From positions 682,001-746,000 of the forward strand of contig NZ_JAGFBF010000001.1 of assembly GCF_017583045.1 (NCBI RefSeq): a stretch of 64,000 nucleotides of DNA. Reading direction: 5' to 3'. Made by a program: the position numbers and the translations under genes. The notes beneath the pieces were generated by a model. The model was given only the letters and a program-made list of their open reading frames with translations. It ran no database searches and was not told the DNA's origin. Below are positions 1 to 64,000 of the stretch, piece by piece. Origin of the DNA: Leucobacter tardus. GTDB lineage: Bacteria; Actinomycetota; Actinomycetes; Actinomycetales; Microbacteriaceae. Every line of letters begins with the position of its first letter. Positions within the stretch are counted from its first letter, which is position 1.

Positions 1-407
1 GCGAGATCGTACCCGTCCGGTCCGGGCGGATCCAGGTAGGTCACGGGACCGCAGAGCAGATGCCCCCGTGTCTCAGGAGCGGCAGCCGCAGCCCGGTATC
101 CTGACACGAGCCACGCACCGGGGATGCAGTCCACATCGAGGAAGATCAGGAGTTCCGCGCCGTCGTCGATCGCTGCCGCGGCACCGACGTTGCGGGCGCG
201 CGCGAGCGGAAGACGGTCCGGATCGCCGTCGAGATGCATCGTCCGGAGCGCCGGGGCCGCACCGTCGCCGGGCAGATCGGGGTCCGCGATCGCGACGAGC
301 ACGTGACGGTCCGCGAGCATCGGACGCAACCCGGCCGCGAGACCCGCGCGCTGACGTCTCCAGTGCGCATGTCGACCGTGCGCGATCGTGACGACGGCGG
401 TGCGCAT
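1..407 (-). CDS. Family 2-like glycosyltransferase, C-terminus outside the window
   Basis: The minus-strand frame opens with ATG at 407 and runs off the left edge after about 135 codons. The translation begins MRTAVVTIAHGRHAHWRRQR and contains LLIFLDVDCIPGAWL at about residues 85-100. The DxD-type acidic motif at the end of a beta strand is what nucleotide-sugar binding GT-A enzymes show. Its ATG overlaps the stop of the next upstream gene by one base, so it is the fourth gene of a tight glycosyltransferase operon. Acceptor and sugar are not predictable. It is partial, so domain completeness cannot be judged. Confidence 0.75.
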   Translation of the reverse strand, partial: MRTAVVTIAHGRHAHWRRQRAGLAAGLRPMLADRHVLVAIADPDLPGDGAAPALRTMHLDGDPDRLPLARARNVGAAAAIDDGAELLIFLDVDCIPGAWLVSGYRAAAAAPETRGHLLCGPVTYLDPPGPDGYDL

Positions 408-1399
408 CAGCGCGACCTCCGCCCCGCGAGCTCGTCGATCACGGCTGCAGCGCGGGCGGCGCCGTTCCCGTCGTTCCACTGCTCCCACCGAGCGCCGTCG
501 AGTCCGCTCGCGCGCTCGAGCAGCGTCTCCCACCCGCCGTCGGGGAAACGATCGCGCACGATCACCGGCCAGTCGCCCGCCGCCAACACCCGAGCCGACG
601 CGTGCTGCTCGTCGTGCGGACGCGTCTGCGGCACCACGACGGCCGGCTTCCGCGCGGCCGCGACATCGGCGAGAGCGCCCTGGCCGGCGTGCGTGATCAC
701 GACGCTCGCCGCCGAGAGACTCGGTCCGACATCGTCGACCCAGGTGCCCGACCCGCCGATATGCTCCCAGGTCCAGTGCGGTGCGCTTGCGCGGGCGCGG
801 TCCAGTGCGGTGGGCGAGAACTCGTCTCCGCCGCGTCCCGCGAGCACCAGCACGCGATGCGGATCTTCCGCGCTGCGCTCGTCGGGGAAGGGAGCGAGCC
901 GACCGATCGCTCCGACCGGCGCGAGCCTCCGCTCCGCGGCTGCCGTCAAGCCGGTGACGAGCCCGGTCGCCTGCGGCGGCCATGCCGCCAGGATCACCGC
1001 AGCGATCTCGAACCCGAGACGGTGCGCGGCGTCGCCGCGCGCTCCCGGCAGCGCGAACACCGCGACGGGCACCCCGTGCAGGCGCGCGAGGAGCGCGACC
1101 TCGACGGAGACGTCGATGACCATCGCGCGCGGCTCAGCGGCGGCGATCCACGCCGAGATCACTGCGGCGCGCTCGCGCAGTCCCGTCGACCCGAGCGGCA
1201 CCCAGTGCAGCTGCCCGTGCGCATCCGCATCGCTCTGCTCGTCGCCCTCATCGAGCGGGATCTGCAGCCACTCGCCCGGCCAGCCGTCCGGCCGTGGCAG
1301 TGACGAGATGCCGGTGACGGGCGCCTCGAGTTCTCGAGCGATCGCCGTCGCCCGCGCCGCGTGACCACCGCCGTGATGGTGCACGTAATAGCCGATCAT
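407..1399 (-). CDS. GT-B fold glycosyltransferase (MurG/YjiC-like)
   Basis: This 330-residue protein starts MIGYYVHHHGGGHAARATA, the glycine-rich N-terminal loop of GT-B enzymes of the MurG/GT1 type. The C-terminal half has VITHAGQGALADVAAARKP and VVVPQTRPHDEQ, matching the sugar-nucleotide binding region of GT1/GT28 enzymes. The frame is open further upstream, but the ATG at 1399 sits in an ATGA overlap with the previous stop and begins the typical fold, so it is preferred. It is probably cytoplasmic and part of the four-gene operon. Donor and acceptor are unknown. Confidence 0.8.
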   Translation of the reverse strand: MIGYYVHHHGGGHAARATAIARELEAPVTGISSLPRPDGWPGEWLQIPLDEGDEQSDADAHGQLHWVPLGSTGLRERAAVISAWIAAAEPRAMVIDVSVEVALLARLHGVPVAVFALPGARGDAAHRLGFEIAAVILAAWPPQATGLVTGLTAAAERRLAPVGAIGRLAPFPDERSAEDPHRVLVLAGRGGDEFSPTALDRARASAPHWTWEHIGGSGTWVDDVGPSLSAASVVITHAGQGALADVAAARKPAVVVPQTRPHDEQHASARVLAAGDWPVIVRDRFPDGGWETLLERASGLDGARWEQWNDGNGAARAAAVIDELAGRRSR

Positions 1400-2469
1400 G
1401 CGGCCTGCGCGGCGCCGGCGACGCGGGCGAACGTCGCAACGTAGTCGTCGATCATGCGCGCGATCGAGAGATGGTCCTCGGCGTACGCGCGCACCGCCGC
1501 GCGCGGCATCCGACGGGCGCGCCGCAGGGTGCTGGCGAGCGCGTCCACATCGCCGGGAGGGCTGAGCAGACCGCCCGGAGGGGCGACGATCTCGCCGAGA
1601 CCACCGCGGGCGAATGCCGCGACCGGCGTTCCGCACGCCATCGCCTCGGCGGCGACGAGGCCGTACGGCTCATCCCAGACGGGCGTGACGAGGGCGACCG
1701 CCGAACGGCCGACGAGTCGGCACAGGTCCTCGGTACCGAGGTGCCCGAGATACGTCGCGTCGTGACCGAGGCGCGGAGCGATCTCGGCCGCGAAGTACTC
1801 GCGGTCGTACGACGGCCCCGCGAGATCGATCGGGATCCCCGCCCGGCGCGCGGCGTCCATCGCGAGGTGCGGCGCCTTCTCGGGAACGAGCCTCCCGTGC
1901 CAGACCGCGCGCTCGCCGCCGGGGCCAGCAGCCCATTGCTCGGTGTCGACGCCGTTGTGGATGACGTCGGGCTGCACAACGGGACGCCAGAGATCTGCGG
2001 TAGCGCGGCTCACAGCGACGAAGCGTGCATCGGGCGACGCGAAACGCATGGCCGACTCGATCCAGGGGGTCGGGGGCGTGTGCAGCGTCGTCACCATCGG
2101 AATGCCGACGGAGGTGGCCATCGCCACGGGCAGGTGGTGCAGGCTGTTGTTGTGGATGACGTCGAACCGGGCGGCACCCGCACCCAGCGCGAGCATGAGC
2201 GAGAGATACGCGTGATGCTCCCGCATCCAGACTTCGGGCGGCGCACCCACATCGGCACGGGCGTGCGCGGAGGACGCGTAGGGGGCGACGTCGAGCGTGG
2301 TCACGCGGAGTCGCGAATCCGAACCGGGTGCGGCGAACACGCTGACATCGTGCCCGCGGTCGAGCAAGCCGGTTGCCAGAGCGTGCGTGTGCGCTTCGAG
2401 TCCGCCGGCGAACGGTTCGCGAATCGGAAAACGGCTCGAGGCGATGATGCAGATGCGCAGTGGGGTCAC
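1396..2469 (-). CDS. Family 4 glycosyltransferase
   Basis: A 357-residue GT4 protein. The N-terminus MTPLRICIIASSRFPIREPF is followed by GGLEAHTHALATGLLDRGHDV, the usual acceptor-side glycine loop. The C-terminal half carries DEPYGLVAAEAMACGTPV, the EX7E nucleotide-sugar motif, at about residues 270-290. It overlaps both neighbours by 4 nt (ATGA), implying translational coupling. The substrate is unknown. A cell-surface glycan or a glycosylated small molecule would fit a cluster of four glycosyltransferases. Confidence 0.85.
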   Translation of the reverse strand: MTPLRICIIASSRFPIREPFAGGLEAHTHALATGLLDRGHDVSVFAAPGSDSRLRVTTLDVAPYASSAHARADVGAPPEVWMREHHAYLSLMLALGAGAARFDVIHNNSLHHLPVAMATSVGIPMVTTLHTPPTPWIESAMRFASPDARFVAVSRATADLWRPVVQPDVIHNGVDTEQWAAGPGGERAVWHGRLVPEKAPHLAMDAARRAGIPIDLAGPSYDREYFAAEIAPRLGHDATYLGHLGTEDLCRLVGRSAVALVTPVWDEPYGLVAAEAMACGTPVAAFARGGLGEIVAPPGGLLSPPGDVDALASTLRRARRMPRAAVRAYAEDHLSIARMIDDYVATFARVAGAAQAA

Positions 2470-3614
2470 CGCAGTAGCCGTTCGTAGAGCAGCGCGTGCG
2501 CCGCGGCGACGCCCTCCCGTTCCGTTCGTCGCGCGCGGATCGAGAGGGGCTCCCGGCGTCCGGCATCATGAGCGCGCTGCAGGGCGCGCTCGAGCGACGC
2601 GGTGTCGAAGGAGTCCTCCACACGTTCGTAGGCGAACACGGGCCCCTGGTCGCTGAAGTACCCGCAGTTCGGTGCGACGACCGCCGTCCCGAGATCGCGG
2701 CAGGCCTCCAGCCATCCGGAGTGGGTGCCGAACCGGTAGGGGAGCACCGATACGTCGAGCGATGCCAAGTACTCCCAGAGCTCCGCGTCGCTCAAGAAAT
2801 CGTGGATGCGGAGGTCGAGCGCACCCCGCGCCGCCGCGGTCTGCAGAAAGTCGGCGAGTTCGGCGTCGTACCGGTCGCCTCGCGGCTCGAGCACATCGCG
2901 GTGCCCGTTGACCTGCACGACCCAGTCGGGCATGCGCTCAGCGAGGTCGCAGAGCACGCGGATCACCGGGAGCGGATCCATGCTCGCCCGCAGACTCTTC
3001 ACGTGCACCCCCACGCGGAACGGTCGCGCGGGGCGGGAGCGCTCGGCGAGGTCGGCCATGGTGGCGAAGTCGACCACGTGGGGGTGCGGCAGCACGTGGG
3101 CGTCGCATCCCCACCGTTCGCGGATCTCAGCGGCGGCACCTCGGGTCAGCGTGACGAGGGCGTCCGCCTGCGGCACGATGACGTCGAGCTGCGCGTCGTG
3201 CAGACGGCGATCGAGATGGTGCGGATTCCGCAGATCGTGCACGGTGTAGACCAGGGGGCGTCCCGTCTCGCGCAACGCGTCGATCCACTCCTGCACCTGC
3301 TCGGGCGTGCGGGCGTCGAACCCGAACTGCAGGTGCATCACATCGAACTCGGGGTGCTCGCGCACCCAGTCGGGTTCGAGCATGACCGGGGGCCACCACT
3401 TCGACTGCGCGGGGCGCAGGGGGTCGTCGGGATCGGGGTCGGCGAGTCGCTCGATCACCGGCACACCGGGAAGCTCATCCACGGGCGCCAGGTGGTGCAC
3501 GTAAACGTGGTCCGCAGGAACGGAGGCGACACGAATGCTGCGCGGAGTGCGAGGGTCGCGATCGCGCTCGAGCAGGGCGGACCGGATCGGTCCGATCGGT
3601 TCACGATTGCGCAT
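2466..3614 (-). CDS. GT-B glycosyltransferase, first gene of the operon
   Basis: A 382-residue protein with the outline of a GT-B glycosyltransferase: FDVMHLQFGFDARTPEQVQEW and PLVYTVHDLRNP in the N-terminal domain, then FRVGVHVKSLRAS and DVSVLPYRFGTHSGWLEACRD in the C-terminal domain. The last motif stands where GT4 enzymes have the EX7E segment, but the first acidic residue is missing, so catalysis may differ from the neighbouring GT4. About the first 25 residues are charged and unlike the family, so the true start could be slightly downstream, although no good alternative is visible. It is the promoter-proximal gene of the glycosyltransferase run. Confidence 0.7.
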   Translation of the reverse strand: MRNREPIGPIRSALLERDRDPRTPRSIRVASVPADHVYVHHLAPVDELPGVPVIERLADPDPDDPLRPAQSKWWPPVMLEPDWVREHPEFDVMHLQFGFDARTPEQVQEWIDALRETGRPLVYTVHDLRNPHHLDRRLHDAQLDVIVPQADALVTLTRGAAAEIRERWGCDAHVLPHPHVVDFATMADLAERSRPARPFRVGVHVKSLRASMDPLPVIRVLCDLAERMPDWVVQVNGHRDVLEPRGDRYDAELADFLQTAAARGALDLRIHDFLSDAELWEYLASLDVSVLPYRFGTHSGWLEACRDLGTAVVAPNCGYFSDQGPVFAYERVEDSFDTASLERALQRAHDAGRREPLSIRARRTEREGVAAAHALLYERLLR

Positions 3615-3779
3615 AGATCCTCATGGATCCCATTAGGCGCCGAATCCGGCTCGGTGAGGAGGGCCTTGCAGCTCGCGACGCCCGGGTGGTACGCGAGCCC
3701 TGGATCGTCACCCCCGTCGACGGCAGTGACGACGGGCCTCTACAGTGGTCTCACCCACCCCGTCGAAACGGAGCCATGT

Positions 3780-4877
3780 ATGAGCGCAGCAGGACAAACC
3801 GAACCACGTTCGTTCGGTGTGGAGGAGGAGTATCTGATCCTCGACCGCATTACCGGCGAGCCCCAGGATCGCGCAGCTGCGCTCCTCTGGTCGGACGCCG
3901 AACTCGAGCGACGCGCGGATCGGGAGTTCTTCTGCAGTCAGATCGAGACCGCGACCCCGATCTGCACCACGGGAGCGGAGGCCGACCAGTCACTCGCCGA
4001 CTTCCGTGCCCGCGCGGGCGAGGCTGCCGCGGCGCAGGGCACCCGCATCGTCGGCACCGGACTCCCGCCGGTCGGCGGGGAGGTCGCCGGGACGATCACC
4101 CCGAAACCGCGCTACCGCGAGATCGCCGAGATGCTCAGGCATGCCGCCGCGCACCAGTACGTCTCGGGGACGCACGTGCACGTGGAGGTGCCGGATCGTG
4201 ATGCCGGTGTCGCCGCGATCGCCGCGATCTCGCGCTGGTCCCCGGCTCTCCTCGCGCTCACGGCGAACTCGCCGATCTGGGACGGCGAACCGACCGGGTT
4301 CGCGAGTTGGCGGCACATGCTCATGCTGTCGTGGCCGCTCGCCGGTTTTCCGCACGGGTTCACGACCGGTGACGAGTATGCGACAGGGGTGGAGCGGCTC
4401 GTGTCTGCCGGCGTCATCATCGATGCGGGCATGCTCACGTGGGTCGCCCGGCTCTCCGAGCAGTACCCCACGGTCGAGCTGCGTATCGCGGATGCACAGC
4501 TCGACCACACGCAGGCGGTGAGCTTCGCGCTCCTCGTGCGCGGCATCGTGGAGCGCAGCCTCTCGGAGTGGTCTGCCGGCCAGCCGGTGACGTGGCCGGC
4601 GCGTGCCGACATGATCGACGGCGCGCTGTGGATGGCGGCGCGCGACGGGCTCTCCGGAACGCTCATCGATCCGGCGACGGCCGAGACCCTGCCGGCGCGC
4701 GACCTCGTGCGCCGCATGGCCGCGTACGCGGCGCCCGGACTCGAGCGCACCGGCGACACGGCCCGCGTTACCGAGTATCTCGAGCACCGCCTCGCGGTCG
4801 GGAGCCCCGCGCAGGAGCAGCTCGATCGCTTCGCATCTGCGGGGATCGCCGGTCTCATGGAGCTCTACGCCGGGTAA
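3780..4877 (+). CDS. YbdK-family carboxylate-amine ligase (glutamate-cysteine ligase type 2)
   Basis: A 365-residue protein starting MSAAGQTEPRSFGVEEEYLI. The FGVEEEYLILD motif near residue 12 and the SGTHVHVEV segment at about residue 125 are hallmarks of the YbdK/EgtA/GshA-like carboxylate-amine ligase fold: glutamates for Mg-ATP and a histidine in GTHVHV. Members join an amino acid carboxylate to an amine with ATP. E. coli YbdK has weak glutamate-cysteine ligase activity, but the real substrate of most relatives is unknown. It is divergent from the glycosyltransferase operon across a 165-nt spacer that must hold both promoters. Any link to glycan or thiol modification is speculative. Confidence 0.85.
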   Translation: MSAAGQTEPRSFGVEEEYLILDRITGEPQDRAAALLWSDAELERRADREFFCSQIETATPICTTGAEADQSLADFRARAGEAAAAQGTRIVGTGLPPVGGEVAGTITPKPRYREIAEMLRHAAAHQYVSGTHVHVEVPDRDAGVAAIAAISRWSPALLALTANSPIWDGEPTGFASWRHMLMLSWPLAGFPHGFTTGDEYATGVERLVSAGVIIDAGMLTWVARLSEQYPTVELRIADAQLDHTQAVSFALLVRGIVERSLSEWSAGQPVTWPARADMIDGALWMAARDGLSGTLIDPATAETLPARDLVRRMAAYAAPGLERTGDTARVTEYLEHRLAVGSPAQEQLDRFASAGIAGLMELYAG

Positions 4878-4904
4878 GGCGGGCGACCGGCACCGCGCAC
4901 GAAA

Positions 4905-4934
4905 GAACCCCCGCCGCTCATGCGACGGGGGTTC
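4905..4934 (-). terminator. Rho-independent terminator of tRNA-Arg
   Basis: The arms GAACCCCCG and CGGGGGTTC pair perfectly over 9 bp around a 12-nt loop. On the minus strand the hairpin is followed by TTTCG, so it fits termination of the tRNA. It may also stop ybdK transcripts from the other side. Confidence 0.7.
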
Positions 4935-4937
4935 CGG

Positions 4938-5014
4938 TGGCGCGCCCCGAGGGATTCGAACCCCCGACCTTCTGATCCGTAGTCAGATGCTCTATCCAGC
5001 TGAGCTAGGGGCGC
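4938..5014 (-). tRNA. tRNA-Arg (ACG)
   Basis: On the minus strand the acceptor GCGCCCC (5014-5008) pairs with GGGGCGC (4948-4942). The D arm, the anticodon arm with loop CTACGGA (anticodon ACG) and the T arm with GGTTCGAAT are all present. The CCA end is encoded (4940-4938). ACG is the wobble-modified arginine anticodon reading CGN codons, which dominate in this high-GC genome. Confidence 0.97.
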
Positions 5015-5038
5015 TTGCCGTTGTTTCCAACCAGAGAA

Positions 5039-5067
5039 ACATTACAGCAGTTCGAGGCGAAACGGAA
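5039..5067 (-). promoter_or_regulatory. Candidate promoter of tRNA-Arg
   Basis: On the minus strand a TAATGT -10 box (5044-5039) lies 17 nt from a weak TTCCGT -35 box, about 25 nt before the mature 5' end of the tRNA. The assignment rests on sequence only. Confidence 0.45.
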
Positions 5068-5102
5068 ATCGATGCGGGCGCACCGTCGGCGTGCCCGGCG
5101 GG

Positions 5103-5108
5103 TAGGCT
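5103..5108 (+). promoter_or_regulatory. -10 box of apt (leaderless)
   Basis: TAGGCT lies 6 nt before the GTG start of apt with no ribosome-binding site between. This spacing places the transcription start on the GTG itself. Confidence 0.55.
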
Positions 5109-5114
5109 GTTCGC

Positions 5115-5672
5115 GTGCCAGAAACGCCTGATCCGCAGCTTTCCGCAGACTTCTCGACGGACCTCGACCGCGCCGCGTCGCTCATCGCGGAGCTGCCGGA
5201 TTACCCGGCCCCGGGCATCGTCTTCCGCGACATCACGCCGCTGCTCGCCGATGGGCCGGCCCTCCGTGCCACCGTCGACGCCCTGATCGCACCGTTCCTC
5301 GGCTCGTTCGACGTGGTCGCGGGGCTGGAGGCCCGCGGCTTCCTCCTGGCGAGCGCCGCCGCATACTCGACGGGTGCCGGGCTCATGCCGATCCGCAAAG
5401 CGGGAAAACTTCCGCGTCCCGCCGTGTCGGTCGAGTACGACCTCGAATACGGCAGTGCCACTGTCGAAGCGCACGACGACCTGCCGAAGGGGAGTCGGGT
5501 CCTGCTGCTCGACGACGTGCTTGCGACAGGCGGCACCCTGGTGGCCGGTCGCGACCTGCTGCGGCAGCTCGGGTACGCCGTCGCGGGCGTCGCGGTGCTC
5601 TTCGAGATCGAGGGGCTCGGCGGGCGTGAGTTCGTGAACGATCCGGGTCTGCACACCGTCTTCCACAGCTGA
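5115..5672 (+). CDS. apt: Adenine phosphoribosyltransferase
   Basis: A 185-residue type I phosphoribosyltransferase that converts adenine and PRPP to AMP and pyrophosphate in purine salvage. PDYPAPGIVFRDITPLL at about residues 34-50 is the Apt adenine-binding region. GLEARGFLL and VLLLDDVLATGGT (about residues 130-142, PRPP loop) follow the family exactly. The length is normal. The GTG start is set by a -10 box 6 nt upstream, a leaderless arrangement. The next gene begins 4 nt after its stop. Confidence 0.97.
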   Translation: MPETPDPQLSADFSTDLDRAASLIAELPDYPAPGIVFRDITPLLADGPALRATVDALIAPFLGSFDVVAGLEARGFLLASAAAYSTGAGLMPIRKAGKLPRPAVSVEYDLEYGSATVEAHDDLPKGSRVLLLDDVLATGGTLVAGRDLLRQLGYAVAGVAVLFEIEGLGGREFVNDPGLHTVFHS

Positions 5673-5676
5673 GCCG

Positions 5677-8600
5677 ATGACCGCGTCGCAGCCCCGGAAC
5701 TCGGGTCGCATCCCCGATCCGCAGCCGGAGCACACCGCACTGTTCCGCTGGCTCGCCAGGATGTTCACCGCGGTCGAGGCGAAGCTCCGCGAGCGCGGCG
5801 GACGCGGGCTGCGGGCCGGGATCCGCATCTTCTGGGCGCTCATCGCCGCCGTGGGCGTGTTCCTGCTCTGCGGTCCGATCCTGAACCAGCCGCTCGACTT
5901 CGACGACGTCATCGATGCGGCCGAGATCGACGAGGTCGACTGGATCGCCACCGATGTCGCCATCGATTACGTGGTGTCTCGCGACGGCGACGGTCGTTTC
6001 GCCGCCGACGCCGAGGAGCGGTACACCGCCAACTTCACGAACGGCCCCGAGCGTCGAATCGAGCGCGCGTTCGTAACGGAGTTCCGCGGTCACGACGCCC
6101 GGTTCGAGCTGCGCGAGGCGACGATCGACGGCACTCCGGCCGAGGTCGAGGTGGACCGCGGTGCCGCGACGACCCGGGTCACGATCGCGCGAGCCGACGG
6201 CGAGGCGCTCGACGGCACGCACGACATCGCGCTCTCGTACGAGTTCCACGACCTCGTCACTACGGTCGAGGACGAGGCGACCGGCGACGAGGTCGAGCAG
6301 TGGGGATGGCCCCTGCTCGGGCCGGCTTGGCCGCAGGCGACGAAGGGCGTCGAGGTGTCGCTGACGCTCGCTCCCGAGCTCGACGACGCGCTGGTCCGCG
6401 CCCCCCGCGCGTACATCGGGTGGTTGCTCGTGTCGGGAACCAGCTGGCTCGAGGCGGAAGCGACCACCGCCGACGGCGTGCGGTACGCCTTCTCGAACGA
6501 CGACACGCTGCCCCCGCACCCCGACCTCGATCTCACCGTCAGCTTCGCATCCGGAACGTTCGCGCAACCCCCGACGACACCGCTGTTCTGGCTGCAGACG
6601 TGGGGCCCGCTGATTCCCCTCGCCCTGCTCGGCGTCTTCACGCTGTTCGCATTCGTCGCGCGCCGCGTCGTGTGGGCGGACAGCGCGGGAGCACCCTGGT
6701 ACGTCGCTCGCGCCGAACCGCCGAGCGGATTGACCCCCGATGAGGCGGCGCAGTTCACCGGCCGGGCGAGGCACGCCGAACTCGTCGCGGCGCTCGCCGA
6801 CGCTTCGCGCGCACCGGTGACCGCCGACACGAAACGGCGCAGGTGGGGGAGGCGTCGCCCGGCGCCAGCGCAGCGCCGGGCGCTCACGGGCCGAATGCGC
6901 GCGCGCTGGTTCCGCAGCGTGGCGCAGGCCGGTATGCGTGCGGGCCGGTGGGGCAATGCCCCGAGTGTGCTGCGGCGCCGCATGGCCTGGGCGCAGCACG
7001 ACGTGCCCGTCGAGCGCGGGCTGCGCTGGGTGCCGGACAGCTATCTCCGCGACAGCTTCATCTGGGGCTCCGTCGCGCTCGTGCTCCTGCAGTGGGGGGT
7101 GCTGCGGCAGTTGTCGCACCAGGTGATCCTCACCATCGTCTGGTGGCCGGCGCTGTTCGTGCTCGGATCGACGCTGCTCGCACTGCTCGTGTGCTGGGCC
7201 GTGCGCCGTCCGCGTCCGCTCACGCACGAGGGCGCGCTCGCGATGCAGGAGCTCAAGGGCATCGACGCCTGGGCGACGACCACGCGGCTGGTGGATCGTG
7301 GCCCGGCCGACGACGACCTCATGCCGTACGCCGTGCTCTTCGAACGGCCGAGACGCGCGGGTCGGCGCATCGTGCAGCTCGCCTCGCGCGAGACGGGCGA
7401 CGCACGACCCGGTCGCGGGTGGCGCACCGAGCACTTCCTGTCGGCACCGGCGCTCCTCGCGCTCGCCGCCGCCATCGCGGTGTTCGCCGGGGCCATCGTG
7501 ACGGCGTCGGTGCGTCCGGCCCCGTACGGCGAGAGCGAGTTCATCACCGAGTACCACCGCGATATCCCCGCGCTCACGTTCTCGCAGGTTGAAGGGTTCG
7601 CGGTCGACGCTGAACTGGTGCGCGACGCGGATGGCACGGCGCGCATCGACGTGGTGGAGCGCATCGACGTGGGGTTCACGCCGAGCGGCGGGCGGGTGCC
7701 CCAGTTCGGTCGGGAGTGGCCGCGCGAACGGTTCGGGCAGGACCTCGGGCTCGAGGTGGGCGAGATGACCGTCGATGGCGCCCCGGTGCCGGTGCAGCAG
7801 CGTGAGGGGGAGCGGACCACGGCCGTGGTGACGCAGCTCACCGAGGTGCTCGACGGCGTGCACGAGGTCGAGGTCGCGTACTCGCTGACCTCCCCGGTCG
7901 TCGATGCTCGCGGCGGGTCGGACGCGTCGCAGCAGCTCAGATGGACGGCGTGGCTCGGCTTCTGGGAGGACACGTATTACACCGACATCGACAACGCGTT
8001 CGACGGTTCCGCCCCGGTGCGGCCGCTCCGGGTGTCGCTCGACATCGCTCCCGAAATAGCGGCCGAGCTGACATCCGGGGGCTGGATCGACACCGATGTC
8101 GATCTGCCGCGGGTGCCGTACGAAGACGGCAACACCTTCAAGCCGTGGACGGTCGAGTCCCGACTCTACGACGACGCGAGTCGCCCGTACGAGCTGCGGG
8201 TCGGTTCCGAGGAACGCGCCGCAGACGGAACCGTCACCGTCACCATCGACGCGGATGCGGCCGAGTCGCGCGCGGTCGATCGCGAGACGGGCGAGCCCGT
8301 CGGGCGGTTCGTGGTCGACCCCGAGGTCAACGCCGGGCTCGAACAGTACGAGCTCGACCTTTCCGACGACCTCGGAGTGGATCTCCGATTCCCCGGCGGC
8401 ACGTTCGCCGATGTCGAGTCGGGCGACTTCGACCGACATCAGACCGCCTACTGGCTGCCCTACACGGCGACGTTGGTGCTGGGCGGGGTCGTGACGGCAG
8501 CCGCGGCCGCCGCACTGCTGCTCGTGCGGCGCCCCCGACGCAGCTCGCGGGCATCGATCGCCGCCATCGCGTTCGCGGCAGTTCCGCTCGCGGCGGTCGG

Positions 8601-8784
8601 GCAGAGCATCGTGTGCTGGTGGGTCGTCGGGCCCATGCCAGGCGGCAACGCGGCCGGCGCGTGGGCGCTCTGGCTCGGGGCCGCGATGTGGGCCGCGGTG
8701 ACGACGCAGTTCGTGATCGTGGCACGCCGCATGCGCCGATCACCCGCAGATTCGGCGCGGTTCCGGAAGAATACGAGAGACTGA
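5677..8784 (+). CDS. DUF2207-type membrane protein with duplicated extracytoplasmic domain
   Basis: A 1035-residue membrane protein. A membrane segment at about residues 48-68 is followed by a long beta-rich region starting WIATDVAIDYVVSRDGDGRF. Membrane helices follow at about 310-330 and 455-520. After a further helix near 590-610 a second copy of the same domain starts at AVDAELVRDADGTARIDVVE, and three C-terminal helices close the protein. Both copies contain the GxHxIxLxYxF/L strand pattern typical of DUF2207. Family members are uncharacterised surface or envelope proteins. The internal duplication is unusual, since most have one copy. It follows apt by 4 nt and is probably co-transcribed, without an evident functional link. 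Confidence 0.8.
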   Translation: MTASQPRNSGRIPDPQPEHTALFRWLARMFTAVEAKLRERGGRGLRAGIRIFWALIAAVGVFLLCGPILNQPLDFDDVIDAAEIDEVDWIATDVAIDYVVSRDGDGRFAADAEERYTANFTNGPERRIERAFVTEFRGHDARFELREATIDGTPAEVEVDRGAATTRVTIARADGEALDGTHDIALSYEFHDLVTTVEDEATGDEVEQWGWPLLGPAWPQATKGVEVSLTLAPELDDALVRAPRAYIGWLLVSGTSWLEAEATTADGVRYAFSNDDTLPPHPDLDLTVSFASGTFAQPPTTPLFWLQTWGPLIPLALLGVFTLFAFVARRVVWADSAGAPWYVARAEPPSGLTPDEAAQFTGRARHAELVAALADASRAPVTADTKRRRWGRRRPAPAQRRALTGRMRARWFRSVAQAGMRAGRWGNAPSVLRRRMAWAQHDVPVERGLRWVPDSYLRDSFIWGSVALVLLQWGVLRQLSHQVILTIVWWPALFVLGSTLLALLVCWAVRRPRPLTHEGALAMQELKGIDAWATTTRLVDRGPADDDLMPYAVLFERPRRAGRRIVQLASRETGDARPGRGWRTEHFLSAPALLALAAAIAVFAGAIVTASVRPAPYGESEFITEYHRDIPALTFSQVEGFAVDAELVRDADGTARIDVVERIDVGFTPSGGRVPQFGREWPRERFGQDLGLEVGEMTVDGAPVPVQQREGERTTAVVTQLTEVLDGVHEVEVAYSLTSPVVDARGGSDASQQLRWTAWLGFWEDTYYTDIDNAFDGSAPVRPLRVSLDIAPEIAAELTSGGWIDTDVDLPRVPYEDGNTFKPWTVESRLYDDASRPYELRVGSEERAADGTVTVTIDADAAESRAVDRETGEPVGRFVVDPEVNAGLEQYELDLSDDLGVDLRFPGGTFADVESGDFDRHQTAYWLPYTATLVLGGVVTAAAAAALLLVRRPRRSSRASIAAIAFAAVPLAAVGQSIVCWWVVGPMPGGNAAGAWALWLGAAMWAAVTTQFVIVARRMRRSPADSARFRKNTRD

Positions 8785-8789
8785 TCACC

Positions 8790-10544
8790 ATGACCGAGTA
8801 CCCCGCGCACGCCAGTGCACCCTTCTTCGCCGCACGCGACCAGCTGCTGGAGCTCGCCGGCGACCCCGATCGCGCACGTCGCGAGTTCGTCTGGCCAGAG
8901 GTGGGCGACACGTTCAACTGGGCGCACGACGTCTTCGACGCCATCGCCGAGGGCAATGACACCACCGCGCTCTGGATCGTCGAAGCCGACGGAACCGAGA
9001 TCACGCGCACCTTCGCCGATCTCCAGCGGCGATCCGACCAGGTCGCGAACTGGATGCGCAGCGTCGGGGCGAAGCGGGGCGACGTCGCGATGCTCATGCT
9101 CGGCAACCGCGTCGAGCTCTGGGAGATCATGCTGGCGGCGATGAAGATCGGTGTCGTGCTGCTGCCGACATCGGTCGTGCTCGGCGAGCACGAGCTGGCC
9201 GATCGGGTCGAGCGCGGACGCGTCGACTTCGTCTTCGCCGCACCGGAGGACGCGGTGAAGTTCCGCAGCGTTCCCGGCGCGTACCGCGGCATCGGCGTCG
9301 GGCTCGATGCGGGATCGCGCGACCAGCGCGCCCTCCTCTTCGACTGGCTGCGCTACGAGGAGTCGAGCGCGGCATCGCACGCGCGCGTGCCGAAGCAGAC
9401 GACGAGTCAGGATCCGGCACTGCTCTACTTCACCTCGGGCACCACCAACCTGCCGAAGATCGTCGTGCACTCCCACACGAGCTACCCCGTCGGCCACCTC
9501 ACCACGCTCTCGTGGATCGGAGTGCGTCCCGGTGACGTCCACTCGGTGATCAGCGCGCCGGGGTGGGCGAAGCACGCCTGGTCGAGCTTCTTCGGGCCCT
9601 GGCACGTCGGCGCCACCATCTTCGTCGTGAACAGCGCGCGGTTCGACGCCGAGCACCTCGTCTCCGAGCTCGACCGGGCCGGAGTGACCACCTTCTGTGC
9701 CCCGCCGACGGTGTGGCGCATGCTCATCCAGCACCGTCTCGACCGGAAGCCGCGGGCGCTCCGAGAAGTGGTCTCCGCGGGCGAACCGCTGAACCCCGAG
9801 GTCATCGCCCGTATCCAGGAGTGGTGGGGCCTCGACATCCGCGACGGGTACGGGCAGACCGAGACGACAGCGCTGGTCGGGACGATCCCGGGGGATCCGC
9901 TCGTCGCCGGAGCCATGGGTCGGCCGCTTCCCGGCGTCGACGTCGCGCTCGTGGACCCCGTGAGCGGAGCCGAAGCCGCCGAGGGCGAGATCTGCCTCCG
10001 CATGTCTTCGCCCAGCGCCCACGGGGACCGGCCGGCCAATCTCATGCCCGGATACTTCGGAGATGATGCCGCGACCGCTCGCGCGACCGCGGGCGGGTTC
10101 TTCCACACGGGTGACGTCGCCAGCCGCGACGACGACGGTGTGCTCACGTTCATCGGTCGCACCGACGACATCTTCAAGTCGAGCGACTTCAAGGTCTCGC
10201 CGTTCGAGGTCGAGAGCGCGCTCCTCGAGCACGCCCACGTCGCCGAAGCCGCCGTCGTCGGTGCACCCGACGAGACGAAGCTCAACATCACGAAGGCGTA
10301 TGTGGCGCTCGCCGCCGGAGTCGCCGCCGACGGTGAGACCGCCCGCGCGATCCTCACCCACGCCCGCGAGACGCTGCCGCCCTACATGCGCGTGCGCCGC
10401 GTCGAGTTCTTCGAGCTGCCGAAGACGACCTCGGGCAAGATCCGTCGCGTCGAGCTGCGCATCCGCGAGGAGGAGGCGCACGCAGCGGGTCGGCGGATCG
10501 AGGCCGAGTGGCGCGAAGAGGACTTCCCCGGGCTCAAAGGCTGA
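8790..10544 (+). CDS. AMP-forming acyl-CoA synthetase
   Basis: A 584-residue member of the ANL adenylating family. LLYFTSGTTNLPKIVVHSH (about residues 211-229) is the P-loop-like A3 motif, DGYGQTETT (about 352-360) is A5, and FFHTGD with IGRTDDIFKSSDFKVSPFEVE holds the A7/A8 hinge. The final PKTTSGKIRR carries the catalytic lysine. Overall form is close to medium-chain or benzoate-type acyl-CoA ligases. It activates a carboxylic acid as an acyl-AMP, then as a CoA thioester. Position at the edge of an aromatic-catabolism region suggests an aromatic or hydroxycinnamic acid, which is inference only. The start ATG lies 5 nt after the DUF2207 stop. Confidence 0.88.
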   Translation: MTEYPAHASAPFFAARDQLLELAGDPDRARREFVWPEVGDTFNWAHDVFDAIAEGNDTTALWIVEADGTEITRTFADLQRRSDQVANWMRSVGAKRGDVAMLMLGNRVELWEIMLAAMKIGVVLLPTSVVLGEHELADRVERGRVDFVFAAPEDAVKFRSVPGAYRGIGVGLDAGSRDQRALLFDWLRYEESSAASHARVPKQTTSQDPALLYFTSGTTNLPKIVVHSHTSYPVGHLTTLSWIGVRPGDVHSVISAPGWAKHAWSSFFGPWHVGATIFVVNSARFDAEHLVSELDRAGVTTFCAPPTVWRMLIQHRLDRKPRALREVVSAGEPLNPEVIARIQEWWGLDIRDGYGQTETTALVGTIPGDPLVAGAMGRPLPGVDVALVDPVSGAEAAEGEICLRMSSPSAHGDRPANLMPGYFGDDAATARATAGGFFHTGDVASRDDDGVLTFIGRTDDIFKSSDFKVSPFEVESALLEHAHVAEAAVVGAPDETKLNITKAYVALAAGVAADGETARAILTHARETLPPYMRVRRVEFFELPKTTSGKIRRVELRIREEEAHAAGRRIEAEWREEDFPGLKG

Positions 10545-10607
10545 GTCGGCGCGGGTCGCGGCGCGTCACACGCGGTCACCCGATTGGGGTCTCGTCGCGA
10601 TCCTCAC

Positions 10608-10613
10608 TAGTCT
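10608..10613 (+). promoter_or_regulatory. -10 box of the MetE-like gene (leaderless)
   Basis: TAGTCT lies 7 nt before the ATG at 10621 with no ribosome-binding site between, which argues for an independent, leaderless transcript. Confidence 0.5.
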
Positions 10614-10620
10614 CGCCTGC

Positions 10621-11829
10621 ATGACCACGATCGAGACCACCACCGCCGGAAGCCTGCCCCGCACCGATGCCCTCATCGCCGCGAATGCCGCGCGCGAGTT
10701 CGCTGAGGACGGCTTCACGCTGCAGTCGACGCCGGAGTACCGGAGCCTGCTCGCTGAGGCGGTGCGCGACGTCGTCGACCGGCAGCGCGAGATCGGCATC
10801 ACGCAGCCGGGCGACGGCGAGTTCGGCAAGGCGATGTCGAGCGCGGTCGACTACGGTGCGTGGTGGAGCTACTCGTTCCAGCGGGTGAGCGGGCTCTCCC
10901 TCACGGGAGAGAACATCTTCTCGCAGCAGCCGGTGCGGTCGGAACCGGGGCAGGTGAGGCTCACGAGCTTCCCGGACCGCCGCGACTGGACGCGCTTCGC
11001 CGCCGCCTACGCGGATCCCGACAGCGGTATCGGCACCGGCAGCACCGCCACCGACTTCCCGAGCACCACGGGTGAGATCAGCTACATCGGACAGGATGCG
11101 GTCGCGTCGGACGCTCAGCACCTGAGCGCCGCGCTGCGAGCGGGTGAGACCGGCTTCCTGACCGCGATCGCTCCGGGATCGGCCGCCCGGATCCAGAACG
11201 ACTTCTACGGCTCGGACCAGGAGCACATCGACGCCTGGGTGTCGGCGTTGCGGCAGGAGTACCGCACCATCACCGACGCCGGCCTCGTGGTGCAGCTCGA
11301 CGATCCGTCACTGGCCGAGAACTGGGACCAGATCTCCCCCGAGCCCTCGGTGGAGGACTACCTGGCGTTCACTCAGATCCGGATCGACGCGATCAACGAG
11401 GCGATCACGGATCTCCCGAAGGAGCAGGTCAGACTGCACCTCTGCTGGGGATCCTGGCACGGCCCGCACACGACCGACATCGAGCTGCGGCACCTGCTGA
11501 AGACCGTGCTCGGTGCTCGAGTCGGGCAGATCTCGTTCGAGGCCGCCAACGCGCGCCACGAGCACGAGTGGGCGGTCTGGGAGGAGCAGCGCGACCTCAT
11601 TCCCGACGACCTCGTGCTGGTGCCCGGCGTGATCAGCCACTCCACGAACCTCGTCGAGCATCCCGATCTCGTGGCGCAGCGCATCGAACGCTTCGCGCGC
11701 ATCGTCGGCTCCGAGCGGGTCATCGCCGCCACGGACTGCGGTCTCGGCGGGCGCGTGCACGAGCAGATCGCGTGGGCGAAGCTCGAGTCGCTGGGCGAGG
11801 GGGCGCGGCGCGCGGCTCAGCGCGTGTGA
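10621..11829 (+). CDS. Core-MetE-type cobalamin-independent methyltransferase
   Basis: A 402-residue protein matching only the catalytic C-terminal half of MetE. Classic MetE is about 750 residues. All four zinc ligands can be placed: His273 and Cys275 in HLCWGSWHGPH, Glu307 in ISFEAANARHEHEW and Cys373 in TDCGLGGR. ITQPGDGEFGKAMS near residue 60 is also typical of this branch. Enzymes of this fold activate a thiol on zinc for methyl transfer. Beside a THF-dependent demethylation system it could consume methyl groups, but homocysteine is not proven as acceptor and methyl-THF is not proven as donor. The last 13 nt overlap the convergent iclR gene. Confidence 0.8.
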   Translation: MTTIETTTAGSLPRTDALIAANAAREFAEDGFTLQSTPEYRSLLAEAVRDVVDRQREIGITQPGDGEFGKAMSSAVDYGAWWSYSFQRVSGLSLTGENIFSQQPVRSEPGQVRLTSFPDRRDWTRFAAAYADPDSGIGTGSTATDFPSTTGEISYIGQDAVASDAQHLSAALRAGETGFLTAIAPGSAARIQNDFYGSDQEHIDAWVSALRQEYRTITDAGLVVQLDDPSLAENWDQISPEPSVEDYLAFTQIRIDAINEAITDLPKEQVRLHLCWGSWHGPHTTDIELRHLLKTVLGARVGQISFEAANARHEHEWAVWEEQRDLIPDDLVLVPGVISHSTNLVEHPDLVAQRIERFARIVGSERVIAATDCGLGGRVHEQIAWAKLESLGEGARRAAQRV

Positions 11830-12701
11830 GGACTCTCCGAGTGCCGCTCCCGGTGCATGCGCCGATGCTCGGCGTCCTCGTCCGTGTCGAGCGTCGCGAA
11901 GTACTCGAGGGAGGCGCGCGACGTCGTGAGCAGCGGCTGAATGCCCGTCTCGGTCGAGAGCAGCGCCTGTGAGATGCCTCGTGCCGCGCCCTTGAGCAGT
12001 TCGACTGTGCCGAGCACGGGCGTGTCATCGCGGGCGACCACGACGCCGAGCGCGGCCACCGGCACCCCGTACGGCCCCATGACCGGCACCGCGATGCCGC
12101 GGGACTGCACATGGATGAACCCGTCGCACACGGCGTGCCCGCGCGCGTGCGCCTGGCGGATGAGCCGACGGAGTTCCGCCCCGTCCGCCGGCGTCTCGCG
12201 GGTGGTGCGCGGCCAGCCCTCGGCGATCACGGCGTCGATGAGGCTCTCCTCCGCGTGCGCGAGCAGCACGATGCCGCTCGAGCTCAACGGGACGGGAATG
12301 CGGCCGCCGATCAGCGTCGCGTTGATGACCGCGTCGCGCGTGGACTGCCGGTCGATGAACAGCACCTCGTGACCGCGCAGCACCGCGAGCTGGGTGTGCT
12401 GTCGCACCCGCACGTGGACCGCGTCGAGCCACGGTCGCGCGAGCTCGCGGAGGCCGAGGGCGCCCGGGGTGCGCGATGCGTACTCCCAGAGCCGGGTGCC
12501 GAGCCGATACAGCCGTCCGGGCGCGCGCTCGACCAGGCCCTCGTCCAGGAGCTCGGCGAGGAGCCGGTGCGTCGACGAGGTGGCGAGGCCGGTAATGGCG
12601 ACGATCTCGGAGAGGGTGAGTTCCGGCCGCTGCGGCTCGAACGCATCGAGAATGCGCAGGTGCTTGCGGAGCACCGATTCGCCGTCGGATCGTCTCGCCA
12701 T
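11817..12701 (-). CDS. IclR-family transcriptional regulator
   Basis: A 294-residue IclR protein. The N-terminal winged helix (about residues 10-75) includes LTLSEIVAITGLATSSTHRLL. The C-terminal effector domain (about 90-260) includes VLFIDRQSTRDAVI and SSSGIVLLAHA. IclR proteins often control aromatic acid degradation (PcaR, PobR types) and bind a palindrome in a divergent promoter. Here a 17-nt palindrome (12754-12770) lies between this gene and the divergent reductase-P450 operon, and the same palindrome recurs before the ABC transporter operon, so both are the likely targets. The ATG at 12701 is preferred because it gives the normal family N-terminus. Confidence 0.9.
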   Translation of the reverse strand: MARRSDGESVLRKHLRILDAFEPQRPELTLSEIVAITGLATSSTHRLLAELLDEGLVERAPGRLYRLGTRLWEYASRTPGALGLRELARPWLDAVHVRVRQHTQLAVLRGHEVLFIDRQSTRDAVINATLIGGRIPVPLSSSGIVLLAHAEESLIDAVIAEGWPRTTRETPADGAELRRLIRQAHARGHAVCDGFIHVQSRGIAVPVMGPYGVPVAALGVVVARDDTPVLGTVELLKGAARGISQALLSTETGIQPLLTTSRASLEYFATLDTDEDAEHRRMHRERHSESPHTR

Positions 12702-12753
12702 TCGGGCCTCCGGGCTCCATCGCCAGTGCGGGAATCCGGGGCTCTCCGCTCGG

Positions 12754-12770
12754 ATTCCGTTCAATGGAAT
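12754..12770. promoter_or_regulatory. Palindromic operator between iclR and the reductase-P450 operon
   Basis: ATTCCGTTCAATGGAAT is an inverted repeat around a central base, with one mismatched pair. It lies in the 109-nt divergent spacer and overlaps a possible -10 region (ATACTA). The same palindrome in perfect form occurs at 22668-22684. Assignment to the adjacent IclR protein is inference from position and site type. Confidence 0.7.
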
Positions 12771-12810
12771 ACTAGCCCACGCGGTGAGCGAGGCGACCCA
12801 CACTGAGTGC

Positions 12811-13767
12811 ATGAACACCGCTGTTCCTGCAACGCTCACCGTGACGAGCAAGCGCGTCGTCGCCGAGGACGTCGTCGAGTTCGTCCTCGGCAGCGCCGAC
12901 GGCCGGCGCCTGCCCGATTGGGCGCCCGGCGCACACATCGATCTCGCGCTGCCGCGCAGCGGCACGATGCGGCAGTACTCGCTCTGCGGCGATCGCTGGC
13001 GGGCGGACGCCTACACGATCATGGTGCAGCGGGAGCCCGACGGCAGGGGCGGGTCAGCGGAGCTGCACGACGTGGTCGAGGTCGGTGACACCCTCGAGTT
13101 CGGCGGGCCGCGCAATCACTTCCGGATGGCACCGGCCGAGGAGTACCTCTTCGTCGCCGGCGGCATCGGCATCACCCCGCTGATCCCGATGGTCGATCAA
13201 GCGCGGCGACTCGACCTGCCGTGGCGACTGCTGTACCTCGGACGCAGCGCCGCGAGGCTCGCGGCGCGCGCGCAGCTCGAACGACTCGACGGCGGGCGGC
13301 GGCGAGTGACCGTGCACGACGCGGGTCGCGCCGGGCGAGCGCGGCTCGCCGACTGGCGCCCCGCAGATCCGCGGGTGCGGGTGTTCGCCTGCGGCCCCGC
13401 GCGACTGCTCGATGCGGTCGAGAGCTGGGGTGCGGCTCCCGGCGGCCTGCCGCCGCGGGTCGAGCGCTTCACCGCAGACGCTCAGGGCGGTGCAGCCGCG
13501 ACCGCGTTCGAGGTGGTGGCCGCGCGCAGCGGCGTCTCCACCGTCGTCGATCCCGTCGAAAGCGTGGCCGACGCCCTGCGCCGGTCGGGCGTCGACGTGA
13601 TCACGTCGTGCGCCCAGGGGGTCTGCGGGACCTGCGAGACCGGGGTGCTCGCGGGCGAACCCGACCACCGCGACTCGCTGCTCGACGACGACGAGCGCCG
13701 ATCGGGTACCTGCATGTTCCCCTGCGTCTCGCGCAGCCGCGGACCACGACTCGTCCTCGACCTCTGA
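12811..13767 (+). CDS. Phthalate-dioxygenase-reductase-type oxidoreductase (FMN, 2Fe-2S), P450 partner
   Basis: A 318-residue reductase. MRQYSLCGD (near residue 55) is the flavin-binding RxYS motif, FVAGGIGITPLIPMV (near 115) binds NAD(P)H, and the C-terminal ferredoxin domain has Cys267, Cys272, Cys275 and Cys305 in the C-x4-C-x2-C-x29-C pattern of plant-type 2Fe-2S clusters. This is the domain order of phthalate dioxygenase and vanillate demethylase reductases. No Rieske oxygenase is nearby. Instead a P450 gene follows 44 nt downstream, so it most likely delivers electrons from NADH to that P450 as a two-component system. Confidence 0.9.
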   Translation: MNTAVPATLTVTSKRVVAEDVVEFVLGSADGRRLPDWAPGAHIDLALPRSGTMRQYSLCGDRWRADAYTIMVQREPDGRGGSAELHDVVEVGDTLEFGGPRNHFRMAPAEEYLFVAGGIGITPLIPMVDQARRLDLPWRLLYLGRSAARLAARAQLERLDGGRRRVTVHDAGRAGRARLADWRPADPRVRVFACGPARLLDAVESWGAAPGGLPPRVERFTADAQGGAAATAFEVVAARSGVSTVVDPVESVADALRRSGVDVITSCAQGVCGTCETGVLAGEPDHRDSLLDDDERRSGTCMFPCVSRSRGPRLVLDL

Positions 13768-13811
13768 TCCCGAACGACCACCCCGACCGCACGCAGCCGT
13801 TGGAGGCAGCC

Positions 13812-15038
13812 ATGACCGCGACCCCCCGGGCGATGCCCGCGCCACCGGTGCACGACGCACCCGTGATCGACATCGACCCCTTCTCCGAAGCGTTCCTCGC
13901 CGACCCGATGCCGTACCACGAGCGGCTCCGCGAGACGGCGGCCGTGACGATCCTGCAACCGTACGGGGTGTACGCGGTCGCCCGCTACGACGACGTGCAC
14001 CGGGCGCTGACGGACTGGCAGGGGCTCCAGTCCGCCGCCGGCGTCGGACTCGCGAACTTCACGCACGAGGAGCCGTGGCGTGCGCCGAGCGTGCTGCTCG
14101 AAGCGGACCCGCCGCGCCATGACGCGCCCCGCGCGGTACTGCAGCGACTGCTATCGCCCCGACGCCTGCAGACGTTCGCGGCGCAGTGGCGTGCCGACGC
14201 CGATGCGATCGTCGACGACCTGCTCACCCACGGGCGAGAGTTCGACGCGGTCACCGACCTCGCCGAGGTGTTCCCGCTGCGCGTGTTCCCGGATGCGGTG
14301 GGGCTGGGGGAGGACGGCCGCGAGCACCTGCTCCCGTACGGCGACTTCGCCTTCAACGCGTTCGGCCCGCAGAACCGGCTCGTCACCGAGGCGCAGCAGC
14401 GAATCGGCCCCTCGGTGACGTGGGTCGGCGAGCAGTGCCGACGCGATCGACTCGCGGCGGGGAGCATCGGCGCGCAGATCTGGGAGGCGGCGGACCGCGG
14501 CGACATCACGCAGGAGCAGGCACCGCTCGTCGTCCGCTCGCTCCTCACGGCCGGCGTCGACACCACCGTCACCGGCATCGCCGCGGTGCTCCGCGCCATG
14601 GCCGATCGGCCGGAGGACTGGCGGCGGGTCCGCGAGGACCGCTCGCTCCTGCCGCGCGTATTCGAGGAGGCCGTGCGCCTCGAGTCCCCCGTGCAGACCT
14701 TCTTCCGCACCACCACGGCACCCGTCGAGATCGCCGGCGTCCCGATTCCGGCGGGCGAGAAGGTGCTGATGTTCCTCGGGGCGGCGAACCGGGATCGACG
14801 CCGATGGAGCGATCCGCACGTGTTCGACCTCGATCGCGACCCCTCCGGTCACGTCGCCTTCGGGATGGGACTGCACCAGTGCGTCGGCCAGCACATCGCA
14901 CGGCTCGAAGCCGTCTCGGTGCTCGACGCGCTCCTCGACCGAGTGGTCGCACTCGAATCCGCCGGACCCGAGCGACGCCACCTCAACAACACGCTGCGCG
15001 GCTTCGAGTCGCTGCCGATGCGGTGGACGGCGGCCTGA
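13812..15038 (+). CDS. Cytochrome P450, CYP199-like, probable aromatic O-demethylase
   Basis: A 408-residue bacterial P450 with no membrane anchor. The I-helix oxygen-activation motif AGVDTT is at residues 247-252, the ExxR motif (EAVR) at 286-289, and the heme loop FGMGLHQCVG places the ligand at Cys357. The early DPPRHD (100-105) is also typical. The general outline resembles CYP199 enzymes that O-demethylate 4-methoxybenzoates, and the reductase directly upstream matches systems in which a phthalate-family reductase supports such a P450. The substrate is not proven. Guaiacyl or para-methoxy aromatic acids fit the surrounding catabolic genes. It converges on the extradiol dioxygenase gene. 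Confidence 0.88.
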   Translation: MTATPRAMPAPPVHDAPVIDIDPFSEAFLADPMPYHERLRETAAVTILQPYGVYAVARYDDVHRALTDWQGLQSAAGVGLANFTHEEPWRAPSVLLEADPPRHDAPRAVLQRLLSPRRLQTFAAQWRADADAIVDDLLTHGREFDAVTDLAEVFPLRVFPDAVGLGEDGREHLLPYGDFAFNAFGPQNRLVTEAQQRIGPSVTWVGEQCRRDRLAAGSIGAQIWEAADRGDITQEQAPLVVRSLLTAGVDTTVTGIAAVLRAMADRPEDWRRVREDRSLLPRVFEEAVRLESPVQTFFRTTTAPVEIAGVPIPAGEKVLMFLGAANRDRRRWSDPHVFDLDRDPSGHVAFGMGLHQCVGQHIARLEAVSVLDALLDRVVALESAGPERRHLNNTLRGFESLPMRWTAA

Positions 15039-15051
15039 CGGCGATGTCGTT

Positions 15052-16002
15052 TCAGACCACCGGGGTGCCGTGCGTGTGGAAGCTCTCGATGGTCTTCATG
15101 CCCCACGCCTGACCCTTCTTCCGCTCCTCCTCGCTCCACTCGACGACCGGCTGGTCGGGGTCGAGGAGGAGGCGTGCACCGGCGTTGGCGAACTCGATGC
15201 GGTTGCCGCCCGGCTCCCAGACGTACAGGAAGAACGTCTGGTTGATCGCGTGCTTGTGCGGTCCGGACTCGATGTAGATGCCGTTCTCCAGGAAGATGTC
15301 GGCAGCTTTGAGGATGTCCTCGCGCGTGTCCGGGGCGAAGGCGATGTGGTGGAGGCGATTGCCGTGCTTCGTCCAATCGTCGCTGTACACGACGTCGTAC
15401 GACTTCAGCCCGAAGTGGAACCACCAGGCGGCGAACTTGCCGCTGTCGAGACGGATCCGCTCGCTCTCGCGCATGGCGAGCGCATCGGCGAGGAAGGCGC
15501 CGTTCGCTTCGACATCCTTGCCGAGAAAATTGATGTGATCGATGCGCCGCGCGTTGATGCCTCGCCCCGGAAACGCCGACGCCTGGTTCTTCAGCGCCGG
15601 TCGGTCCTCGTCTCCCGCGACATAGCGTTCAGTCTCGTAGTAGATCGCCATCGAGTGCCCGTCGGGGTCGCGGAACATGAACGTCGAGCCGGTGCCGACT
15701 TCACCATCGACCCACCCCTCTCCGAGGCCGAGGCGCTCGATGGCGGCCACCCGACGCTCGAGCGCCCTCTGACTCGCGGCGCGGAAGGAAGTGCGGCCGA
15801 CGCCGGCCGCATCGGAGGCGGTGAGTTTGATCGTGTAGCGCTCGTACTCGTCCCAGGTGCGCAGGAATGCCACCCCGTCCGTCTGCTCGACAACGCGCAT
15901 GGCCAGCAGATCTCGGAAGAACCAGAGGCTCTCGTCGAATTTCGGAGTGAGGAGTTCGACGTTCGCCAGGTGAGCGACGTCGAAGGCGGTCGAATCAGTC
16001 AT
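15052..16002 (-). CDS. VOC-fold extradiol dioxygenase (catechol 2,3-dioxygenase type)
   Basis: A 316-residue type I extradiol dioxygenase of two VOC modules. The Fe(II) ligands are His156 (RRIDHINF), His219 (RLHHIAF) and Glu270 (GGNRIEF). The second-sphere His251 and Tyr260 fall where XylE has His246 and Tyr255, so the active site looks intact. It cleaves an aromatic ring next to vicinal hydroxyls. It ends an operon encoding GalB, GalC and GalD homologues, which process the gallate ring-cleavage product, and no LigB-type dioxygenase is present in the window. Gallate or 3-O-methylgallate is therefore the inferred substrate. A catechol role remains possible. Confidence 0.9.
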   Translation of the reverse strand: MTDSTAFDVAHLANVELLTPKFDESLWFFRDLLAMRVVEQTDGVAFLRTWDEYERYTIKLTASDAAGVGRTSFRAASQRALERRVAAIERLGLGEGWVDGEVGTGSTFMFRDPDGHSMAIYYETERYVAGDEDRPALKNQASAFPGRGINARRIDHINFLGKDVEANGAFLADALAMRESERIRLDSGKFAAWWFHFGLKSYDVVYSDDWTKHGNRLHHIAFAPDTREDILKAADIFLENGIYIESGPHKHAINQTFFLYVWEPGGNRIEFANAGARLLLDPDQPVVEWSEEERKKGQAWGMKTIESFHTHGTPVV

Positions 16003-16042
16003 GGTCTGGTCCTCTCGGGCGGGGTTCGGGTGCGGTGCGTGG

Positions 16043-17125
16043 TCAGCGGTGCGGTCTCGGGAAGACGAGCCCGTCGAAGATCTTGCGCGCGGTGCGCAGG
16101 GTGACGGAGGAGGCGGCCACGGCGCCGACGCCCGGGCGGTCTTCGACCCGCACGAGCGCGTCGAAGCGACCGCTCGGGTGTTCGATCGTCACGCGACGGT
16201 CATCGGAGAGCTCGGCGATCTCGTGGGCGATCGAGCCGGGGATCCGCGCCCCTGCGGCGACGGACGCCGCCATGAGGACACCGATCGCGGGGTGGACGCG
16301 GTGCGGAATGAACGCCCGCGCGGTGAGCGTGCCTCCGTGACGCGGCGGTGAGACGAGGATCATCTTCGGAACCGTCTGCGCGGCGACGTCGCCGAGCCCC
16401 ATGCGCGGTCCTGCCTGCAGCCGTATGGCTTCGAGGCTCGTCGTGAGTGCGGCGCTCGCCTCGAGTGTCGCTGGCTCCTCATCGCCGGACAGACCGAAAT
16501 CGGCCGCGTCGAGCACGACGACGGGCATGCCGCAGTCGACGATTGTCACCCGTCGCCCATCGATGTCATCGACGGTGTTCCCGGTCGGCAGGAGCGGTGA
16601 GCCGCTCCCGGTCATCTCGATCTCGATCGGAGCTGCGGTGCCCGGAACTCCGTCGATCGCCTGGTCTCCGTCGTACGCGACGGCACCGGATCGTATCGGA
16701 AAGGTCGCCGTGGCCACGTCGCCGGTGTTGAGGAGTCGAATGGTGACCGACGTGCGACCCTCGCCCGGTTGTACGAGTCCGCGCTCAACTGCGAACGGAC
16801 CGACGCCCGCGAGCAGATTGCCGCACGTCTGCCGGTCGGCCACCTCGGCTGTGGCGACGCCGACCTGCAAGAAGAGGTAGTCGACATCGATGCCCGGAGC
16901 CTCCGATCGCGAGACGATCGCCACCTTGCTGGTGAGCGGGTGCGCGCCGCCGAGGCCGTCGATCTGCCGTTCGTCCGGGCTGCCCATGACGCGCAGCAGC
17001 AGGTCATCGATCGACGGGCGCTCCGCCGGAAGGTCCTCGGCCAGGAAGAACGCGCCTTTGGACGTGCCGCCCCGCATCAGCATGCAGGGCAGTCCATCGG
17101 TGTCCGGCCGGCGCGCGGTGTTCAT
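16043..17125 (-). CDS. galD: 4-oxalomesaconate tautomerase (PrpF/GalD family)
   Basis: A 360-residue PrpF-family isomerase with a diaminopimelate-epimerase-like fold. It starts with LPCMLMRGGTSKGAFF, the usual GalD/PrpF opening. Later DRQTCGNLLAGVGPFA and RAFIPHRVHPAIGVLMAA follow the family. GalD converts the keto form of 4-oxalomesaconate to its enol form after extradiol cleavage of gallate. Relatives act on methylaconitate, but company of galB and galC homologues favours the gallate role. The ATG overlaps the galC stop by 4 nt. The dioxygenase gene follows after 40 nt. Confidence 0.82.
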   Translation of the reverse strand: MNTARRPDTDGLPCMLMRGGTSKGAFFLAEDLPAERPSIDDLLLRVMGSPDERQIDGLGGAHPLTSKVAIVSRSEAPGIDVDYLFLQVGVATAEVADRQTCGNLLAGVGPFAVERGLVQPGEGRTSVTIRLLNTGDVATATFPIRSGAVAYDGDQAIDGVPGTAAPIEIEMTGSGSPLLPTGNTVDDIDGRRVTIVDCGMPVVVLDAADFGLSGDEEPATLEASAALTTSLEAIRLQAGPRMGLGDVAAQTVPKMILVSPPRHGGTLTARAFIPHRVHPAIGVLMAASVAAGARIPGSIAHEIAELSDDRRVTIEHPSGRFDALVRVEDRPGVGAVAASSVTLRTARKIFDGLVFPRPHR

Positions 17126-17861
17126 CGCGGCGCAGAACCCTCGAACTCGGCCTGCGTCAGCGTGCGCACGCCCAGGTCGGCGAGCAGGGTGCGCAGGCCC
17201 TTGCGATCCAGGCTCAATGCGCCTTCGGCGTACGCCCGCCGGTCGGCCTCCTCTTTCTCGGCGCGCTGATCCGCCGCCTGCAGGGTCGCTCCCGCGAGGG
17301 CCCGGGGCACGCAGACGACACCGTCGTCGTCGGCGACGATCACGTCTCCGGGGCGGATGAGCGCCCCCTCGACGATGATCGGCACATTGACCGAACCGGC
17401 CGTGGCCTTGACGGTGCCCTGGGCATGGACCGCCCCGGACCAGACCGGGAAGTCGAGGTCGCGGAGGTCGGCGGTGTCGCGGACTCCGGTCGTGGTCACG
17501 ATTCCCCGTACGCCCCGCGCGTGCAGCGCTGTGGCGAAGAGGTCGCCGAACGCACCGTCGAGCGACGGGGATGTGGTCGTGACGACGAGCACGTCGCCCG
17601 GCTCGCACTGCTCGATGGCGGCGTGGATCATGAGATTGTCGCCCGGCCAGCACAGCACCGTGACGGCGGAGCCCGCGATGCGCGCGTCGCGCTGCCGAGG
17701 AGTGACGCCGTGACCGACGAGCCCCTCCCGTCCCAACGCCTCGTGGACGGTCGCCACGCCGTGCACCCCGAGCGCGTCGATGGTCGCGGCGTCGGCCCGT
17801 GCGATGTCGGTGACGACGACCCCGGTCCTGCCGACGCCCTCCGCCGGCGCAGGCGTGGCGG

Positions 17862-17865
<4 letters not shown>
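17122..17865 (-). CDS. galC: 4-carboxy-4-hydroxy-2-oxoadipate aldolase (RraA/LigK/GalC family)
   Basis: A 247-residue RraA-fold protein. VLCWPGDNLMIHAAIEQ and the region GDLFATALHARGVRGIV followed by TTTGVRD (about residues 108-135) reproduce the Gly-x20-Arg-Asp metal and pyruvate enolate site of class II aldolases in this family. It would split 4-carboxy-4-hydroxy-2-oxoadipate into pyruvate and oxaloacetate, the last step of the gallate and protocatechuate 4,5-cleavage routes. Start GTG at 17865 shares GTGA with the galB stop, behind a GGAGAG ribosome-binding site. RraA-fold proteins also include an RNase E inhibitor, but the operon context argues against that here. Confidence 0.85.
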
Positions 17866-20198
<2,333 letters not shown>

Positions 20199-20214
20199 CC
20201 GCGGCCGGCGCCCG

Positions 20215-21135
20215 TCACCCGTCGCCGTGGATGACGGAGAACTGGCCCGATGAGCCGCTGATCGCGCGCGTGACGGTGGCCGAGAACCAGTCGAGTGCGG
20301 CCGAGTGCTGCGTTGAGTGACGCCGGTACAGTCGCACCGAAACGGGATCCATGGCGAAGGGGAGCGGTTGCACGGTCAGTGGCCACGTGGCCGCCCATCC
20401 TTCGGCGATGGTGTCTGGCACCGTGGCGACGAGCTCGGGGTCACCGGCGAGCGCGACGGGGAGTGCGGCGATGCGGTGGACGACGACGCGGGGTGTCAGT
20501 GCGATGCCGGCGCGCGCGAGCGCCGCGTCGAGCGGACCGATGCCGGAGTCTCCTGACACTCGGAGGTGCGCGGCGCCGGCGTAGCGTTCGCGTGTGAGGC
20601 GCCCGCGGGCGAGCGGGTTGTCGGCGGACATCGCGACACCGTATCCCTGCCGCTTGATGACGGTGCTCTCGAACGCGGCCGGGAGCGCCGCCGGGGTGAT
20701 GGCGAGATCGATGCTGCCGCGCGACAACTGCTCGGGTAGGTGGTCGGGGTGCGCCGGCACGACCTCGAGGCGCATGCGTGGGGCTCGAGCCCGTACCGCC
20801 CGCAGGATCGCGGGGAGCCAGCCGATCTCGCCGAGCTCGGAGAGCGCGATTCTGAGGTGACGGTCCGACTCCGCCGGATCGAAGCCGTGCAGTCCGTCGA
20901 CGGCGCGATCGATGGTCAGCAGGGCACCCCGGAGTTCCGGGTAGAGCGCGTGGGCCGCATGCGTGGGCTCCATGGTGCGGCCGACGCGCTCGAAGAGCGG
21001 ATCGTCGAGCTGCTGCCTGAGCTTGGTGAGCGCCTGGCTCACGGCGGGTGGGGTGACGAATAGGCGCGCGGCCGCAGCGGTGATGCCTCGCGCTTCGTAG
21101 ATCGAGACGAAGACGCGCACGAGGGAGAGGTCCAT
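20215..21135 (-). CDS. LysR-family transcriptional regulator
   Basis: A 306-residue LysR protein: winged helix at residues 1-60 (AAAARLFVTPPAVSQALTKL) and a periplasmic-binding-like effector domain from about residue 90. It is convergent with copy 1 of the O-demethylase and divergent from copy 2. The 112-nt spacer at 21136-21247 is AT-richer and holds TTCATGAA, a possible half of a LysR site. LysR activators normally control the divergent gene in response to a pathway metabolite, so copy 2 is the likely target. Confidence 0.9.
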   Translation of the reverse strand: MDLSLVRVFVSIYEARGITAAAARLFVTPPAVSQALTKLRQQLDDPLFERVGRTMEPTHAAHALYPELRGALLTIDRAVDGLHGFDPAESDRHLRIALSELGEIGWLPAILRAVRARAPRMRLEVVPAHPDHLPEQLSRGSIDLAITPAALPAAFESTVIKRQGYGVAMSADNPLARGRLTRERYAGAAHLRVSGDSGIGPLDAALARAGIALTPRVVVHRIAALPVALAGDPELVATVPDTIAEGWAATWPLTVQPLPFAMDPVSVRLYRRHSTQHSAALDWFSATVTRAISGSSGQFSVIHGDG

Positions 21136-21247
21136 GAAGGTTTACTGTATCCCGATTCACTTTTCATGAAGCAGTACAGGGGTGAAAGTGCGCCCGCGAA
21201 CCGTACGGTGGGCGTATCCCCGCAGGATCGTGATCGAAGGAGCTCAC

Positions 21248-22630
21248 ATGCAGCAGTCAGCCGCCACCGCTATCGCCGCCGCCGGCGGACCCGTCGCCTA
21301 CCTGCGCAACGCGCAGGCGTTGCCGACGCAGTTCCCGGTCAGACCCGAGTTCACCAATTGGATCTCCGAGCAGCGCGCGTGGCGAGAGTCCGTGGCGCTG
21401 CTTGATCAATCGCACCACATGAGCGACCTGTTCATCACCGGGCCGGATGCCGCGCGTCTGCTCAGCGATGTCGGCGTCAACAGCTTCGCCCGGTTCCCGC
21501 GCGACTCCGCCAAGCAGTTCATCGCGGTGAACCACGAGGGGTACCTCATCGGCGATGCAATCCTCTTCCATCTCGACGGTGAGGCGGGGGCGACAGGAGA
21601 CACCTACGACCTGGTCGGTTGGCACATGGTGCTCGACTGGGTGGAGTACCACGGCGAGACCGGGAACTACGACGTGCGCTTCGAGCGGGACCCCAACTCG
21701 ATCGCGCGTGCCGCTGCGGGCGGAGGAGACCCGAAGCTGTATCGATATGAGCTCCAGGGTCCGCAGGCCCTGGAGCTGCTGGAGCGGGTGACCGGTCGAC
21801 CGGCACCCGAGACGCGGTTCTTCGGTATGGAGACCTTCGAGATCGCCGGCGTCGAGGTCCGATCGCTGCGGCACGGCATGGCGGGGATGCCCGGTTTCGA
21901 GCTCTTCGGGCCGTGGGTCGAGGGGGAGCGCGTGCGCGATGCGATCATCGAGGCGGGCGCGGAGTTCGGTCTCACGCTCGTCGGTTCACGGGCGTACTCA
22001 TCGGCGAACCTCGAGTCGGCCTGGGTGCCCTCGCCGCTTCCCGCAATCTTCACCGGCGAGGGAAGCGCCGCGTACCTCGAATGGCTGCCGGCGGCACGAC
22101 TCGGCTCGTTGGCCGGATCGTTCGAGGCGGAAGGCATCGAGGAGTATTACCTGTCGCCGTTCGAACTCGGCTACGGGCGCAGTGTGAAGTTCGACCACGA
22201 CTTCATCGGTCGCGCCGCGCTCGAGCAGCGTGCGGCAGCGGGTGGGCGGGTGAAGGTGTCGCTGCTCTGGGATGCGGAGGATGTGGCTTCGATCCAGCGC
22301 TCCGCGTACGAGCCGGGGGTGCCTGCGAAGTTCCTGGAGTTCCCGAAGGCCCGCTACGGCCAGCACCAGGTGGACCGCGTGCGCATCGGCGAGGCGACCG
22401 TCGGCCTGTCGCACGACGTGGGCTACAGCGTGAACGAGCAGGCCTTCCTCTCCCTCGCCAGCGTGGATCCGGAGTTCGCCGCACCCGGGACGCAGGTGGA
22501 GGTGGTGTGGGGCGAGGATCCGGCGACGGGCAAGCCGGCTGCCGAGCGCCACCGGCAGGTGCGGGTGCGCGCCACCGTCGCCGAGGCGCCGTACTCGCGA
22601 TTCGCTCGCGAGGACTATCGACGCTCGTGA
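21248..22630 (+). CDS. THF-dependent aromatic O-demethylase-like protein, divergent copy 2
   Basis: A 460-residue member of the LigM/DesA branch of the GcvT fold. It shares the family blocks ([62 protein letters not shown]) but differs clearly from copies 1 and 3. It has an insertion GEAGATGDTYDLVGWHM near residue 120 where they have [11 protein letters not shown], and a different C-terminal third. That pattern suggests another methoxyaromatic substrate. A longer frame exists upstream, but GAAGGAG just before the ATG at 21248 fixes the start. The gene is divergent from lysR. Confidence 0.8.
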   Translation: MQQSAATAIAAAGGPVAYLRNAQALPTQFPVRPEFTNWISEQRAWRESVALLDQSHHMSDLFITGPDAARLLSDVGVNSFARFPRDSAKQFIAVNHEGYLIGDAILFHLDGEAGATGDTYDLVGWHMVLDWVEYHGETGNYDVRFERDPNSIARAAAGGGDPKLYRYELQGPQALELLERVTGRPAPETRFFGMETFEIAGVEVRSLRHGMAGMPGFELFGPWVEGERVRDAIIEAGAEFGLTLVGSRAYSSANLESAWVPSPLPAIFTGEGSAAYLEWLPAARLGSLAGSFEAEGIEEYYLSPFELGYGRSVKFDHDFIGRAALEQRAAAGGRVKVSLLWDAEDVASIQRSAYEPGVPAKFLEFPKARYGQHQVDRVRIGEATVGLSHDVGYSVNEQAFLSLASVDPEFAAPGTQVEVVWGEDPATGKPAAERHRQVRVRATVAEAPYSRFAREDYRRS

Positions 22631-22667
22631 CCGTCTGAATCGGCCGCGTCGCCCTCTCGTCCAATCA

Positions 22668-22684
22668 ATTCCGTTGAACGGAAT
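22668..22684. promoter_or_regulatory. Perfect copy of the IclR-site palindrome before the ABC operon
   Basis: ATTCCGTTGAACGGAAT is a perfect inverted repeat around one central base. It differs at only two positions from the palindrome between iclR and the P450 operon (12754-12770). It lies 79 nt upstream of the -35 box of the transporter promoter, so it may be an activator site. Confidence 0.65.
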
Positions 22685-22748
22685 TTCGGGCGTCGAGGGT
22701 GTGCGCCGCGCACCATAATGAACATGCGCGGACAACGTGTCTGCAACT

Positions 22749-22771
22749 TTGTCAGATAAATTGTTGACAAT
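22749..22771. promoter_or_regulatory. Candidate GntR-type operator site B, ABC operon
   Basis: TTGTCA (22749-22754) and TGACAA (22765-22770) form an inverted repeat. ATTGTTGACAAT (22760-22771) is identical to the 12-mer in site A. The GTCA to TGAC frame is 18 nt in both places. It covers the -35 box of the ABC operon promoter. Confidence 0.65.
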
Positions 22772-22792
22772 CCGCGCGAGGATTTCTAGTGT
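22764..22792 (+). promoter_or_regulatory. Promoter of the HAAT-type ABC operon
   Basis: Consensus TTGACA (22764-22769), a 17-nt spacer and TAGTGT (22787-22792) give a good vegetative promoter. The start would lie near 22799, about 65 nt before the first gene. The operator at 22749-22771 overlaps the -35 box. The rest of the 232-nt gap 22631-22862 holds only this promoter, the palindrome at 22668 and the leader. Confidence 0.7.
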
Positions 22793-22862
22793 CGGAACTG
22801 CTTCTGGCGCGGATCTGGAAGACCCGTTGAATCAATGGTGATGAACAGGGAGTGCTGAGGCT

Positions 22863-23645
22863 ATGGCGGCTCAATTGACCTTGCAGGGAGTGGACCTCCG
22901 GTTCGGAGGTGTCACGGTGCTGCGCGATGTCGGATTCGCGGTCGAGCCCGGCCAGGTGTTCGGACTGGTCGGCCCGAACGGAGCCGGCAAGACCTCGCTC
23001 TTCAACTGCATCAGCGGGCACTACCGGCCGAGCTCCGGATCGATTCGGATCGATGACACCGAGGTGCGCGGCTCGCGCCCGGCGCAGATGGCCGGTCACG
23101 GGCTCGCGCGCACCTTCCAGCACCCCGCACTGCAGTTGCGCGAGACCGTGCTCGAGAACGTCATGCTCGGTGCCCACACGCGGCTGCCCGGCGGCCCGCT
23201 GTCGTGGTCGCTGCGCTTCCCCCGAGTCACCCGGTCCGAGAGCGCACTGCGTGCGGAAGCACTGCAGCTGCTCGAGGAGAACGGTCTCGGGTGGGCCGCC
23301 CATCGTCGCGCCGATGAGCTGTCGCACGGGCTGCACAAGGGCGTCGAGCTCTGCCGAGCGCTCATGAGTCGACCGCGCCTCCTGCTGCTCGATGAGCCCG
23401 CGGCCGGGCTGCCCCACTCGGAGGTCGAGCAGCTCATCGAGACCGTGCGGCGTCTGGGACGCGAGTCCGACGTCACCATTGTCATCGTCGAGCACCACAT
23501 GGGGCTCATCGCGGCACTGACCGACCGGGTCGTCGTGCTCGACCACGGGGCGAAACTCCTCGAGGGAACGGCGGCCGAGGCGCAGTCCGATCCGCGCGTC
23601 ATCGAGGCCTACATCGGAAAGGACGACGCCGATGCCGCTGCTTGA
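22863..23645 (+). CDS. livG: HAAT-type ABC importer ATPase (LivG-like)
   Basis: A 260-residue ATPase with Walker A GPNGAGKTS (about residues 37-45), Walker B LLLLDEPAAGLP (about 173) and the switch histidine in VEHHMGL. The signature region reads LSHGLHKGVELCRAL, altered from LSYGQQR but in the right place and typical of degenerate LivG signatures. It energises import together with the next four genes. In this context the substrate is more likely an aromatic acid than leucine, an inference from position only. It overlaps livF by 14 nt. Confidence 0.9.
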   Translation: MAAQLTLQGVDLRFGGVTVLRDVGFAVEPGQVFGLVGPNGAGKTSLFNCISGHYRPSSGSIRIDDTEVRGSRPAQMAGHGLARTFQHPALQLRETVLENVMLGAHTRLPGGPLSWSLRFPRVTRSESALRAEALQLLEENGLGWAAHRRADELSHGLHKGVELCRALMSRPRLLLLDEPAAGLPHSEVEQLIETVRRLGRESDVTIVIVEHHMGLIAALTDRVVVLDHGAKLLEGTAAEAQSDPRVIEAYIGKDDADAAA

Positions 23646-24342
23646 ACTGCAGGATGTCACCGCCTCGTACGCGTCGGTTCAGGTGCTCGACGGGATCTCG
23701 TTGTCGGTGCCCGAGGGCGGTGCCGTCGGGGTCCTCGGGGCGAACGGCGCGGGCAAGACGACCACACTGCGCGCCATCACCGGCGTGGTGAGGGCCGGAG
23801 GATCCATCCGGTTCCTGGGGCGCGATATTCGCGGTCTGCGGCCCGATCAGGTCGCGGCGCTCGGAATCGCGCACGTGCCCGAGGGGCGCGGTACGCTCGG
23901 CGACCTCACCGTGCGCGAGAACCTCAAGGTCGGCGCGTATCTGCGGAAGGATCGAGCGGGCATCGCGTCCGACATCGACTACTGCCTCGACCTCTTTCCG
24001 CAGCTCAAGGAGCGGGTGAGTGCGAACGGGTCGACGCTCTCCGGCGGCGAGCAGCAGATGCTCGCGGTCGCGCGAGCGTTCATGGCGAAACCGAAGCTGC
24101 TCCTGCTCGACGAGGCCTCACTCGGTCTCGCTCCCGGCACCGCGAAGTCCGTCTACCAGGCGATCAAACGGCTCCGCGTCGAGTCGGGCATCTCGATGCT
24201 CGTCGTCGAGCAGAATGCGAACCTGGCCTTCTCGCTGGTCGACGAGGCGGTCGTGCTCGAGACGGGACGGAGCGTGCTCTCAGGACCGACCGAAGAGTTG
24301 CGCACCATGGACGAAATCCGACGCGCCTACCTGGGAGGTTGA
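23632..24342 (+). CDS. livF: HAAT-type ABC importer ATPase (LivF-like)
   Basis: A 236-residue ATPase with Walker A GANGAGKTT (about 35-43), signature LSGGEQQMLAVARAF (about 134-148), Walker B LLLLDEASLGLAP and the switch His replaced by Gln in VVEQNANLAF, as in LivF proteins. The Walker B is followed by Ala-Ser rather than the usual Pro-Ser. It pairs with the LivG-like subunit. The ATG lies inside the 3' end of livG behind GGAAAGGA, indicating coupled translation. Confidence 0.92.
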   Translation: MPLLELQDVTASYASVQVLDGISLSVPEGGAVGVLGANGAGKTTTLRAITGVVRAGGSIRFLGRDIRGLRPDQVAALGIAHVPEGRGTLGDLTVRENLKVGAYLRKDRAGIASDIDYCLDLFPQLKERVSANGSTLSGGEQQMLAVARAFMAKPKLLLLDEASLGLAPGTAKSVYQAIKRLRVESGISMLVVEQNANLAFSLVDEAVVLETGRSVLSGPTEELRTMDEIRRAYLGG

Positions 24343-24345
24343 GAC

Positions 24346-25227
24346 ATGGGCACCTTCATCCAACTGCTGATCGACGGGCTCTCCACGGGTTCCATCTACG
24401 CGGCACTCGCGCTCGCCATCGTGCTGGTGCACCAGGCCACGGGCATGGTGAACTTCGCGCAGGGCGCGATGGCCGTGCTCTCCGGATACATCGCGTTCAC
24501 CTTCCTGGGCTTCGGCGTTCCCCTCATCCTGGCGATCCTCATCACCGTCGTGATCTCGTTCTTCGTCGGTGCGATCGTCGAGCGGGTGCTGATCCGCAAG
24601 TTCGAGCAGGGCAACCCCGACACCGCGGTAGTGGTGACGATCGGCTTGCTGACCCTCATCACCGGCATCTGCGCATGGCTGTGGTCGTACAACAACCAGC
24701 TGTTCCCGTCGCTCTTCCCGAACCAGACCATCGCATTGCTCGGGGCCTCGGTGAGCGTGCGCTCGCTCGGCACCATCATCGTGATCCTCGCGATCATGGG
24801 CCTGCTGCAGCTCATGTTCGTCGGTACGAAACTCGGGCTCGCCCTGCGTGCGGTGTCGATCAACCAGCAGTCGGCGGCGTTCGCCGGCATGCCCGTCGGC
24901 AGGCTGCTCATGGTGGGCTGGGGACTCGCGGCCGCGCTCGGCGCCGTCGCGGGCGTGCTGGTCGCCCCGCAGCTCACCCTGACGCCCGGCATGATGGACA
25001 CGGCCCTGGTGTACGCGCTCGCCGCCGTGATCCTCGGCGGGCTGACGAGCCCGGTCGGGGTCGTCGTGGCGGCGGCGCTGATCGGCGTGCTCGAGAATCT
25101 CGCAGCCGTCTACGTCCCCTTCATCGGTCACGACCTGAAGGTCGCGGTCCCCTTCATCCTGATCTTCGTGGTCCTCGTCGTAAGACCCCAGGGCCTGTTC
25201 GGCCGGAAAACGGTGGTGAGAGTCTGA
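24346..25227 (+). CDS. livH: HAAT-type ABC importer permease (LivH-like)
   Basis: A 293-residue integral membrane protein with about eight hydrophobic segments. DGLSTGSIYAALALAIVLVH near the N-terminus and MVNFAQGAMAVLSGYIA are LivH hallmarks, and FAGMPVGRLLMVGWGLAAAL is the cytoplasmic loop that contacts the ATPases. It follows livF by 3 nt behind GGGAGG and its TGA shares a base with the livM ATG. It forms half of the membrane channel. Confidence 0.93.
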   Translation: MGTFIQLLIDGLSTGSIYAALALAIVLVHQATGMVNFAQGAMAVLSGYIAFTFLGFGVPLILAILITVVISFFVGAIVERVLIRKFEQGNPDTAVVVTIGLLTLITGICAWLWSYNNQLFPSLFPNQTIALLGASVSVRSLGTIIVILAIMGLLQLMFVGTKLGLALRAVSINQQSAAFAGMPVGRLLMVGWGLAAALGAVAGVLVAPQLTLTPGMMDTALVYALAAVILGGLTSPVGVVVAAALIGVLENLAAVYVPFIGHDLKVAVPFILIFVVLVVRPQGLFGRKTVVRV

Positions 25228-26255
25228 TGTCGCCTCTGCTCAAGAAGCCCGCAATTCGTTGGGCCGCTCTCGGTGTGCTGATCGTGCTCGCTGTCGTGCT
25301 TCCGCTCGTGCTGCCCGAGATCGCGAACGATACCATCGCCCGCATCATCGTCTTCGCAGTGGCGGTGCTCGGCCTGAACGTGGTCATGGGGTACGCGGGG
25401 CAGGTGTCGCTCGGACAGATCTTCTTCCTGGGTCTCGGTGCGTACGTCACCGCGTACGGCGTCACGCACGACTGGAACATCGTGCTCACGTTCGTGCTCG
25501 CCCTCATCATTCCGGCGCTCGCCGGACTGCTCATCGCGTTGGCGGCCGCGCGTCTCGGGGGCCTCGCCATCGCGATGGTGACGATCGCGTTGCCGATCGT
25601 CGGGTTGCCGCTCGCGAAACGACTGAGCGACTGGACGGGCGGGTCGCAGGGCGTCTCGTCGCGGTTCTCGGACGCCCCCGAGTGGACCGGCCTCTATAAC
25701 GATCAGTGGAAGCTCTACCTCGTGATCGTCATCGCCGCCGTGACGTTCGCACTCGTGCGCAACTTCGTGCGCGGCAAGTTCGGCCGCGCGCTCGCCATCG
25801 TGAAGGAGAACCCTGCCGTCGCCTCGTCGATGGGCATCTCCCCGTACTGGACCAAGGTGCTCGCCTTCACGATCGCGTCGCTCGTGGGTGGCGTGAGCGG
25901 CTTCCTCTACATGACCGTGCTGCAGTACACGTCGCCCGAGACGCTCTCGTTCCACCACTCGATCACGCTGGTCGCCTCGATGGTGATCGGCGGCGCCGCG
26001 ACCATGGTGGGTTCGGTCATCGGCGGCGTCTACTACGTCTTCGTACCGGTGCTGACGAATGCGATCGACCCGAACCTGACGGCCGCGCTGCAGGGCGCGA
26101 TCCTGCTGCTCGTCCTGTTCCTGCTTCCCGGCGGTCTGGCGTCGTTGCCCCGCACCCTCGCCGGACTCCGAAAGTCGTCCGGGTCCCGACCCGGTGCTCC
26201 ACCCGCGGACGCGGGCGCTCCGTCGCCCGAAGCCCGCACCCAGAGTTCGCAGTAG
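25227..26255 (+). CDS. livM: HAAT-type ABC importer permease (LivM-like)
   Basis: A 342-residue membrane protein. GLNVVMGYAGQVSLGQIFFLG (about residues 47-67) and the coupling loop KENPAVASSMGISPYWTKVL (about 192-211) match LivM. The last 30 residues are a hydrophilic Pro/Ala/Ser-rich tail that is not needed for the fold. The start ATG is set by overlap with the livH stop. With LivH it makes the translocation pore. Confidence 0.92.
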   Translation: MSPLLKKPAIRWAALGVLIVLAVVLPLVLPEIANDTIARIIVFAVAVLGLNVVMGYAGQVSLGQIFFLGLGAYVTAYGVTHDWNIVLTFVLALIIPALAGLLIALAAARLGGLAIAMVTIALPIVGLPLAKRLSDWTGGSQGVSSRFSDAPEWTGLYNDQWKLYLVIVIAAVTFALVRNFVRGKFGRALAIVKENPAVASSMGISPYWTKVLAFTIASLVGGVSGFLYMTVLQYTSPETLSFHHSITLVASMVIGGAATMVGSVIGGVYYVFVPVLTNAIDPNLTAALQGAILLLVLFLLPGGLASLPRTLAGLRKSSGSRPGAPPADAGAPSPEARTQSSQ

Positions 26256-26276
26256 TTCATGAGAAAGGTGAGAAGA

Positions 26277-27515
26277 ATGAAGAGGAACATCAGGAAACGG
26301 GGGGTCCTCGGCGCCGTGGCGCTGTCGGCCGCTGCGCTCCTCGTCTTGAGCGCGTGCGCGCGCGACGGCGGGGGCGAGGCGAGTCCCGGCATCACGGATG
26401 AGACGATCACGCTCGGCGTGACGACGCCGTTGAGCGGCGGCACCGCCGGACCCGGAACCTGCACCGTCGCAGGGCTCCGCGCGTACATGGGGGCCGCCAA
26501 CGCCGCCGGCGGCATCGAGTTCGGCGATGGGAAGACCCGGGAGGTGCAGATCGAAGCGCTCGACGACGCCTACGATCCGCAGAAGGCCTCCTCCAACTTC
26601 CAGACGCTGAAGAACGAGGCGTTCGCCATCACCTCGGGTCTCGGCACGCCGACCAACCTCGCGTGGCGCGAGGCCGCGACCGCGGACGAGGTGCCCCAGG
26701 CGCTCGTCATGACGGGCGACCCCATCTTCAGCGACCAGGAGGAGAGCCCCTGGTCCCTCGGGTGGGTGCCGGTCTATCAGAACGAGGGCGAGGCGTTCGG
26801 TGAGATGCTCGCCTCGTCTTCCGAGGATCACAAGGTCGCGATCCTCTCGCAGAACGACGACTTCGGCGAAGGGTATGTCGAGGGTTTCAAGGAGGCGATC
26901 GCAGGGTCCGACAACATCGAGGTCGTCGGGGAACTCACCTACGAGGCGACCGACACCTCCGTCGACGCGCAGCTCACCGAGCTTGCGGCGACCGATGCCG
27001 ACGTGTTCTTCAACGCGATGTCGATCACGCCGCTCGTGATCTCCTCGCTCGAGCGGGCGCAGAGCATCGGGTGGGAGCCCAGCTGGTTCCTCCCGTCCAA
27101 CACCTCGAGCCCGGGAGCGATCCTGGAGCCGGGCGGAGCGAGTGCGTACCCCGGTGTGTACTCGGTCGCGTTCGCGAAGGCGCCCGCGTCTCCCGAGTTC
27201 TCCGATGACGAAGACGTGCAGACGTTCCTCGCGAATCTCGACGAGTACGCGGACTACTCCGACGTGCCGGCGTTCCCGCACTGCATGTGGAGCTACATGC
27301 TCGGCGCCACGCTCGAGCAGGTGTTCCAGGACATGGAGGAGCCGACGCGCGAGAGCTTCATGGAATCGCTGCGCAGTATCGAAGACTTCCAAGCGCCGCT
27401 CATGCTGGAGGGAACAACGGTGAACACGACCGAGGACGGCGAGCCGGCCGTCTCGACGGTCGTCGTGCAGAAGTACAACGGCCAGGGGTTCGACACCGTC
27501 GATCAGCTGGAGTAG
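26277..27515 (+). CDS. ABC importer substrate-binding lipoprotein (HAAT family)
   Basis: A 412-residue type I periplasmic-binding protein. A signal sequence ends in the lipobox LSAC with Cys27 as the lipidated residue. The mature part starts at ITLGVTTPLSGGTAG, as in Leu/Ile/Val and aromatic-acid binders of the Peripla_BP_6 group. An ATG at 26259 is possible, but AAAGGTG six nt before 26277 supports the later start. Encoded last in the ABC operon. Binding of methoxybenzoates or similar acids is suggested by context only. Confidence 0.9.
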   Translation: MKRNIRKRGVLGAVALSAAALLVLSACARDGGGEASPGITDETITLGVTTPLSGGTAGPGTCTVAGLRAYMGAANAAGGIEFGDGKTREVQIEALDDAYDPQKASSNFQTLKNEAFAITSGLGTPTNLAWREAATADEVPQALVMTGDPIFSDQEESPWSLGWVPVYQNEGEAFGEMLASSSEDHKVAILSQNDDFGEGYVEGFKEAIAGSDNIEVVGELTYEATDTSVDAQLTELAATDADVFFNAMSITPLVISSLERAQSIGWEPSWFLPSNTSSPGAILEPGGASAYPGVYSVAFAKAPASPEFSDDEDVQTFLANLDEYADYSDVPAFPHCMWSYMLGATLEQVFQDMEEPTRESFMESLRSIEDFQAPLMLEGTTVNTTEDGEPAVSTVVVQKYNGQGFDTVDQLE

Positions 27516-27527
27516 CACCGCGCACGA

Positions 27528-27565
27528 GCCGACGCCGGCGTTCCGGACTGCACCGGGGCGTCGGC
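27528..27565. terminator. Terminator hairpin between the ABC operon and gntR
   Basis: GCCGACGCC and GGCGTCGGC pair perfectly over 9 bp with a 20-nt loop, between two convergent genes. There is no T-run, but the stem is very stable. Confidence 0.6.
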
Positions 27566-27576
27566 GTCGTCGTGTG

Positions 27577-28227
27577 TCAGGTGTGCGTGCGCGAGATGGC
27601 CTGGATGATGGCGGCGAGGTGCGTCTCCGTCGCGGTCGCGGCGGCATCGGGGTCGCGCGCGATCACGGCGTCGACGATCGCGGCGTGCTCCTCGACGGAG
27701 GCGCTCGCCCGCTGCGGGTCGAAGGCCAGCCTGAACTGGTGCCGTGCGGCTTGGGCGCGGAGCCGTTCGAGCAGCTGGTTCGCGACCCCGTGGTCCGAGA
27801 TCTCGCGCAAGACGGCGTCCATCTCTTGGTTCAACGCCGCGTAGCGCACGAGGTCTCCCGATTCGACGGCGGTGCGCATGCCGTCGCGCAGATCTGCGAG
27901 CGCCGTGCTGCGGTCGGCGTCGATGCGTTCGGCTGCGCGTCGAGCGACCAGTACCTCGAGCCCGACGCGCACCTCGACGATCTCGATCGCCTCGTTCGGT
28001 GAGATGGCGCGGACGCGGGCGCCGCGGTTCGGCATCCGCTCGATGAGGCCTTCTCCCTCGAGCGTCATGAGGGCGTGACGCACCGAGGCGCGGGTCGCGT
28101 CGAACTCGGTGCTGAGATCGGCCTCGATCAGGCGCTGCCGCGGGACGAACTCCCCGTTCAGAATGGCTTGGCGAACGTGGTGGGCCACGCTCTCGGAGTT
28201 GGCTCGTACGGTCGACTGCTCGGACAC
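27577..28227 (-). CDS. GntR-family regulator with FCD domain
   Basis: A 216-residue FadR-subfamily repressor. The winged helix (about residues 10-75) includes FDATRASVRHALMTLEGEGL. The helical FCD effector domain follows, with the metal or ligand histidines spread over NQEMDAVLREISDHG, EEHAAIVDAV and ETHLAAI. FCD repressors sense organic or aromatic acids. The palindrome at 28255-28270 lies 28 nt before its start, so autoregulation is likely. Related elements before copy 1 of the O-demethylase and the ABC operon make it the best candidate regulator of the island. Confidence 0.9.
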   Translation of the reverse strand: MSEQSTVRANSESVAHHVRQAILNGEFVPRQRLIEADLSTEFDATRASVRHALMTLEGEGLIERMPNRGARVRAISPNEAIEIVEVRVGLEVLVARRAAERIDADRSTALADLRDGMRTAVESGDLVRYAALNQEMDAVLREISDHGVANQLLERLRAQAARHQFRLAFDPQRASASVEEHAAIVDAVIARDPDAAATATETHLAAIIQAISRTHT

Positions 28228-28254
28228 TGCGTTCCCCTATCGCCGATCATCTTG

Positions 28255-28270
28255 GCGACAATTTTGTCGC
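28255..28270. promoter_or_regulatory. Candidate GntR operator site C (autoregulatory)
   Basis: GCGACAATTTTGTCGC has 7-bp arms around a 2-nt centre. It sits in the 99-nt gap before gntR. Its right 14 nt differ at one base from 18681-18694 in site A. Confidence 0.65.
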
Positions 28271-28326
28271 ACCGGTATCGGACCATTGTGGCACGGGAAG
28301 CGGCGCAGAACGATCGTGCAGCGTGC

Positions 28327-28857
28327 TCAGTTCAGCGGCTCGCCCCGGGTGCAGACCGTGACCATCTGCGTCCCCTTCCCGTGCGGCTCCAGCGCCTCGA
28401 CGCATCCGTGCGTCGCGACGATGCGCACGGTGACGCCACGGGGATCGAGCACGCGCACGAGTGCGTCTGCGATCTGCTCGCCGAGACGTTCCTGCAGCTG
28501 GGGGCGACGGGCGGTGCTCGAGACCAGCTTCACGATCCTGCTGAACCCTGCGAGCCGGGCGCGCGGCGCGTACGTCACATCGACGCGCCCCTCGAACGGC
28601 AGCAGGTGGTGGGGGCAGATCGAACGGAACGAGACATCGGTGACCGAGACGACCTGTCCGTGCGACTCGTCCTCCGTGACCTCCATGGGGGTACCGAGTG
28701 CCTCCGCGGGGTCGGCGCCCGCCTGCGCGAACATTCCTGCCGCGAGGTCGGTCACGCGCTCAGGAGTTCTGCGGAGTTCGGCGACCTCGGGATCGACGCC
28801 CATCGCCGCGAGAAACTCCGTCACGGCGCGCATCGCACGTTCACGATCGATACTCAT
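28327..28857 (-). CDS. folE: GTP cyclohydrolase I, divergent short form
   Basis: A 176-residue FolE. ICPHHLLPFEGRVDVTYAPR supplies zinc ligands Cys81 and His84, and VATHGCVEALEP supplies His150 and Cys152. FSRIVKLVSSTARRPQLQERL matches the FolE core. GTP is opened to dihydroneopterin triphosphate, the first step to tetrahydrofolate. After Cys152 the usual MTMRGV segment is replaced, and the C-terminus differs from housekeeping FolE, which in actinobacteria is normally encoded with other fol genes. It may be a second enzyme that supplies extra folate for THF-dependent demethylation. A different pterin product is also possible. Confidence 0.82.
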   Translation of the reverse strand: MSIDRERAMRAVTEFLAAMGVDPEVAELRRTPERVTDLAAGMFAQAGADPAEALGTPMEVTEDESHGQVVSVTDVSFRSICPHHLLPFEGRVDVTYAPRARLAGFSRIVKLVSSTARRPQLQERLGEQIADALVRVLDPRGVTVRIVATHGCVEALEPHGKGTQMVTVCTRGEPLN

Positions 28858-28864
28858 GGTCTCA

Positions 28865-29464
28865 TCAGCTCCTCTCGGATCGACCGCGTTCCAGCCGGTC
28901 GACGGTCTCGAGTCCGTGCTGCGCCCATGCGATCTCCGATCGTGCGCGCGCGGCGAGCCCCTCGTAGGCGAAGCGCTTGTAGGCGATGGTGCGCTCGTGA
29001 TCGCGCTCGTCGGTCACGCGCAGGCGATTGACGAGCATCGGATTGTCGAGGGCCTCGATGTGCGCGAGCTCCCCGTCCCAGCAGGACAGCTCGTACGTCC
29101 AGTGCTCGATGTGGGCGCGCAAGAACGATCGCGCGGCGTCGGGCTCCGCGGACTCGAGGTACGCCGCGCGCAGATGGGCGGCGTCACGGGTGCGCTGGTA
29201 CTCGGGGGGACTGTTCATCCACGCGAGGAACGCCTGATCTCCGGCATCGGTCACATGGTAGATGCGGCGAACACCGCGCTCGCCGCGCGGCTGCTCCTCG
29301 GCGACGACGAGCCCCTCGTTCGCCATCTTCCGCAGTTCGGGGTAGATCTGCGAGTCGGCCGCGTGCCACACGTGGCCGACCGACTGCGAGAACTGCTTCT
29401 GCAGGTCGTACCCCGACATCGGACCGACGCGCAGGAGTGCGAGCAGTGCACTGCGGAGGCTCAT
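28865..29464 (-). CDS. PadR-family transcriptional regulator
   Basis: A 199-residue PadR-like protein. The winged helix (about residues 5-80) has GPMSGYDLQKQFSQSVGHVW and RRIYHVTDAGDQAFLAWM. The C-terminal alpha-helical dimerisation domain (about 100-195) follows the vinculin-like PadR form. PadR proteins often repress phenolic acid detoxification or catabolism genes. It lies 7 nt upstream of folE in the same direction, so the two form one unit. Only about 30 nt separate its ATG from the terminator of the preceding operon. Confidence 0.88.
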   Translation of the reverse strand: MSLRSALLALLRVGPMSGYDLQKQFSQSVGHVWHAADSQIYPELRKMANEGLVVAEEQPRGERGVRRIYHVTDAGDQAFLAWMNSPPEYQRTRDAAHLRAAYLESAEPDAARSFLRAHIEHWTYELSCWDGELAHIEALDNPMLVNRLRVTDERDHERTIAYKRFAYEGLAARARSEIAWAQHGLETVDRLERGRSERS

Positions 29465-29495
29465 GATGCCCTCCTCGTTCGATTCAGGAGCCGGA

Positions 29496-29525
29496 AGAGG
29501 GGTCGGGGCATGCCCCGACCCCTCT
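29496..29525 (-). terminator. Terminator of the metF-purU-demethylase operon
   Basis: A perfect 30-nt palindrome with AGAGGGGTCGGGGCA as its left arm lies 23 nt after the demethylase stop and is followed on the minus strand by TTCC. The lack of a loop in the strict palindrome is resolved by leaving the central CATG unpaired. Confidence 0.8.
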
Positions 29526-29548
29526 CAGCGTACAATCTTCCGTCTCGC

Positions 29549-31006
<1,458 letters not shown>

Positions 31007-31882
31007 CTAATTGAAGACGATGGTGTGGTTGTGGTGCCGGATCACGCGATCCTCGGCGTGCCACTGCACGGCGCGGCTGAGCACGGCGCGCTCGACGTTC
31101 GCTCCCATGCGCTGCAGGTCCGCTGCGGTCTCGGCGTGCGTGACGCGAATGACGTCCTGCTCGATGATCGGGCCCTCGTCGAGCTCTTCGGTGACGTAGT
31201 GGCTCGTCGCGCCGATGAGTTTGACGCCGCGCTCCTTGGCCTTGCGATACGGGGCGGCTCCGATGAAGGCGGGGAGGAAGGAGTGGTGGATGTTGATGAC
31301 GGGCACGCCGACCTGCTGCAGGAATTCGGGAGAGATGATCTGCATGTACCGCGCCAGCACGATGAAATCGACGTTGCCCTGCAGGAGTTCGAGAATCTTG
31401 GCTTCGGCGACCGACTTGTCGGGTCCCTGCGACGGGACGTGGAAGAAGGGAACCCCGAAACTCCGGACGTCCTCGACCATGGTGGTGTGGTTCGAGATGA
31501 CCATCGGGATCGTGACCGGCAGCTCGCCGCGTCGCTCGCGCCAGAGCAGATCGAGCAGGCAGTGGTCGCTCGTCGATGCGAGCACCGCCATGCGCTTCGG
31601 CACGGACATGTCGCTGAGGTTCCACTCGACCTGGAACGCGTCGAGCGTCTGCGCGAGATCGGCCTCGATGTCGGGGATCGCCGCGGACAGGCTCGGCCGG
31701 TGGAAGACGACGCGCTGGAAGAACGCGCCGCCCTCGGGGTCGTCGGAGTGCTGATCCAGTGAAACGATGTTGCCGCCGTTGCGCGTGATGAGCGTGGTCA
31801 CGGCGGAGACCAGTCCGCGCTGGTCCGGTCCGTGCACGATCAGGCAGGCGTGGTCACGGCGGGTCTCGATGGTCTTGGACAT
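31007..31882 (-). CDS. purU: Formyltetrahydrofolate deformylase
   Basis: A 291-residue PurU. An N-terminal ACT domain (about residues 10-85, HGPDQRGLVSAVTTLI) precedes a formyltransferase-type catalytic domain. INIHHSFLPAFIGAAPY carries the catalytic His and ATSHYVTEELDEGPIIEQ the catalytic Asp. It hydrolyses 10-formyl-THF to formate and THF. Sited between metF and an O-demethylase, it likely releases the oxidised methyl carbon as formate and regenerates THF, where the Sphingobium system uses formyl-THF ligase LigH. The methylene-to-formyl step (FolD) is not in this window. Confidence 0.93.
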   Translation of the reverse strand: MSKTIETRRDHACLIVHGPDQRGLVSAVTTLITRNGGNIVSLDQHSDDPEGGAFFQRVVFHRPSLSAAIPDIEADLAQTLDAFQVEWNLSDMSVPKRMAVLASTSDHCLLDLLWRERRGELPVTIPMVISNHTTMVEDVRSFGVPFFHVPSQGPDKSVAEAKILELLQGNVDFIVLARYMQIISPEFLQQVGVPVINIHHSFLPAFIGAAPYRKAKERGVKLIGATSHYVTEELDEGPIIEQDVIRVTHAETAADLQRMGANVERAVLSRAVQWHAEDRVIRHHNHTIVFN

Positions 31883-31897
31883 TGACGAGTCTCTTCC

Positions 31898-32749
31898 CTA
31901 GTGCTGAGCGGCGAATTCGTGCGCCCACTCGGCGGTCGCGAGCAGGCCACCGAAAGTATAGAAGTGCGTGCGTACGTTTCCGCTGGCCGGAGCGACTTCG
32001 AGCAGGTTGCCGAGCTCCTCCATGAAGCGGTCAGGGCCGGCCGTGCCCATGAGGTTGGTCAGTGAGAACCCGTACTTCTTCACGATGCCGGTGCTGGCGC
32101 CGACGCCGAAGCGGCGCGCGTAGCCGAGCAGGCGTTTGATGCCGGCGGGGCCGGGCGTCCCGATCCTGATCTCGGACTCGATGCCGCGCGAGCGCACATC
32201 GAGCACCCACTGCTGCACGGCTTCCGCGTCGAACGCGAACTGCGTGAGCACGACGGCGTCGAGTCCCTGCGTCGCCAGTGCCGCCGATTTCTCTTCGAGG
32301 TGCTGCCAGAGCACCTCGTCGGGGATGTCGGGGTGGCCTTCGGGGTAGCCGGCGATCGACACCTCGCGCACGCCGTAGCGCTGCAGCACACCCGACTGGA
32401 TCACCGTCAGGGAGTCGGGATACGGCCCTTCGGGGGTGGCGGGATCGCCACCGACGCAGAAGATGCGCTCCGAAGCGCCGATGTCCTGGAGGCGGCCGAG
32501 AAACTCTTCGAGCTGCTCCTGGGACTGCAGGCGCCTGGCGGAGATGTGGGGGACGGGAACGAAGCCGAAGTCCTTCACAGCCTTCGACGCTGCGATCCGC
32601 ATCTCCAGATCTTCGTTGCCGAGGAAAGTGACGTTGATCTTCGTCCCCTGAGGGATCGTGTGATGCGCCTCATTGAGCCCAGGAATGTCTTTGCCGGTCA
32701 TTTCGAGCGAGAAGCCGTCGAGCAGCTTGCGAGCAGCAGGAGTGGTCAT
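31898..32749 (-). CDS. metF: Methylenetetrahydrofolate reductase
   Basis: A 283-residue FAD-dependent MetF-family TIM barrel. FVPVPHISARRLQSQEQLEE, IFCVGGDPATPEGPY and the region AVVLTQFAFDAEAVQQW, then GTPGPAGIKRLLGYARRFGV follow the family. In O-demethylation it would run from 5-methyl-THF to methylene-THF, the reverse of its biosynthetic direction. It is the first gene of the metF-purU-demethylase operon, which favours this catabolic use over methionine synthesis. The start ATG lies behind GAAAGGAAG. The promoter region carries an inverted repeat. Confidence 0.9.
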   Translation of the reverse strand: MTTPAARKLLDGFSLEMTGKDIPGLNEAHHTIPQGTKINVTFLGNEDLEMRIAASKAVKDFGFVPVPHISARRLQSQEQLEEFLGRLQDIGASERIFCVGGDPATPEGPYPDSLTVIQSGVLQRYGVREVSIAGYPEGHPDIPDEVLWQHLEEKSAALATQGLDAVVLTQFAFDAEAVQQWVLDVRSRGIESEIRIGTPGPAGIKRLLGYARRFGVGASTGIVKKYGFSLTNLMGTAGPDRFMEELGNLLEVAPASGNVRTHFYTFGGLLATAEWAHEFAAQH

Positions 32750-32777
32750 GATCCAAGTCTTCCTTTCGCGGCGCGTC

Positions 32778-32797
32778 CTTGCATCCGTGTGTGCAAG
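32778..32797. promoter_or_regulatory. Inverted repeat at the metF promoter
   Basis: CTTGCA and TGCAAG are separated by 8 nt. The repeat touches the -10 box and covers the inferred start of the metF operon, a position suited to a repressor. It is unlike the other operators in the window, and the binding protein is unknown. Confidence 0.5.
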
Positions 32798-32824
32798 CTT
32801 ACCTATGCGCTTAGGGAATGTCTA
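32796..32824 (-). promoter_or_regulatory. Promoter of the metF operon
   Basis: On the minus strand TAGACA (32824-32819) lies 17 nt before TAAGCT (32801-32796). Transcription would begin near 32789, about 40 nt before metF. Confidence 0.6.
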
Positions 32825-32850
32825 TAGGGAAATGGGGGATGCTCGAAAGC

Positions 32851-32890
32851 GGCGGTGGGATCGTCGTGCTGGTGCGTCGGTCCCACCGCC
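32851..32890 (-). terminator. Terminator of the aldehyde dehydrogenase gene
   Basis: GGCGGTGGGA and TCCCACCGCC pair perfectly over 10 bp with a 20-nt loop, 18 nt after the dehydrogenase stop. On the minus strand it is followed by GCTTTCGAG. Confidence 0.7.
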
Positions 32891-32908
32891 GAGGAGCGTC
32901 GTCCGTGC

Positions 32909-34369
32909 TTAGTCGGCGATCACGGAGACGGCGTGCGCCTCCTGGAAATCGCGGATGCCGTGGATGCCCTGCTCGCGTCCGATGCCGGACTGCTTCACCC
33001 CGCCGAACGGGGCCCGAAGATCCAGGCGAGTGGCCCCGTGGTCATTGACCCACACGTACCCCGACTGCAACTGCGGCGCGACGCGATCGGCTGCAGCGGC
33101 GTCTGCGGTCCACACGGAATTGCCGAGCCCCGCCCACGTATCGTTCGCCAGGCGGATCGCCTCCTCCTCACTGTCGAACGGAATGACGGGAATCACGGGG
33201 CCGAACTGCTCCTCGGTGACGACGCGCAGCGCCGGATCCGCATCGACGACGATCGCCGGGCGCACGAAGTTACCGCCGGCGAGCTCCCCGCCGGGCAGCT
33301 CGCCGAACTCGCGCACGTCGGCCCCCGCATCCTTGGCCTCGCGGATGAGATCGTCGACGAAGGCCTTCTGGGCCGGCGAGTGGAGCGGGCCCATCGTCGT
33401 GCCGTTCGGCTCGTCGAGACCGTAGCCCAATTGCACCCGGGCGAGCCGAGACTCGAGCCCCGCGACGAGCTCGTCCATGCGCGAACGGTGCACGATCAGG
33501 CGTTTCGCGTTCATGCAGATCTGGCCCGTGGTGTCGTAGACCGCGCCGAACAGCTTGTCGAGGTGCGCGTCGTCCAGCGGCGCATCCGCGAGGAACACCG
33601 CCGCGTCGTTGCCTCCGAGCTCGAGGGTGACCGGCGTGAGCGACCGCGAGGCCATCTCCATGATCTTCTTGCCGCCGTTCACGCTGCCGGTGAAGCCGAC
33701 CTTCGCGATCTGCTCGTTCGAGATCAGACCGGAGAGGTGTTCGTCGCGTCCGGTGATGACCTGCAGCACGCCGGGGGGGAGCTGTTCGGCGACGCGCTGC
33801 ACGACGCGGGCGGTGGCCAGGGGCGCGGTGAGCGGGGGCTTCACGATGACGGTGTTCCCCGCGAGGAGGGCGTGAGGCAGCGCCGCGCCGAGAATCGCGA
33901 TCGGCCAGTTGAAGGGGACGATGATCGTCACGGCGCCCATCGGCTGATAGGAGATGCGGGTGGAGTTCGGGATCGCACCGGGGACGGGAGCGAGATGCTC
34001 GGTCGCATCCACGTCGTCCGCGTGCGTGAGGGCGAGGTTCCAGCGCAGCTCGAACACCAGCGAGTCGACCCAGGCCTCGTGGACGACTTTGCCGTTCTCC
34101 TGCGAGAGGATCGCGGCATCGTCATCGCGGTGATCGGCGATGCCCTGAATGGCCTGAGTCATCTGCGCTGCGCGCTCCGCGCCGGACAGCGCCGACCATG
34201 CGGGGAATGCGCGCCGTGCCGCGGCGACGGCGTCGGCGACGTCGTCGGGACTCGCGGCAGCGGCGGTGCCGACGATGCGACCCGGCTTGCCCGGGTCGGC
34301 GATCTCGAGCACGTCGGCAGTGGTGCGCTCCTCGCCATCGATGAACAGAGCGGTGTGAAGATCGGACAT
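32909..34369 (-). CDS. Aldehyde dehydrogenase, candidate aromatic aldehyde dehydrogenase
   Basis: A 486-residue NAD(P)-dependent aldehyde dehydrogenase. VTIIVPFNWPIAILGAALPH (near residue 145) holds the catalytic Asn, VTLELGGNDAAVF (near 245) the general-base Glu, and TTGQICMNAKRLIVH (near 280) the nucleophilic Cys. It oxidises an aldehyde to an acid. Upstream of a demethylation operon, vanillin or syringaldehyde would be a sensible substrate, but sequence does not decide. Two adjacent ATGs exist. The second (34369) has the better spacing to AAAGGG. It has its own transcription unit with a terminator. Confidence 0.87.
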   Translation of the reverse strand: MSDLHTALFIDGEERTTADVLEIADPGKPGRIVGTAAAASPDDVADAVAAARRAFPAWSALSGAERAAQMTQAIQGIADHRDDDAAILSQENGKVVHEAWVDSLVFELRWNLALTHADDVDATEHLAPVPGAIPNSTRISYQPMGAVTIIVPFNWPIAILGAALPHALLAGNTVIVKPPLTAPLATARVVQRVAEQLPPGVLQVITGRDEHLSGLISNEQIAKVGFTGSVNGGKKIMEMASRSLTPVTLELGGNDAAVFLADAPLDDAHLDKLFGAVYDTTGQICMNAKRLIVHRSRMDELVAGLESRLARVQLGYGLDEPNGTTMGPLHSPAQKAFVDDLIREAKDAGADVREFGELPGGELAGGNFVRPAIVVDADPALRVVTEEQFGPVIPVIPFDSEEEAIRLANDTWAGLGNSVWTADAAAADRVAPQLQSGYVWVNDHGATRLDLRAPFGGVKQSGIGREQGIHGIRDFQEAHAVSVIAD

Positions 34370-34499
34370 CATTGTCCCTTTCTGACTGCGAACACGGTTC
34401 TGCACTCAGTGAAGTGGGAGAGCGACGAATGCGCAACGGTGCATCTCACTGGTCGGAAATCGGGGACGTCTCGCGCCGCGTCCCGCACCCGTGAGCGGG

Positions 34500-35504
34500 T
34501 CACGAATCGGAAGCAGGAAGCGCGGTGTAACACCGTGCGAGGCGCTCGCGCCACCAGGTGTCGCGCTCCGGGGGTGCCGCGAAGTCCGCGAGTCGGTCGG
34601 GGTCGAGCGGCGGGCGACGCACCGGAAGCGTCCCGGCGTCGGGCAGCAGCGACTCGGCCGTGACGTCGCCGTCGAGCAGCGCGACCGTGCCGAGTCCGCA
34701 GGCTCCGGCGAGGAGCTCATCGGGCAGTGAGGCCGCGAGGTGCAGACCCATCGAGATGCCGACGGAGGTGTCGAGCGCGCTCGACACGATGACCGGGAGC
34801 CCGGCTTCGACCACGATGTCGCGCGCTCGGCGCACGCCGCCGAGCGGTTGCGCTTTCACCACGAGCAGGTCGGCGGCACCGGCGCGCGCCACGGCGAGCG
34901 GATCGCTCGCCTTGCGCACGCTCTCATCGGCCGCGATCCGCGTGCCCCGAGCGTGGGCGTCGGGAAGGAGCTCGGCGAGTTCCGCCACCGTCGCGCAAGG
35001 TTGTTCGACGTAGTCCAGGCGATACGGGGCGAGTGCGTCGAGCGCGGTGCGCGCCTCCGCGACCGACCATCCGCCGTTGGCGTCGATCCTGAGCCGTCCC
35101 GATGGTCCGAGGGCGGCGCGGACCGCAGACACTCTGGCCACGTCGTCGGCGAGGGACTGCCCGCGTTCGGCGACCTTCACTTTGACGGTGTCGCAGCCCG
35201 GGAACCGCGCGAGAATCTCGGGGACGCGGTCGGGATCGGTGGCCGGGACCGTCGCGTTCACCGGGACCCGGTCGCGTACGACTCCGGGGGCCGCATCCCA
35301 CCCGAACTCGATCGCCGCACGCAGCCAGGTCGCCGCCTCAGCATCCGTGTACTCGGGGAACGGCGAGAACTCGGTCGCCCCCTGCGGTGCTTCGAAGACG
35401 ACGGCCTCTCTCACGGAGATTCCGCGGAAGCGCGTGCGTGTCGGGATCGCGACGACGTGGGCAGCGTCGAGCAGCGCGGCGAGAGACGGGCGAGCGCGGT
35501 GCAT
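34500..35504 (-). CDS. menC: o-Succinylbenzoate synthase
   Basis: A 334-residue enolase-superfamily protein. The catalytic lysine pair is in DTVKVKVAERG (near residue 107), metal ligands in RIDANGGW (near 140), DYVEQPC and RIAADES, and the second lysine in LLVVKAQPLGG. It dehydrates SHCHC to o-succinylbenzoate in menaquinone synthesis. It belongs to the men cluster but is cut off from menB by a LysR gene and a flavoprotein gene. Upstream on its strand CATGAT ends 6 nt before the ATG, consistent with leaderless transcription. Confidence 0.92.
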   Translation of the reverse strand: MHRARPSLAALLDAAHVVAIPTRTRFRGISVREAVVFEAPQGATEFSPFPEYTDAEAATWLRAAIEFGWDAAPGVVRDRVPVNATVPATDPDRVPEILARFPGCDTVKVKVAERGQSLADDVARVSAVRAALGPSGRLRIDANGGWSVAEARTALDALAPYRLDYVEQPCATVAELAELLPDAHARGTRIAADESVRKASDPLAVARAGAADLLVVKAQPLGGVRRARDIVVEAGLPVIVSSALDTSVGISMGLHLAASLPDELLAGACGLGTVALLDGDVTAESLLPDAGTLPVRRPPLDPDRLADFAAPPERDTWWRERLARCYTALPASDS

Positions 35505-35528
35505 GCCTCGATCATGCCACGGGCGCGT

Positions 35529-36500
35529 TCACGTCGACCGGACGCGTTCCAGGTAGCGCGGCTGCCGCGGGTGCGTCTGCGCGAGGTTCGCCGCGACCTC
35601 GCCGACGACCGCGCGGAACGCCGCGCTGGCGTGGGTGGCCGGCATGTCGGCGCGGCGGGCGACGCTGATGGTGCGGCTGAGGTCAGGGTCCGCGAGCGGG
35701 GTGATGCGCAGGTTCGGTCGTTCGAGGGCGACCATCGCCGGTACGACGGCCACGCCGATGCCGCGCTCGGCGAAACTGAGCGTCGCATCCATCTCGGCCC
35801 CCGTGACGGCGACCTTCGGGGTGAGGCCGTCTGCAGCGAACGCGGCGTCGAGGGCGACGCGCAGGTCGTAGCTCTCCGGGAAGACGATCTGCGGGGTGTC
35901 GGCGAGTCTCGCGAGCGAGAGGGCGGTGATGGGCGCCCCCGGGTCGGTGTCGCCCGCGAACGGGTCGGGCGCATCCGCGGCAGAGACTGCGACGAGCCGC
36001 TCCCGCAAGAGCGGGTCGAGTGTCAGAGCTGCGCGGCCCGTGCCTGAAGAGGCGCTGGTGACGATCAGCGCGAGATCGAGTCCGCCCTCACCGAGCGTCT
36101 CGATGAGGGATCGCGAACCCCGCTCGACGATCTCCACATCGATGTCGGGGAAGCGGGATCGGAACACGGCGAGCGCTTCGGCCACGAGCGTGGTGCAGAG
36201 TGTGGGGGTCGCGCCCAACCGCACTCGGCCGCGGGCGAGTCCCACGAGTTCGGCCATCTCGCCCCGCGCGGTTTCGGCATCCGCGAGCATGCGACGTGCG
36301 AGCGGGAGCAGCCGTTCGCCTGCCGCCGTCAGCGTGACGCGACCGCGCGCGCGATGGAAGAGGTCGACGCCGAACTCGGTCTCGAGGCCGGCGATCTGAC
36401 GGCTCAGCGATGGTTGCGCGACGTGCAGTCGTTCGGCCGCGCGAGTGAAGTGGCCGATGCGCGCGACTTCGGCGAAGCTGCGGAGCTGTTCGAGGTTCAT
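35529..36500 (-). CDS. LysR-family transcriptional regulator
   Basis: A 323-residue LysR protein: winged helix FTRAAERLHVAQPSLSRQIAGL (residues 18-39) and an effector domain starting near residue 90 (RVRLGATPTLCTTLVAEAL). The frame stays open upstream, but ATG at 36500 gives the canonical MNLEQLRSF start. It is divergent from the SDH-like flavoprotein gene over a 77-nt spacer containing the palindromic TGATCA and an ATT-N9-AAT element (36536-36550), so that gene is the probable target. Confidence 0.9.
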   Translation of the reverse strand: MNLEQLRSFAEVARIGHFTRAAERLHVAQPSLSRQIAGLETEFGVDLFHRARGRVTLTAAGERLLPLARRMLADAETARGEMAELVGLARGRVRLGATPTLCTTLVAEALAVFRSRFPDIDVEIVERGSRSLIETLGEGGLDLALIVTSASSGTGRAALTLDPLLRERLVAVSAADAPDPFAGDTDPGAPITALSLARLADTPQIVFPESYDLRVALDAAFAADGLTPKVAVTGAEMDATLSFAERGIGVAVVPAMVALERPNLRITPLADPDLSRTISVARRADMPATHASAAFRAVVGEVAANLAQTHPRQPRYLERVRST

Positions 36501-36577
36501 GAACGATAGCGTAAACGCATCGAGATGATCAGCACTATTCATTGGAGTAATCGAGAGCGAACTTTTAGCGTGGGCGC

Positions 36578-38344
36578 ATGACCACTTCGACACACGCTCC
36601 CGAGCGACTGCTCGCCACCTCCGTTCTCGTGATCGGCACCGGAGGGGCCGGACTCCGTGCCTCCATCGAACTCGCCGAACGCGGCGTCCAGGTGCTCGCC
36701 GTCGGCAAGCGCCGCGCCCACGACGCCCACACGACGCTCGCCGCCGGCGGCATCAACGCCGCGCTCGGCACCATGGATCCGGAGGACACCTGGCAGCAGC
36801 ACGCGGCCGACACCCTGCGCGAGTCGTACTTCCTCGCCGATCCCGCCATCGTCGAGGTCGTGGCGCGCGGTGCAGCGCAGGGCATCGCCGAACTCGACGC
36901 CTGGGGCATGCCCTTCGCCCGCGAAGACGACGGCAGGATCAGCCAGCGTTTCTTCGGCGCGCACCGGTACCGGCGCACCTGCTACGCCGGCGACTACACC
37001 GGACTCGAGATCCAGCGCACGCTCATGCGCCGCGCCTCCGAGCTCCGCGTGCAGATCGTCGACACCATCTACATCACCCGCCTGCTCACCTCCGACGGCC
37101 GCATCTTCGGCGCCTACGGGTTCGACATCGTCGACGGGACGCCCGTCGTGATCCACGCCGATGCCGTGATCCTCGCCGCGGGCGGTCACACGCGGATCTG
37201 GCGCAACACCTCATCGCGCCGCGATGAGAACACGGGCGACTCCTTCCGGCTCGCGGCGCTCGCCGGCGGAAAGATCCGCGATGCCGAGCTCGTGCAGTTC
37301 CATCCCTCCGGGCTGGTGGAGCCGAGCGATGTGGCCGGCACCCTCGTCTCCGAGGCGGCGCGCGGAGAGGGAGGGATCCTGCGCAACGCGCTCGGCGAGC
37401 GATTCATGGAGCGCTACGATCCCGAACGCCTGGAGCTCTCGACCCGTGACCGCGTCGCCCTTGCCAGCTACACCGAGATCGCCGAGGGACGCGGTACCGC
37501 GAACGGCGCCGTGACGCTCGACGTGTCGCACCTGCCGCGCGAGCAGATCCTGAGTCGCCTGCCCCGGGTGTACCGCAATCTCATCGACCTGCAGATGCTC
37601 GACATCACGGAGCAGCCCATCGAGGTAGCGCCGACCGCGCACTACTCCATGGGCGGCGTCTGGGTGCGTCCCGAGGATCACGGCACCGGCGTCGACGGCC
37701 TCTACGCCATCGGCGAGGCGTCGTCCGGTCTGCACGGCGCCAACCGCCTCGGCGGCAACTCGCTGATCGAGCTGCTCGTCTACGGGCGGATCACGGGCAC
37801 CGACGCCGCCGAGTACGTGCGGGGCATCGGATCCGTCCGTCGAGATCCCGAGGTCGTCCGCGCCGCGCGCGACGAGATGCAGCGTCTGCTCACCGACGGC
37901 GCGAGTCCTGAGGCTGCGCACGAGACGCCGCGACGACTGCAGCGCGCGCTGCGCGACGTGATGACCGCGCACGCCGGCGTGGTGCGCGACGAGGCGGGCC
38001 TCACCGAGGGGCTCGACAAGCTCTCCGACCTCGAGGATCGGGCCACCCGCGTCACCGCCCACCCCGACATCGCCGGTTTCGACGATCTCGCCCACGCCTT
38101 CGACCTCGCCGGATCGCTCCTCGCCGCCCGAGCGACGCTCGAGTGCGCGATCGAGCGCCGCGAGACGCGCGGGTGCCACAACCGCTCGGATCACCCCGAG
38201 CAGAACAACGATCTCACCGGCAACATGGTCTGGACCCCCACCGGAGGCGTAGCGTTCGAGCCGCTCGCCGACGCGCCCGAGGAGTTCCGCCTCCTCGCCG
38301 AAGCGGCCGCGGACGATTCGGTCGCCGGAAAGCTCGTCGAGTAG
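36578..38344 (+). CDS. Succinate dehydrogenase/fumarate reductase-type flavoprotein without partner subunits
   Basis: A 588-residue flavoprotein of the SdhA/FrdA/NadB superfamily. VLVIGTGGAGLRASIELAERG binds FAD. DAHTTLAAGGINAALG keeps the histidine to which FAD is covalently attached in SDH and quinol:fumarate reductase but not in aspartate oxidase. Active-site residues are placed in VQFHPSGLV, SEAARGEGGIL, TAHYSMGG and HGANRLGGNSL. No iron-sulfur or membrane subunit gene lies nearby, so it may be a soluble dehydrogenase or reductase or may use subunits encoded elsewhere. Aspartate oxidase is an alternative. It sits between menC and menB under a divergent LysR. Confidence 0.8.
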   Translation: MTTSTHAPERLLATSVLVIGTGGAGLRASIELAERGVQVLAVGKRRAHDAHTTLAAGGINAALGTMDPEDTWQQHAADTLRESYFLADPAIVEVVARGAAQGIAELDAWGMPFAREDDGRISQRFFGAHRYRRTCYAGDYTGLEIQRTLMRRASELRVQIVDTIYITRLLTSDGRIFGAYGFDIVDGTPVVIHADAVILAAGGHTRIWRNTSSRRDENTGDSFRLAALAGGKIRDAELVQFHPSGLVEPSDVAGTLVSEAARGEGGILRNALGERFMERYDPERLELSTRDRVALASYTEIAEGRGTANGAVTLDVSHLPREQILSRLPRVYRNLIDLQMLDITEQPIEVAPTAHYSMGGVWVRPEDHGTGVDGLYAIGEASSGLHGANRLGGNSLIELLVYGRITGTDAAEYVRGIGSVRRDPEVVRAARDEMQRLLTDGASPEAAHETPRRLQRALRDVMTAHAGVVRDEAGLTEGLDKLSDLEDRATRVTAHPDIAGFDDLAHAFDLAGSLLAARATLECAIERRETRGCHNRSDHPEQNNDLTGNMVWTPTGGVAFEPLADAPEEFRLLAEAAADDSVAGKLVE

Positions 38345-38363
38345 GTCGCGCGCCGGTTCCCGG

Positions 38364-38369
38364 TAGCCT
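38364..38369 (+). promoter_or_regulatory. -10 box of menB (leaderless)
   Basis: TAGCCT lies 7 nt before the menB ATG with no ribosome-binding site between. Confidence 0.5.
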
Positions 38370-38376
38370 GAAGCAC

Positions 38377-39288
38377 ATGACAGAGCAGGTCTCCGACATC
38401 TTCGATCCGGCATCGTGGGTCGTCGCCCCAGACACCGCATACACCGATATCACCGCGCACCTCAGTCTCGACGGCAGGATCGCGCGCATCGCGTTCGACC
38501 GGCCCGAGGTGCGCAACGCGTTCCGCCCGCACACCGTCGACGAGCTGTACGACGCGCTCGAGCGGGCGCGGGTGAACCCGCGCATCGGCGTGGTGCTGCT
38601 GACGGGCAACGGTCCGTCTCCGCGCGACGGGGGGTGGGCGTTCTGCTCGGGCGGCGATCAGCGCATCCGCGGGCGCAGCGGGTACCAGTACGCGGAGTCC
38701 GAGTCCGAGGTCGCACCCGAGGAGTCCGCTCGGGCCGGGAGGTTGCACATCCTCGAGGTGCAGCGGATCATCCGCTTCATGCCGAAGGTCGTCATCGCGC
38801 TCGTTCCGGGGTGGGCTGCGGGTGGCGGGCACTCTCTGAACGTGGTCTGCGACCTCTCGATCGCGAGCGACGAGCACGCGAAGTTCAAGCAGACGGACGC
38901 CGACGTCGGATCCTTCGACGCCGGGTATGGCAGCGCCTACTTCGCTAAGCAGATCGGTCAGAAGAACGCGCGCGAGGTCTTCTTCCTCGCCCGCGAGTAC
39001 TCGGCGCAGCGCGCTTACGAGATGGGCGCCGTGAACGCCGTCGTGCCGCACGCCGAGCTCGAGGCGACCGGCATCGAGTGGGCGCGGGAGATCCTCGGCA
39101 AGTCGCCGACGGCGATCCGCATGCTCAAGTACGCCTTCAACGCCGTCGACGACGGACTCGTCGGTCAGCAGCTCTTCGCCGGTGAGACGACACGCCTCGC
39201 CTACGGCACGGATGAGGCGGTCGAGGGGCGCGACGCGTTCCTCGAGAAGCGCGATCCGGATTGGTCGGCCTTCCCGTACCACTTCTGA
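38377..39288 (+). CDS. menB: 1,4-Dihydroxy-2-naphthoyl-CoA synthase
   Basis: A 303-residue crotonase-fold enzyme. WAFCSGGDQRIRGRSGYQY and VPGWAAGGGHSLNVVCDLSI form the oxyanion hole and substrate site, and DVGSFDAGYGSAYFAKQIG is the MenB-specific block holding the catalytic Asp. It closes the second ring of o-succinylbenzoyl-CoA. A longer open frame upstream overlaps the flavoprotein and is rejected because the -10 box spacing points to the ATG at 38377. Confidence 0.95.
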   Translation: MTEQVSDIFDPASWVVAPDTAYTDITAHLSLDGRIARIAFDRPEVRNAFRPHTVDELYDALERARVNPRIGVVLLTGNGPSPRDGGWAFCSGGDQRIRGRSGYQYAESESEVAPEESARAGRLHILEVQRIIRFMPKVVIALVPGWAAGGGHSLNVVCDLSIASDEHAKFKQTDADVGSFDAGYGSAYFAKQIGQKNAREVFFLAREYSAQRAYEMGAVNAVVPHAELEATGIEWAREILGKSPTAIRMLKYAFNAVDDGLVGQQLFAGETTRLAYGTDEAVEGRDAFLEKRDPDWSAFPYHF

Positions 39289-39345
39289 CCGCGCAGACAT
39301 CGACCCGGGATCGCGCAACCCCGAGCCGGCCCGACGCCGATCGAC

Positions 39346-39351
39346 TAGCAT
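39346..39351 (+). promoter_or_regulatory. -10 box of the MFS gene, decides a GTG start
   Basis: TAGCAT lies exactly 6 nt before GTG at 39358, as for the other leaderless genes here. This favours GTG over the ATG that directly follows it. Confidence 0.5.
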
Positions 39352-39357
39352 GGGCCG

Positions 39358-40797
39358 GTGATGAAGAATCTGACGCGACGACCTCCTTCCTGGGCCGTCG
39401 TGACGGCTCTCGCATTCACGGGGCTCACCTCGGCGTTCATGTTCACGCTGGTGGTGCCGCTGCAGGCCGAGCTGCCGCGCCTGCTCGACGCGTCTCGCGA
39501 GGATACGACCTGGGTGGTGACGATCACGCTGCTCGTCGCCGCCGTCGCGACCCCGATCTCGGGCCGTCTCGGCGACATGTACGGCAAGCGGCGCGTGGTG
39601 CTCGTGCTGCTCGTGGCGCTCATCGTGGGGTCGCTCGTCGCGGCGCTGTCGCAGTCGATCATCGGCGTGATCATCGGCCGGGGGCTGCAGGGGATTACGA
39701 CGGGCGTGATCCCGCTCGGCATCGCGATCATGCGGGATGTGCTGCCGCCCGCGCGGCTCGGCACCGCCGTCGCGCTGATGAGCGCGACGATGGGCGTCGG
39801 CGGTGCGATCGGTATGCCGCTCGCCGCATATGTGGCGCAGACGGCGGACTGGCACGCGTTGTTCTGGATGTCCGCGGGCCTCGGCGTGGTCTGCATCGTC
39901 GCGAACCTGTTCCTCGTCCCCGAGGACACCCTCGTCTACCCGGGCCGACTCGACATCCCGGGTGCGATCGGCCTCGCGATCGGATTGACCGGTCTGCTGC
40001 TCTTCGTGTCGCGCGGAGCCGACTGGGGCTGGACCTCGCCGCTCGCACTCGGATCCGTCATCGTCGGTGTCGTCACGATGCTCGGCTGGGGCGTCTACCA
40101 GTTGCGCGTCGCGGAGCCCCTCGTCGACCTCAGGGTCGCATCGCGGGCGCCCGTGCTGCTGACGAACCTCGCCGGCATCGGCATGGGCTTCGCGCTCTTC
40201 GCCTCCAACGTGACGTTCCCCCAGCTCCTCGAGATGCCGACGGAATCGGGCGTGGGGTTCGGTCTCACCATGATCGAGGCGGCGCTGTGCATCATGCCGG
40301 CCGGCCTCATCATGATGTTCCTGTCACCGCTCTCGGGCATGCTCGAGCGGGTGTTCGGCGCGCGCCCGCTGTTCTCGATCGGCACGGCGTCGATCGTGAT
40401 CGCGTACACGTTCGTGCTGCTGTGGTCGTCGGAGGTATGGCACATCGTGGTCGCGAACGCGATCATCGGCGTCGGCATCGCCTTCGCCTTCGCGGCGATG
40501 CCGATGATCATCATGAACGCCGTTCCCGCGCGGGAGACGGGCGTCTCGAACGGGCTGAACGCCCTGTTCCGCTCGGTCGGCACGTCGGGTGCGTCCGCCG
40601 TGATGGGCGGCGTGCTCGCCTCGATGTCGGTGCAGGTGGGCGACGTGGCGGTGCCGACGACGGCGGCCTTCCAGACCTGCTTCTGGATCGCGATCGTGGC
40701 CGCCGCCATTGCGACCGTGCTCACGTTCGTGATCCCGCGGACGCCGCCCGAGGAGCAGCGGCCGTCGATCCCGACCCGCAACATTCCGCTCCGATAG
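39358..40797 (+). CDS. MFS transporter, DHA2-type
   Basis: A 479-residue integral membrane protein with 12-14 hydrophobic segments. GRLGDMYGKRRVVLVLLVAL is the cytoplasmic loop 2-3 motif A, and GRGLQGITTGVIPLGIAIMR with LGTAVALMSATMGVGGAIG is the motif C region of drug/H+ antiporters. It probably exports a small hydrophobic compound by proton antiport. Placed between menB and menE it may be only a neighbour. The GTG is chosen over the adjacent ATG because of the -10 box spacing. Confidence 0.88.
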   Translation: MMKNLTRRPPSWAVVTALAFTGLTSAFMFTLVVPLQAELPRLLDASREDTTWVVTITLLVAAVATPISGRLGDMYGKRRVVLVLLVALIVGSLVAALSQSIIGVIIGRGLQGITTGVIPLGIAIMRDVLPPARLGTAVALMSATMGVGGAIGMPLAAYVAQTADWHALFWMSAGLGVVCIVANLFLVPEDTLVYPGRLDIPGAIGLAIGLTGLLLFVSRGADWGWTSPLALGSVIVGVVTMLGWGVYQLRVAEPLVDLRVASRAPVLLTNLAGIGMGFALFASNVTFPQLLEMPTESGVGFGLTMIEAALCIMPAGLIMMFLSPLSGMLERVFGARPLFSIGTASIVIAYTFVLLWSSEVWHIVVANAIIGVGIAFAFAAMPMIIMNAVPARETGVSNGLNALFRSVGTSGASAVMGGVLASMSVQVGDVAVPTTAAFQTCFWIAIVAAAIATVLTFVIPRTPPEEQRPSIPTRNIPLR

Positions 40798-40812
40798 CGA
40801 CCGGGTCCGCAG

Positions 40813-40818
40813 TACCCT
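40813..40818 (+). promoter_or_regulatory. -10 box of menE (leaderless)
   Basis: TACCCT lies 6 nt before the GTG start of menE with no ribosome-binding site between. Confidence 0.5.
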
Positions 40819-40824
40819 GGTCGG

Positions 40825-42027
40825 GTGAGTTCTTCGACCCCGCTCCGCGCTGTCCCGACCGATGACCGAGCCTGGCTCCTCGCGGCACTGGCCGATGCGC
40901 TCTCGGACGGCCCGGCTGTTCTTCCGCTCGCACCGGGGGCGGATCCCGCCGATGTCGACGAGGTGCTGCAGCTGCCGCTGCCTGCGGGGACCGCGCTGGT
41001 GATCCGCACGTCCGGGTCCTCGGGTGTTCCGAAGTCGGTGGCTATCTCAGCCGAGGCGCTGCGCGCCGGGGCCGTGGCCACGCACGAAGCGCTCGGGGGT
41101 CCGGGGCAGTGGCTCGTCGCGCTTCCCGTGCACCTCATCGCCGGCGCGCAGATGCTGATCCGCAGCCTGGTCGCCGGCACCGATCCGGTCTTCTGCGACG
41201 GACCGGACGGGCGCTTCGATCCGGAGGTGTTCGTGCAGCGGGCCGAGTCGATGGACGCGGAGCGACGGTACGCCTCGCTGGTGCCGGTGCAGCTTGCGCG
41301 GGTGCTCGACCTGGCCGAGCAGGATCGCGGCGCGGCCGACACGCTGCGCCGGTTCGCGGCGATCCTCGTCGGAGGTCAGGGCGTCTCGCTCGAGTCGCGC
41401 CGCCGCGCGCACGCACTCGGACTCGAGCTGCGCCGCAGCTACGGCATGACCGAGACCTCCGGGGGCTGCGTCTACGACGGCGTCGAGATCGGCGACACCC
41501 GCGTGCGCATCCGCGAGGGCGAGGTGCAGATCGCGGGCGCGGTGCTGGCCGAGGGGTACCTCGGCGACGCGGCACTGACGGACGCGGCATTCATCGAGGA
41601 TCGCGGCGCCCGCTGGTACCGCACCGGCGACGCCGGTGAGCTGCTCGGCGGCATGCTGACGGTGACGGGACGACTCGACCGCGTCGTGATCTCAGGCGGC
41701 ATCAATGTCTCGCTCGACGAGGTGGAGCGGGTCGTACGCGAGCACGACGGGTGGGGCGAAGCCGTCGCCGTTCCGGTCGCCGACGCGGAGTGGGGCGAGC
41801 GCCCAGGACTCGTCCGCGCCATCGCCGACGGCACAGATGAGTCGGTGGGGTTCGCGGACCTCCAGGAGCGGGTGCGGGGCGAACTCGGCGTCGCCGCCGT
41901 ACCGGCGTGGGCGACCGAGATCGATGAGATGCCGCGGCTCGCGAATGGGAAGCCCGACCTGCAGCGGGTGCGCGAGCGGATCACGATGCTCCGGGACAGC
42001 TTCCGCCAGTCCGCTCGGCACAGCTGA
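40825..42027 (+). CDS. menE: o-Succinylbenzoate-CoA ligase
   Basis: A 400-residue ANL-family ligase, short like actinobacterial MenE. ALVIRTSGSSGVPKSVAIS (near residue 57) is the A3 motif, RSYGMTETSGGCVYDG the A5 motif, WYRTGDAGEL and TVTGRLDRVVISGGINVSL the hinge, and LANGKPDLQ contains the catalytic lysine. It forms o-succinylbenzoyl-CoA for MenB. The MFS gene lies between the two. Confidence 0.92.
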   Translation: MSSSTPLRAVPTDDRAWLLAALADALSDGPAVLPLAPGADPADVDEVLQLPLPAGTALVIRTSGSSGVPKSVAISAEALRAGAVATHEALGGPGQWLVALPVHLIAGAQMLIRSLVAGTDPVFCDGPDGRFDPEVFVQRAESMDAERRYASLVPVQLARVLDLAEQDRGAADTLRRFAAILVGGQGVSLESRRRAHALGLELRRSYGMTETSGGCVYDGVEIGDTRVRIREGEVQIAGAVLAEGYLGDAALTDAAFIEDRGARWYRTGDAGELLGGMLTVTGRLDRVVISGGINVSLDEVERVVREHDGWGEAVAVPVADAEWGERPGLVRAIADGTDESVGFADLQERVRGELGVAAVPAWATEIDEMPRLANGKPDLQRVRERITMLRDSFRQSARHS

Positions 42028-42113
42028 GGCCCGACCCGGGCGCGGTACCCTGGAGGGTGGGCATCGGCCGGTGAGGCGGGTGCCCCGATCGAGGGACGAG
42101 ATGGGGAGAGTGC

Positions 42114-43076
42114 GTGAACCAGTCGAAGTCGCGTGACGGACGTCGATCCGGAAACCCGGCGATGCGCGCCGCAGCCGAAGAACAGGTGGACGCCGGCGCT
42201 CGGCCTCGCGTCACCGCTCGCGACTGGATCAGCGGTGCACGCCTGCGGACGCTCCCGCTCGCGATCGCACCGGTCGTGGCCGGGTCCGGCATCGCCCACC
42301 TCGTGCGCGACTTCTCGTGGCCGCTCGCGCTGCTCGCTCTCGGCGTCGCGGTGTTCCTGCAGATCGGTGTGAATTACGCGAACGACTACTCCGACGGCAT
42401 CCGCGGTACCGACGCATACCGGGTGGGCCCGGCTCGCCTGACCGGGTCGGGGTTGGTGAACCCGAAGCGCGTGCTCGCCGTCGCCCTCGCGTTCTTCGCG
42501 CTCGCCGCCGTCTGCGGCCTGGTCGCCGTCGTGCTCAGCGAGCGCTGGTGGTTCCTCGCGCTCGGCGTCGTCGCCATTCTCGCCGCGTGGTTCTACACCG
42601 GGGGCAAGCGACCCTACGGCTACGCGGGGCTCGGCGAGGTCATGGTGTTCATCTTCTTCGGTCTCGTCGCGACCGTCGGCACCACGTGGCTGCAGACCGA
42701 CATTCAGACGCAGGAGGTCTGGTTCGCCGGCACCGGTGTCGGACTCTTCGCGGTGGCGGTGCTCATCGCCAACAATGTGCGCGACATCGAGACCGACAAG
42801 CTCGCGGGCAAGCGCACCCTCGCGGTCATCCTCGGGGATCGCGCGTCGCGCATCCTCTACGTCGTGTGCGTGCTGCTGCCGTTCGCGGTTCCGGCGCTCT
42901 ACGGTCTCGTGTACCCCGGCATGGTGCTCGTCTGGCTCGTGCTGTTCGCCGTGATTCCCTGCTGTCTCATCGTGCTGCTCGCGAAGACGGCGAAGGAGCT
43001 CATCGGCGCGCTCGCCCTCACGAGTCTCGCGTCGCTCGCCTACGCCGCGCTCATCGGGGCGGCGTTCGCCTTCTGA
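42114..43076 (+). CDS. menA: 1,4-Dihydroxy-2-naphthoate polyprenyltransferase
   Basis: A 320-residue UbiA-family membrane enzyme with 8-9 helices. NYANDYSDGIRGTDAYR (near residue 88) is the first aspartate-rich prenyl diphosphate site and NNVRDIETDKLAGKRTLAV (near 222) the second. It prenylates and decarboxylates DHNA to demethylmenaquinone. The GTG at 42114 follows GGGGAGAG, one of the few clear ribosome-binding sites in the men cluster. The polyprenyl donor is made by the synthase at 49122. It is convergent with solA. Confidence 0.94.
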   Translation: MNQSKSRDGRRSGNPAMRAAAEEQVDAGARPRVTARDWISGARLRTLPLAIAPVVAGSGIAHLVRDFSWPLALLALGVAVFLQIGVNYANDYSDGIRGTDAYRVGPARLTGSGLVNPKRVLAVALAFFALAAVCGLVAVVLSERWWFLALGVVAILAAWFYTGGKRPYGYAGLGEVMVFIFFGLVATVGTTWLQTDIQTQEVWFAGTGVGLFAVAVLIANNVRDIETDKLAGKRTLAVILGDRASRILYVVCVLLPFAVPALYGLVYPGMVLVWLVLFAVIPCCLIVLLAKTAKELIGALALTSLASLAYAALIGAAFAF

Positions 43077-43089
43077 GTGCCGGCGCCGT

Positions 43090-43107
43090 TCTCATCGGAC
43101 GATGAGA
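43090..43107. terminator. Inverted repeat between convergent menA and solA
   Basis: TCTCATCG and CGATGAGA are separated by two bases, in the 33-nt gap between convergent genes. It may be a short bidirectional terminator. There is no T-run. Confidence 0.45.
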
Positions 43108-43109
43108 CC

Positions 43110-44270
43110 TTACGCGCCGTGCGCCGGGAGCCGGAACGGCGCGGGCGGCAGCGCGACTCCCGTCGCGGCATCCGCCAGGATGCGGCCGATCGCCGGGACG
43201 AACTTGAAGCCGTGCCCGGAGAAGCCGGCGCCGAATGTGATGCGACCTGACCGATCGAGCACGAAGTCGCCGGTCGGCGTCGACGTGTAGGTGCAGCTGA
43301 GCTCGACGCCCGACGTCGGGTCGAGCGCCGGAACGAACTCGGCGACGTACTCGGCCAGGCGCGTGCGCCAGGCGTCCGAGCCTCGGAAGGCGCGGCGATC
43401 CGGATCGATCGCCTCCCCGGTCACGTGCAGACCGACTTTGACGCCTTCCCCCGGGGTGAGCATGCTGTACGCCGCGCCCTCGCGCGGGTCGGTCGCGGTT
43501 CCGCCGCGGAAATGATTGAACGACGGCCAGTCGGCCTCGAGGTGGGCGTGCGTGCCGCGGAACGCGAAGTGCGCGGGGTGCACCTCGGTGACGCGCAGGG
43601 GCGGCAGCGTGACGTGGCCGGAGAGCAGCTGTTCGCTCCACGCGCCGCCGGTCACGATCACGCCATCGGCGCCGAAACGTCGGGTGTCTCCATCGGGGTC
43701 CGTCGCGGTCACCGTCACCCCGTCGGGGCGCTCGCTGATACCGGTGACCTGCCACCCGAACCGCAGGTCGGCACCGTCCGCACGGGCGACGGCCACGAGC
43801 GTCTGGAGCGTTGTGGCAGCGTGCACGCGTCCGGCGTCGGCCGCGAAGAGGACCTCGGCGCCCTCGAATGCGATGCCCGGCCAGCGGTCGCGGGCGTCGG
43901 CGTTCGCAACGAGCTCGGCTCGACTGCCGCGTGCGGTGAGCTGTGCATGGGCGCCGTGCACGATCTCGCCGGCGCCGTGGGTGACGAGGCCGCAGCGGGT
44001 GAGCAGCTGCTCGCCCGAGCGCCGCTCGAGATCGGCGTAGAGGCGGGTCGCCTCATCGAACAGGTCGAGGTAGTGCGTTTCGTCGTATGCGTTGTTCAAG
44101 TTCCGGGTCGCACCGTGCGATGCGCCCCGCAGATGACCGGGAGCGTATCGCTCGAGCAGCAGTACCCGCGTACCGCGCGCCGCGAGCTGCCACGCCGTGG
44201 CCAGCCCCATGGCACCGCCCCCGACCACGATCTGGTCGACGTGCAGCGTCTCGAGCGCCTGCGCGTTCAT
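43110..44270 (-). CDS. solA: Monomeric sarcosine / N-methyltryptophan oxidase-type flavoenzyme
   Basis: A 386-residue DAO-family flavoprotein. IVVGGGAMGLATAWQLAARG binds FAD. GASHGATRNLNNAYDE (near residue 50) is the monomeric sarcosine oxidase motif. ELSCTYTSTPTGDFVLDR (near 325) contains the Cys that carries covalent FAD in this family, and GAGFSGHGFKFVPAIG closes the fold. It oxidatively demethylates an N-methyl amino acid, giving formaldehyde and hydrogen peroxide. The exact substrate is unknown. The ATG overlaps the stop of the upstream DUF4229 gene by 4 nt. Confidence 0.85.
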   Translation of the reverse strand: MNAQALETLHVDQIVVGGGAMGLATAWQLAARGTRVLLLERYAPGHLRGASHGATRNLNNAYDETHYLDLFDEATRLYADLERRSGEQLLTRCGLVTHGAGEIVHGAHAQLTARGSRAELVANADARDRWPGIAFEGAEVLFAADAGRVHAATTLQTLVAVARADGADLRFGWQVTGISERPDGVTVTATDPDGDTRRFGADGVIVTGGAWSEQLLSGHVTLPPLRVTEVHPAHFAFRGTHAHLEADWPSFNHFRGGTATDPREGAAYSMLTPGEGVKVGLHVTGEAIDPDRRAFRGSDAWRTRLAEYVAEFVPALDPTSGVELSCTYTSTPTGDFVLDRSGRITFGAGFSGHGFKFVPAIGRILADAATGVALPPAPFRLPAHGA

Positions 44271-44587
44271 CGCGGCTGATCGGTATCCGACGCAGGCTCA
44301 CCGGCATCCGGCTCGGCGCGCTGGCGGAGCGACGCCTCGTCGACCGCATCGTCTTCGATGATGTCGTCGGCGGTTCGAGTGCGCTGCCGCCAGTCGTGAA
44401 TGCTCTCGGACGCGGTCTCGCGTTGGCGGCTGAGGAAGATGATCGACAGCGAGAATGCGATGATCGTGGCGATGACCGCGGCGAGCCACCAACTCCACCC
44501 GAGTGCGAAGTACAGGATCGTGAACGGCACCGCGAAGAACACGAGACGCAGAATGGTGTAGACGGTCCAGGCGGTGCGAGTGCTCAC
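44267..44587 (-). CDS. DUF4229 small membrane protein
   Basis: About 106 residues with two transmembrane helices (TVYTILRLVFFAVPFTILYF and WWLAAVIATIIAFSLSIIFL) followed by an acidic tail. This is the DUF4229 form found in actinobacteria, of unknown function and often encoded near men genes. The GTG at 44587 puts the first helix right after the start as in the family. ATGs at 44623 and 44626 are alternatives with no better ribosome-binding site. It is translationally coupled to solA. Confidence 0.75.
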   Translation of the reverse strand: MSTRTAWTVYTILRLVFFAVPFTILYFALGWSWWLAAVIATIIAFSLSIIFLSRQRETASESIHDWRQRTRTADDIIEDDAVDEASLRQRAEPDAGEPASDTDQPR

Positions 44588-44658
44588 AGGCCCCGATTCT
44601 ACCGAGCGCGCCTGAGTGCTCATCATGTGGTGCTGATCTGGATACCAGGGTCCGCCGG

Positions 44659-44664
44659 TACGAT
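44659..44664 (+). promoter_or_regulatory. -10 box of the PLDc_N gene (leaderless)
   Basis: TACGAT lies 6 nt before ATG 44671 with no ribosome-binding site between. Confidence 0.5.
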
Positions 44665-44670
44665 ACACCT

Positions 44671-45159
44671 ATGGTGCGGTTCATTATCATCGGCGTCGTC
44701 CTCGCGACCGCCTTCACGCTGTACTCCCTCGTGGACGCAGCCGTGACCGATTCCGCACGGTCGCGCGGAGTGTCGAAGCCCGTCTGGGTCGTCCTCATCG
44801 TGGTGCTGCCCGTCATCGGCGGCATTCTCTGGTTCACGATCGGCAAGGGCGCTCGGTCGGAGAACCTCGCCGCGCAGCGCCGAGCCGCTCCTGACGAGGA
44901 TCCGCGCTTCACCGGTACGCGACTCTCGGATTCCGAGCTCGACGACCACATGCGCGAGCTCGAGGATCGACTCCGCGAACTCGACGACGAGGTGTACCCG
45001 GGCGAAGCGCCGCGAGAAACGGACGCGGGATCCGCGTCCGCGCGACCCGAACCGGGTGCGCAGTCGGAATCCGCGCCGGACCCGCAGCCCCGCCAGCAGC
45101 CCGGCGACGGGCCGGAGACCGGTGCGGAGGACGACGGCACGGCACCCGGGCGCTCGTAG
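44671..45159 (+). CDS. PLD-nuclease N-terminal (PLDc_N) domain membrane protein
   Basis: A 162-residue protein with two helices (IIIGVVLATAFTLYSLVDA and KPVWVVLIVVLPVIGGILWF) forming a PLDc_N hairpin, followed by a hydrophilic tail. The tail has a short predicted coil (SDSELDDHMRELEDRLREL) and a Pro/Glu/Ala-rich disordered end. No phospholipase domain is present, and function is unknown. It lies 3 nt before menD, so both share a transcript. Such proteins are frequent neighbours of actinobacterial men genes. Confidence 0.8.
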   Translation: MVRFIIIGVVLATAFTLYSLVDAAVTDSARSRGVSKPVWVVLIVVLPVIGGILWFTIGKGARSENLAAQRRAAPDEDPRFTGTRLSDSELDDHMRELEDRLRELDDEVYPGEAPRETDAGSASARPEPGAQSESAPDPQPRQQPGDGPETGAEDDGTAPGRS

Positions 45160-45162
45160 CTC

Positions 45163-46956
45163 GTGAACGGGAGTCCCGCAGGGGCGTCGCCGGCGCAGGC
45201 GTTCGCGACACGTCTGATCGGCGCGCTCGTCTCGGAAGGTGTGCGCGACATCGTCGTGTGCCCGGGGTCCCGGTCGCAGGCGCTGGCGCTCGCGGCGGCG
45301 AGCGCTGAGGCGCGGGGCGAGGTGCGCCTGCACGTCCGCATCGATGAGCGGTCTGCCGCGTTCTTCGCGCTCGGTGTTGCACGTGAAACCGGCATGCCGG
45401 CGCCGGTCGTCGTGACGAGCGGTTCGGCGGTCGCGAATCTCGCGCCGGCGGCGGTCGAGGCCGCCGAGGGCCGGGTGCCGCTGATCCTGCTGACCGCTGA
45501 TCGCCCGGCGGAGTTGCGCGGTATTCGCAGCAATCAGACGACGCGTCAGTCCGGGCTGTTCCGCGACGTGCTGCGCTGGTCATGTGACGCACCTCCCCCG
45601 GAGGACGCGGAGAGCGGCCGCGCTGCGGTCGGTGCGCTCGCCCGCCGGGCGGTGCATGCGGCGACCGGCATGGACGGCGGGTCCGCGGCGGGTCCGGTGC
45701 AGCTGAACCTCGCGTTCCGGGAACCCCTTTCGGGGCCGGAAGAGGTGGAGGGCGCCGGTGTCGATGATGCTGCCGCAGACGGTGGCCGTCGGGCCACCGG
45801 GAACGACGACGAGATGCGACCGCCCGTCCCCGCCGGCGCTGGGGAGACCGCGGAGGAGGCCCAGACGTCCGACGTGTACGTGCACGGGGACGATGCGCTC
45901 ACCGTGGTCATCGCCGGATCGGGTGCGGGGGAGCGCGCCGAGGCCTTCGCCCGCGCGGCCGGCCTGCCGCTCCTGGCCGAAGTCGTGAGCGGAGCGCGAT
46001 TCGGGCGCGAAGCCATCGCCGCGTACGCCACCCTCCTCGACGACCCGTCGGTCGGCGGACTCGTCGAGCGGGCGATCGTGTTCGGGCACCCCACGCTCAC
46101 GCGGCAGGTTCCGGCGCTGCTCAAGCGAGACGACGTCGAGGTCGTCGTGATCGATCCGCACGCCGACGCCGAGCACTACGACCCGTCGCGCGGTGCTCGG
46201 GTGGTGCGGGGTGCCGTGGTCGCCGACGATCACGATCCTCGGGGCATGCGCCGGTGGCTCGGCGCGTGGGTGGTGCGCGATCGCGAGATCGTGGCCGAGC
46301 GATCGACCGTGCACGAGCCCGACGTGACTGCCGCGACGGCGCAGGGGTACAAGGACCGCAACGCGTACGCCAGAGCCGAGGTCGCGAGCATGCGCGAGCC
46401 GCTGACCCGTGAGATGCTCGCCGAGTCGGTGTGGCGGGCCACGTGGCCGCACGACCGCCTCGTGCTCGCGGCGTCACGACTGGTCCGCGTGCTGGACGGT
46501 CTCGCGGCACCGCGCCGTGTCGCGGTGCACGCCAACCGGGGCGTGGCCGGGATCGACGGGACGATCGCCACGGCGCTCGGCATTGCGGCGGCGAGTCAGG
46601 CGGATGAGGATCCGGCGCGCGCCGCGGGCACCACCCGTGTGCTGCTCGGGGACCTGGCGCTGCTGCACGACGCCGGATCCCTGTTCCTGCCCCCGAGTGA
46701 AACGCGCCCTCGGGTGCAGCTGCTCGTCGCGAACGACGGGGGCGGCACCATCTTCGACGGACTCGAGGTCGCGGGCACCGCCGGGGCCGAAGCGTTCGAC
46801 CGGGTCATGTACACCCCGCAGGCCGTGCGGCTTGAGGCGCTCGCGCAGGCCTACGGCTGGCGGTACGTGCGCGTGGAGTCGCGGGTCGAACTCGACCGAC
46901 TCTGCACCTCCCCGGTGACGGAACCGACCCTCGTCGAGGTGCCGGTCGCCCGGTGA
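45163..46956 (+). CDS. menD: SEPHCHC synthase (menaquinone, ThDP-dependent)
   Basis: A 597-residue MenD. VVCPGSRSQALALAAASAE (near residue 32) is the MenD signature, HVRIDERSAAFFALGVARET the ThDP glutamate region, and LTADRPAELRGIRSNQTTRQ is highly conserved in MenD. VANDGGGTIFDGLE near the C-terminus is the Mg-ThDP binding part. It joins 2-oxoglutarate to isochorismate. The segment at about residues 190-240 is an acidic, poorly conserved linker. GTG start, 3 nt after the PLDc_N gene. It is convergent with menF. Confidence 0.95.
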   Translation: MNGSPAGASPAQAFATRLIGALVSEGVRDIVVCPGSRSQALALAAASAEARGEVRLHVRIDERSAAFFALGVARETGMPAPVVVTSGSAVANLAPAAVEAAEGRVPLILLTADRPAELRGIRSNQTTRQSGLFRDVLRWSCDAPPPEDAESGRAAVGALARRAVHAATGMDGGSAAGPVQLNLAFREPLSGPEEVEGAGVDDAAADGGRRATGNDDEMRPPVPAGAGETAEEAQTSDVYVHGDDALTVVIAGSGAGERAEAFARAAGLPLLAEVVSGARFGREAIAAYATLLDDPSVGGLVERAIVFGHPTLTRQVPALLKRDDVEVVVIDPHADAEHYDPSRGARVVRGAVVADDHDPRGMRRWLGAWVVRDREIVAERSTVHEPDVTAATAQGYKDRNAYARAEVASMREPLTREMLAESVWRATWPHDRLVLAASRLVRVLDGLAAPRRVAVHANRGVAGIDGTIATALGIAAASQADEDPARAAGTTRVLLGDLALLHDAGSLFLPPSETRPRVQLLVANDGGGTIFDGLEVAGTAGAEAFDRVMYTPQAVRLEALAQAYGWRYVRVESRVELDRLCTSPVTEPTLVEVPVAR

Positions 46957-46974
46957 GCGGCTCGCGCTCGACGG

Positions 46975-48279
46975 TTACGCGAAGGCGTCGGTGACGGGGC
47001 GGAACTTCGAGACCGTCTCGGCGAGCTCGTGCTCCGGGTTCGAACCGTCGACGATGCCGCCTCCCGCGCTCGCCGTAACGGTTCGCTCGCCTGAGGACGG
47101 GGGATCCACCTGCGCGCAGCGCAGCGCGATGACCCACTCGCCGTCCCCTGCGGCGTCGATCCATCCCACGGCGCCAGCATAGCGGCCGCGGTCGAACGGC
47201 TCGAGTTCGGCGATCGCGGCGATCGCGGCCGCAGTGGGCGTGCCGGCGACGGCCGCGGTCGGGTGCAACGCGCCCACGATCTCGAGCGCTGAACTGTTCT
47301 CCGAGAGCGTGGCTCCGAGGTCGGTGGCGAGATGCCAGACGTTCGGCAGTCGCAGCGGGAACGGTTCCTCGCTCGTCTGCAGGGAGCGGACGTGCGGTGC
47401 GAGCGCGGTCACCACGCTCTGCACGGCGAACGCGTGCTCGTGCTGCTCTTTCGGGCTGGTGAGGAGCTCGTTGCGCGCGCGCAGGTCGGCCGGCTCGTCG
47501 TCGCGGTGTCGACGCCTGGTCCCCGCGAGGACGCGCGCGGAGACGGCGCCGTCGGTGGATCGGACGAGCGTCTCGGGGCTCGCACCGATCAGACCGTCGA
47601 CGGCGAAGGTCCAACAGTCGGTGTAGCTCACGGCGAGGCGGGTGATCGGGGTGCGCAGGTCCGCATCGCCCTCGATAGTGCCGGCGACCTGGCGCGCGAG
47701 CACGACCTTCTCGAGCGCACCCTCTGCGATGAGTGCTCCCGCACGATCGACACCGTCGAGGTACGCCGCGACGCCCGGAGCGCCCTCGGCGGCGCGGGTG
47801 CCGAGTGCGGTGCCGGTCCAGGGGCGCAGCGGGGTGGCTTCGGGCAGCTGCGGCATGGCGCCGGCGAGCTGTTCGATGGAGCTCTCCGCACCGTCCGCAT
47901 CGGTCACGCGGATCTCGGTGATCCACGCCGACCCGCGGTGTCGCGCGATCAACGTGCGCGGCACGACCAGGACGCTCGTGGTTCCGCTCTCCGCGGCGAA
48001 GGCGAAGGTGCCGAGCGCGACGAGCCCCGTTCCCGGCAGCCGCACGGGGTCGTCGATGGTCGTCAGCTCGGCGATCCGACGCCACTCGGCGGCCGCCTCC
48101 GCGTAGCGGTCGGGGCCAGTGAACGTCAGACGCAGTGTTTCTCCGATGCAGACGCACCCGCGATCGCCTCGCGTCCAGACGAGCGGATTCTCGGGGTCCG
48201 CGAGGGCGATGATGTCGGGAATGCGGTCCAGGGGACGGGTCACCGCAACGAGGCGGGGCACCTGGGGTTCGCTGGACAC
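46975..48279 (-). CDS. menF: Isochorismate synthase
   Basis: A 434-residue chorismate-binding enzyme. ALEKVVLARQVAGTIEG (near residue 185), IGASPETLVRSTDGAVSARVLAGT, LTSPKEQHEHAFAV and LHPTAAVAGTP mark the active site as in MenF and EntC, and YAGAVGWIDAAGDGEWVIALR is the C-terminal signature. It turns chorismate into isochorismate for MenD. The GTG start at 48279 follows TAGATT by 6 nt (leaderless). It is convergent with menD. Confidence 0.94.
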   Translation of the reverse strand: MSSEPQVPRLVAVTRPLDRIPDIIALADPENPLVWTRGDRGCVCIGETLRLTFTGPDRYAEAAAEWRRIAELTTIDDPVRLPGTGLVALGTFAFAAESGTTSVLVVPRTLIARHRGSAWITEIRVTDADGAESSIEQLAGAMPQLPEATPLRPWTGTALGTRAAEGAPGVAAYLDGVDRAGALIAEGALEKVVLARQVAGTIEGDADLRTPITRLAVSYTDCWTFAVDGLIGASPETLVRSTDGAVSARVLAGTRRRHRDDEPADLRARNELLTSPKEQHEHAFAVQSVVTALAPHVRSLQTSEEPFPLRLPNVWHLATDLGATLSENSSALEIVGALHPTAAVAGTPTAAAIAAIAELEPFDRGRYAGAVGWIDAAGDGEWVIALRCAQVDPPSSGERTVTASAGGGIVDGSNPEHELAETVSKFRPVTDAFA

Positions 48280-48285
48280 CCTGAC

Positions 48286-48291
48286 AATCTA
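48286..48291 (-). promoter_or_regulatory. -10 box of menF (leaderless)
   Basis: On the minus strand TAGATT ends 6 nt before the GTG at 48279 with no ribosome-binding site between. Confidence 0.5.
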
Positions 48292-48348
48292 CCCCTCCGC
48301 CTCGCTGCGAACGTGGGATCAGACCCGAGACCACTGAGGATAACGGGC

Positions 48349-48354
48349 TAGCAT
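48349..48354 (+). promoter_or_regulatory. -10 box of menG/ubiE (leaderless)
   Basis: TAGCAT lies 6 nt before GTG 48361 with no ribosome-binding site between. It is back to back with the menF promoter. Confidence 0.5.
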
Positions 48355-48360
48355 AGTGGG

Positions 48361-49125
48361 GTGACCCGCGCTGACACCTCCACCAAGCTCGCTTCCGACG
48401 TCGCGAACATGTTCGACGCCGTGTCGCCGCGATACGACCTCATCAACGATGTGCTGAGCGCAGGCAACTCCCGGCTCTGGCGCATCGCGACGACGCGGGC
48501 CGTCGATCCGCGCCCGGGCGCGCGCATTCTCGATGTCGCCGGTGGGACCGGGTCCTCGGCTGCGGCGCTCGCCCAGCACGGCGCATCCGTGACGGTGGCC
48601 GACTTCTCGCGCGGCATGCTCGATGAGGGGGAGCGACGTCACGCGGGGAACCCGCTGCTCGAGTTCGTGCAGGCCGACGCGACCGCGCTGCCGTTCGACG
48701 ACAACGCCTTCGACGCCGCCACGATCTCGTACGGACTGCGCAATGTGCAGGATCCGCGTCAGGCGCTGCGCGAGATGCGCCGCGTGGTGAAGCCGGGCGG
48801 TCGGATCGTCATCGCCGAGTTCTCGCGACCCGCGTCGGCGCTCGTCCGTGTTCCGTACACCTTCTACGGTCGGCACGTGCTGCCGCGCATCGCCGGGGCC
48901 ATCAATCACGATGCCGCCGAAGCCTACCGCTATCTCAACGAGTCGATCGAGACCTGGCCGGCGCAGAACGAACTGGCGCAGTGGGTGCGCGATGCGGGGT
49001 TCGAGCGTGTCGGCTACCGCAACCTCACGGGGGGCATCGTCGCCCTGCACCGCGGGTTCGTCCCCTTCACCGTGCCGACGGCCACCGTCGGACAGAACGA
49101 TTCGACTGTTGAGGACGACGCATGA
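48361..49125 (+). CDS. menG: Demethylmenaquinone methyltransferase
   Basis: A 254-residue UbiE/MenG-type class I SAM methyltransferase. ANMFDAVSPRYDLINDVLS (near residue 16) is the UbiE signature 1, ILDVAGGTGSSAAALAQHG binds SAM, and YRYLNESIETWPAQNELAQW is signature 2. It methylates demethylmenaquinone, the last step of the pathway. Its stop overlaps the polyprenyl synthase start by 4 nt, coupling quinone head and tail synthesis. Confidence 0.95.
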   Translation: MTRADTSTKLASDVANMFDAVSPRYDLINDVLSAGNSRLWRIATTRAVDPRPGARILDVAGGTGSSAAALAQHGASVTVADFSRGMLDEGERRHAGNPLLEFVQADATALPFDDNAFDAATISYGLRNVQDPRQALREMRRVVKPGGRIVIAEFSRPASALVRVPYTFYGRHVLPRIAGAINHDAAEAYRYLNESIETWPAQNELAQWVRDAGFERVGYRNLTGGIVALHRGFVPFTVPTATVGQNDSTVEDDA

Positions 49126-50180
49126 CTCACCCGATCGCCGAAGACACCGCGACGCAGGCGCTGCCCATGCGCCTCTTCCGTGGCGCGCAAGATCGCAGGC
49201 ACGCCAAGCGGCTACAGGATGAGCTCGCCGTGGTCGAGGCCGAGCTGCTCGAGCACCTCCGTTTCACCTCCGGTGTTGCGGATTCGCCGACCCGATACCT
49301 CATGGAGGCGGGGGGCAAGCGGATCAGGCCGATGCTCACCCTGCTCACGAGCGAGCTCGGTGAGGGGCCCAACCCCTTCGTGCGCCGTGCCGCTCAGGCG
49401 ATCGAGATCACCCACCTCGCCTCGCTCTACCACGATGACGTGATGGACGACGCCCGTCTGCGTCGTGGGGTTCCCGCCGCCCAGACGGTCTGGTCGAACT
49501 CCGTCGCGATCCTCGCGGGCGACCTGCTCTTCGCGCGGGCGTCGACCCTCGTCTCGGGCATGGGCGAGGAGGCGATCCTGCTGCAGGCGCAGACCTTCGA
49601 ACGGCTCTGCCTCGGTCAGCTGCACGAGACCATCGGCCCGCAGGACGGCGAGGATCCCGTGGATCACTACCTGCAGGTGCTGGCCGACAAGACCGGTGCG
49701 CTGATCTCGACGGCGGCGCGCATGGGCGTGATGTTCAGCGGCAGTCCGCGTGAGTTCGCGGACCCGGTCACCGAGTACGGCGAGCGCATCGGTGTGGCCT
49801 TCCAATTGATCGACGACGTCATCGACCTGTCTCCGGCGGCCGATCGCACGGGCAAACGTGCCGGCACGGATCTGCGCGCCGGCGTATCGACGCTGCCGCT
49901 GCTGCTGCTGCGCCGTCGCGCCGATGCCGGCGACGCGGACGCGCGACTGCTGCTCGAGCGCATCGATGCGGGTGTCGAGCGCATCGCGGCAGGCGAAGAC
50001 GGCAAGCTGCTCGACCGCGAGGTCGAGGCGCTCCGCGAGCACGAGGTGACGCGTGAGACCGAGGCCGCCGCGCATCGCTGGGCGACCGACGCCGTCAGCG
50101 CGCTCGCGCCGCTCCCCGCATCATCGGTCAAGCGCGCGCTCGAGCGCATGGCCGACTCCATCGTGAACCGCGAGGGCTGA
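49122..50180 (+). CDS. Long-chain polyprenyl diphosphate synthase
   Basis: A 352-residue trans-isoprenyl diphosphate synthase. YLMEAGGKRIRPMLTLL precedes the first aspartate-rich motif DDVMDDARLRRG (near residue 107), and LIDDVIDLSPAADRTGKRAG carries the second. The residues before the first DDxxD are small and lack the large aromatics that limit chain length, suggesting a long product for the menaquinone side chain. Chain length cannot be fixed from sequence. It is translationally coupled to menG. Confidence 0.93.
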   Translation: MTHPIAEDTATQALPMRLFRGAQDRRHAKRLQDELAVVEAELLEHLRFTSGVADSPTRYLMEAGGKRIRPMLTLLTSELGEGPNPFVRRAAQAIEITHLASLYHDDVMDDARLRRGVPAAQTVWSNSVAILAGDLLFARASTLVSGMGEEAILLQAQTFERLCLGQLHETIGPQDGEDPVDHYLQVLADKTGALISTAARMGVMFSGSPREFADPVTEYGERIGVAFQLIDDVIDLSPAADRTGKRAGTDLRAGVSTLPLLLLRRRADAGDADARLLLERIDAGVERIAAGEDGKLLDREVEALREHEVTRETEAAAHRWATDAVSALAPLPASSVKRALERMADSIVNREG

Positions 50181-50242
50181 TCGCGGTCGGAGTGACCGAC
50201 CGCCCCCTCGCACCGCCCACCCCGGAAGGAACGCACGCACCC

Positions 50243-51616
50243 ATGACCAACATGCGACTGGCGATCGTCGGAGCCGGCCCAGCCGGCATCTACGCCGCGG
50301 ACCTGCTGCTGAAGGCCGAACGCGACTTCGGCGTCGAAATCGATCTCTTCGAGCAGCTGCCCGCACCGTACGGACTCGTGCGCTATGGCGTGTCGCCCGA
50401 TCACCCCCGCATCAAGGGCATCATCACGGCGCTGCGCGATGTGCTGGACCGGGGCGACATCCGCTACTTCGGCAACGTGCGCTACGGCACCGACATCACG
50501 CTCGATGATCTGAAGCGCCACTACCACGCCGTGATCTTCTCGACGGGTGCGATTCGCGATGCCGATCTCAACATTCCCGGGATCGACGCCGAGGGTTCGT
50601 ACGGCGCAGCCGATTACGTCAGCTGGTTCGACGGCCACCCCGATGTGCCCCGCACCTGGCCGCTCGAGGCGGAGCAGGTCGGTGTGGTCGGCAACGGCAA
50701 CGTGGCGCTCGATGTCTCGCGCATGCTCATCAAGCACGCCGACGACCTGCTGCCCACGGAGATTCCCGAGAACGTGTACGAGGGGCTGAAGCAGAATCCC
50801 ATCCAAGAGCTGCACCTTTTCGGCAGGCGAGGGCCCGCCTACGTGAAGTTCACGCCGCTCGAGCTGCGCGAGCTCGGCGAGGTCAACGATGTCGACATGG
50901 TGATCGACGAGCGCGACTTCGACATCGACGACACCTACGCGGACGAGACGCTCGCGAAGAACAAGCAGATCATCGTCATGCAGCGCGTCATGAACAAGTG
51001 GCGCGACGAGCAGCGGGCGCGCGAGGAGTCCGGCGAGCACGCCTCGCGCCGACTGCACTTCCACTTCTGGTCGAAGCCGGTGGAGGTCGTGACGGAGGAG
51101 GGACGCGTTGTCGGTCTGAAGGTCGAGCGCACCGCGCCCGATGGGCAGGGCGGCGTCGTCGACACCGGCGAGTTCGAGGTCGTCCCGATGCAGGCGCTCT
51201 ATCGCGCGGTCGGCTACTTCGGATCGCCGCTCGACGAGATCCCCTTCGACGAGCGCCGAGGCGTGATCCCGAACGAGCAGGGTCGCGTCATCGACGCGTC
51301 GGGCGAGCGGCTGCACGGAGTGTACGCGACGGGGTGGATCAAGCGCGGTCCCGTCGGCCTCATCGGTCACACGAAGTCCGACGCCATGGAGACGCTCGAA
51401 TGCCTGCTCGCGGACCGTGAGCACTGGTGGACGCCGGAGGAACCCGATTCGGATGCGATCCCCGAGCTGCTGTCGTCTCGCGACGTGCCGTTCACGACGA
51501 TCGACGGGTGGCGCAGGCTCGATGAGCACGAGCTGTCGCTCGGCGAGCAGGCAGGTCGCACCCGCGTGAAGGTCGTCCCGCGCGACGAGATGACGCGCAT
51601 CTCTCGCGAGTCCTGA
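50243..51616 (+). CDS. fprA: Ferredoxin/flavodoxin-NADP+ reductase, FprA type
   Basis: A 457-residue adrenodoxin-reductase-like flavoenzyme. LAIVGAGPAGIYAADLLLKA binds FAD, FEQLPAPYGLVRYGVSPDHP is the family signature, GVVGNGNVALDVSRML binds NADPH, and YATGWIKRGPVGLIGHTKSD closes the FAD site. It exchanges electrons between NADPH and ferredoxins, which could feed P450s. A GTG at 50192 would add 17 residues. The ATG at 50243, preceded by GGAAGGA and giving the normal FprA N-terminus, is preferred. It lies 62 nt after the polyprenyl synthase. Confidence 0.93.
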   Translation: MTNMRLAIVGAGPAGIYAADLLLKAERDFGVEIDLFEQLPAPYGLVRYGVSPDHPRIKGIITALRDVLDRGDIRYFGNVRYGTDITLDDLKRHYHAVIFSTGAIRDADLNIPGIDAEGSYGAADYVSWFDGHPDVPRTWPLEAEQVGVVGNGNVALDVSRMLIKHADDLLPTEIPENVYEGLKQNPIQELHLFGRRGPAYVKFTPLELRELGEVNDVDMVIDERDFDIDDTYADETLAKNKQIIVMQRVMNKWRDEQRAREESGEHASRRLHFHFWSKPVEVVTEEGRVVGLKVERTAPDGQGGVVDTGEFEVVPMQALYRAVGYFGSPLDEIPFDERRGVIPNEQGRVIDASGERLHGVYATGWIKRGPVGLIGHTKSDAMETLECLLADREHWWTPEEPDSDAIPELLSSRDVPFTTIDGWRRLDEHELSLGEQAGRTRVKVVPRDEMTRISRES

Positions 51617-51626
51617 ACGCGACGCG

Positions 51627-51668
51627 GGAACGCCCCGGGCCCGACACCGACGGGCTCCGGGGCGTTCC
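51627..51668. terminator. Bidirectional terminator between fprA and the sirtuin gene
   Basis: GGAACGCCCCGG and CCGGGGCGTTCC pair perfectly over 12 bp. Inside the loop GCCCG and CGGGC extend the stem past a one-base bulge. It lies between convergent genes. Confidence 0.8.
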
Positions 51669-51679
51669 TGCGTTCGGGG

Positions 51680-52522
51680 CTAGGCGCGCACACCGAGCGC
51701 AGCGGCAAGGGCGACGAGGTGCTCGGTCGTACCGCCCTCGATGCGCAGATCGGCGCGCGCGTCGACCGCTGTGGGGCCGCGGTTGATCACGGCGATCGGG
51801 ATCCCGCGCTTCTCGGCGCGGTGCACGAGCCGGATCCCGGTGTTCACCGCGAGCGACGACCCGGCGATGATGAGGGCGTGAGCCGACTCGACGAGGGCTT
51901 CGGCCCGCGCGAAGACCGGCACGGGGACGAACTCGCCGAAGTACACGACGTCGGGTCTCAGAATGCCCGTGCACTGGGGGCACTGCGGCACCTGAACGGC
52001 GCTGACATCGCCGACCTCGGCGTCGCCGTCCGGGTTGACGGCGGCGTTCCGATGCTGCTCGACGAACCCGGGATTCAGCTTCTCGAACCAGCCGAGCACT
52101 TCGGTGCGGGACCAGCGGCGGTCGCAGCCGGTGCACCGGATGGTATCGCCGTTGCCGTGGAGCTCGACGAGCTCGCGCGCGCCGGCGCGCCCGTGCAGGC
52201 CGTCGACGTTCTGCGTGATGACTCCGTTCAGGCGACCGGCGCGCTCGAACGCGGCGACCGCGAGGTGGCCGGCGTTCGGATCGATGACGGGCGCGCGCCT
52301 GGCGTTCACTGCGGCACCGGCCCAGAAGCGCTGCCGGTAGCGGAGGTCGTCCATGAACTCGTGAATGCGCATCGGTGTGCGGGGTGGACTCCCGGCACCG
52401 CGATAGTCGGGAATGCCCGAGTCCGTGCTGATCCCGGCACCCGTCAGAATGACCGCGGGGCCGGGGGCGAAGAGTGCCGCGAGCGCAGTGATGTCGGTGT
52501 CCGTGAAACCTTCCGTCTGCAT
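51680..52522 (-). CDS. cobB: Sir2-family NAD-dependent protein deacylase
   Basis: A 280-residue sirtuin. ILTGAGISTDSGIPDYRG and ITQNVDGLH bind NAD, ELHGNG has the catalytic His, and CTGCDRRW with CPQC supplies the four zinc cysteines. GSSLAVNTGIRLVH is the Rossmann part. It removes acyl groups from lysines and may reactivate acyl-CoA synthetases such as the two in this window, which is general knowledge of the family rather than shown here. The sequence between the zinc pairs is longer than in short CobB proteins. Confidence 0.92.
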   Translation of the reverse strand: MQTEGFTDTDITALAALFAPGPAVILTGAGISTDSGIPDYRGAGSPPRTPMRIHEFMDDLRYRQRFWAGAAVNARRAPVIDPNAGHLAVAAFERAGRLNGVITQNVDGLHGRAGARELVELHGNGDTIRCTGCDRRWSRTEVLGWFEKLNPGFVEQHRNAAVNPDGDAEVGDVSAVQVPQCPQCTGILRPDVVYFGEFVPVPVFARAEALVESAHALIIAGSSLAVNTGIRLVHRAEKRGIPIAVINRGPTAVDARADLRIEGGTTEHLVALAAALGVRA

Positions 52523-52593
52523 GGTGCCTCCCGACCGCCACTCTAGCGGTCGCGACGGGGGAGCCGTCGGGCGATGCGTGCGAGCGTCGCCGG

Positions 52594-52599
52594 TAAGAT
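52594..52599 (+). promoter_or_regulatory. -10 box of pyrE, decides the start
   Basis: TAAGAT lies 7 nt before ATG 52607. Upstream ATGs at 52574 and 52598 in the same frame would precede or overlap this box and are therefore rejected. Confidence 0.55.
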
Positions 52600-52606
52600 G
52601 AGGCGC

Positions 52607-53161
52607 ATGACCGACGCGCGCAGCCAGCTCATCGACCTGATCACGTCCGAAGCCGTTTTTCACGGCGACTTCACGCTCACCAGCGGCAAGCGGGCGACCT
52701 ACTACATCGACCTGCGCAAGCTGAGCCTCGATCACCGAGCGGCCCCGCTCATCGGACAGGTCATGCTCGACCTCATCGATGACATCGACGGCGTCGTCGC
52801 CGTCGGCGGGTTGACCATGGGCGCCGACCCGATCGCCTCGGCGATCATGCATCAGGGTGCCGGGCGCGGCAAGACGTACGACTCGTTCGTCGTGCGCAAG
52901 GAGCCGAAGGATCACGGTCGCGGCCGCCAGGTCGAAGGCCCCGACCTCGAGGGCAAGCGGGTCGTCGTGGTCGAGGACACGTCGACGACCGGAGGGTCCC
53001 CGCTGCAGGCCATCGCGGCGCTCGAGAAGGTCGGTGCCGAGATCGCCGCGGTCGCCGTGGTGGTCGACCGGCAGGCGCCGGCGAAAGCGCGGATCGAGGC
53101 CGAGGGGTACGAGTACCGCTTCGCCATCGGGCTCGCCGACCTCGGCCTCGACCCCCAGTAG
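52607..53161 (+). CDS. pyrE: Orotate phosphoribosyltransferase
   Basis: A 184-residue type I phosphoribosyltransferase. FTLTSGKRATYYIDLRKLSL is the PyrE orotate-site signature, VGGLTMGADPIASAI and the PRPP loop VVVVEDTSTTGGS (near residue 124) follow. It makes OMP from orotate in pyrimidine synthesis. Other pyr genes are not in this window. The start is set by the leaderless -10 spacing. It is convergent with the ABC ATPase gene. Confidence 0.95.
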   Translation: MTDARSQLIDLITSEAVFHGDFTLTSGKRATYYIDLRKLSLDHRAAPLIGQVMLDLIDDIDGVVAVGGLTMGADPIASAIMHQGAGRGKTYDSFVVRKEPKDHGRGRQVEGPDLEGKRVVVVEDTSTTGGSPLQAIAALEKVGAEIAAVAVVVDRQAPAKARIEAEGYEYRFAIGLADLGLDPQ

Positions 53162-53165
53162 CGGA

Positions 53166-53194
53166 GTGTCCGCGCCCGGTGCGGGCGCGGACAC
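53166..53194. terminator. Bidirectional terminator between pyrE and the ABC ATPase
   Basis: GTGTCCGCGCCCG and CGGGCGCGGACAC form a perfect 13-bp stem with a 3-nt loop, between convergent genes. Confidence 0.8.
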
Positions 53195-53197
53195 GTC

Positions 53198-54001
53198 TCA
53201 CAGGACCTTCGAGAGGAACTGCCGCGTCCGCGGGTGGCTGGGATCGGTGAAGACGAGCTCCGGATCCCCCTCCTCGACGATCGTCCCCGAGTCCATGACG
53301 ACGACGCGGTCGGCGACCTCGCGCGTGAAGCCCATCTCGTGGCTCACGACGATCATGGTCATGCCGGCGAGCGCGAGGTCCTTCATGACCTGCAGCACTT
53401 CGCCCACCATCTCGGGGTCGAGCGCGCTCGTCGGCTCGTCGAAGAGCATGAGCGCCGGCCGCATGGCGAGAGCGCGGGCGATGGCGACGCGCTGCTGCTG
53501 GCCGCCCGAGAGAGCGCGCGGTCTCGAGTCCGCCTGATCGGCCAGACCGACGCGGTCGAGCAGCTCCCGGGCGTAGTCGATCGCGTCGGATCGCTTCTCC
53601 CCGCTCACCCGCACCGGTGCGTGCCAGATGTTCTCGAGCACGGTCATGTGCGGGAAGAGGTTGAAGTGCTGGAAGACGAAGCCGATGTCCGCGCGCTGTC
53701 GGGCGAGGTCCTTCGCCGACATGGGGCGCACGGAGCCGTCCTCGCGCACCCGCTCCCCGATCCGTTCTCCGTTGACGTGCACTTCGCCGCTGTCGATCGG
53801 CTCGAGTTGATTGAGGGTGCGGAGGAACGTCGTCTTCCCGGCGCCCGAGGGGCCGACGAGCACCACGACCTCGCCACGCGAGACCTCGAGTGAGACGTCG
53901 GTGAGGATGTGCCGGTCGCCGAACCACTTGTTCACCTCCACGGTGCGCACGATCGGGCCATCGGTCACGCCGATCGGCGTGGTGTACGGACTCTCGCTCA
54001 T
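53198..54001 (-). CDS. Polar amino acid ABC importer ATPase (GlnQ-like)
   Basis: A 267-residue ATPase with Walker [10 protein letters not shown] (near residue 50), signature [17 protein letters not shown], Walker [15 protein letters not shown] and the switch His in [20 protein letters not shown] is typical of GlnQ/HisP proteins. An insert [20 protein letters not shown] (near 80-100) is longer than in E. coli GlnQ. The ATG overlaps the permease stop by 4 nt. It is the third gene of the importer operon. Confidence 0.92.
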
Positions 54002-54810
54002 GCGGGGACCCCTTCCAATTTGTCTGCGAGGGGGTTCTTCGGCGCGGTGCGGTCGCGCTTCGCGCGGAACCCGAAGAGACGCTTCCAGATCGATTCGGCG
54101 CGCGGCAGGCCGGCTTTCGTGTTGAGGTGATTCTCGATCCCGGTCTGAATGATCGTCCAGATCGTGGTGAGCAGGAGGTAGTACAGGGCGACGACGATGT
54201 AGATCTCGAAGACCTTGAACGTCGCGGCGCTCATGCTCGTGCTCACCTGGAACATCTCCGAGACGCCGATGATCGACAGGATCGACGTGCTCTTCATGAG
54301 GCCGTTGAACGAGTTGCCGAGTGGGGGCACCATGACCCGGATCGCCTGCGGCACGATGATCCAGCGCATCGAGCTGAGCGGGGTCATACCGAGCGAGAGG
54401 GCCGCCTCGGTCTGCCCGCGCTCGATGGACTCGAGTCCGCCGCGCACGATCTCCGAGATGTAGGCACTCTCGTGCAGCATGAGCGCCACGATCGATGCCT
54501 GCACCGCGCCCTTCACCAGGATGCCGATCGTGATGTCCTCGAACCTGAAGACGTTCGCCGCGGCGAATCCGGTGTAGATGATCACGAGCTGCACGAGCAG
54601 CGGTGTTCCTCGGATGATCCAGATGTAGAGGCTCGCGAACATGCGCAGCACGATGAATCTGCTGCGTCCCATGAGGGCGATGATGAGCCCGAGCACGAGC
54701 GCGAGCGCCATCGAGACGATCGAGATCGCGATCGTCAGGCCCAGCCCGCTGAGAAACCTGGGGCTGGGGAGGAAGAGGCTCTCCCAGAAGTAGACCCAGT
54801 CGAATGTCAT
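53998..54810 (-). CDS. Polar amino acid ABC importer permease
   Basis: A 270-residue HisM/GlnP-type permease with about five helices. [20 protein letters not shown] near the start, [18 protein letters not shown], then [21 protein letters not shown] with [20 protein letters not shown] form the ATPase coupling region. The C-terminal 35 residues are basic and cytoplasmic. The start ATG 54810 follows GTGGAGAAC; a longer frame upstream is rejected. Confidence 0.92.
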
Positions 54811-54861
54811 ACGTTGTTCTCCACTTCGTACATCGGTGCAGACCACCGACGTTCCATCGTG

Positions 54862-55722
54862 TTACTGGGCGGTGATGTCCTGGGCTTCGAGGCCCCATTC
54901 GGCGAGGATGTCCGCGTAGGTGCCGTCGTCGACGATCTCGTCGAAGGCGCCCTGCATGGCCTCGTGCAGCTCGGTGTTGTCCTTCAGCGTGGCGGCTCCG
55001 ATGGTGACGTCGCCGAACGGTTCGCCGACGAGTTCGAAATCGCCGAGCTTCTCGTAGTACCCCGCGAGTTCGGCGGTGTCGATGAAGGCGTCGGCCTGAC
55101 CCGCGAGCACCTGCTGCAGCGAGGTGATGTCGTCGGCGAGCGTGAGTGAGATCGGCGCCTCCCCGTTCTCCTCGCACTCGGCGGACTTCTCCTCAGCCTT
55201 CAACGCGCCGGTCGCACCGGTGATGGCGATGACCTTCGTCCCGCACAGCGAGTCGTCGAATCCGGTGATGTCCTCGGGGTTGTCCCGCGTGACGAGCACG
55301 GCGGAGCCGGACTGGAGGTATGGCACGAAGTTCGCGACCTCTTCGCGCTCGGGCTTGATGTACAACGACGACATGATGACGTCGCACTGCTTCGCCTGCA
55401 GTGCCGGAACGAGGCCGGAGAACTTGTACTCCGAGAACTCGACCTCGAGCCCCAGGTTCTCCGCCAGCGCGTGCGCGATGTCGACCTCGGCGCCGATCGG
55501 CACCCCGTCGTCCTCGACGTAGATGTTGGGCGGGCTGCCGTAGCTCGCGCAGATCCGCAGGGCGCCGTCCGAGATGATGGTCGGCGACGAGACCGCGGCG
55601 TCCCCGGATGCAGCCGATTCGCTGGCGTCGCCACCCTGGGCGCAACCGCCCAGTGCGACGATGACTCCGCCGGCGAGCGCGAGGGCGGCAGAGGTTCGAA
55701 GATGACGGGTTGAACGTGTCAC
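54862..55722 (-). CDS. Polar amino acid ABC importer substrate-binding lipoprotein
   Basis: A 286-residue family 3 solute-binding protein. The signal ends in LGGC with Cys27 as the lipidation site. The mature part has [19 protein letters not shown], then [20 protein letters not shown] and [20 protein letters not shown], the amino acid binding fold. The GTG start follows GGAGAAA. It is the first gene of the importer operon and is divergent from gntR. Clustering with gamma-glutamyltransferase hints at glutamate or gamma-glutamyl compounds, as inference. Confidence 0.9.
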
Positions 55723-55794
55723 GGTGTTTCTCCATTCGGGCGACGGTGCCAGCAGGCTCTTCTTCGGAAAGAACTCCGCTCAGACAGTGGCTAA

Positions 55795-55805
55795 TGGTCG
55801 GACCA
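55795..55805. promoter_or_regulatory. FadR-type operator in the ABC / gntR divergent spacer
   Basis: TGGTCGGACCA is a perfect palindrome with the TGGT-N3-ACCA core typical of FadR-subfamily GntR proteins. The 273-nt gap 55723-55995 also contains an ATCGCCGA / TCGGCGAT inverted repeat (55863-55893) in the gntR leader and otherwise nothing recognisable. Confidence 0.7.
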
Positions 55806-55995
55806 ACTGACTAAGCTGTATGGACACTACCCCGAGATGATGTGTATCGTCAATGCGGAAACATCGCCGAAACGATGCCGTCCTCTCGGCGATACTTCAC
55901 TGGAGGTCGCTTCCCGCGACGAGACCGCGTCGCGGCGGGAGCGGCCGGTCGGCGACGCGCTTGACCGATGGACGAGAGGGAACGAGGTCGATGAC

Positions 55996-56727
55996 ATGGA
56001 CTGGGATGCCGTAGGGAGGTCGACGACGCTCTCCGTTCCGGAGCGTCTGTCCGTCGACCTGGAGAGACTCATCCTCGATGGCAAGCTGCTGCCGGGTGAG
56101 CGGATCCCTCCGGAGCGCGAACTCGCCGCGCACCTCGGTGCGTCTCGAGTGTCCATCCGTCAGGCACTGCACGAGCTGGAGAACCGCGGGCTGGTCGATC
56201 GCCGGCCGGGACGCGGGACGATCGTGCTCGCCCCCGGCGAGAAATCCGAGCTCGCCGAGCAGGGCTTCGGCCTGATCGCGGCACCCGAGGGCGGCGTCGC
56301 CCAGATCATGGAGCTCCGCGCGATCATCGAACCGCCGATCGCACGGATCACGGCCGCGCGCGCCTCGGGCCGGGACCTCGCCCAGCTCGAAGAGCTCGTC
56401 CAGTCGATGGAGGGCGAGGTGAGCCGGCAGCGTTACGCCGAGCTTGACCGCGCGTTCCACCAGGCCATCGCCCAGTACACGCACAATCCGCTGCTCGCGC
56501 TGCTCAACGAGCAGATCGCGACGCAGATCGCGCCCAGCCGGTCGATCAGCTACCAGACCAAGGCGCGACGCGTCCATTCTCGCGAGGCGCACCGCCGCAT
56601 CTACGAGGCGATCGCGGCGGGCGACGGAGATCTCGCCGAACAGGAGGCGCGCGCCCACGTTCTGGAGATCAGCCAGCAGATCGCCATCGCGACCGGCGCG
56701 GAAGACGAATATGAAGGAGACCGCTAG
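55996..56727 (+). CDS. GntR-family regulator with FCD domain
   Basis: A 243-residue FadR-subfamily protein. The winged helix (about residues 12-75) includes LLPGERIPPERELAAHLGAS and RVSIRQALHELENRGL. The FCD domain carries histidines in DRAFHQAIAQYTHNP and SREAHRRIYEAI that could bind a metal or an acid ligand. An in-frame ATG at 55837 would add a basic, unrelated 53-residue extension; GAGGTC seven nt before 55996 supports the shorter form. It probably controls the divergent importer and the ggt-tauE genes directly downstream. Confidence 0.88.
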   Translation: MDWDAVGRSTTLSVPERLSVDLERLILDGKLLPGERIPPERELAAHLGASRVSIRQALHELENRGLVDRRPGRGTIVLAPGEKSELAEQGFGLIAAPEGGVAQIMELRAIIEPPIARITAARASGRDLAQLEELVQSMEGEVSRQRYAELDRAFHQAIAQYTHNPLLALLNEQIATQIAPSRSISYQTKARRVHSREAHRRIYEAIAAGDGDLAEQEARAHVLEISQQIAIATGAEDEYEGDR

Positions 56728-58260
56728 ATGACCACCGATCAGCGCGCGCGTGGCGCCATCTCCACCTCCCACCACCTCGCGACGGAGGCGGGTGCCGCCG
56801 TGATCGAGGCGGGCGGCAATGCCGTCGACGCGGCGATCACCGCGGCAGCGGCGCTCTGCGTCGTGTACCCGAACAACGTGGCGCTCGGCGGTGACCTCGT
56901 CGCACTCGTGCGCAGTCCCGACGGCGCAGTGCACTTCCTGAACGCGACGGGTCGGTCGCCGAGCGGGCTGACACTCGCCGCGCTGCGCGAGCGCCACGGC
57001 GACGCGCTGCCGCTGCGCGGCATCGACACCGTCACGGTGCCGGGAGGGGTGCGCGGCTGGCGCGCCCTGCACGACTTCGGGGCGTCACGCACCTGGGCCG
57101 AGCACCTCGCCCCGGCGACCGCGTTCGCCGAAACCGGGCACCCGACCGCACGATCGGTGGCCGCAGCGCTCGTCGAGGAGCAGGCATCGCTTGCGCAGGA
57201 TCCCGGTGCGCGCGCGGTCTTCTACCCGAACGGGACGCCGCTCGCCGCGGGGGAACAGCTGATGCAGCCGGCGCTCGCCGCCACGCTGCGCACGCTCGCG
57301 GAGCAGGGGTCGGACGCCTTCTACTCGGGAGATCTCGCGCGTGCCTGGATCTCGGGGCTGCGTGAGATCGGTTCGCAGATCACGCCGGAGGACGCCGCGG
57401 CCTTCGAACCCGAGTGGGCTGAGGCGCTCGCCGGTGATTTCGCGGGGCACCGCGTGCTCACCGGTCCGCCGAACACCTCGGGCTTCATGCTGCTGCGCGC
57501 GCTGAACGCCGTCGCCGCAGGCATCGAGGATCCGCTCGGCGCGGGAGCCGGGGCGCTTGCCGCGGCGTTCCACGATGCCAATACGGTCCGTGCGGCGCTG
57601 CTCGCCGATCCGGACGTCGGGCCGAGCGGGCAGACTCTGGTGGACGCCGATGTGCCGGCGGGCGAGCACGTCGCCGATCCGAAGCGCAGCGGCGACACGG
57701 TCGGACTGAGCACCGTGACGGCCGACGGGTGGGCGGTGTCGCTCATCAACTCCGTCTACTGCAGTTTCGGGGCGCACATCCTCGAACCGCGGACGGGGGT
57801 CATCTTCCAGAACCGCGGCACATCGTTCTCACTCGATCCGTCGCTGCCGAACGCGTTCGCGCCGAACCAGCGGCCGCGGCACACCCTGATGCCGGTGATG
57901 GTGCTCCGAGACGGCGAATTGGCGTGGGTGCCATCGACCATGGGCGGATCCGCGCAGCCGCAGATCCACACGCAGCTCCTGCTGCGCTCGACCGACGGGG
58001 CGATCCCGCACGACGCGACGCACGCGCCGCGGTGGATCGTCGACGAGGTCGGCGGGGACCGGAGGCTCACGGTGACGATCGAGGAGGACGTGCCGGTGGT
58101 CGCGCGCGACGCGATCGCCGCCGCCGGTTTCACCCTGAACATCGTGCCCCGCTTCTCCGAGGATCTCGGTCACTCGAACCTCATCCGCGTCCGCGGCCAG
58201 GCGTTCGACGCCGCGAGCGACCCCCGGTCCGACGGCTCGGCGATCGTGGTCGACGCATGA
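56728..58260 (+). CDS. ggt: Gamma-glutamyltransferase-family enzyme, no signal peptide
   Basis: A 510-residue Ntn-hydrolase of the GGT family. The autocleavage nucleophile is Thr324 in SGDTVGLSTVTADGW, giving large and small chains. TEAGAAVIEAGGNAVDAAIT (near residue 20) is the N-terminal family block, and NSVYCSFGAHILEPRTGVIF and STMGGSAQPQ line the active site. The protein lacks an N-terminal export signal, unlike E. coli Ggt, so it may act in the cytoplasm on imported gamma-glutamyl compounds. Some relatives are cephalosporin or other acylases, so the substrate is open. It starts directly after the gntR stop behind AAGGAGA. Confidence 0.88.
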   Translation: MTTDQRARGAISTSHHLATEAGAAVIEAGGNAVDAAITAAAALCVVYPNNVALGGDLVALVRSPDGAVHFLNATGRSPSGLTLAALRERHGDALPLRGIDTVTVPGGVRGWRALHDFGASRTWAEHLAPATAFAETGHPTARSVAAALVEEQASLAQDPGARAVFYPNGTPLAAGEQLMQPALAATLRTLAEQGSDAFYSGDLARAWISGLREIGSQITPEDAAAFEPEWAEALAGDFAGHRVLTGPPNTSGFMLLRALNAVAAGIEDPLGAGAGALAAAFHDANTVRAALLADPDVGPSGQTLVDADVPAGEHVADPKRSGDTVGLSTVTADGWAVSLINSVYCSFGAHILEPRTGVIFQNRGTSFSLDPSLPNAFAPNQRPRHTLMPVMVLRDGELAWVPSTMGGSAQPQIHTQLLLRSTDGAIPHDATHAPRWIVDEVGGDRRLTVTIEEDVPVVARDAIAAAGFTLNIVPRFSEDLGHSNLIRVRGQAFDAASDPRSDGSAIVVDA

Positions 58261-59099
58261 CCGCCGCCGCAGCACCCCTGCCCCCTTCAGACGCGCAATC
58301 GAAAGCCTCATCGCCCATGGACCAGCTCGAACGCCCCCGCCCCGGGATCATCCCGCTCATCCTGATGGGCGCCCTCACCGGGCTCCTCTCCGGGCTCTTC
58401 GGCATCGGCGGCGGCGTGCTGCTCGTGCCGATGCTCGTGCTCTTCCTCGGTTTCCAGCAGCGGTTGGCCGCTGGAACCTCGGTGGCGGCGATTCTGCCGG
58501 CGGCGATCGTCGGCGGCATCGGGTACGCCGTGCAGGGCAACGTCGACTGGGTCGCCGCACCGCTCCTCGCGATCGGCATCGTGATCGGCGCACAGCTCGG
58601 CAGCTTCCTGCTCTCGCGCACGCCCACCGGGTTCCTGCGCTGGATGTTCATGGTCTTCCTGCTCGCCGTCGCGGTCAGCCTGTGGTTCGTGGTGCCCGAA
58701 CGCGATGACACCATCGAGATCACCGTGCTCACGGGAACGCTGCTCGTGCTCACCGGCCTCCTCACCGGGGTGCTCTCCGGACTCCTGGGCGTCGGCGGCG
58801 GCGTGGTCGTCGTCCCGATCCTGATGTTCTTCTTCGGAGCGAGCGACCTCATCGCGAAGGGCACCTCGCTCATCATGCTGATTCCCGGATCGATCTCGGG
58901 GACGATCGGCAACTCGCGTCGCCGCAATGTCGACCTCCGGTCGGCCGCGGTGCTCGGGATCGCGGCGAGTGTGCTCTCGCCGCTCGGCTCCGTGATCGCG
59001 ACCTGGATCCCGCCGTTCTGGTCGAACGTCGCCTTCTCGGTGCTGCTCGGCCTGATCCTGATCCAGATGCTCGTGCGGGTGCTCCGGCGGAAGCGGTAG
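58257..59099 (+). CDS. TauE/SafE-family anion exporter
   Basis: A 280-residue membrane protein of two homologous four-helix halves. Each half starts with the family glycine motif: GLLSGLFGIGGGVLLVPML (near residue 40) and GVLSGLLGVGGGVVVVPILM (near 170). Members export sulfite, sulfoacetate or other organic anions. ATGA overlap with ggt shows co-translation, so a sulfur-containing or acidic product of the Ggt reaction may be exported. A start at 58317 is possible but lacks the coupling. Confidence 0.87.
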   Translation: MTAAAAPLPPSDAQSKASSPMDQLERPRPGIIPLILMGALTGLLSGLFGIGGGVLLVPMLVLFLGFQQRLAAGTSVAAILPAAIVGGIGYAVQGNVDWVAAPLLAIGIVIGAQLGSFLLSRTPTGFLRWMFMVFLLAVAVSLWFVVPERDDTIEITVLTGTLLVLTGLLTGVLSGLLGVGGGVVVVPILMFFFGASDLIAKGTSLIMLIPGSISGTIGNSRRRNVDLRSAAVLGIAASVLSPLGSVIATWIPPFWSNVAFSVLLGLILIQMLVRVLRRKR

Positions 59100-59104
59100 G
59101 CGCT

Positions 59105-60079
59105 TCAAGCTCGGGTGAGCACGACATCGCTCCGTTTCGCGTGATGCAGGATCGGCGCTGCAGTGAGCTCGATGAGCGCGTCCTCGCAGTGGGCGTCGAT
59201 CTCGCGCAGGACGTCGCGCAGCTCCGTCCGCTCACCGAGTGTGAGCGTGGCGCGTACCTCGGAGGCGGCAGGGATCTCGGCGACCCACCGCGCGTGCCAG
59301 TTCTCGGCGATGCGCTCCCCGAGTGTGGCGAGTGCCGACTGCCTGGCCCGCGCCGTGACGAGCACTTCGTTCGGAAACCCGAGCAGTGCCGGTTCGAGCA
59401 CGGCTCGGATGCTCACGGTGTCGGTGCGCTGCATGTGGTCGATGCGCTTGCGCACGGTGGGTTTCGCCAGACCGAGCTCGGCGGCGATGGTCTCGATGCT
59501 CCGCCGACCGTCGACTTCGAGCAACGCGATGATGTCACGGTCGGTCGGGTCGAGCGGGGGAGGATCGTCCGCCGCAGTGAGGGCCTGCGATTCGTTCTCG
59601 CCGAGCTGCTCGAGCTGTTCGGGTACAAGGATGTTCGGGTTCCACCCGCGCACCGTGCGGTGGAAGTAGGCGATGGGGAGAAACGATGAGGACGTCACCG
59701 GGAGCTCCCCGATGGCCTCTTCGATGAATGCGCTCCGGTCTTCGGGACGCAGGTAGCACTCGGCGATGACGGCCGTGCCGTCGGAGACGGTGGCGACCCA
59801 GAGGGCCTCGTCCCGATGCGCGAGCCACTGCGCCACCTGGGGGGTGGCACCCGGACGGCAGGCGATGCGCGCGAAGGTCGCCTCACCGCGCCCGACCAGG
59901 TGCGGTTGCGCGAGCGCCTTGACGCGGACGAGCTGCTGTTCGAGCAGGCGGGCGCCGCGGCGGGCGACCGTGCGTTCCTGGATTCCCGTGGCACGCGCGA
60001 TGCGTCGCCACGATGCGCGACCGTTCCGCAGAAGGGCCGCGCAGATCTCGCGATCGGTCTGATCGAGTGTGTCGCTCAT
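59105..60079 (-). CDS. Tandem AsnC/Lrp-type transcriptional regulator
   Basis: A 324-residue protein with two AsnC-type units. The first winged helix is LDQTDREICAALLRNGRASW with RIARATGIQERTVARR. The second (from about residue 178) is LDPTDRDIIALLEVDGRRSI with IAAELGLAKPTVRKR. Each is followed by a ligand-binding RAM-like part. Duplicated Lrp proteins of this kind occur in actinobacteria and usually control a neighbouring transport or catabolic unit. An inverted repeat lies in the spacer before the divergent amidase gene. ATG 60079 gives the standard start. Confidence 0.85.
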   Translation of the reverse strand: MSDTLDQTDREICAALLRNGRASWRRIARATGIQERTVARRGARLLEQQLVRVKALAQPHLVGRGEATFARIACRPGATPQVAQWLAHRDEALWVATVSDGTAVIAECYLRPEDRSAFIEEAIGELPVTSSSFLPIAYFHRTVRGWNPNILVPEQLEQLGENESQALTAADDPPPLDPTDRDIIALLEVDGRRSIETIAAELGLAKPTVRKRIDHMQRTDTVSIRAVLEPALLGFPNEVLVTARARQSALATLGERIAENWHARWVAEIPAASEVRATLTLGERTELRDVLREIDAHCEDALIELTAAPILHHAKRSDVVLTRA

Positions 60080-60175
60080 GCGGCGTGGGTTCCTCGTCGC
60101 GTGCATCGGGTGGGGGTCTCAGTCTAGGTGCTGCTGACGCTCGCCGGCCTGCCCGCGTGCCGAGGGTGACGGGAA

Positions 60176-60198
60176 AAGTATTCTTAGGAACAATACTT
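60176..60198. promoter_or_regulatory. Inverted repeat in the regulator / amidase spacer
   Basis: AAGTATT and AATACTT are perfect 7-bp arms separated by 9 nt, inside an unusually AT-rich stretch of the 184-nt spacer. This is a likely operator for the AsnC-type regulator and the location of both promoters. Confidence 0.55.
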
Positions 60199-60263
60199 GT
60201 CTGATTCGATTATTCATGATTTACTGACTGACGTTTTCATGACATCGACGACGATAGGATCCG

Positions 60264-61658
60264 ATGCGCGAGATCACTCACCTCACTGCGATCGACATGC
60301 GCCGAGCGCTCGACGATCGTGCACTCAGCGTCGTCGATGTCGTCCAGGCGCATCTGGAGCAGATCGAAGCCGGCGCGGCGGTGAACGCCGTCGTCACGGT
60401 CGATCCGGAGGGTGCGCTCGCCCGAGCGCGCGAGCTCGACGCGCAGGGGCCGGATCCCGAGCTGCCGCTCTTCGGCCTCCCGATCGGCGTCAAGGACACG
60501 CACGACACCGCGGGCGTGCGGACCACATACGGATCCATCCGGCATCGAGCGCACGTGCCGCCGCGCGACGCCGCGCACGTTCGTCGCATGCGCGAGGCCG
60601 GAGCCGTCATCGTCGGCAAGACGAACGTCCCCGAGTACGCCGCGGGCTCGCACACCGTCAATCGCGTGTTCGGTCCGACGCGCAATCCGTACGCGCTCGA
60701 CCGCTCGGCCGGCGGATCGAGCGGCGGGGCGGCGGCCGCCCTCGCCGCGCGCCAGGTCGCACTCGCCGACGGGAGCGACATGGGCGGTTCGCTGCGGAAT
60801 CCGGCGTCGTTCTGCAACGTCGTCGGTCTGCGGCCCTCGCCCGGCATCGTTCCCGCGTCGGATGCGGCGAACCTGCTGTCGCCGCTGACCACGGCCGGTC
60901 CGATGGGGCGGACGGTCGACGACGTCGCACTGCTCCTCTCGGTCATCGGACGGCCCGACTCGCGTACGCCCTCCTGGGCGTCAGGTCCGGTCGAGCGACC
61001 GACGGACGGCTCGCTCCGTGGTGTGCGCGTCGGCTGGGCGCCGACGCTCGGCGGTCGGATCCCGGTCGACTCGGAGGTGCTCGAGGTGCTCGAGGACGCG
61101 GTGCGGGTCTTCGCCGACGCGGGTGCTGAAGTGGTCGAGGCGTGTCCCGATCTCGATGGTGCGACGGAGGCGTTCCTCACGCTGCGCGCGGCCGAGTTCG
61201 AGGCGGAGTGGGGAGACCAGCTCGCCCGCGACCCCGAAGACTTCAACGACCGGATCACCTGGAATATCGAACGCGGCCGTGAGCTCTCCGGTCGGGATGT
61301 GATGCGGGCCCAGGAGCAGCAGACGCGGATCATCCGCGCGGGTGCCGACTTCTTCTCCGACGTCGACGTGCTCCTGTCGCCCGCGGCGCAGGTGGCGCCC
61401 TTCCCGGTGACGCTCGACTACCCGCACGAGGTCGCTGGTCAGACTCAGCAGCATTACCTCGACTGGATGCGTGCCGCGACCGCGATCACGATGCTCGGCG
61501 TGCCGGCGATCTCGGTGCCCGCCGGCTTCACCGCAGCCGGACTGCCCGTCGGGCTGCAGATCGCGTCCCGCATCGGAACGGACGCGAGTCTGCTCGGGAC
61601 CGCTCGCATCTACGAAGCACTCACCGACTTCGGGAGCCGCGCGCCGGCCGGCGCCTGA
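60264..61658 (+). CDS. Amidase-signature hydrolase
   Basis: A 464-residue amidase-signature enzyme. LPIGVKDTHDTAGVRTTYGS (near residue 75) contributes the catalytic Lys, DRSAGGSSGGAAAALAARQV (near 150) the Gly/Ser-rich segment with the cis-Ser, and DGSDMGGSLRNPASFCNVVG the nucleophilic Ser. It hydrolyses an amide. It is not GatA-like in context, as no gatB or gatC is present. Coupled to a solute symporter 32 nt downstream, it may use an imported amide. The start follows TAGGA closely. Confidence 0.88.
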   Translation: MREITHLTAIDMRRALDDRALSVVDVVQAHLEQIEAGAAVNAVVTVDPEGALARARELDAQGPDPELPLFGLPIGVKDTHDTAGVRTTYGSIRHRAHVPPRDAAHVRRMREAGAVIVGKTNVPEYAAGSHTVNRVFGPTRNPYALDRSAGGSSGGAAAALAARQVALADGSDMGGSLRNPASFCNVVGLRPSPGIVPASDAANLLSPLTTAGPMGRTVDDVALLLSVIGRPDSRTPSWASGPVERPTDGSLRGVRVGWAPTLGGRIPVDSEVLEVLEDAVRVFADAGAEVVEACPDLDGATEAFLTLRAAEFEAEWGDQLARDPEDFNDRITWNIERGRELSGRDVMRAQEQQTRIIRAGADFFSDVDVLLSPAAQVAPFPVTLDYPHEVAGQTQQHYLDWMRAATAITMLGVPAISVPAGFTAAGLPVGLQIASRIGTDASLLGTARIYEALTDFGSRAPAGA

Positions 61659-61690
61659 CTCCCTCCCGCGAAAAACTGCAAAGGAGCATC

Positions 61691-61999
61691 ATGCACGCAC
61701 CCCTTCTCACCCCCGGGCGGGCGGTGATCGCGGCCGTCCCGGTGGTCGGGTTCTTCGCGACGCCGTTCCTGCCCTTCGCCATCGAGCCCACCCTGTGGCT
61801 CGGCCTGCCCGCGCCGCTCTGGTGGGCGGCTGGGCTCGTGATCCTGACCGTGCTCAGCCTGCAGCTCATCGAGTCGATGTATCTGCGCCGGGGTGGACGC
61901 GAGCGCGACGCCGCCGAACGCGAGCGGCTCGCCACCCATCAGATCGAGGTGCTCCGCGCCGAACGCATCGCTGCGGAGACGGAAGAGGGCATCCGATGA
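61691..61999 (+). CDS. Small DUF3311-like membrane partner of the SSS symporter
   Basis: A 102-residue protein with two helices (AVIAAVPVVGFFATPFLPF and WAAGLVILTVLSLQLIESMY) and a charged helical tail. Small DUF3311 or YhdT-type proteins are found directly before PanF-like SSS transporters and are thought to be partner subunits. Its stop overlaps the symporter start by 4 nt, which fits that role. Start ATG 61691 follows AAAGGAG. Confidence 0.78.
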   Translation: MHAPLLTPGRAVIAAVPVVGFFATPFLPFAIEPTLWLGLPAPLWWAAGLVILTVLSLQLIESMYLRRGGRERDAAERERLATHQIEVLRAERIAAETEEGIR

Positions 62000-63438
62000 C
62001 CGTCTCGCTCATTATCATCGTCGGCATCTGCGCGATCGGGGCGCTCGGCATCGCGAGTCGGCGCCGACAGCGGAGCATGTCGAACTGGACCGTCGGCAAA
62101 CGCGACCTCCCGAAGTGGACGTCCTGGTTCCTGCAGGCCGGCGAGTCGCTCACCACCTTCAGCTTCCTGGGTCTCGCCGGCATCGCGTTCGGGGGCGGAG
62201 TCAGTGCGATCTTCGCCGTCGGCTACCTCACGATGTCGTGGACGTTCCTCTACTTCGTCGCTCCGCGCATCCGCGAGCTCGGTCAGCGTCGGGGCTACCT
62301 CACCATGGCCGACTTCTTCGAGGATCGGTTCAGCGCCAGATGGCTCGCGAAGGTCGTCGCCATCGTCGGCGCCTTGGCGCTGATCCCGTATCTGCAGCTG
62401 CAGATCACCGGCCTCGGTCTCATCGTCGAACTGGCGACCGGCAGTCCGAGCGCGCGGGGGTTGAGCATGGTCATCGCGAGCGTGCTCGTCGCGGTCTTCG
62501 TCGCCTGGTCGGGGATCCGGGGTATCGCTCGCGTCGCCTACCTCAAGGACATCCTGCTCGTCGTGGCGATGGTCGTCATCGTCGCGGGTGTTGCGATCAG
62601 CTTCGGCGGTATTCCGCCGATCTTCGCGCAGATCGCCGAGTCGACGCCGTCGCTGCTGACGCTCCACGCCGAGGGGTACGACACGACCTTCTTCGTGACC
62701 GCCATGCTGGTGACCGTCATCGGCTCCGGATTCATGACGCTGCCCCACCTGTGGCCCCCGAACCTCGCGGCGAAGAGCGGTGAGGTGCTGCGCAGCAACG
62801 CGAAGTGGTTGCCGATCTACCAGCTGGTGCTGTTCATCCCGATTCTCGTCGGCATGGCCGGGGTGCTGGAGCTTCCCGGCGACACGGCGGGCAACGAGGT
62901 GCTGCTCACCACAGCGGGAGCGCTGCTGCCCGAGTGGCTGCTCGGTGTCGTCGCCGTCGCCGGCGCGGCCGCGGCCATGGTGCCGGCGGCCGCCATCGTC
63001 ATGGGGATCTCGACGCTCGTCAGTACCAACGTGTTCGGCGGGGTGCGACCGGAACGGCGCATGGCGTTCAACTACGTCGTGATCCTCGCCGCGGTCGGCC
63101 TCGCGCTCGCGTTCGGTCTCGTGCGGTCGGACATCTCCGCTCTGCTGCTCCTGACCTACGGCGGGACCACGCAGTTCGCGCCGGGCGTGTGCGTGGCGCT
63201 GGCGAAGCGCGTGCGCGTCGGTGCGTGGCCGATCGGCCTCGGCATCATCGCCGGAACGCTCACCGTCGCCGTGATCACGTTCGCCGAGATCCCCATCGGA
63301 AGTTGGGATTCGGGGCTCATCGCACTCGCGCCGAACCTCGCGATCGTCGTGATCGGCGAGGCGATCCGGCGCGCGCGCGGCGGCACGGACGTGACGCAGG
63401 TGGATATCGATGACCGCGCGGTGGCGACGGTCCGATGA
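61996..63438 (+). CDS. Sodium:solute symporter (SSS family)
   Basis: A 480-residue LeuT-fold transporter with about 13 helices. MSNWTVGKRDLPKWTSWFLQ, then AGESLTTFSFLGLAGIAFGGG is the SSS helix 1-2 region, and RGYLTMADFFEDRFSARWLA and AYLKDILLVVAMVVIV follow the family. SSS proteins import organic acids, amino acids or amides with Na+. Together with the amidase upstream and the regulators on both sides it suggests a small amide-use unit. The substrate is unknown. Confidence 0.9.
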   Translation: MTVSLIIIVGICAIGALGIASRRRQRSMSNWTVGKRDLPKWTSWFLQAGESLTTFSFLGLAGIAFGGGVSAIFAVGYLTMSWTFLYFVAPRIRELGQRRGYLTMADFFEDRFSARWLAKVVAIVGALALIPYLQLQITGLGLIVELATGSPSARGLSMVIASVLVAVFVAWSGIRGIARVAYLKDILLVVAMVVIVAGVAISFGGIPPIFAQIAESTPSLLTLHAEGYDTTFFVTAMLVTVIGSGFMTLPHLWPPNLAAKSGEVLRSNAKWLPIYQLVLFIPILVGMAGVLELPGDTAGNEVLLTTAGALLPEWLLGVVAVAGAAAAMVPAAAIVMGISTLVSTNVFGGVRPERRMAFNYVVILAAVGLALAFGLVRSDISALLLLTYGGTTQFAPGVCVALAKRVRVGAWPIGLGIIAGTLTVAVITFAEIPIGSWDSGLIALAPNLAIVVIGEAIRRARGGTDVTQVDIDDRAVATVR

Positions 63439-63461
63439 CCTCGGCGGCACCGATGCTCCGG

Positions 63462-63480
63462 CCCGGGCACGGCTCCCGGG
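63462..63480. terminator. Weak hairpin between the symporter and the last regulator
   Basis: CCCGGG at 63462-63467 and 63475-63480 can form a 6-bp stem with a 7-nt loop between convergent genes. There is no T-run, so function is uncertain. Confidence 0.35.
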
Positions 63481-63506
63481 TCGGCGTCGGTGGTGCGCAC
63501 GCGGCT

Positions 63507-64000
63507 TCAGCGCATCTTCACGCCGCTGCGCTTCAGCGCCGCGAGCACGATCGACGTCTCGGTCTCGGTCGCGTCGGCGGTCCAGTCCGCCCGCATGAGG
63601 AAGTCGGCGAGCGCCGTGTGGTCGACGCACGCGATGTCGACGAACAGCTGCGTGCGGCCCGTGGTGAAGGCGAGGTAGCGCACCTCGGGCACCTGCGCGA
63701 GCGTTCGCGCGACGGCCTCGGTGCGTCCCGGGAGCGTCCGGATGCGCAGCGTGGCCTCGACCGAGTACCCGAGCGCAGCCGGCTCCACGACCGCGCGGAT
63801 GAACAGGCGGCCGCGCTCCTGCAGATGCGCGAGACGTCGGCGCACCGATGCGGTCGAGAGCGCCGTGGCGCGCGCGAGCTCCTCGAAACTCGCGCGGCCG
63901 TCGTCGGCCAGCACTCGCGCGATCTCCAGCTCTTCGCGGCTGAGCGGCTGCAGTTCGGCGGAACCGCCCGGCACGCCGGGGTGGGGGTCGTCGCGCAGCG
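63507..64000 (-). CDS. AsnC/Lrp-type regulator, N-terminus outside the window
   Basis: The minus-strand frame is open to the right edge. It contains a winged helix (LSREELEIARVLADDGRASF, ALSTASVRRRLAHLQERGRL) and an AsnC ligand-binding unit ending ADATETETSIVLAALKRSG. A GTG at 63974 could start a short AsnC protein, but coding-like sequence continues upstream and the regulator at 59105-60079 has the same second half, so this is probably the C-terminal half of a second tandem-AsnC protein. It is convergent with the symporter gene. Confidence 0.75.
   Translation of the reverse strand, partial: LRDDPHPGVPGGSAELQPLSREELEIARVLADDGRASFEELARATALSTASVRRRLAHLQERGRLFIRAVVEPAALGYSVEATLRIRTLPGRTEAVARTLAQVPEVRYLAFTTGRTQLFVDIACVDHTALADFLMRADWTADATETETSIVLAALKRSGVKMR

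Follow-up and report, generated by a model that had tools for sequence, protein, structure and literature searches.

A type I extradiol dioxygenase proposed to open the gallate ring in a probable actinobacterial locus for methoxylated aromatic acids

The 64,000-nucleotide stretch of the Leucobacter tardus genome analysed here, referred to as the window, contains an island at 8.8–34.4 kb that we judge with good confidence, from its sequence, to encode the catabolism of methoxylated aromatic acids, including gallate ring opening by a VOC enzyme. By its domain content, the island's sole ring-opening dioxygenase is a type I VOC protein related to catechol 2,3-dioxygenase. The best reading is that it would be a type I gallate dioxygenase that takes the place of DesB and GalA, and hence a non-orthologous replacement of these LigB-type enzymes. 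It is also likely that many actinobacteria and rhizobia use this VOC subfamily, in which a Tyr stands for the acid-base His, as their gallate dioxygenase, where it would replace LigB and goes under database names such as catechol 2,3-dioxygenase. Tetrahydrofolate (THF)-dependent demethylation in actinobacteria is not new in itself; the surprise is a ring-opening enzyme from a superfamily other than that of the known gallate dioxygenases.

Every gene named in the original prediction for this DNA was found in the island on the strand given for it. The claim of a complete syringate/vanillate-to-gallate system was supported by the pair of LigM-type genes, by galBCD, by the run of metF and purU with one LigM gene and by the lack of a VanA_C domain, but the models did not single out a syringate demethylase, and the prediction made no remark on the unexpected superfamily of the ring-opening enzyme.

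The ring-opening enzyme and the gal genes

The predicted extradiol dioxygenase is present (15052–16002, minus strand), as a type I (VOC) protein (PF00903, 61 bits) and not a LigB-type one. A genome search with the LigB domain (PF02900) gave no match, while the control matched in 4 of 14 genomes, and a LigB gallate dioxygenase elsewhere in this genome was therefore rejected. AromaDeg assigns gallate dioxygenases to the LigB superfamily, and gallate is absent from the type I substrates named in the excerpts of that paper returned by a search of non-subscription literature (PMC4250580). Excerpts of two further papers count against the proposal: they describe a Bacillus ligniniphilus type I catechol 2,3-dioxygenase that is inactive on protocatechuate and pyrogallol (PMC8671467) and a Pseudarthrobacter LigB-type enzyme for which gallate cleavage is a side activity (PMC8431788).

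The AF2 model of the VOC enzyme (mean pLDDT 84) had as its top Foldseek matches the RHA1 enzyme 3lm4 (TMq 0.90) and AphC (7q2a; TMq 0.89), and the enzyme has its fold and 2-His-1-Glu triad in common with these and with HPCD (1f1x). The triad (His156, His219 and Glu270) was present in 83/83 VOC sequences. An acid-base His is usual in type I extradiol dioxygenases at the column of HPCD His200, and HPCD, AphC and 3lm4 carry it, whereas all 83 VOC sequences have Tyr (Tyr202); Arg294 is likewise invariant. A paralogue in one genome (G093), 43% identical, keeps the His. As Tyr202 and Arg294 also occur in VOC loci without gal genes, these residues mark the subfamily and not the substrate. Arg243 and Arg293 of HPCD, which we take to bind the carboxylate, are not conserved in the VOC enzymes; our guess is that Arg294 and Lys296 take over this role. 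PDB 9wgj (352 bits), deposited under the name 'catechol 1,2-dioxygenase', has the Tyr and an ERK motif in common with the VOC enzyme in the alignment. The gal gene context also sets the island's enzyme apart from AphC, 3lm4, HPCD and 9wgj.

That context consists of galD (16043–17125), galC (17122–17865) and galB (17862–18617), all on the minus strand. The predicted galB-galC-galD set was confirmed by NCBIfam equivalog models for galD, the 4-oxalomesaconate tautomerase gene (NF033377, 461 bits, cut-off 440), and galC, the 4-carboxy-4-hydroxy-2-oxoadipate aldolase gene (NF006731, 304 bits, cut-off 179). GalC scored below the cut-off of the ligK model TIGR02798 (272 against 304.5 bits). GalB matched the PIG-L/LmbE domain alone (PF02585, 84 bits) and none of the specific NCBIfam models, so that its assignment as a GalB-type oxalomesaconate hydratase comes from this domain and from position. 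By sequence, the set would fit gallate breakdown.

VOC and LigB genes at the GalD locus

Our survey covered 349 genomes of the host's family, Microbacteriaceae. Strong VOC matches, defined as at least 382 bits by a threshold fixed after the scores were known (the next match had 280 bits), occurred in 17 genomes, and a GalD gene, counted from 398 bits upward, in 41, with four of these 41 under the curated cut-off of 440 and three of those four in VOC genomes. The VOC gene lay 34–170 bp from galD in 17/17 strong-VOC genomes, and in 17 other genomes a LigB gene lay within 2.5 kb of galD. No genome had both near galD and seven of the 41 had neither (Fisher p = 5e-18, a value that is too small since the family genomes are phylogenetically dependent). 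Gene content, family membership and adjacency are direct observations, as is the finding that, in this one family, VOC and LigB genes exclude each other at the GalD locus.

LigC exceeded its cut-off in 16 of the 17 LigB genomes and in none of the 17 VOC genomes. The LigC model PF19858 also had no match in the L. tardus genome, in a search that matched 16/17 LigB genomes and none of the named controls. As LigC is missing from the VOC genomes, their VOC clusters are without a step needed for protocatechuate cleavage. The one LigB context that was read, of 17, held ligK/galC-like and ligU/galD-like genes, two amidohydrolase genes, ligB, a LigC-type oxidoreductase gene and a 132-aa frame at the ligA position, and would represent a protocatechuate 4,5 set. 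Where galD had neither dioxygenase within 6 kb, seven chosen frames from three of the seven genomes (G323, G360 and G200) included no dioxygenase; they encoded solute-binding proteins, a permease, an MFS protein, a dehydrogenase-like protein and a DUF5719 protein.

Among public loci, 44 of 49 from actinobacteria and 16 of 31 from other organisms had at least two gal genes within 6 kb of the VOC gene (fewer than two in 5 and 15, respectively), and a GcvT-type match of at least 50% identity was found in the same locus in 44/49 and 14/31. Of the VOC genomes, 13 of the 48 from actinobacteria and 25 of the 31 from other organisms also carry some LigB gene. On the Agrobacterium pAt plasmid the order is galB-VOC-galC-galD, followed by a tannase gene (PF07519, 438 bits). 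In Roseomonas, the VOC homologue is accompanied by LigA and LigB, by a Rieske protein of VanA type and by an alpha/beta hydrolase, and the sole gal-type gene, of galC/ligK type, is about 9 kb away; given this context, the VOC subfamily may also cleave 3-O-methylgallate or another substrate.

Demethylases and one-carbon genes

The three predicted LigM/DesA-type genes all encode the GcvT fold: GcvT1 (18795–20198, plus strand, divergent from galB), GcvT2 (21248–22630, plus) and GcvT3 (29549–30994, minus), with GCV_T domain scores of 146, 122 and 134 bits. The LigM model (NF047885, cut-off 580) was passed by GcvT1 (894) and GcvT3 (867) and failed by GcvT2 (489); none passed the DesA model (NF047633, cut-off 800; 612, 543 and 608, respectively). 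Since the proteins of loci L062 and L088 pass both the DesA model (892 and 837) and the LigM model (650 and 618), the NF047885 cut-off alone cannot separate LigM from DesA; for GcvT1 and GcvT3, the LigM score far exceeds the DesA score. Against LigM of PDB 5X1I/5TL4, GcvT1, GcvT2 and GcvT3 scored 711, 400 and 717 bits at 65%, 45.5% and 67.5% identity. At the columns of LigM Tyr247 and Arg122, presumably functional residues, all three have Tyr, while Arg is found in GcvT1 and GcvT3 and Trp in GcvT2. GcvT1 and GcvT3 are thus predicted to be LigM-type THF-dependent O-demethylases. GcvT2 belongs to a separate LigM/DesA-like subfamily and is a candidate syringate demethylase, a role that is inferred and not identified as the protein falls under both cut-offs. 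A VanA_C (PF19112) search for the Rieske VanAB vanillate demethylase had no match in this genome and a control match in 4 of 14 genomes.

GcvT3 forms a tight minus-strand run with purU (31007–31882) and metF (31898–32749). This predicted run stood firmly for the formyl-THF deformylase PurU (TIGR00655, 362 bits, cut-off 286) and less so for MetF, a divergent member of the methylene-THF reductase family (PF02219, 34 bits, cut-off 24; TIGR00676, 32.1 bits, below the cut-off of 293.7). The metF relatives on the listed plasmid rows are 46–50% identical, and the two such rows examined both adjoin aminomethyltransferase genes. The GTP cyclohydrolase I gene folE (28327–28857, minus; PF01227, 159 bits) passed NF006826 (163.2, cut-off 162) and failed TIGR00063 (130.5, cut-off 181.6). 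Pfam domains bore out folE, the HAAT (Liv-type) importer (22863–27515, plus) with two ATPases (PF00005), two permeases (PF02653) and a binding protein (PF13458), and the four regulators, all on the minus strand: IclR (11817–12701, start inferred; PF01614, PF09339), LysR (20215–21135; PF03466, PF00126), GntR/FCD (27577–28227; PF07729, PF00392) and PadR (28865–29464; PF03551).

The CYP199-like P450 (13812–15038, start inferred, plus) matched 9g9q (CYP199) with 551 bits and CYP199A4 (4dnz) with 445 bits over about 400 aa. As we take CYP199A4 to be a para-methoxybenzoate demethylase, the P450 is a probable para-methoxybenzoate O-demethylase, and is better read as a para-O-demethylase supplying the pathway. 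It differs from CYP199A4 in that it adjoins a gene for a one-chain, PDR-type reductase with a C-terminal 2Fe-2S stretch, read from sequence (12811–13767, plus). This reductase, which scored under the NCBIfam cut-offs for BenC (76 bits) and ferredoxin (25 bits), is the probable electron donor of the P450.

Alternative readings

The VOC enzyme could instead be a 3-O-methylgallate dioxygenase. The ring would then be opened with one methyl left and a hydrolase would cleave the resulting methyl ester, so that LigM would mainly handle vanillate. The alpha/beta hydrolase beside the Roseomonas homologue favours this, as does Nitratireductor (L062), where the homologue follows the DesA-passing protein, metF and purU and an amidohydrolase is nearby. 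However, the 30 Pfam-scanned frames of the window include no alpha/beta hydrolase or amidohydrolase, GcvT-type genes accompany the VOC gene in nearly all actinobacterial loci, and the Agrobacterium stretch pairs the VOC gene with a tannase gene and has no demethylase match, although a metF relative lies about 57 kb away on the same plasmid; we consider this reading unlikely. That an ordinary catechol 2,3-dioxygenase lies near the gal genes by chance, with an unrecognised enzyme opening gallate, is more improbable still. The enzyme falls only slightly below the catechol 2,3-dioxygenase cut-off (TIGR03211, 298.4 against 320.2 bits), AphC and the RHA1 enzyme are closest in fold, and the homologues on most listed plasmid records are named catechol 2,3-dioxygenase or VOC family protein. 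Such a coincidence is at odds with the unbroken GalD adjacency and LigB exclusion in the family, with the invariant Tyr for His200, and with the island's aldehyde dehydrogenase, whose 287 bits fall short of the 693-bit cut-off of the model for the 2-hydroxymuconic semialdehyde enzyme.

A third possibility places the GcvT-fold proteins on non-aromatic methyl donors such as glycine betaine derivatives or DMSP, making the locus a methyl-amine/sulfonium system. The fold is indeed common to sarcosine, dimethylglycine and DMSP enzymes, but GcvT1 and GcvT3 scored only about 40–56 bits on the DMSP and sarcosine models against 867–894 on the LigM model, with the glycine-cleavage model likewise far below, and the aromatic neighbours recur in relatives. 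A glycine betaine or DMSP role was rejected on these scores, and we give the reading almost no credence.

Proposed pathway and comparison with known systems

In the proposed gallate pathway, whose substrates, reactions and reaction directions are all inferred, the Liv-type importer would take up methoxylated aromatic acids, and the P450 with its own reductase would strip para-methyl groups as formaldehyde. The LigM-type proteins, and probably GcvT2, would move the meta-methyls of syringate, 3-O-methylgallate and vanillate to THF; methyl-THF would be oxidised by MetF and a putative FolD elsewhere, PurU would release formate and free THF from formyl-THF, and folE would help to sustain the THF pool. 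Protocatechuate formed from vanillate would enter a putative intradiol pathway encoded elsewhere in the genome. The VOC dioxygenase would convert gallate to 4-oxalomesaconate, which GalD, GalB and GalC would take to pyruvate and oxaloacetate.

The island has LigM-type proteins and THF as methyl acceptor in common with Sphingobium sp. SYK-6, in which, as the accessible part of the source describes, metF also lies beside a demethylase gene, in ligM-metF-ligH (PMC6888825). The island has purU where SYK-6 has ligH, a VOC ring-opener in place of the LigB-type DesB, and a galB-type gene, and its genome is without LigC or LigB by genome search. Gene roles in the gallate pathway are described for galA-galB-galC-galD of Pseudomonas putida in the part of the paper seen (PMC10512348); the island shares the GalB, GalC and GalD types with that pathway, along with the sequence of reactions, and has a VOC enzyme in the place of a gallate dioxygenase of the LigB superfamily, to which such enzymes are assigned (PMC4250580). 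For growth on chloromethane, metF and purU are essential, according to an excerpt of the source (PMC3621897). The island's metF-purU arrangement resembles this chloromethane wiring and not that of SYK-6: Methylobacterium extorquens CM4 (metF2, purU, folD) likewise has metF and purU dedicated to methyl-THF oxidation, but receives its methyl via CmuA/CmuB, whereas in the island LigM-type proteins would take it from an aryl ether.

The breakdown of tannin and lignin yields gallate and syringate as central products. If our reading of the VOC enzyme is right, genome searches with LigB markers miss gallate breakdown in part of Microbacteriaceae, Micrococcaceae and rhizobia, genes of such clusters labelled 'catechol 2,3-dioxygenase' are misnamed, and two unrelated folds perform one ring cleavage, with an active-site Tyr/His difference. 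The LigM and metF-purU set also suggests that Gram-positive hosts can remove methyl groups from lignin acids without oxygen.

Island boundaries and host genome

At the left edge, an AMP-forming acyl-CoA ligase (8790–10544, plus; PF00501, 211 bits; PF13193, 73 bits) is possibly a mere neighbour. It passed none of the NCBIfam models shown, the best being MbcS (364, cut-off 850), with the benzoate-CoA ligase family model at 228 (cut-off 375). Next to it lies a MetE C-domain-only protein of the cobalamin-independent methionine synthase II family (10621–11829, plus; about 402 aa, the start inferred from the length of 402-aa homologues; PF01717, 39.5 bits). As many of these homologues bear Leucobacter and Microbacterium names, this protein may be a neighbour only and not part of demethylation. 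At the right edge, the aldehyde dehydrogenase (32909–34405, minus, start uncertain; PF00171, 399 bits), which stayed below the cut-offs of all 25 NCBIfam models shown, possibly acts on an aromatic aldehyde; the island then meets menC (34500–35504).

Foreign composition was rejected for the island, as the GC content of the 4-kb blocks spanning 8–36 kb (66.5–70.5%) shows no clear step against the surroundings (66–71%). Distribution within the genus is patchy: strong VOC matches (at least 92% identity) occurred in 4 of 54 genomes, and weak matches only (231–263 bits) in three.

Extent of the island

All of the genes that the original prediction listed for a methoxyaromatic catabolic island are present in the window, and the functions assigned to them and to their counterparts in relatives are predicted from sequence and gene context. 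The left edge of the island, at 8790, is consistent with the start codon (ATG) of a gene for an AMP-ligase, while on the right an aldehyde dehydrogenase gene is followed by menC, a housekeeping o-succinylbenzoate synthase gene (437 bits versus a cut-off of 288). The host genome is 2.95 Mb. In G093, a genome of the same genus, the gene order from GcvT3 (29549-30994, minus strand) to the AMP-ligase gene is identical, with 73–99% identity across a compared stretch that ends at GcvT3. A MetE C-domain-only protein (10621-11829, plus strand) scored below every NCBIfam cut-off; the matches listed for it include at least 120 homologues at 69–99% identity, many named Leucobacter or Microbacterium and one bearing the name 2-hydroxypropyl-CoM lyase. 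At 35529-38344, beside menaquinone-type genes, a LysR gene is divergent from a gene for a fumarate-reductase/succinate-dehydrogenase-like flavoprotein (FAD_binding_2, 287 bits).

A VOC-type extradiol dioxygenase is the candidate gallate ring-opener

The new element of the island is its putative ring-opener, a type I extradiol dioxygenase of the VOC family encoded at 15052-16002 (minus strand) next to galD, which is the sole ring-cleaving dioxygenase recognised within the island. AromaDeg places gallate dioxygenases in the LigB superfamily (PMC4250580). Neither a LigB-type dioxygenase nor a LigC above cut-off was found in the L. tardus genome, which carries two adjoining intradiol-dioxygenase stretches (C1:84.7-85.6 kb), perhaps pcaGH for protocatechuate. 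Less probably, gallate would be opened by a protein from some unrecognised family that is encoded outside the island. A second PrpF-type protein (C5:171622-172638) scored 287 bits against the 4-oxalomesaconate tautomerase model, below that model's cut-off.

The VOC protein, LigB and GalD, the predicted 4-oxalomesaconate tautomerase, were searched for in one draw of 349 Microbacteriaceae genomes; the genome samples are not phylogenetically independent. VOC matches at 1e-60 occurred in 22 of the 349 and were strong (382–727 bits) in 17; in the genomes with only weak matches (280 bits or less), none lay within 6 kb of GalD. GalD was present at 398 bits or more in 41/349 genomes, 37 of those above the curated cut-off of 440, and all 17 strong-VOC genomes, L. 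tardus included, fall within these 41. A strong VOC gene lay 34–170 bp from GalD in 17/41 and a LigB gene about 2.35–2.5 kb from it in 17/41, with both near GalD in none and neither in seven. In the one LigB context inspected (G385, L093), genes resembling galC and galD are accompanied by a pair of amidohydrolase genes, a 132-aa frame ahead of LigB and a LigC-type oxidoreductase gene, which is the protocatechuate 4,5 set. LigC exceeded its cut-off in 16/17 LigB genomes and in 0/17 VOC genomes, two of which had weak matches under it. Since LigC is, according to a pathway legend in PMC6888825, required after protocatechuate cleavage and unneeded for gallate, which yields 4-oxalomesaconate directly, the VOC clusters would hold what gallate needs.

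One scan of a genome collection with the VOC protein returned 80 loci (49 actinobacterial, 31 others). Two or more of the genes galB, galC and galD lay within 6 kb of the VOC gene in 44/49 actinobacterial loci and 16/31 others, counts in which the flank is shorter than 6 kb on one side at 10 and 3 loci, respectively. The exceptions were Tersicoccus L024, L032 (a 3-kb contig), Sinomonas L035, L036 and L038, together with 13 of 15 Microvirga loci, Nitratireductor L062 and Chromohalobacter L083. Of the 48 actinobacterial VOC genomes that could be searched (L011 left out), 13 also had some LigB gene, as did 25 of the 31 others, so VOC and LigB do not exclude each other genome-wide. On a Roseomonas mucosa plasmid (L085, 7046-17588), genes for LigA, LigB, an alpha/beta hydrolase, the VOC enzyme, a Liv importer, a VanA-type Rieske protein and a PDR reductase stand in a row; here LigAB lies beside the VOC enzyme, unlike the exclusion at GalD in the actinobacterial family.

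A walnut Agrobacterium plasmid, pAt, carries the order galB-VOC-galC-galD-tannase, flanked on its opposite side by an importer of the branched-chain type; the tannase domain was confirmed at 438 bits. Gallate is released by tannases, and no other single context points as strongly to gallate itself. No demethylase match was found within that pAt stretch, and the same plasmid carries a metF relative about 57 kb off.

Active site of the VOC protein

The structural model of the VOC protein is of good quality (mean pLDDT 84, pTM 0.87) and resembled the RHA1 enzyme (TMq 0.90) and AphC (TMq 0.89) in Foldseek. PDB 9wgj, named catechol 1,2-dioxygenase, is a close relative, and the identity of the ring-opener may already be known; this entry was absent among the best 50 Foldseek matches listed (library to April 2026). 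Aligned to HPCD, the VOC protein retains the metal ligands and Tyr257, Tyr202 replaces His200, and Arg243 and Arg293 are not retained. The AphC and RHA1 rows have His where the VOC protein has Tyr202. PDB titles of HPCD variants show that H200 and Y257 were studied. Tyr202 and Arg294 occurred in 83/83 collected VOC sequences, with or without gal neighbours; at position 296, 81 of them have Lys and the other 2 have Arg. G093 encodes a second VOC dioxygenase (C1:2872419-2873348, L095), a 43%-identical paralogue about 18 kb from the first, which has the usual acid-base His in place of Tyr202 and lacks the ERKK motif.

Predicted O-demethylation and one-carbon wiring

At a cut-off of 580 bits, both GcvT1 (18795-20198, plus strand; 894 bits) and GcvT3 (867 bits) passed the LigM model; their identity to LigM is 65% and 67.5%, respectively. 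GcvT2 (21248-22630, plus strand), at 45.5% identity, fell below both cut-offs (LigM 489/580, DesA 543/800), as did all six hand-picked relatives (L026, L035, L041, L008, P0003 and P0059); proteins of L062 and L088 passed the DesA model and, less strongly, the LigM model. In an alignment of 111 sequences, the column of LigM Arg122, a presumed functional position, held Arg in all 56 of those nearest to GcvT1 or GcvT3 (at least 65%), Trp in 22/22 closest to GcvT2, a group that includes hand-picked proteins, and mostly Arg (17) or His (12) in the other 33. The island P450 is CYP199-like, and a domain search found no VanA_C domain in the L. tardus genome.

Tetrahydrofolate (THF)-dependent demethylation in actinobacteria is of an already known kind: some sources already name LigM-like actinobacterial proteins vanillate/3-O-methylgallate O-demethylase, and a paper from 2019 reportedly deals with an actinobacterium that consumes syringate. 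THF enzymes acting on methylenedioxy rings are described from Arthrobacter (PMC5547118), and Microbacterium is named among the organisms degrading veratric acid in groundwater (PMC10602745).

The metF, purU and GcvT3 genes are separated by gaps of 15 and 12 bases. SYK-6 has the arrangement ligM-metF-ligH (PMC6888825), and metF and purU are required for chloromethane growth of Methylobacterium (PMC3621897). Relatives of the island metF adjoin aminomethyltransferase genes on one Agrobacterium and one Bosea plasmid, and in Sphingobium sp. V4 one lies near a DesA-model protein and purU; the metF/purU/demethylase grouping thus recurs and is not island-specific. As one formate-THF ligase is encoded outside the island, besides purU, both exits from formyl-THF would be possible. 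In Nitratireductor aestuarii L062 (6577-10951 and 12461-13357), the VOC dioxygenase gene stands in one run with metF, purU and the gene for a DesA-model protein, and an amidohydrolase gene is close by; this is a further layout of syringate type that has the same VOC enzyme.
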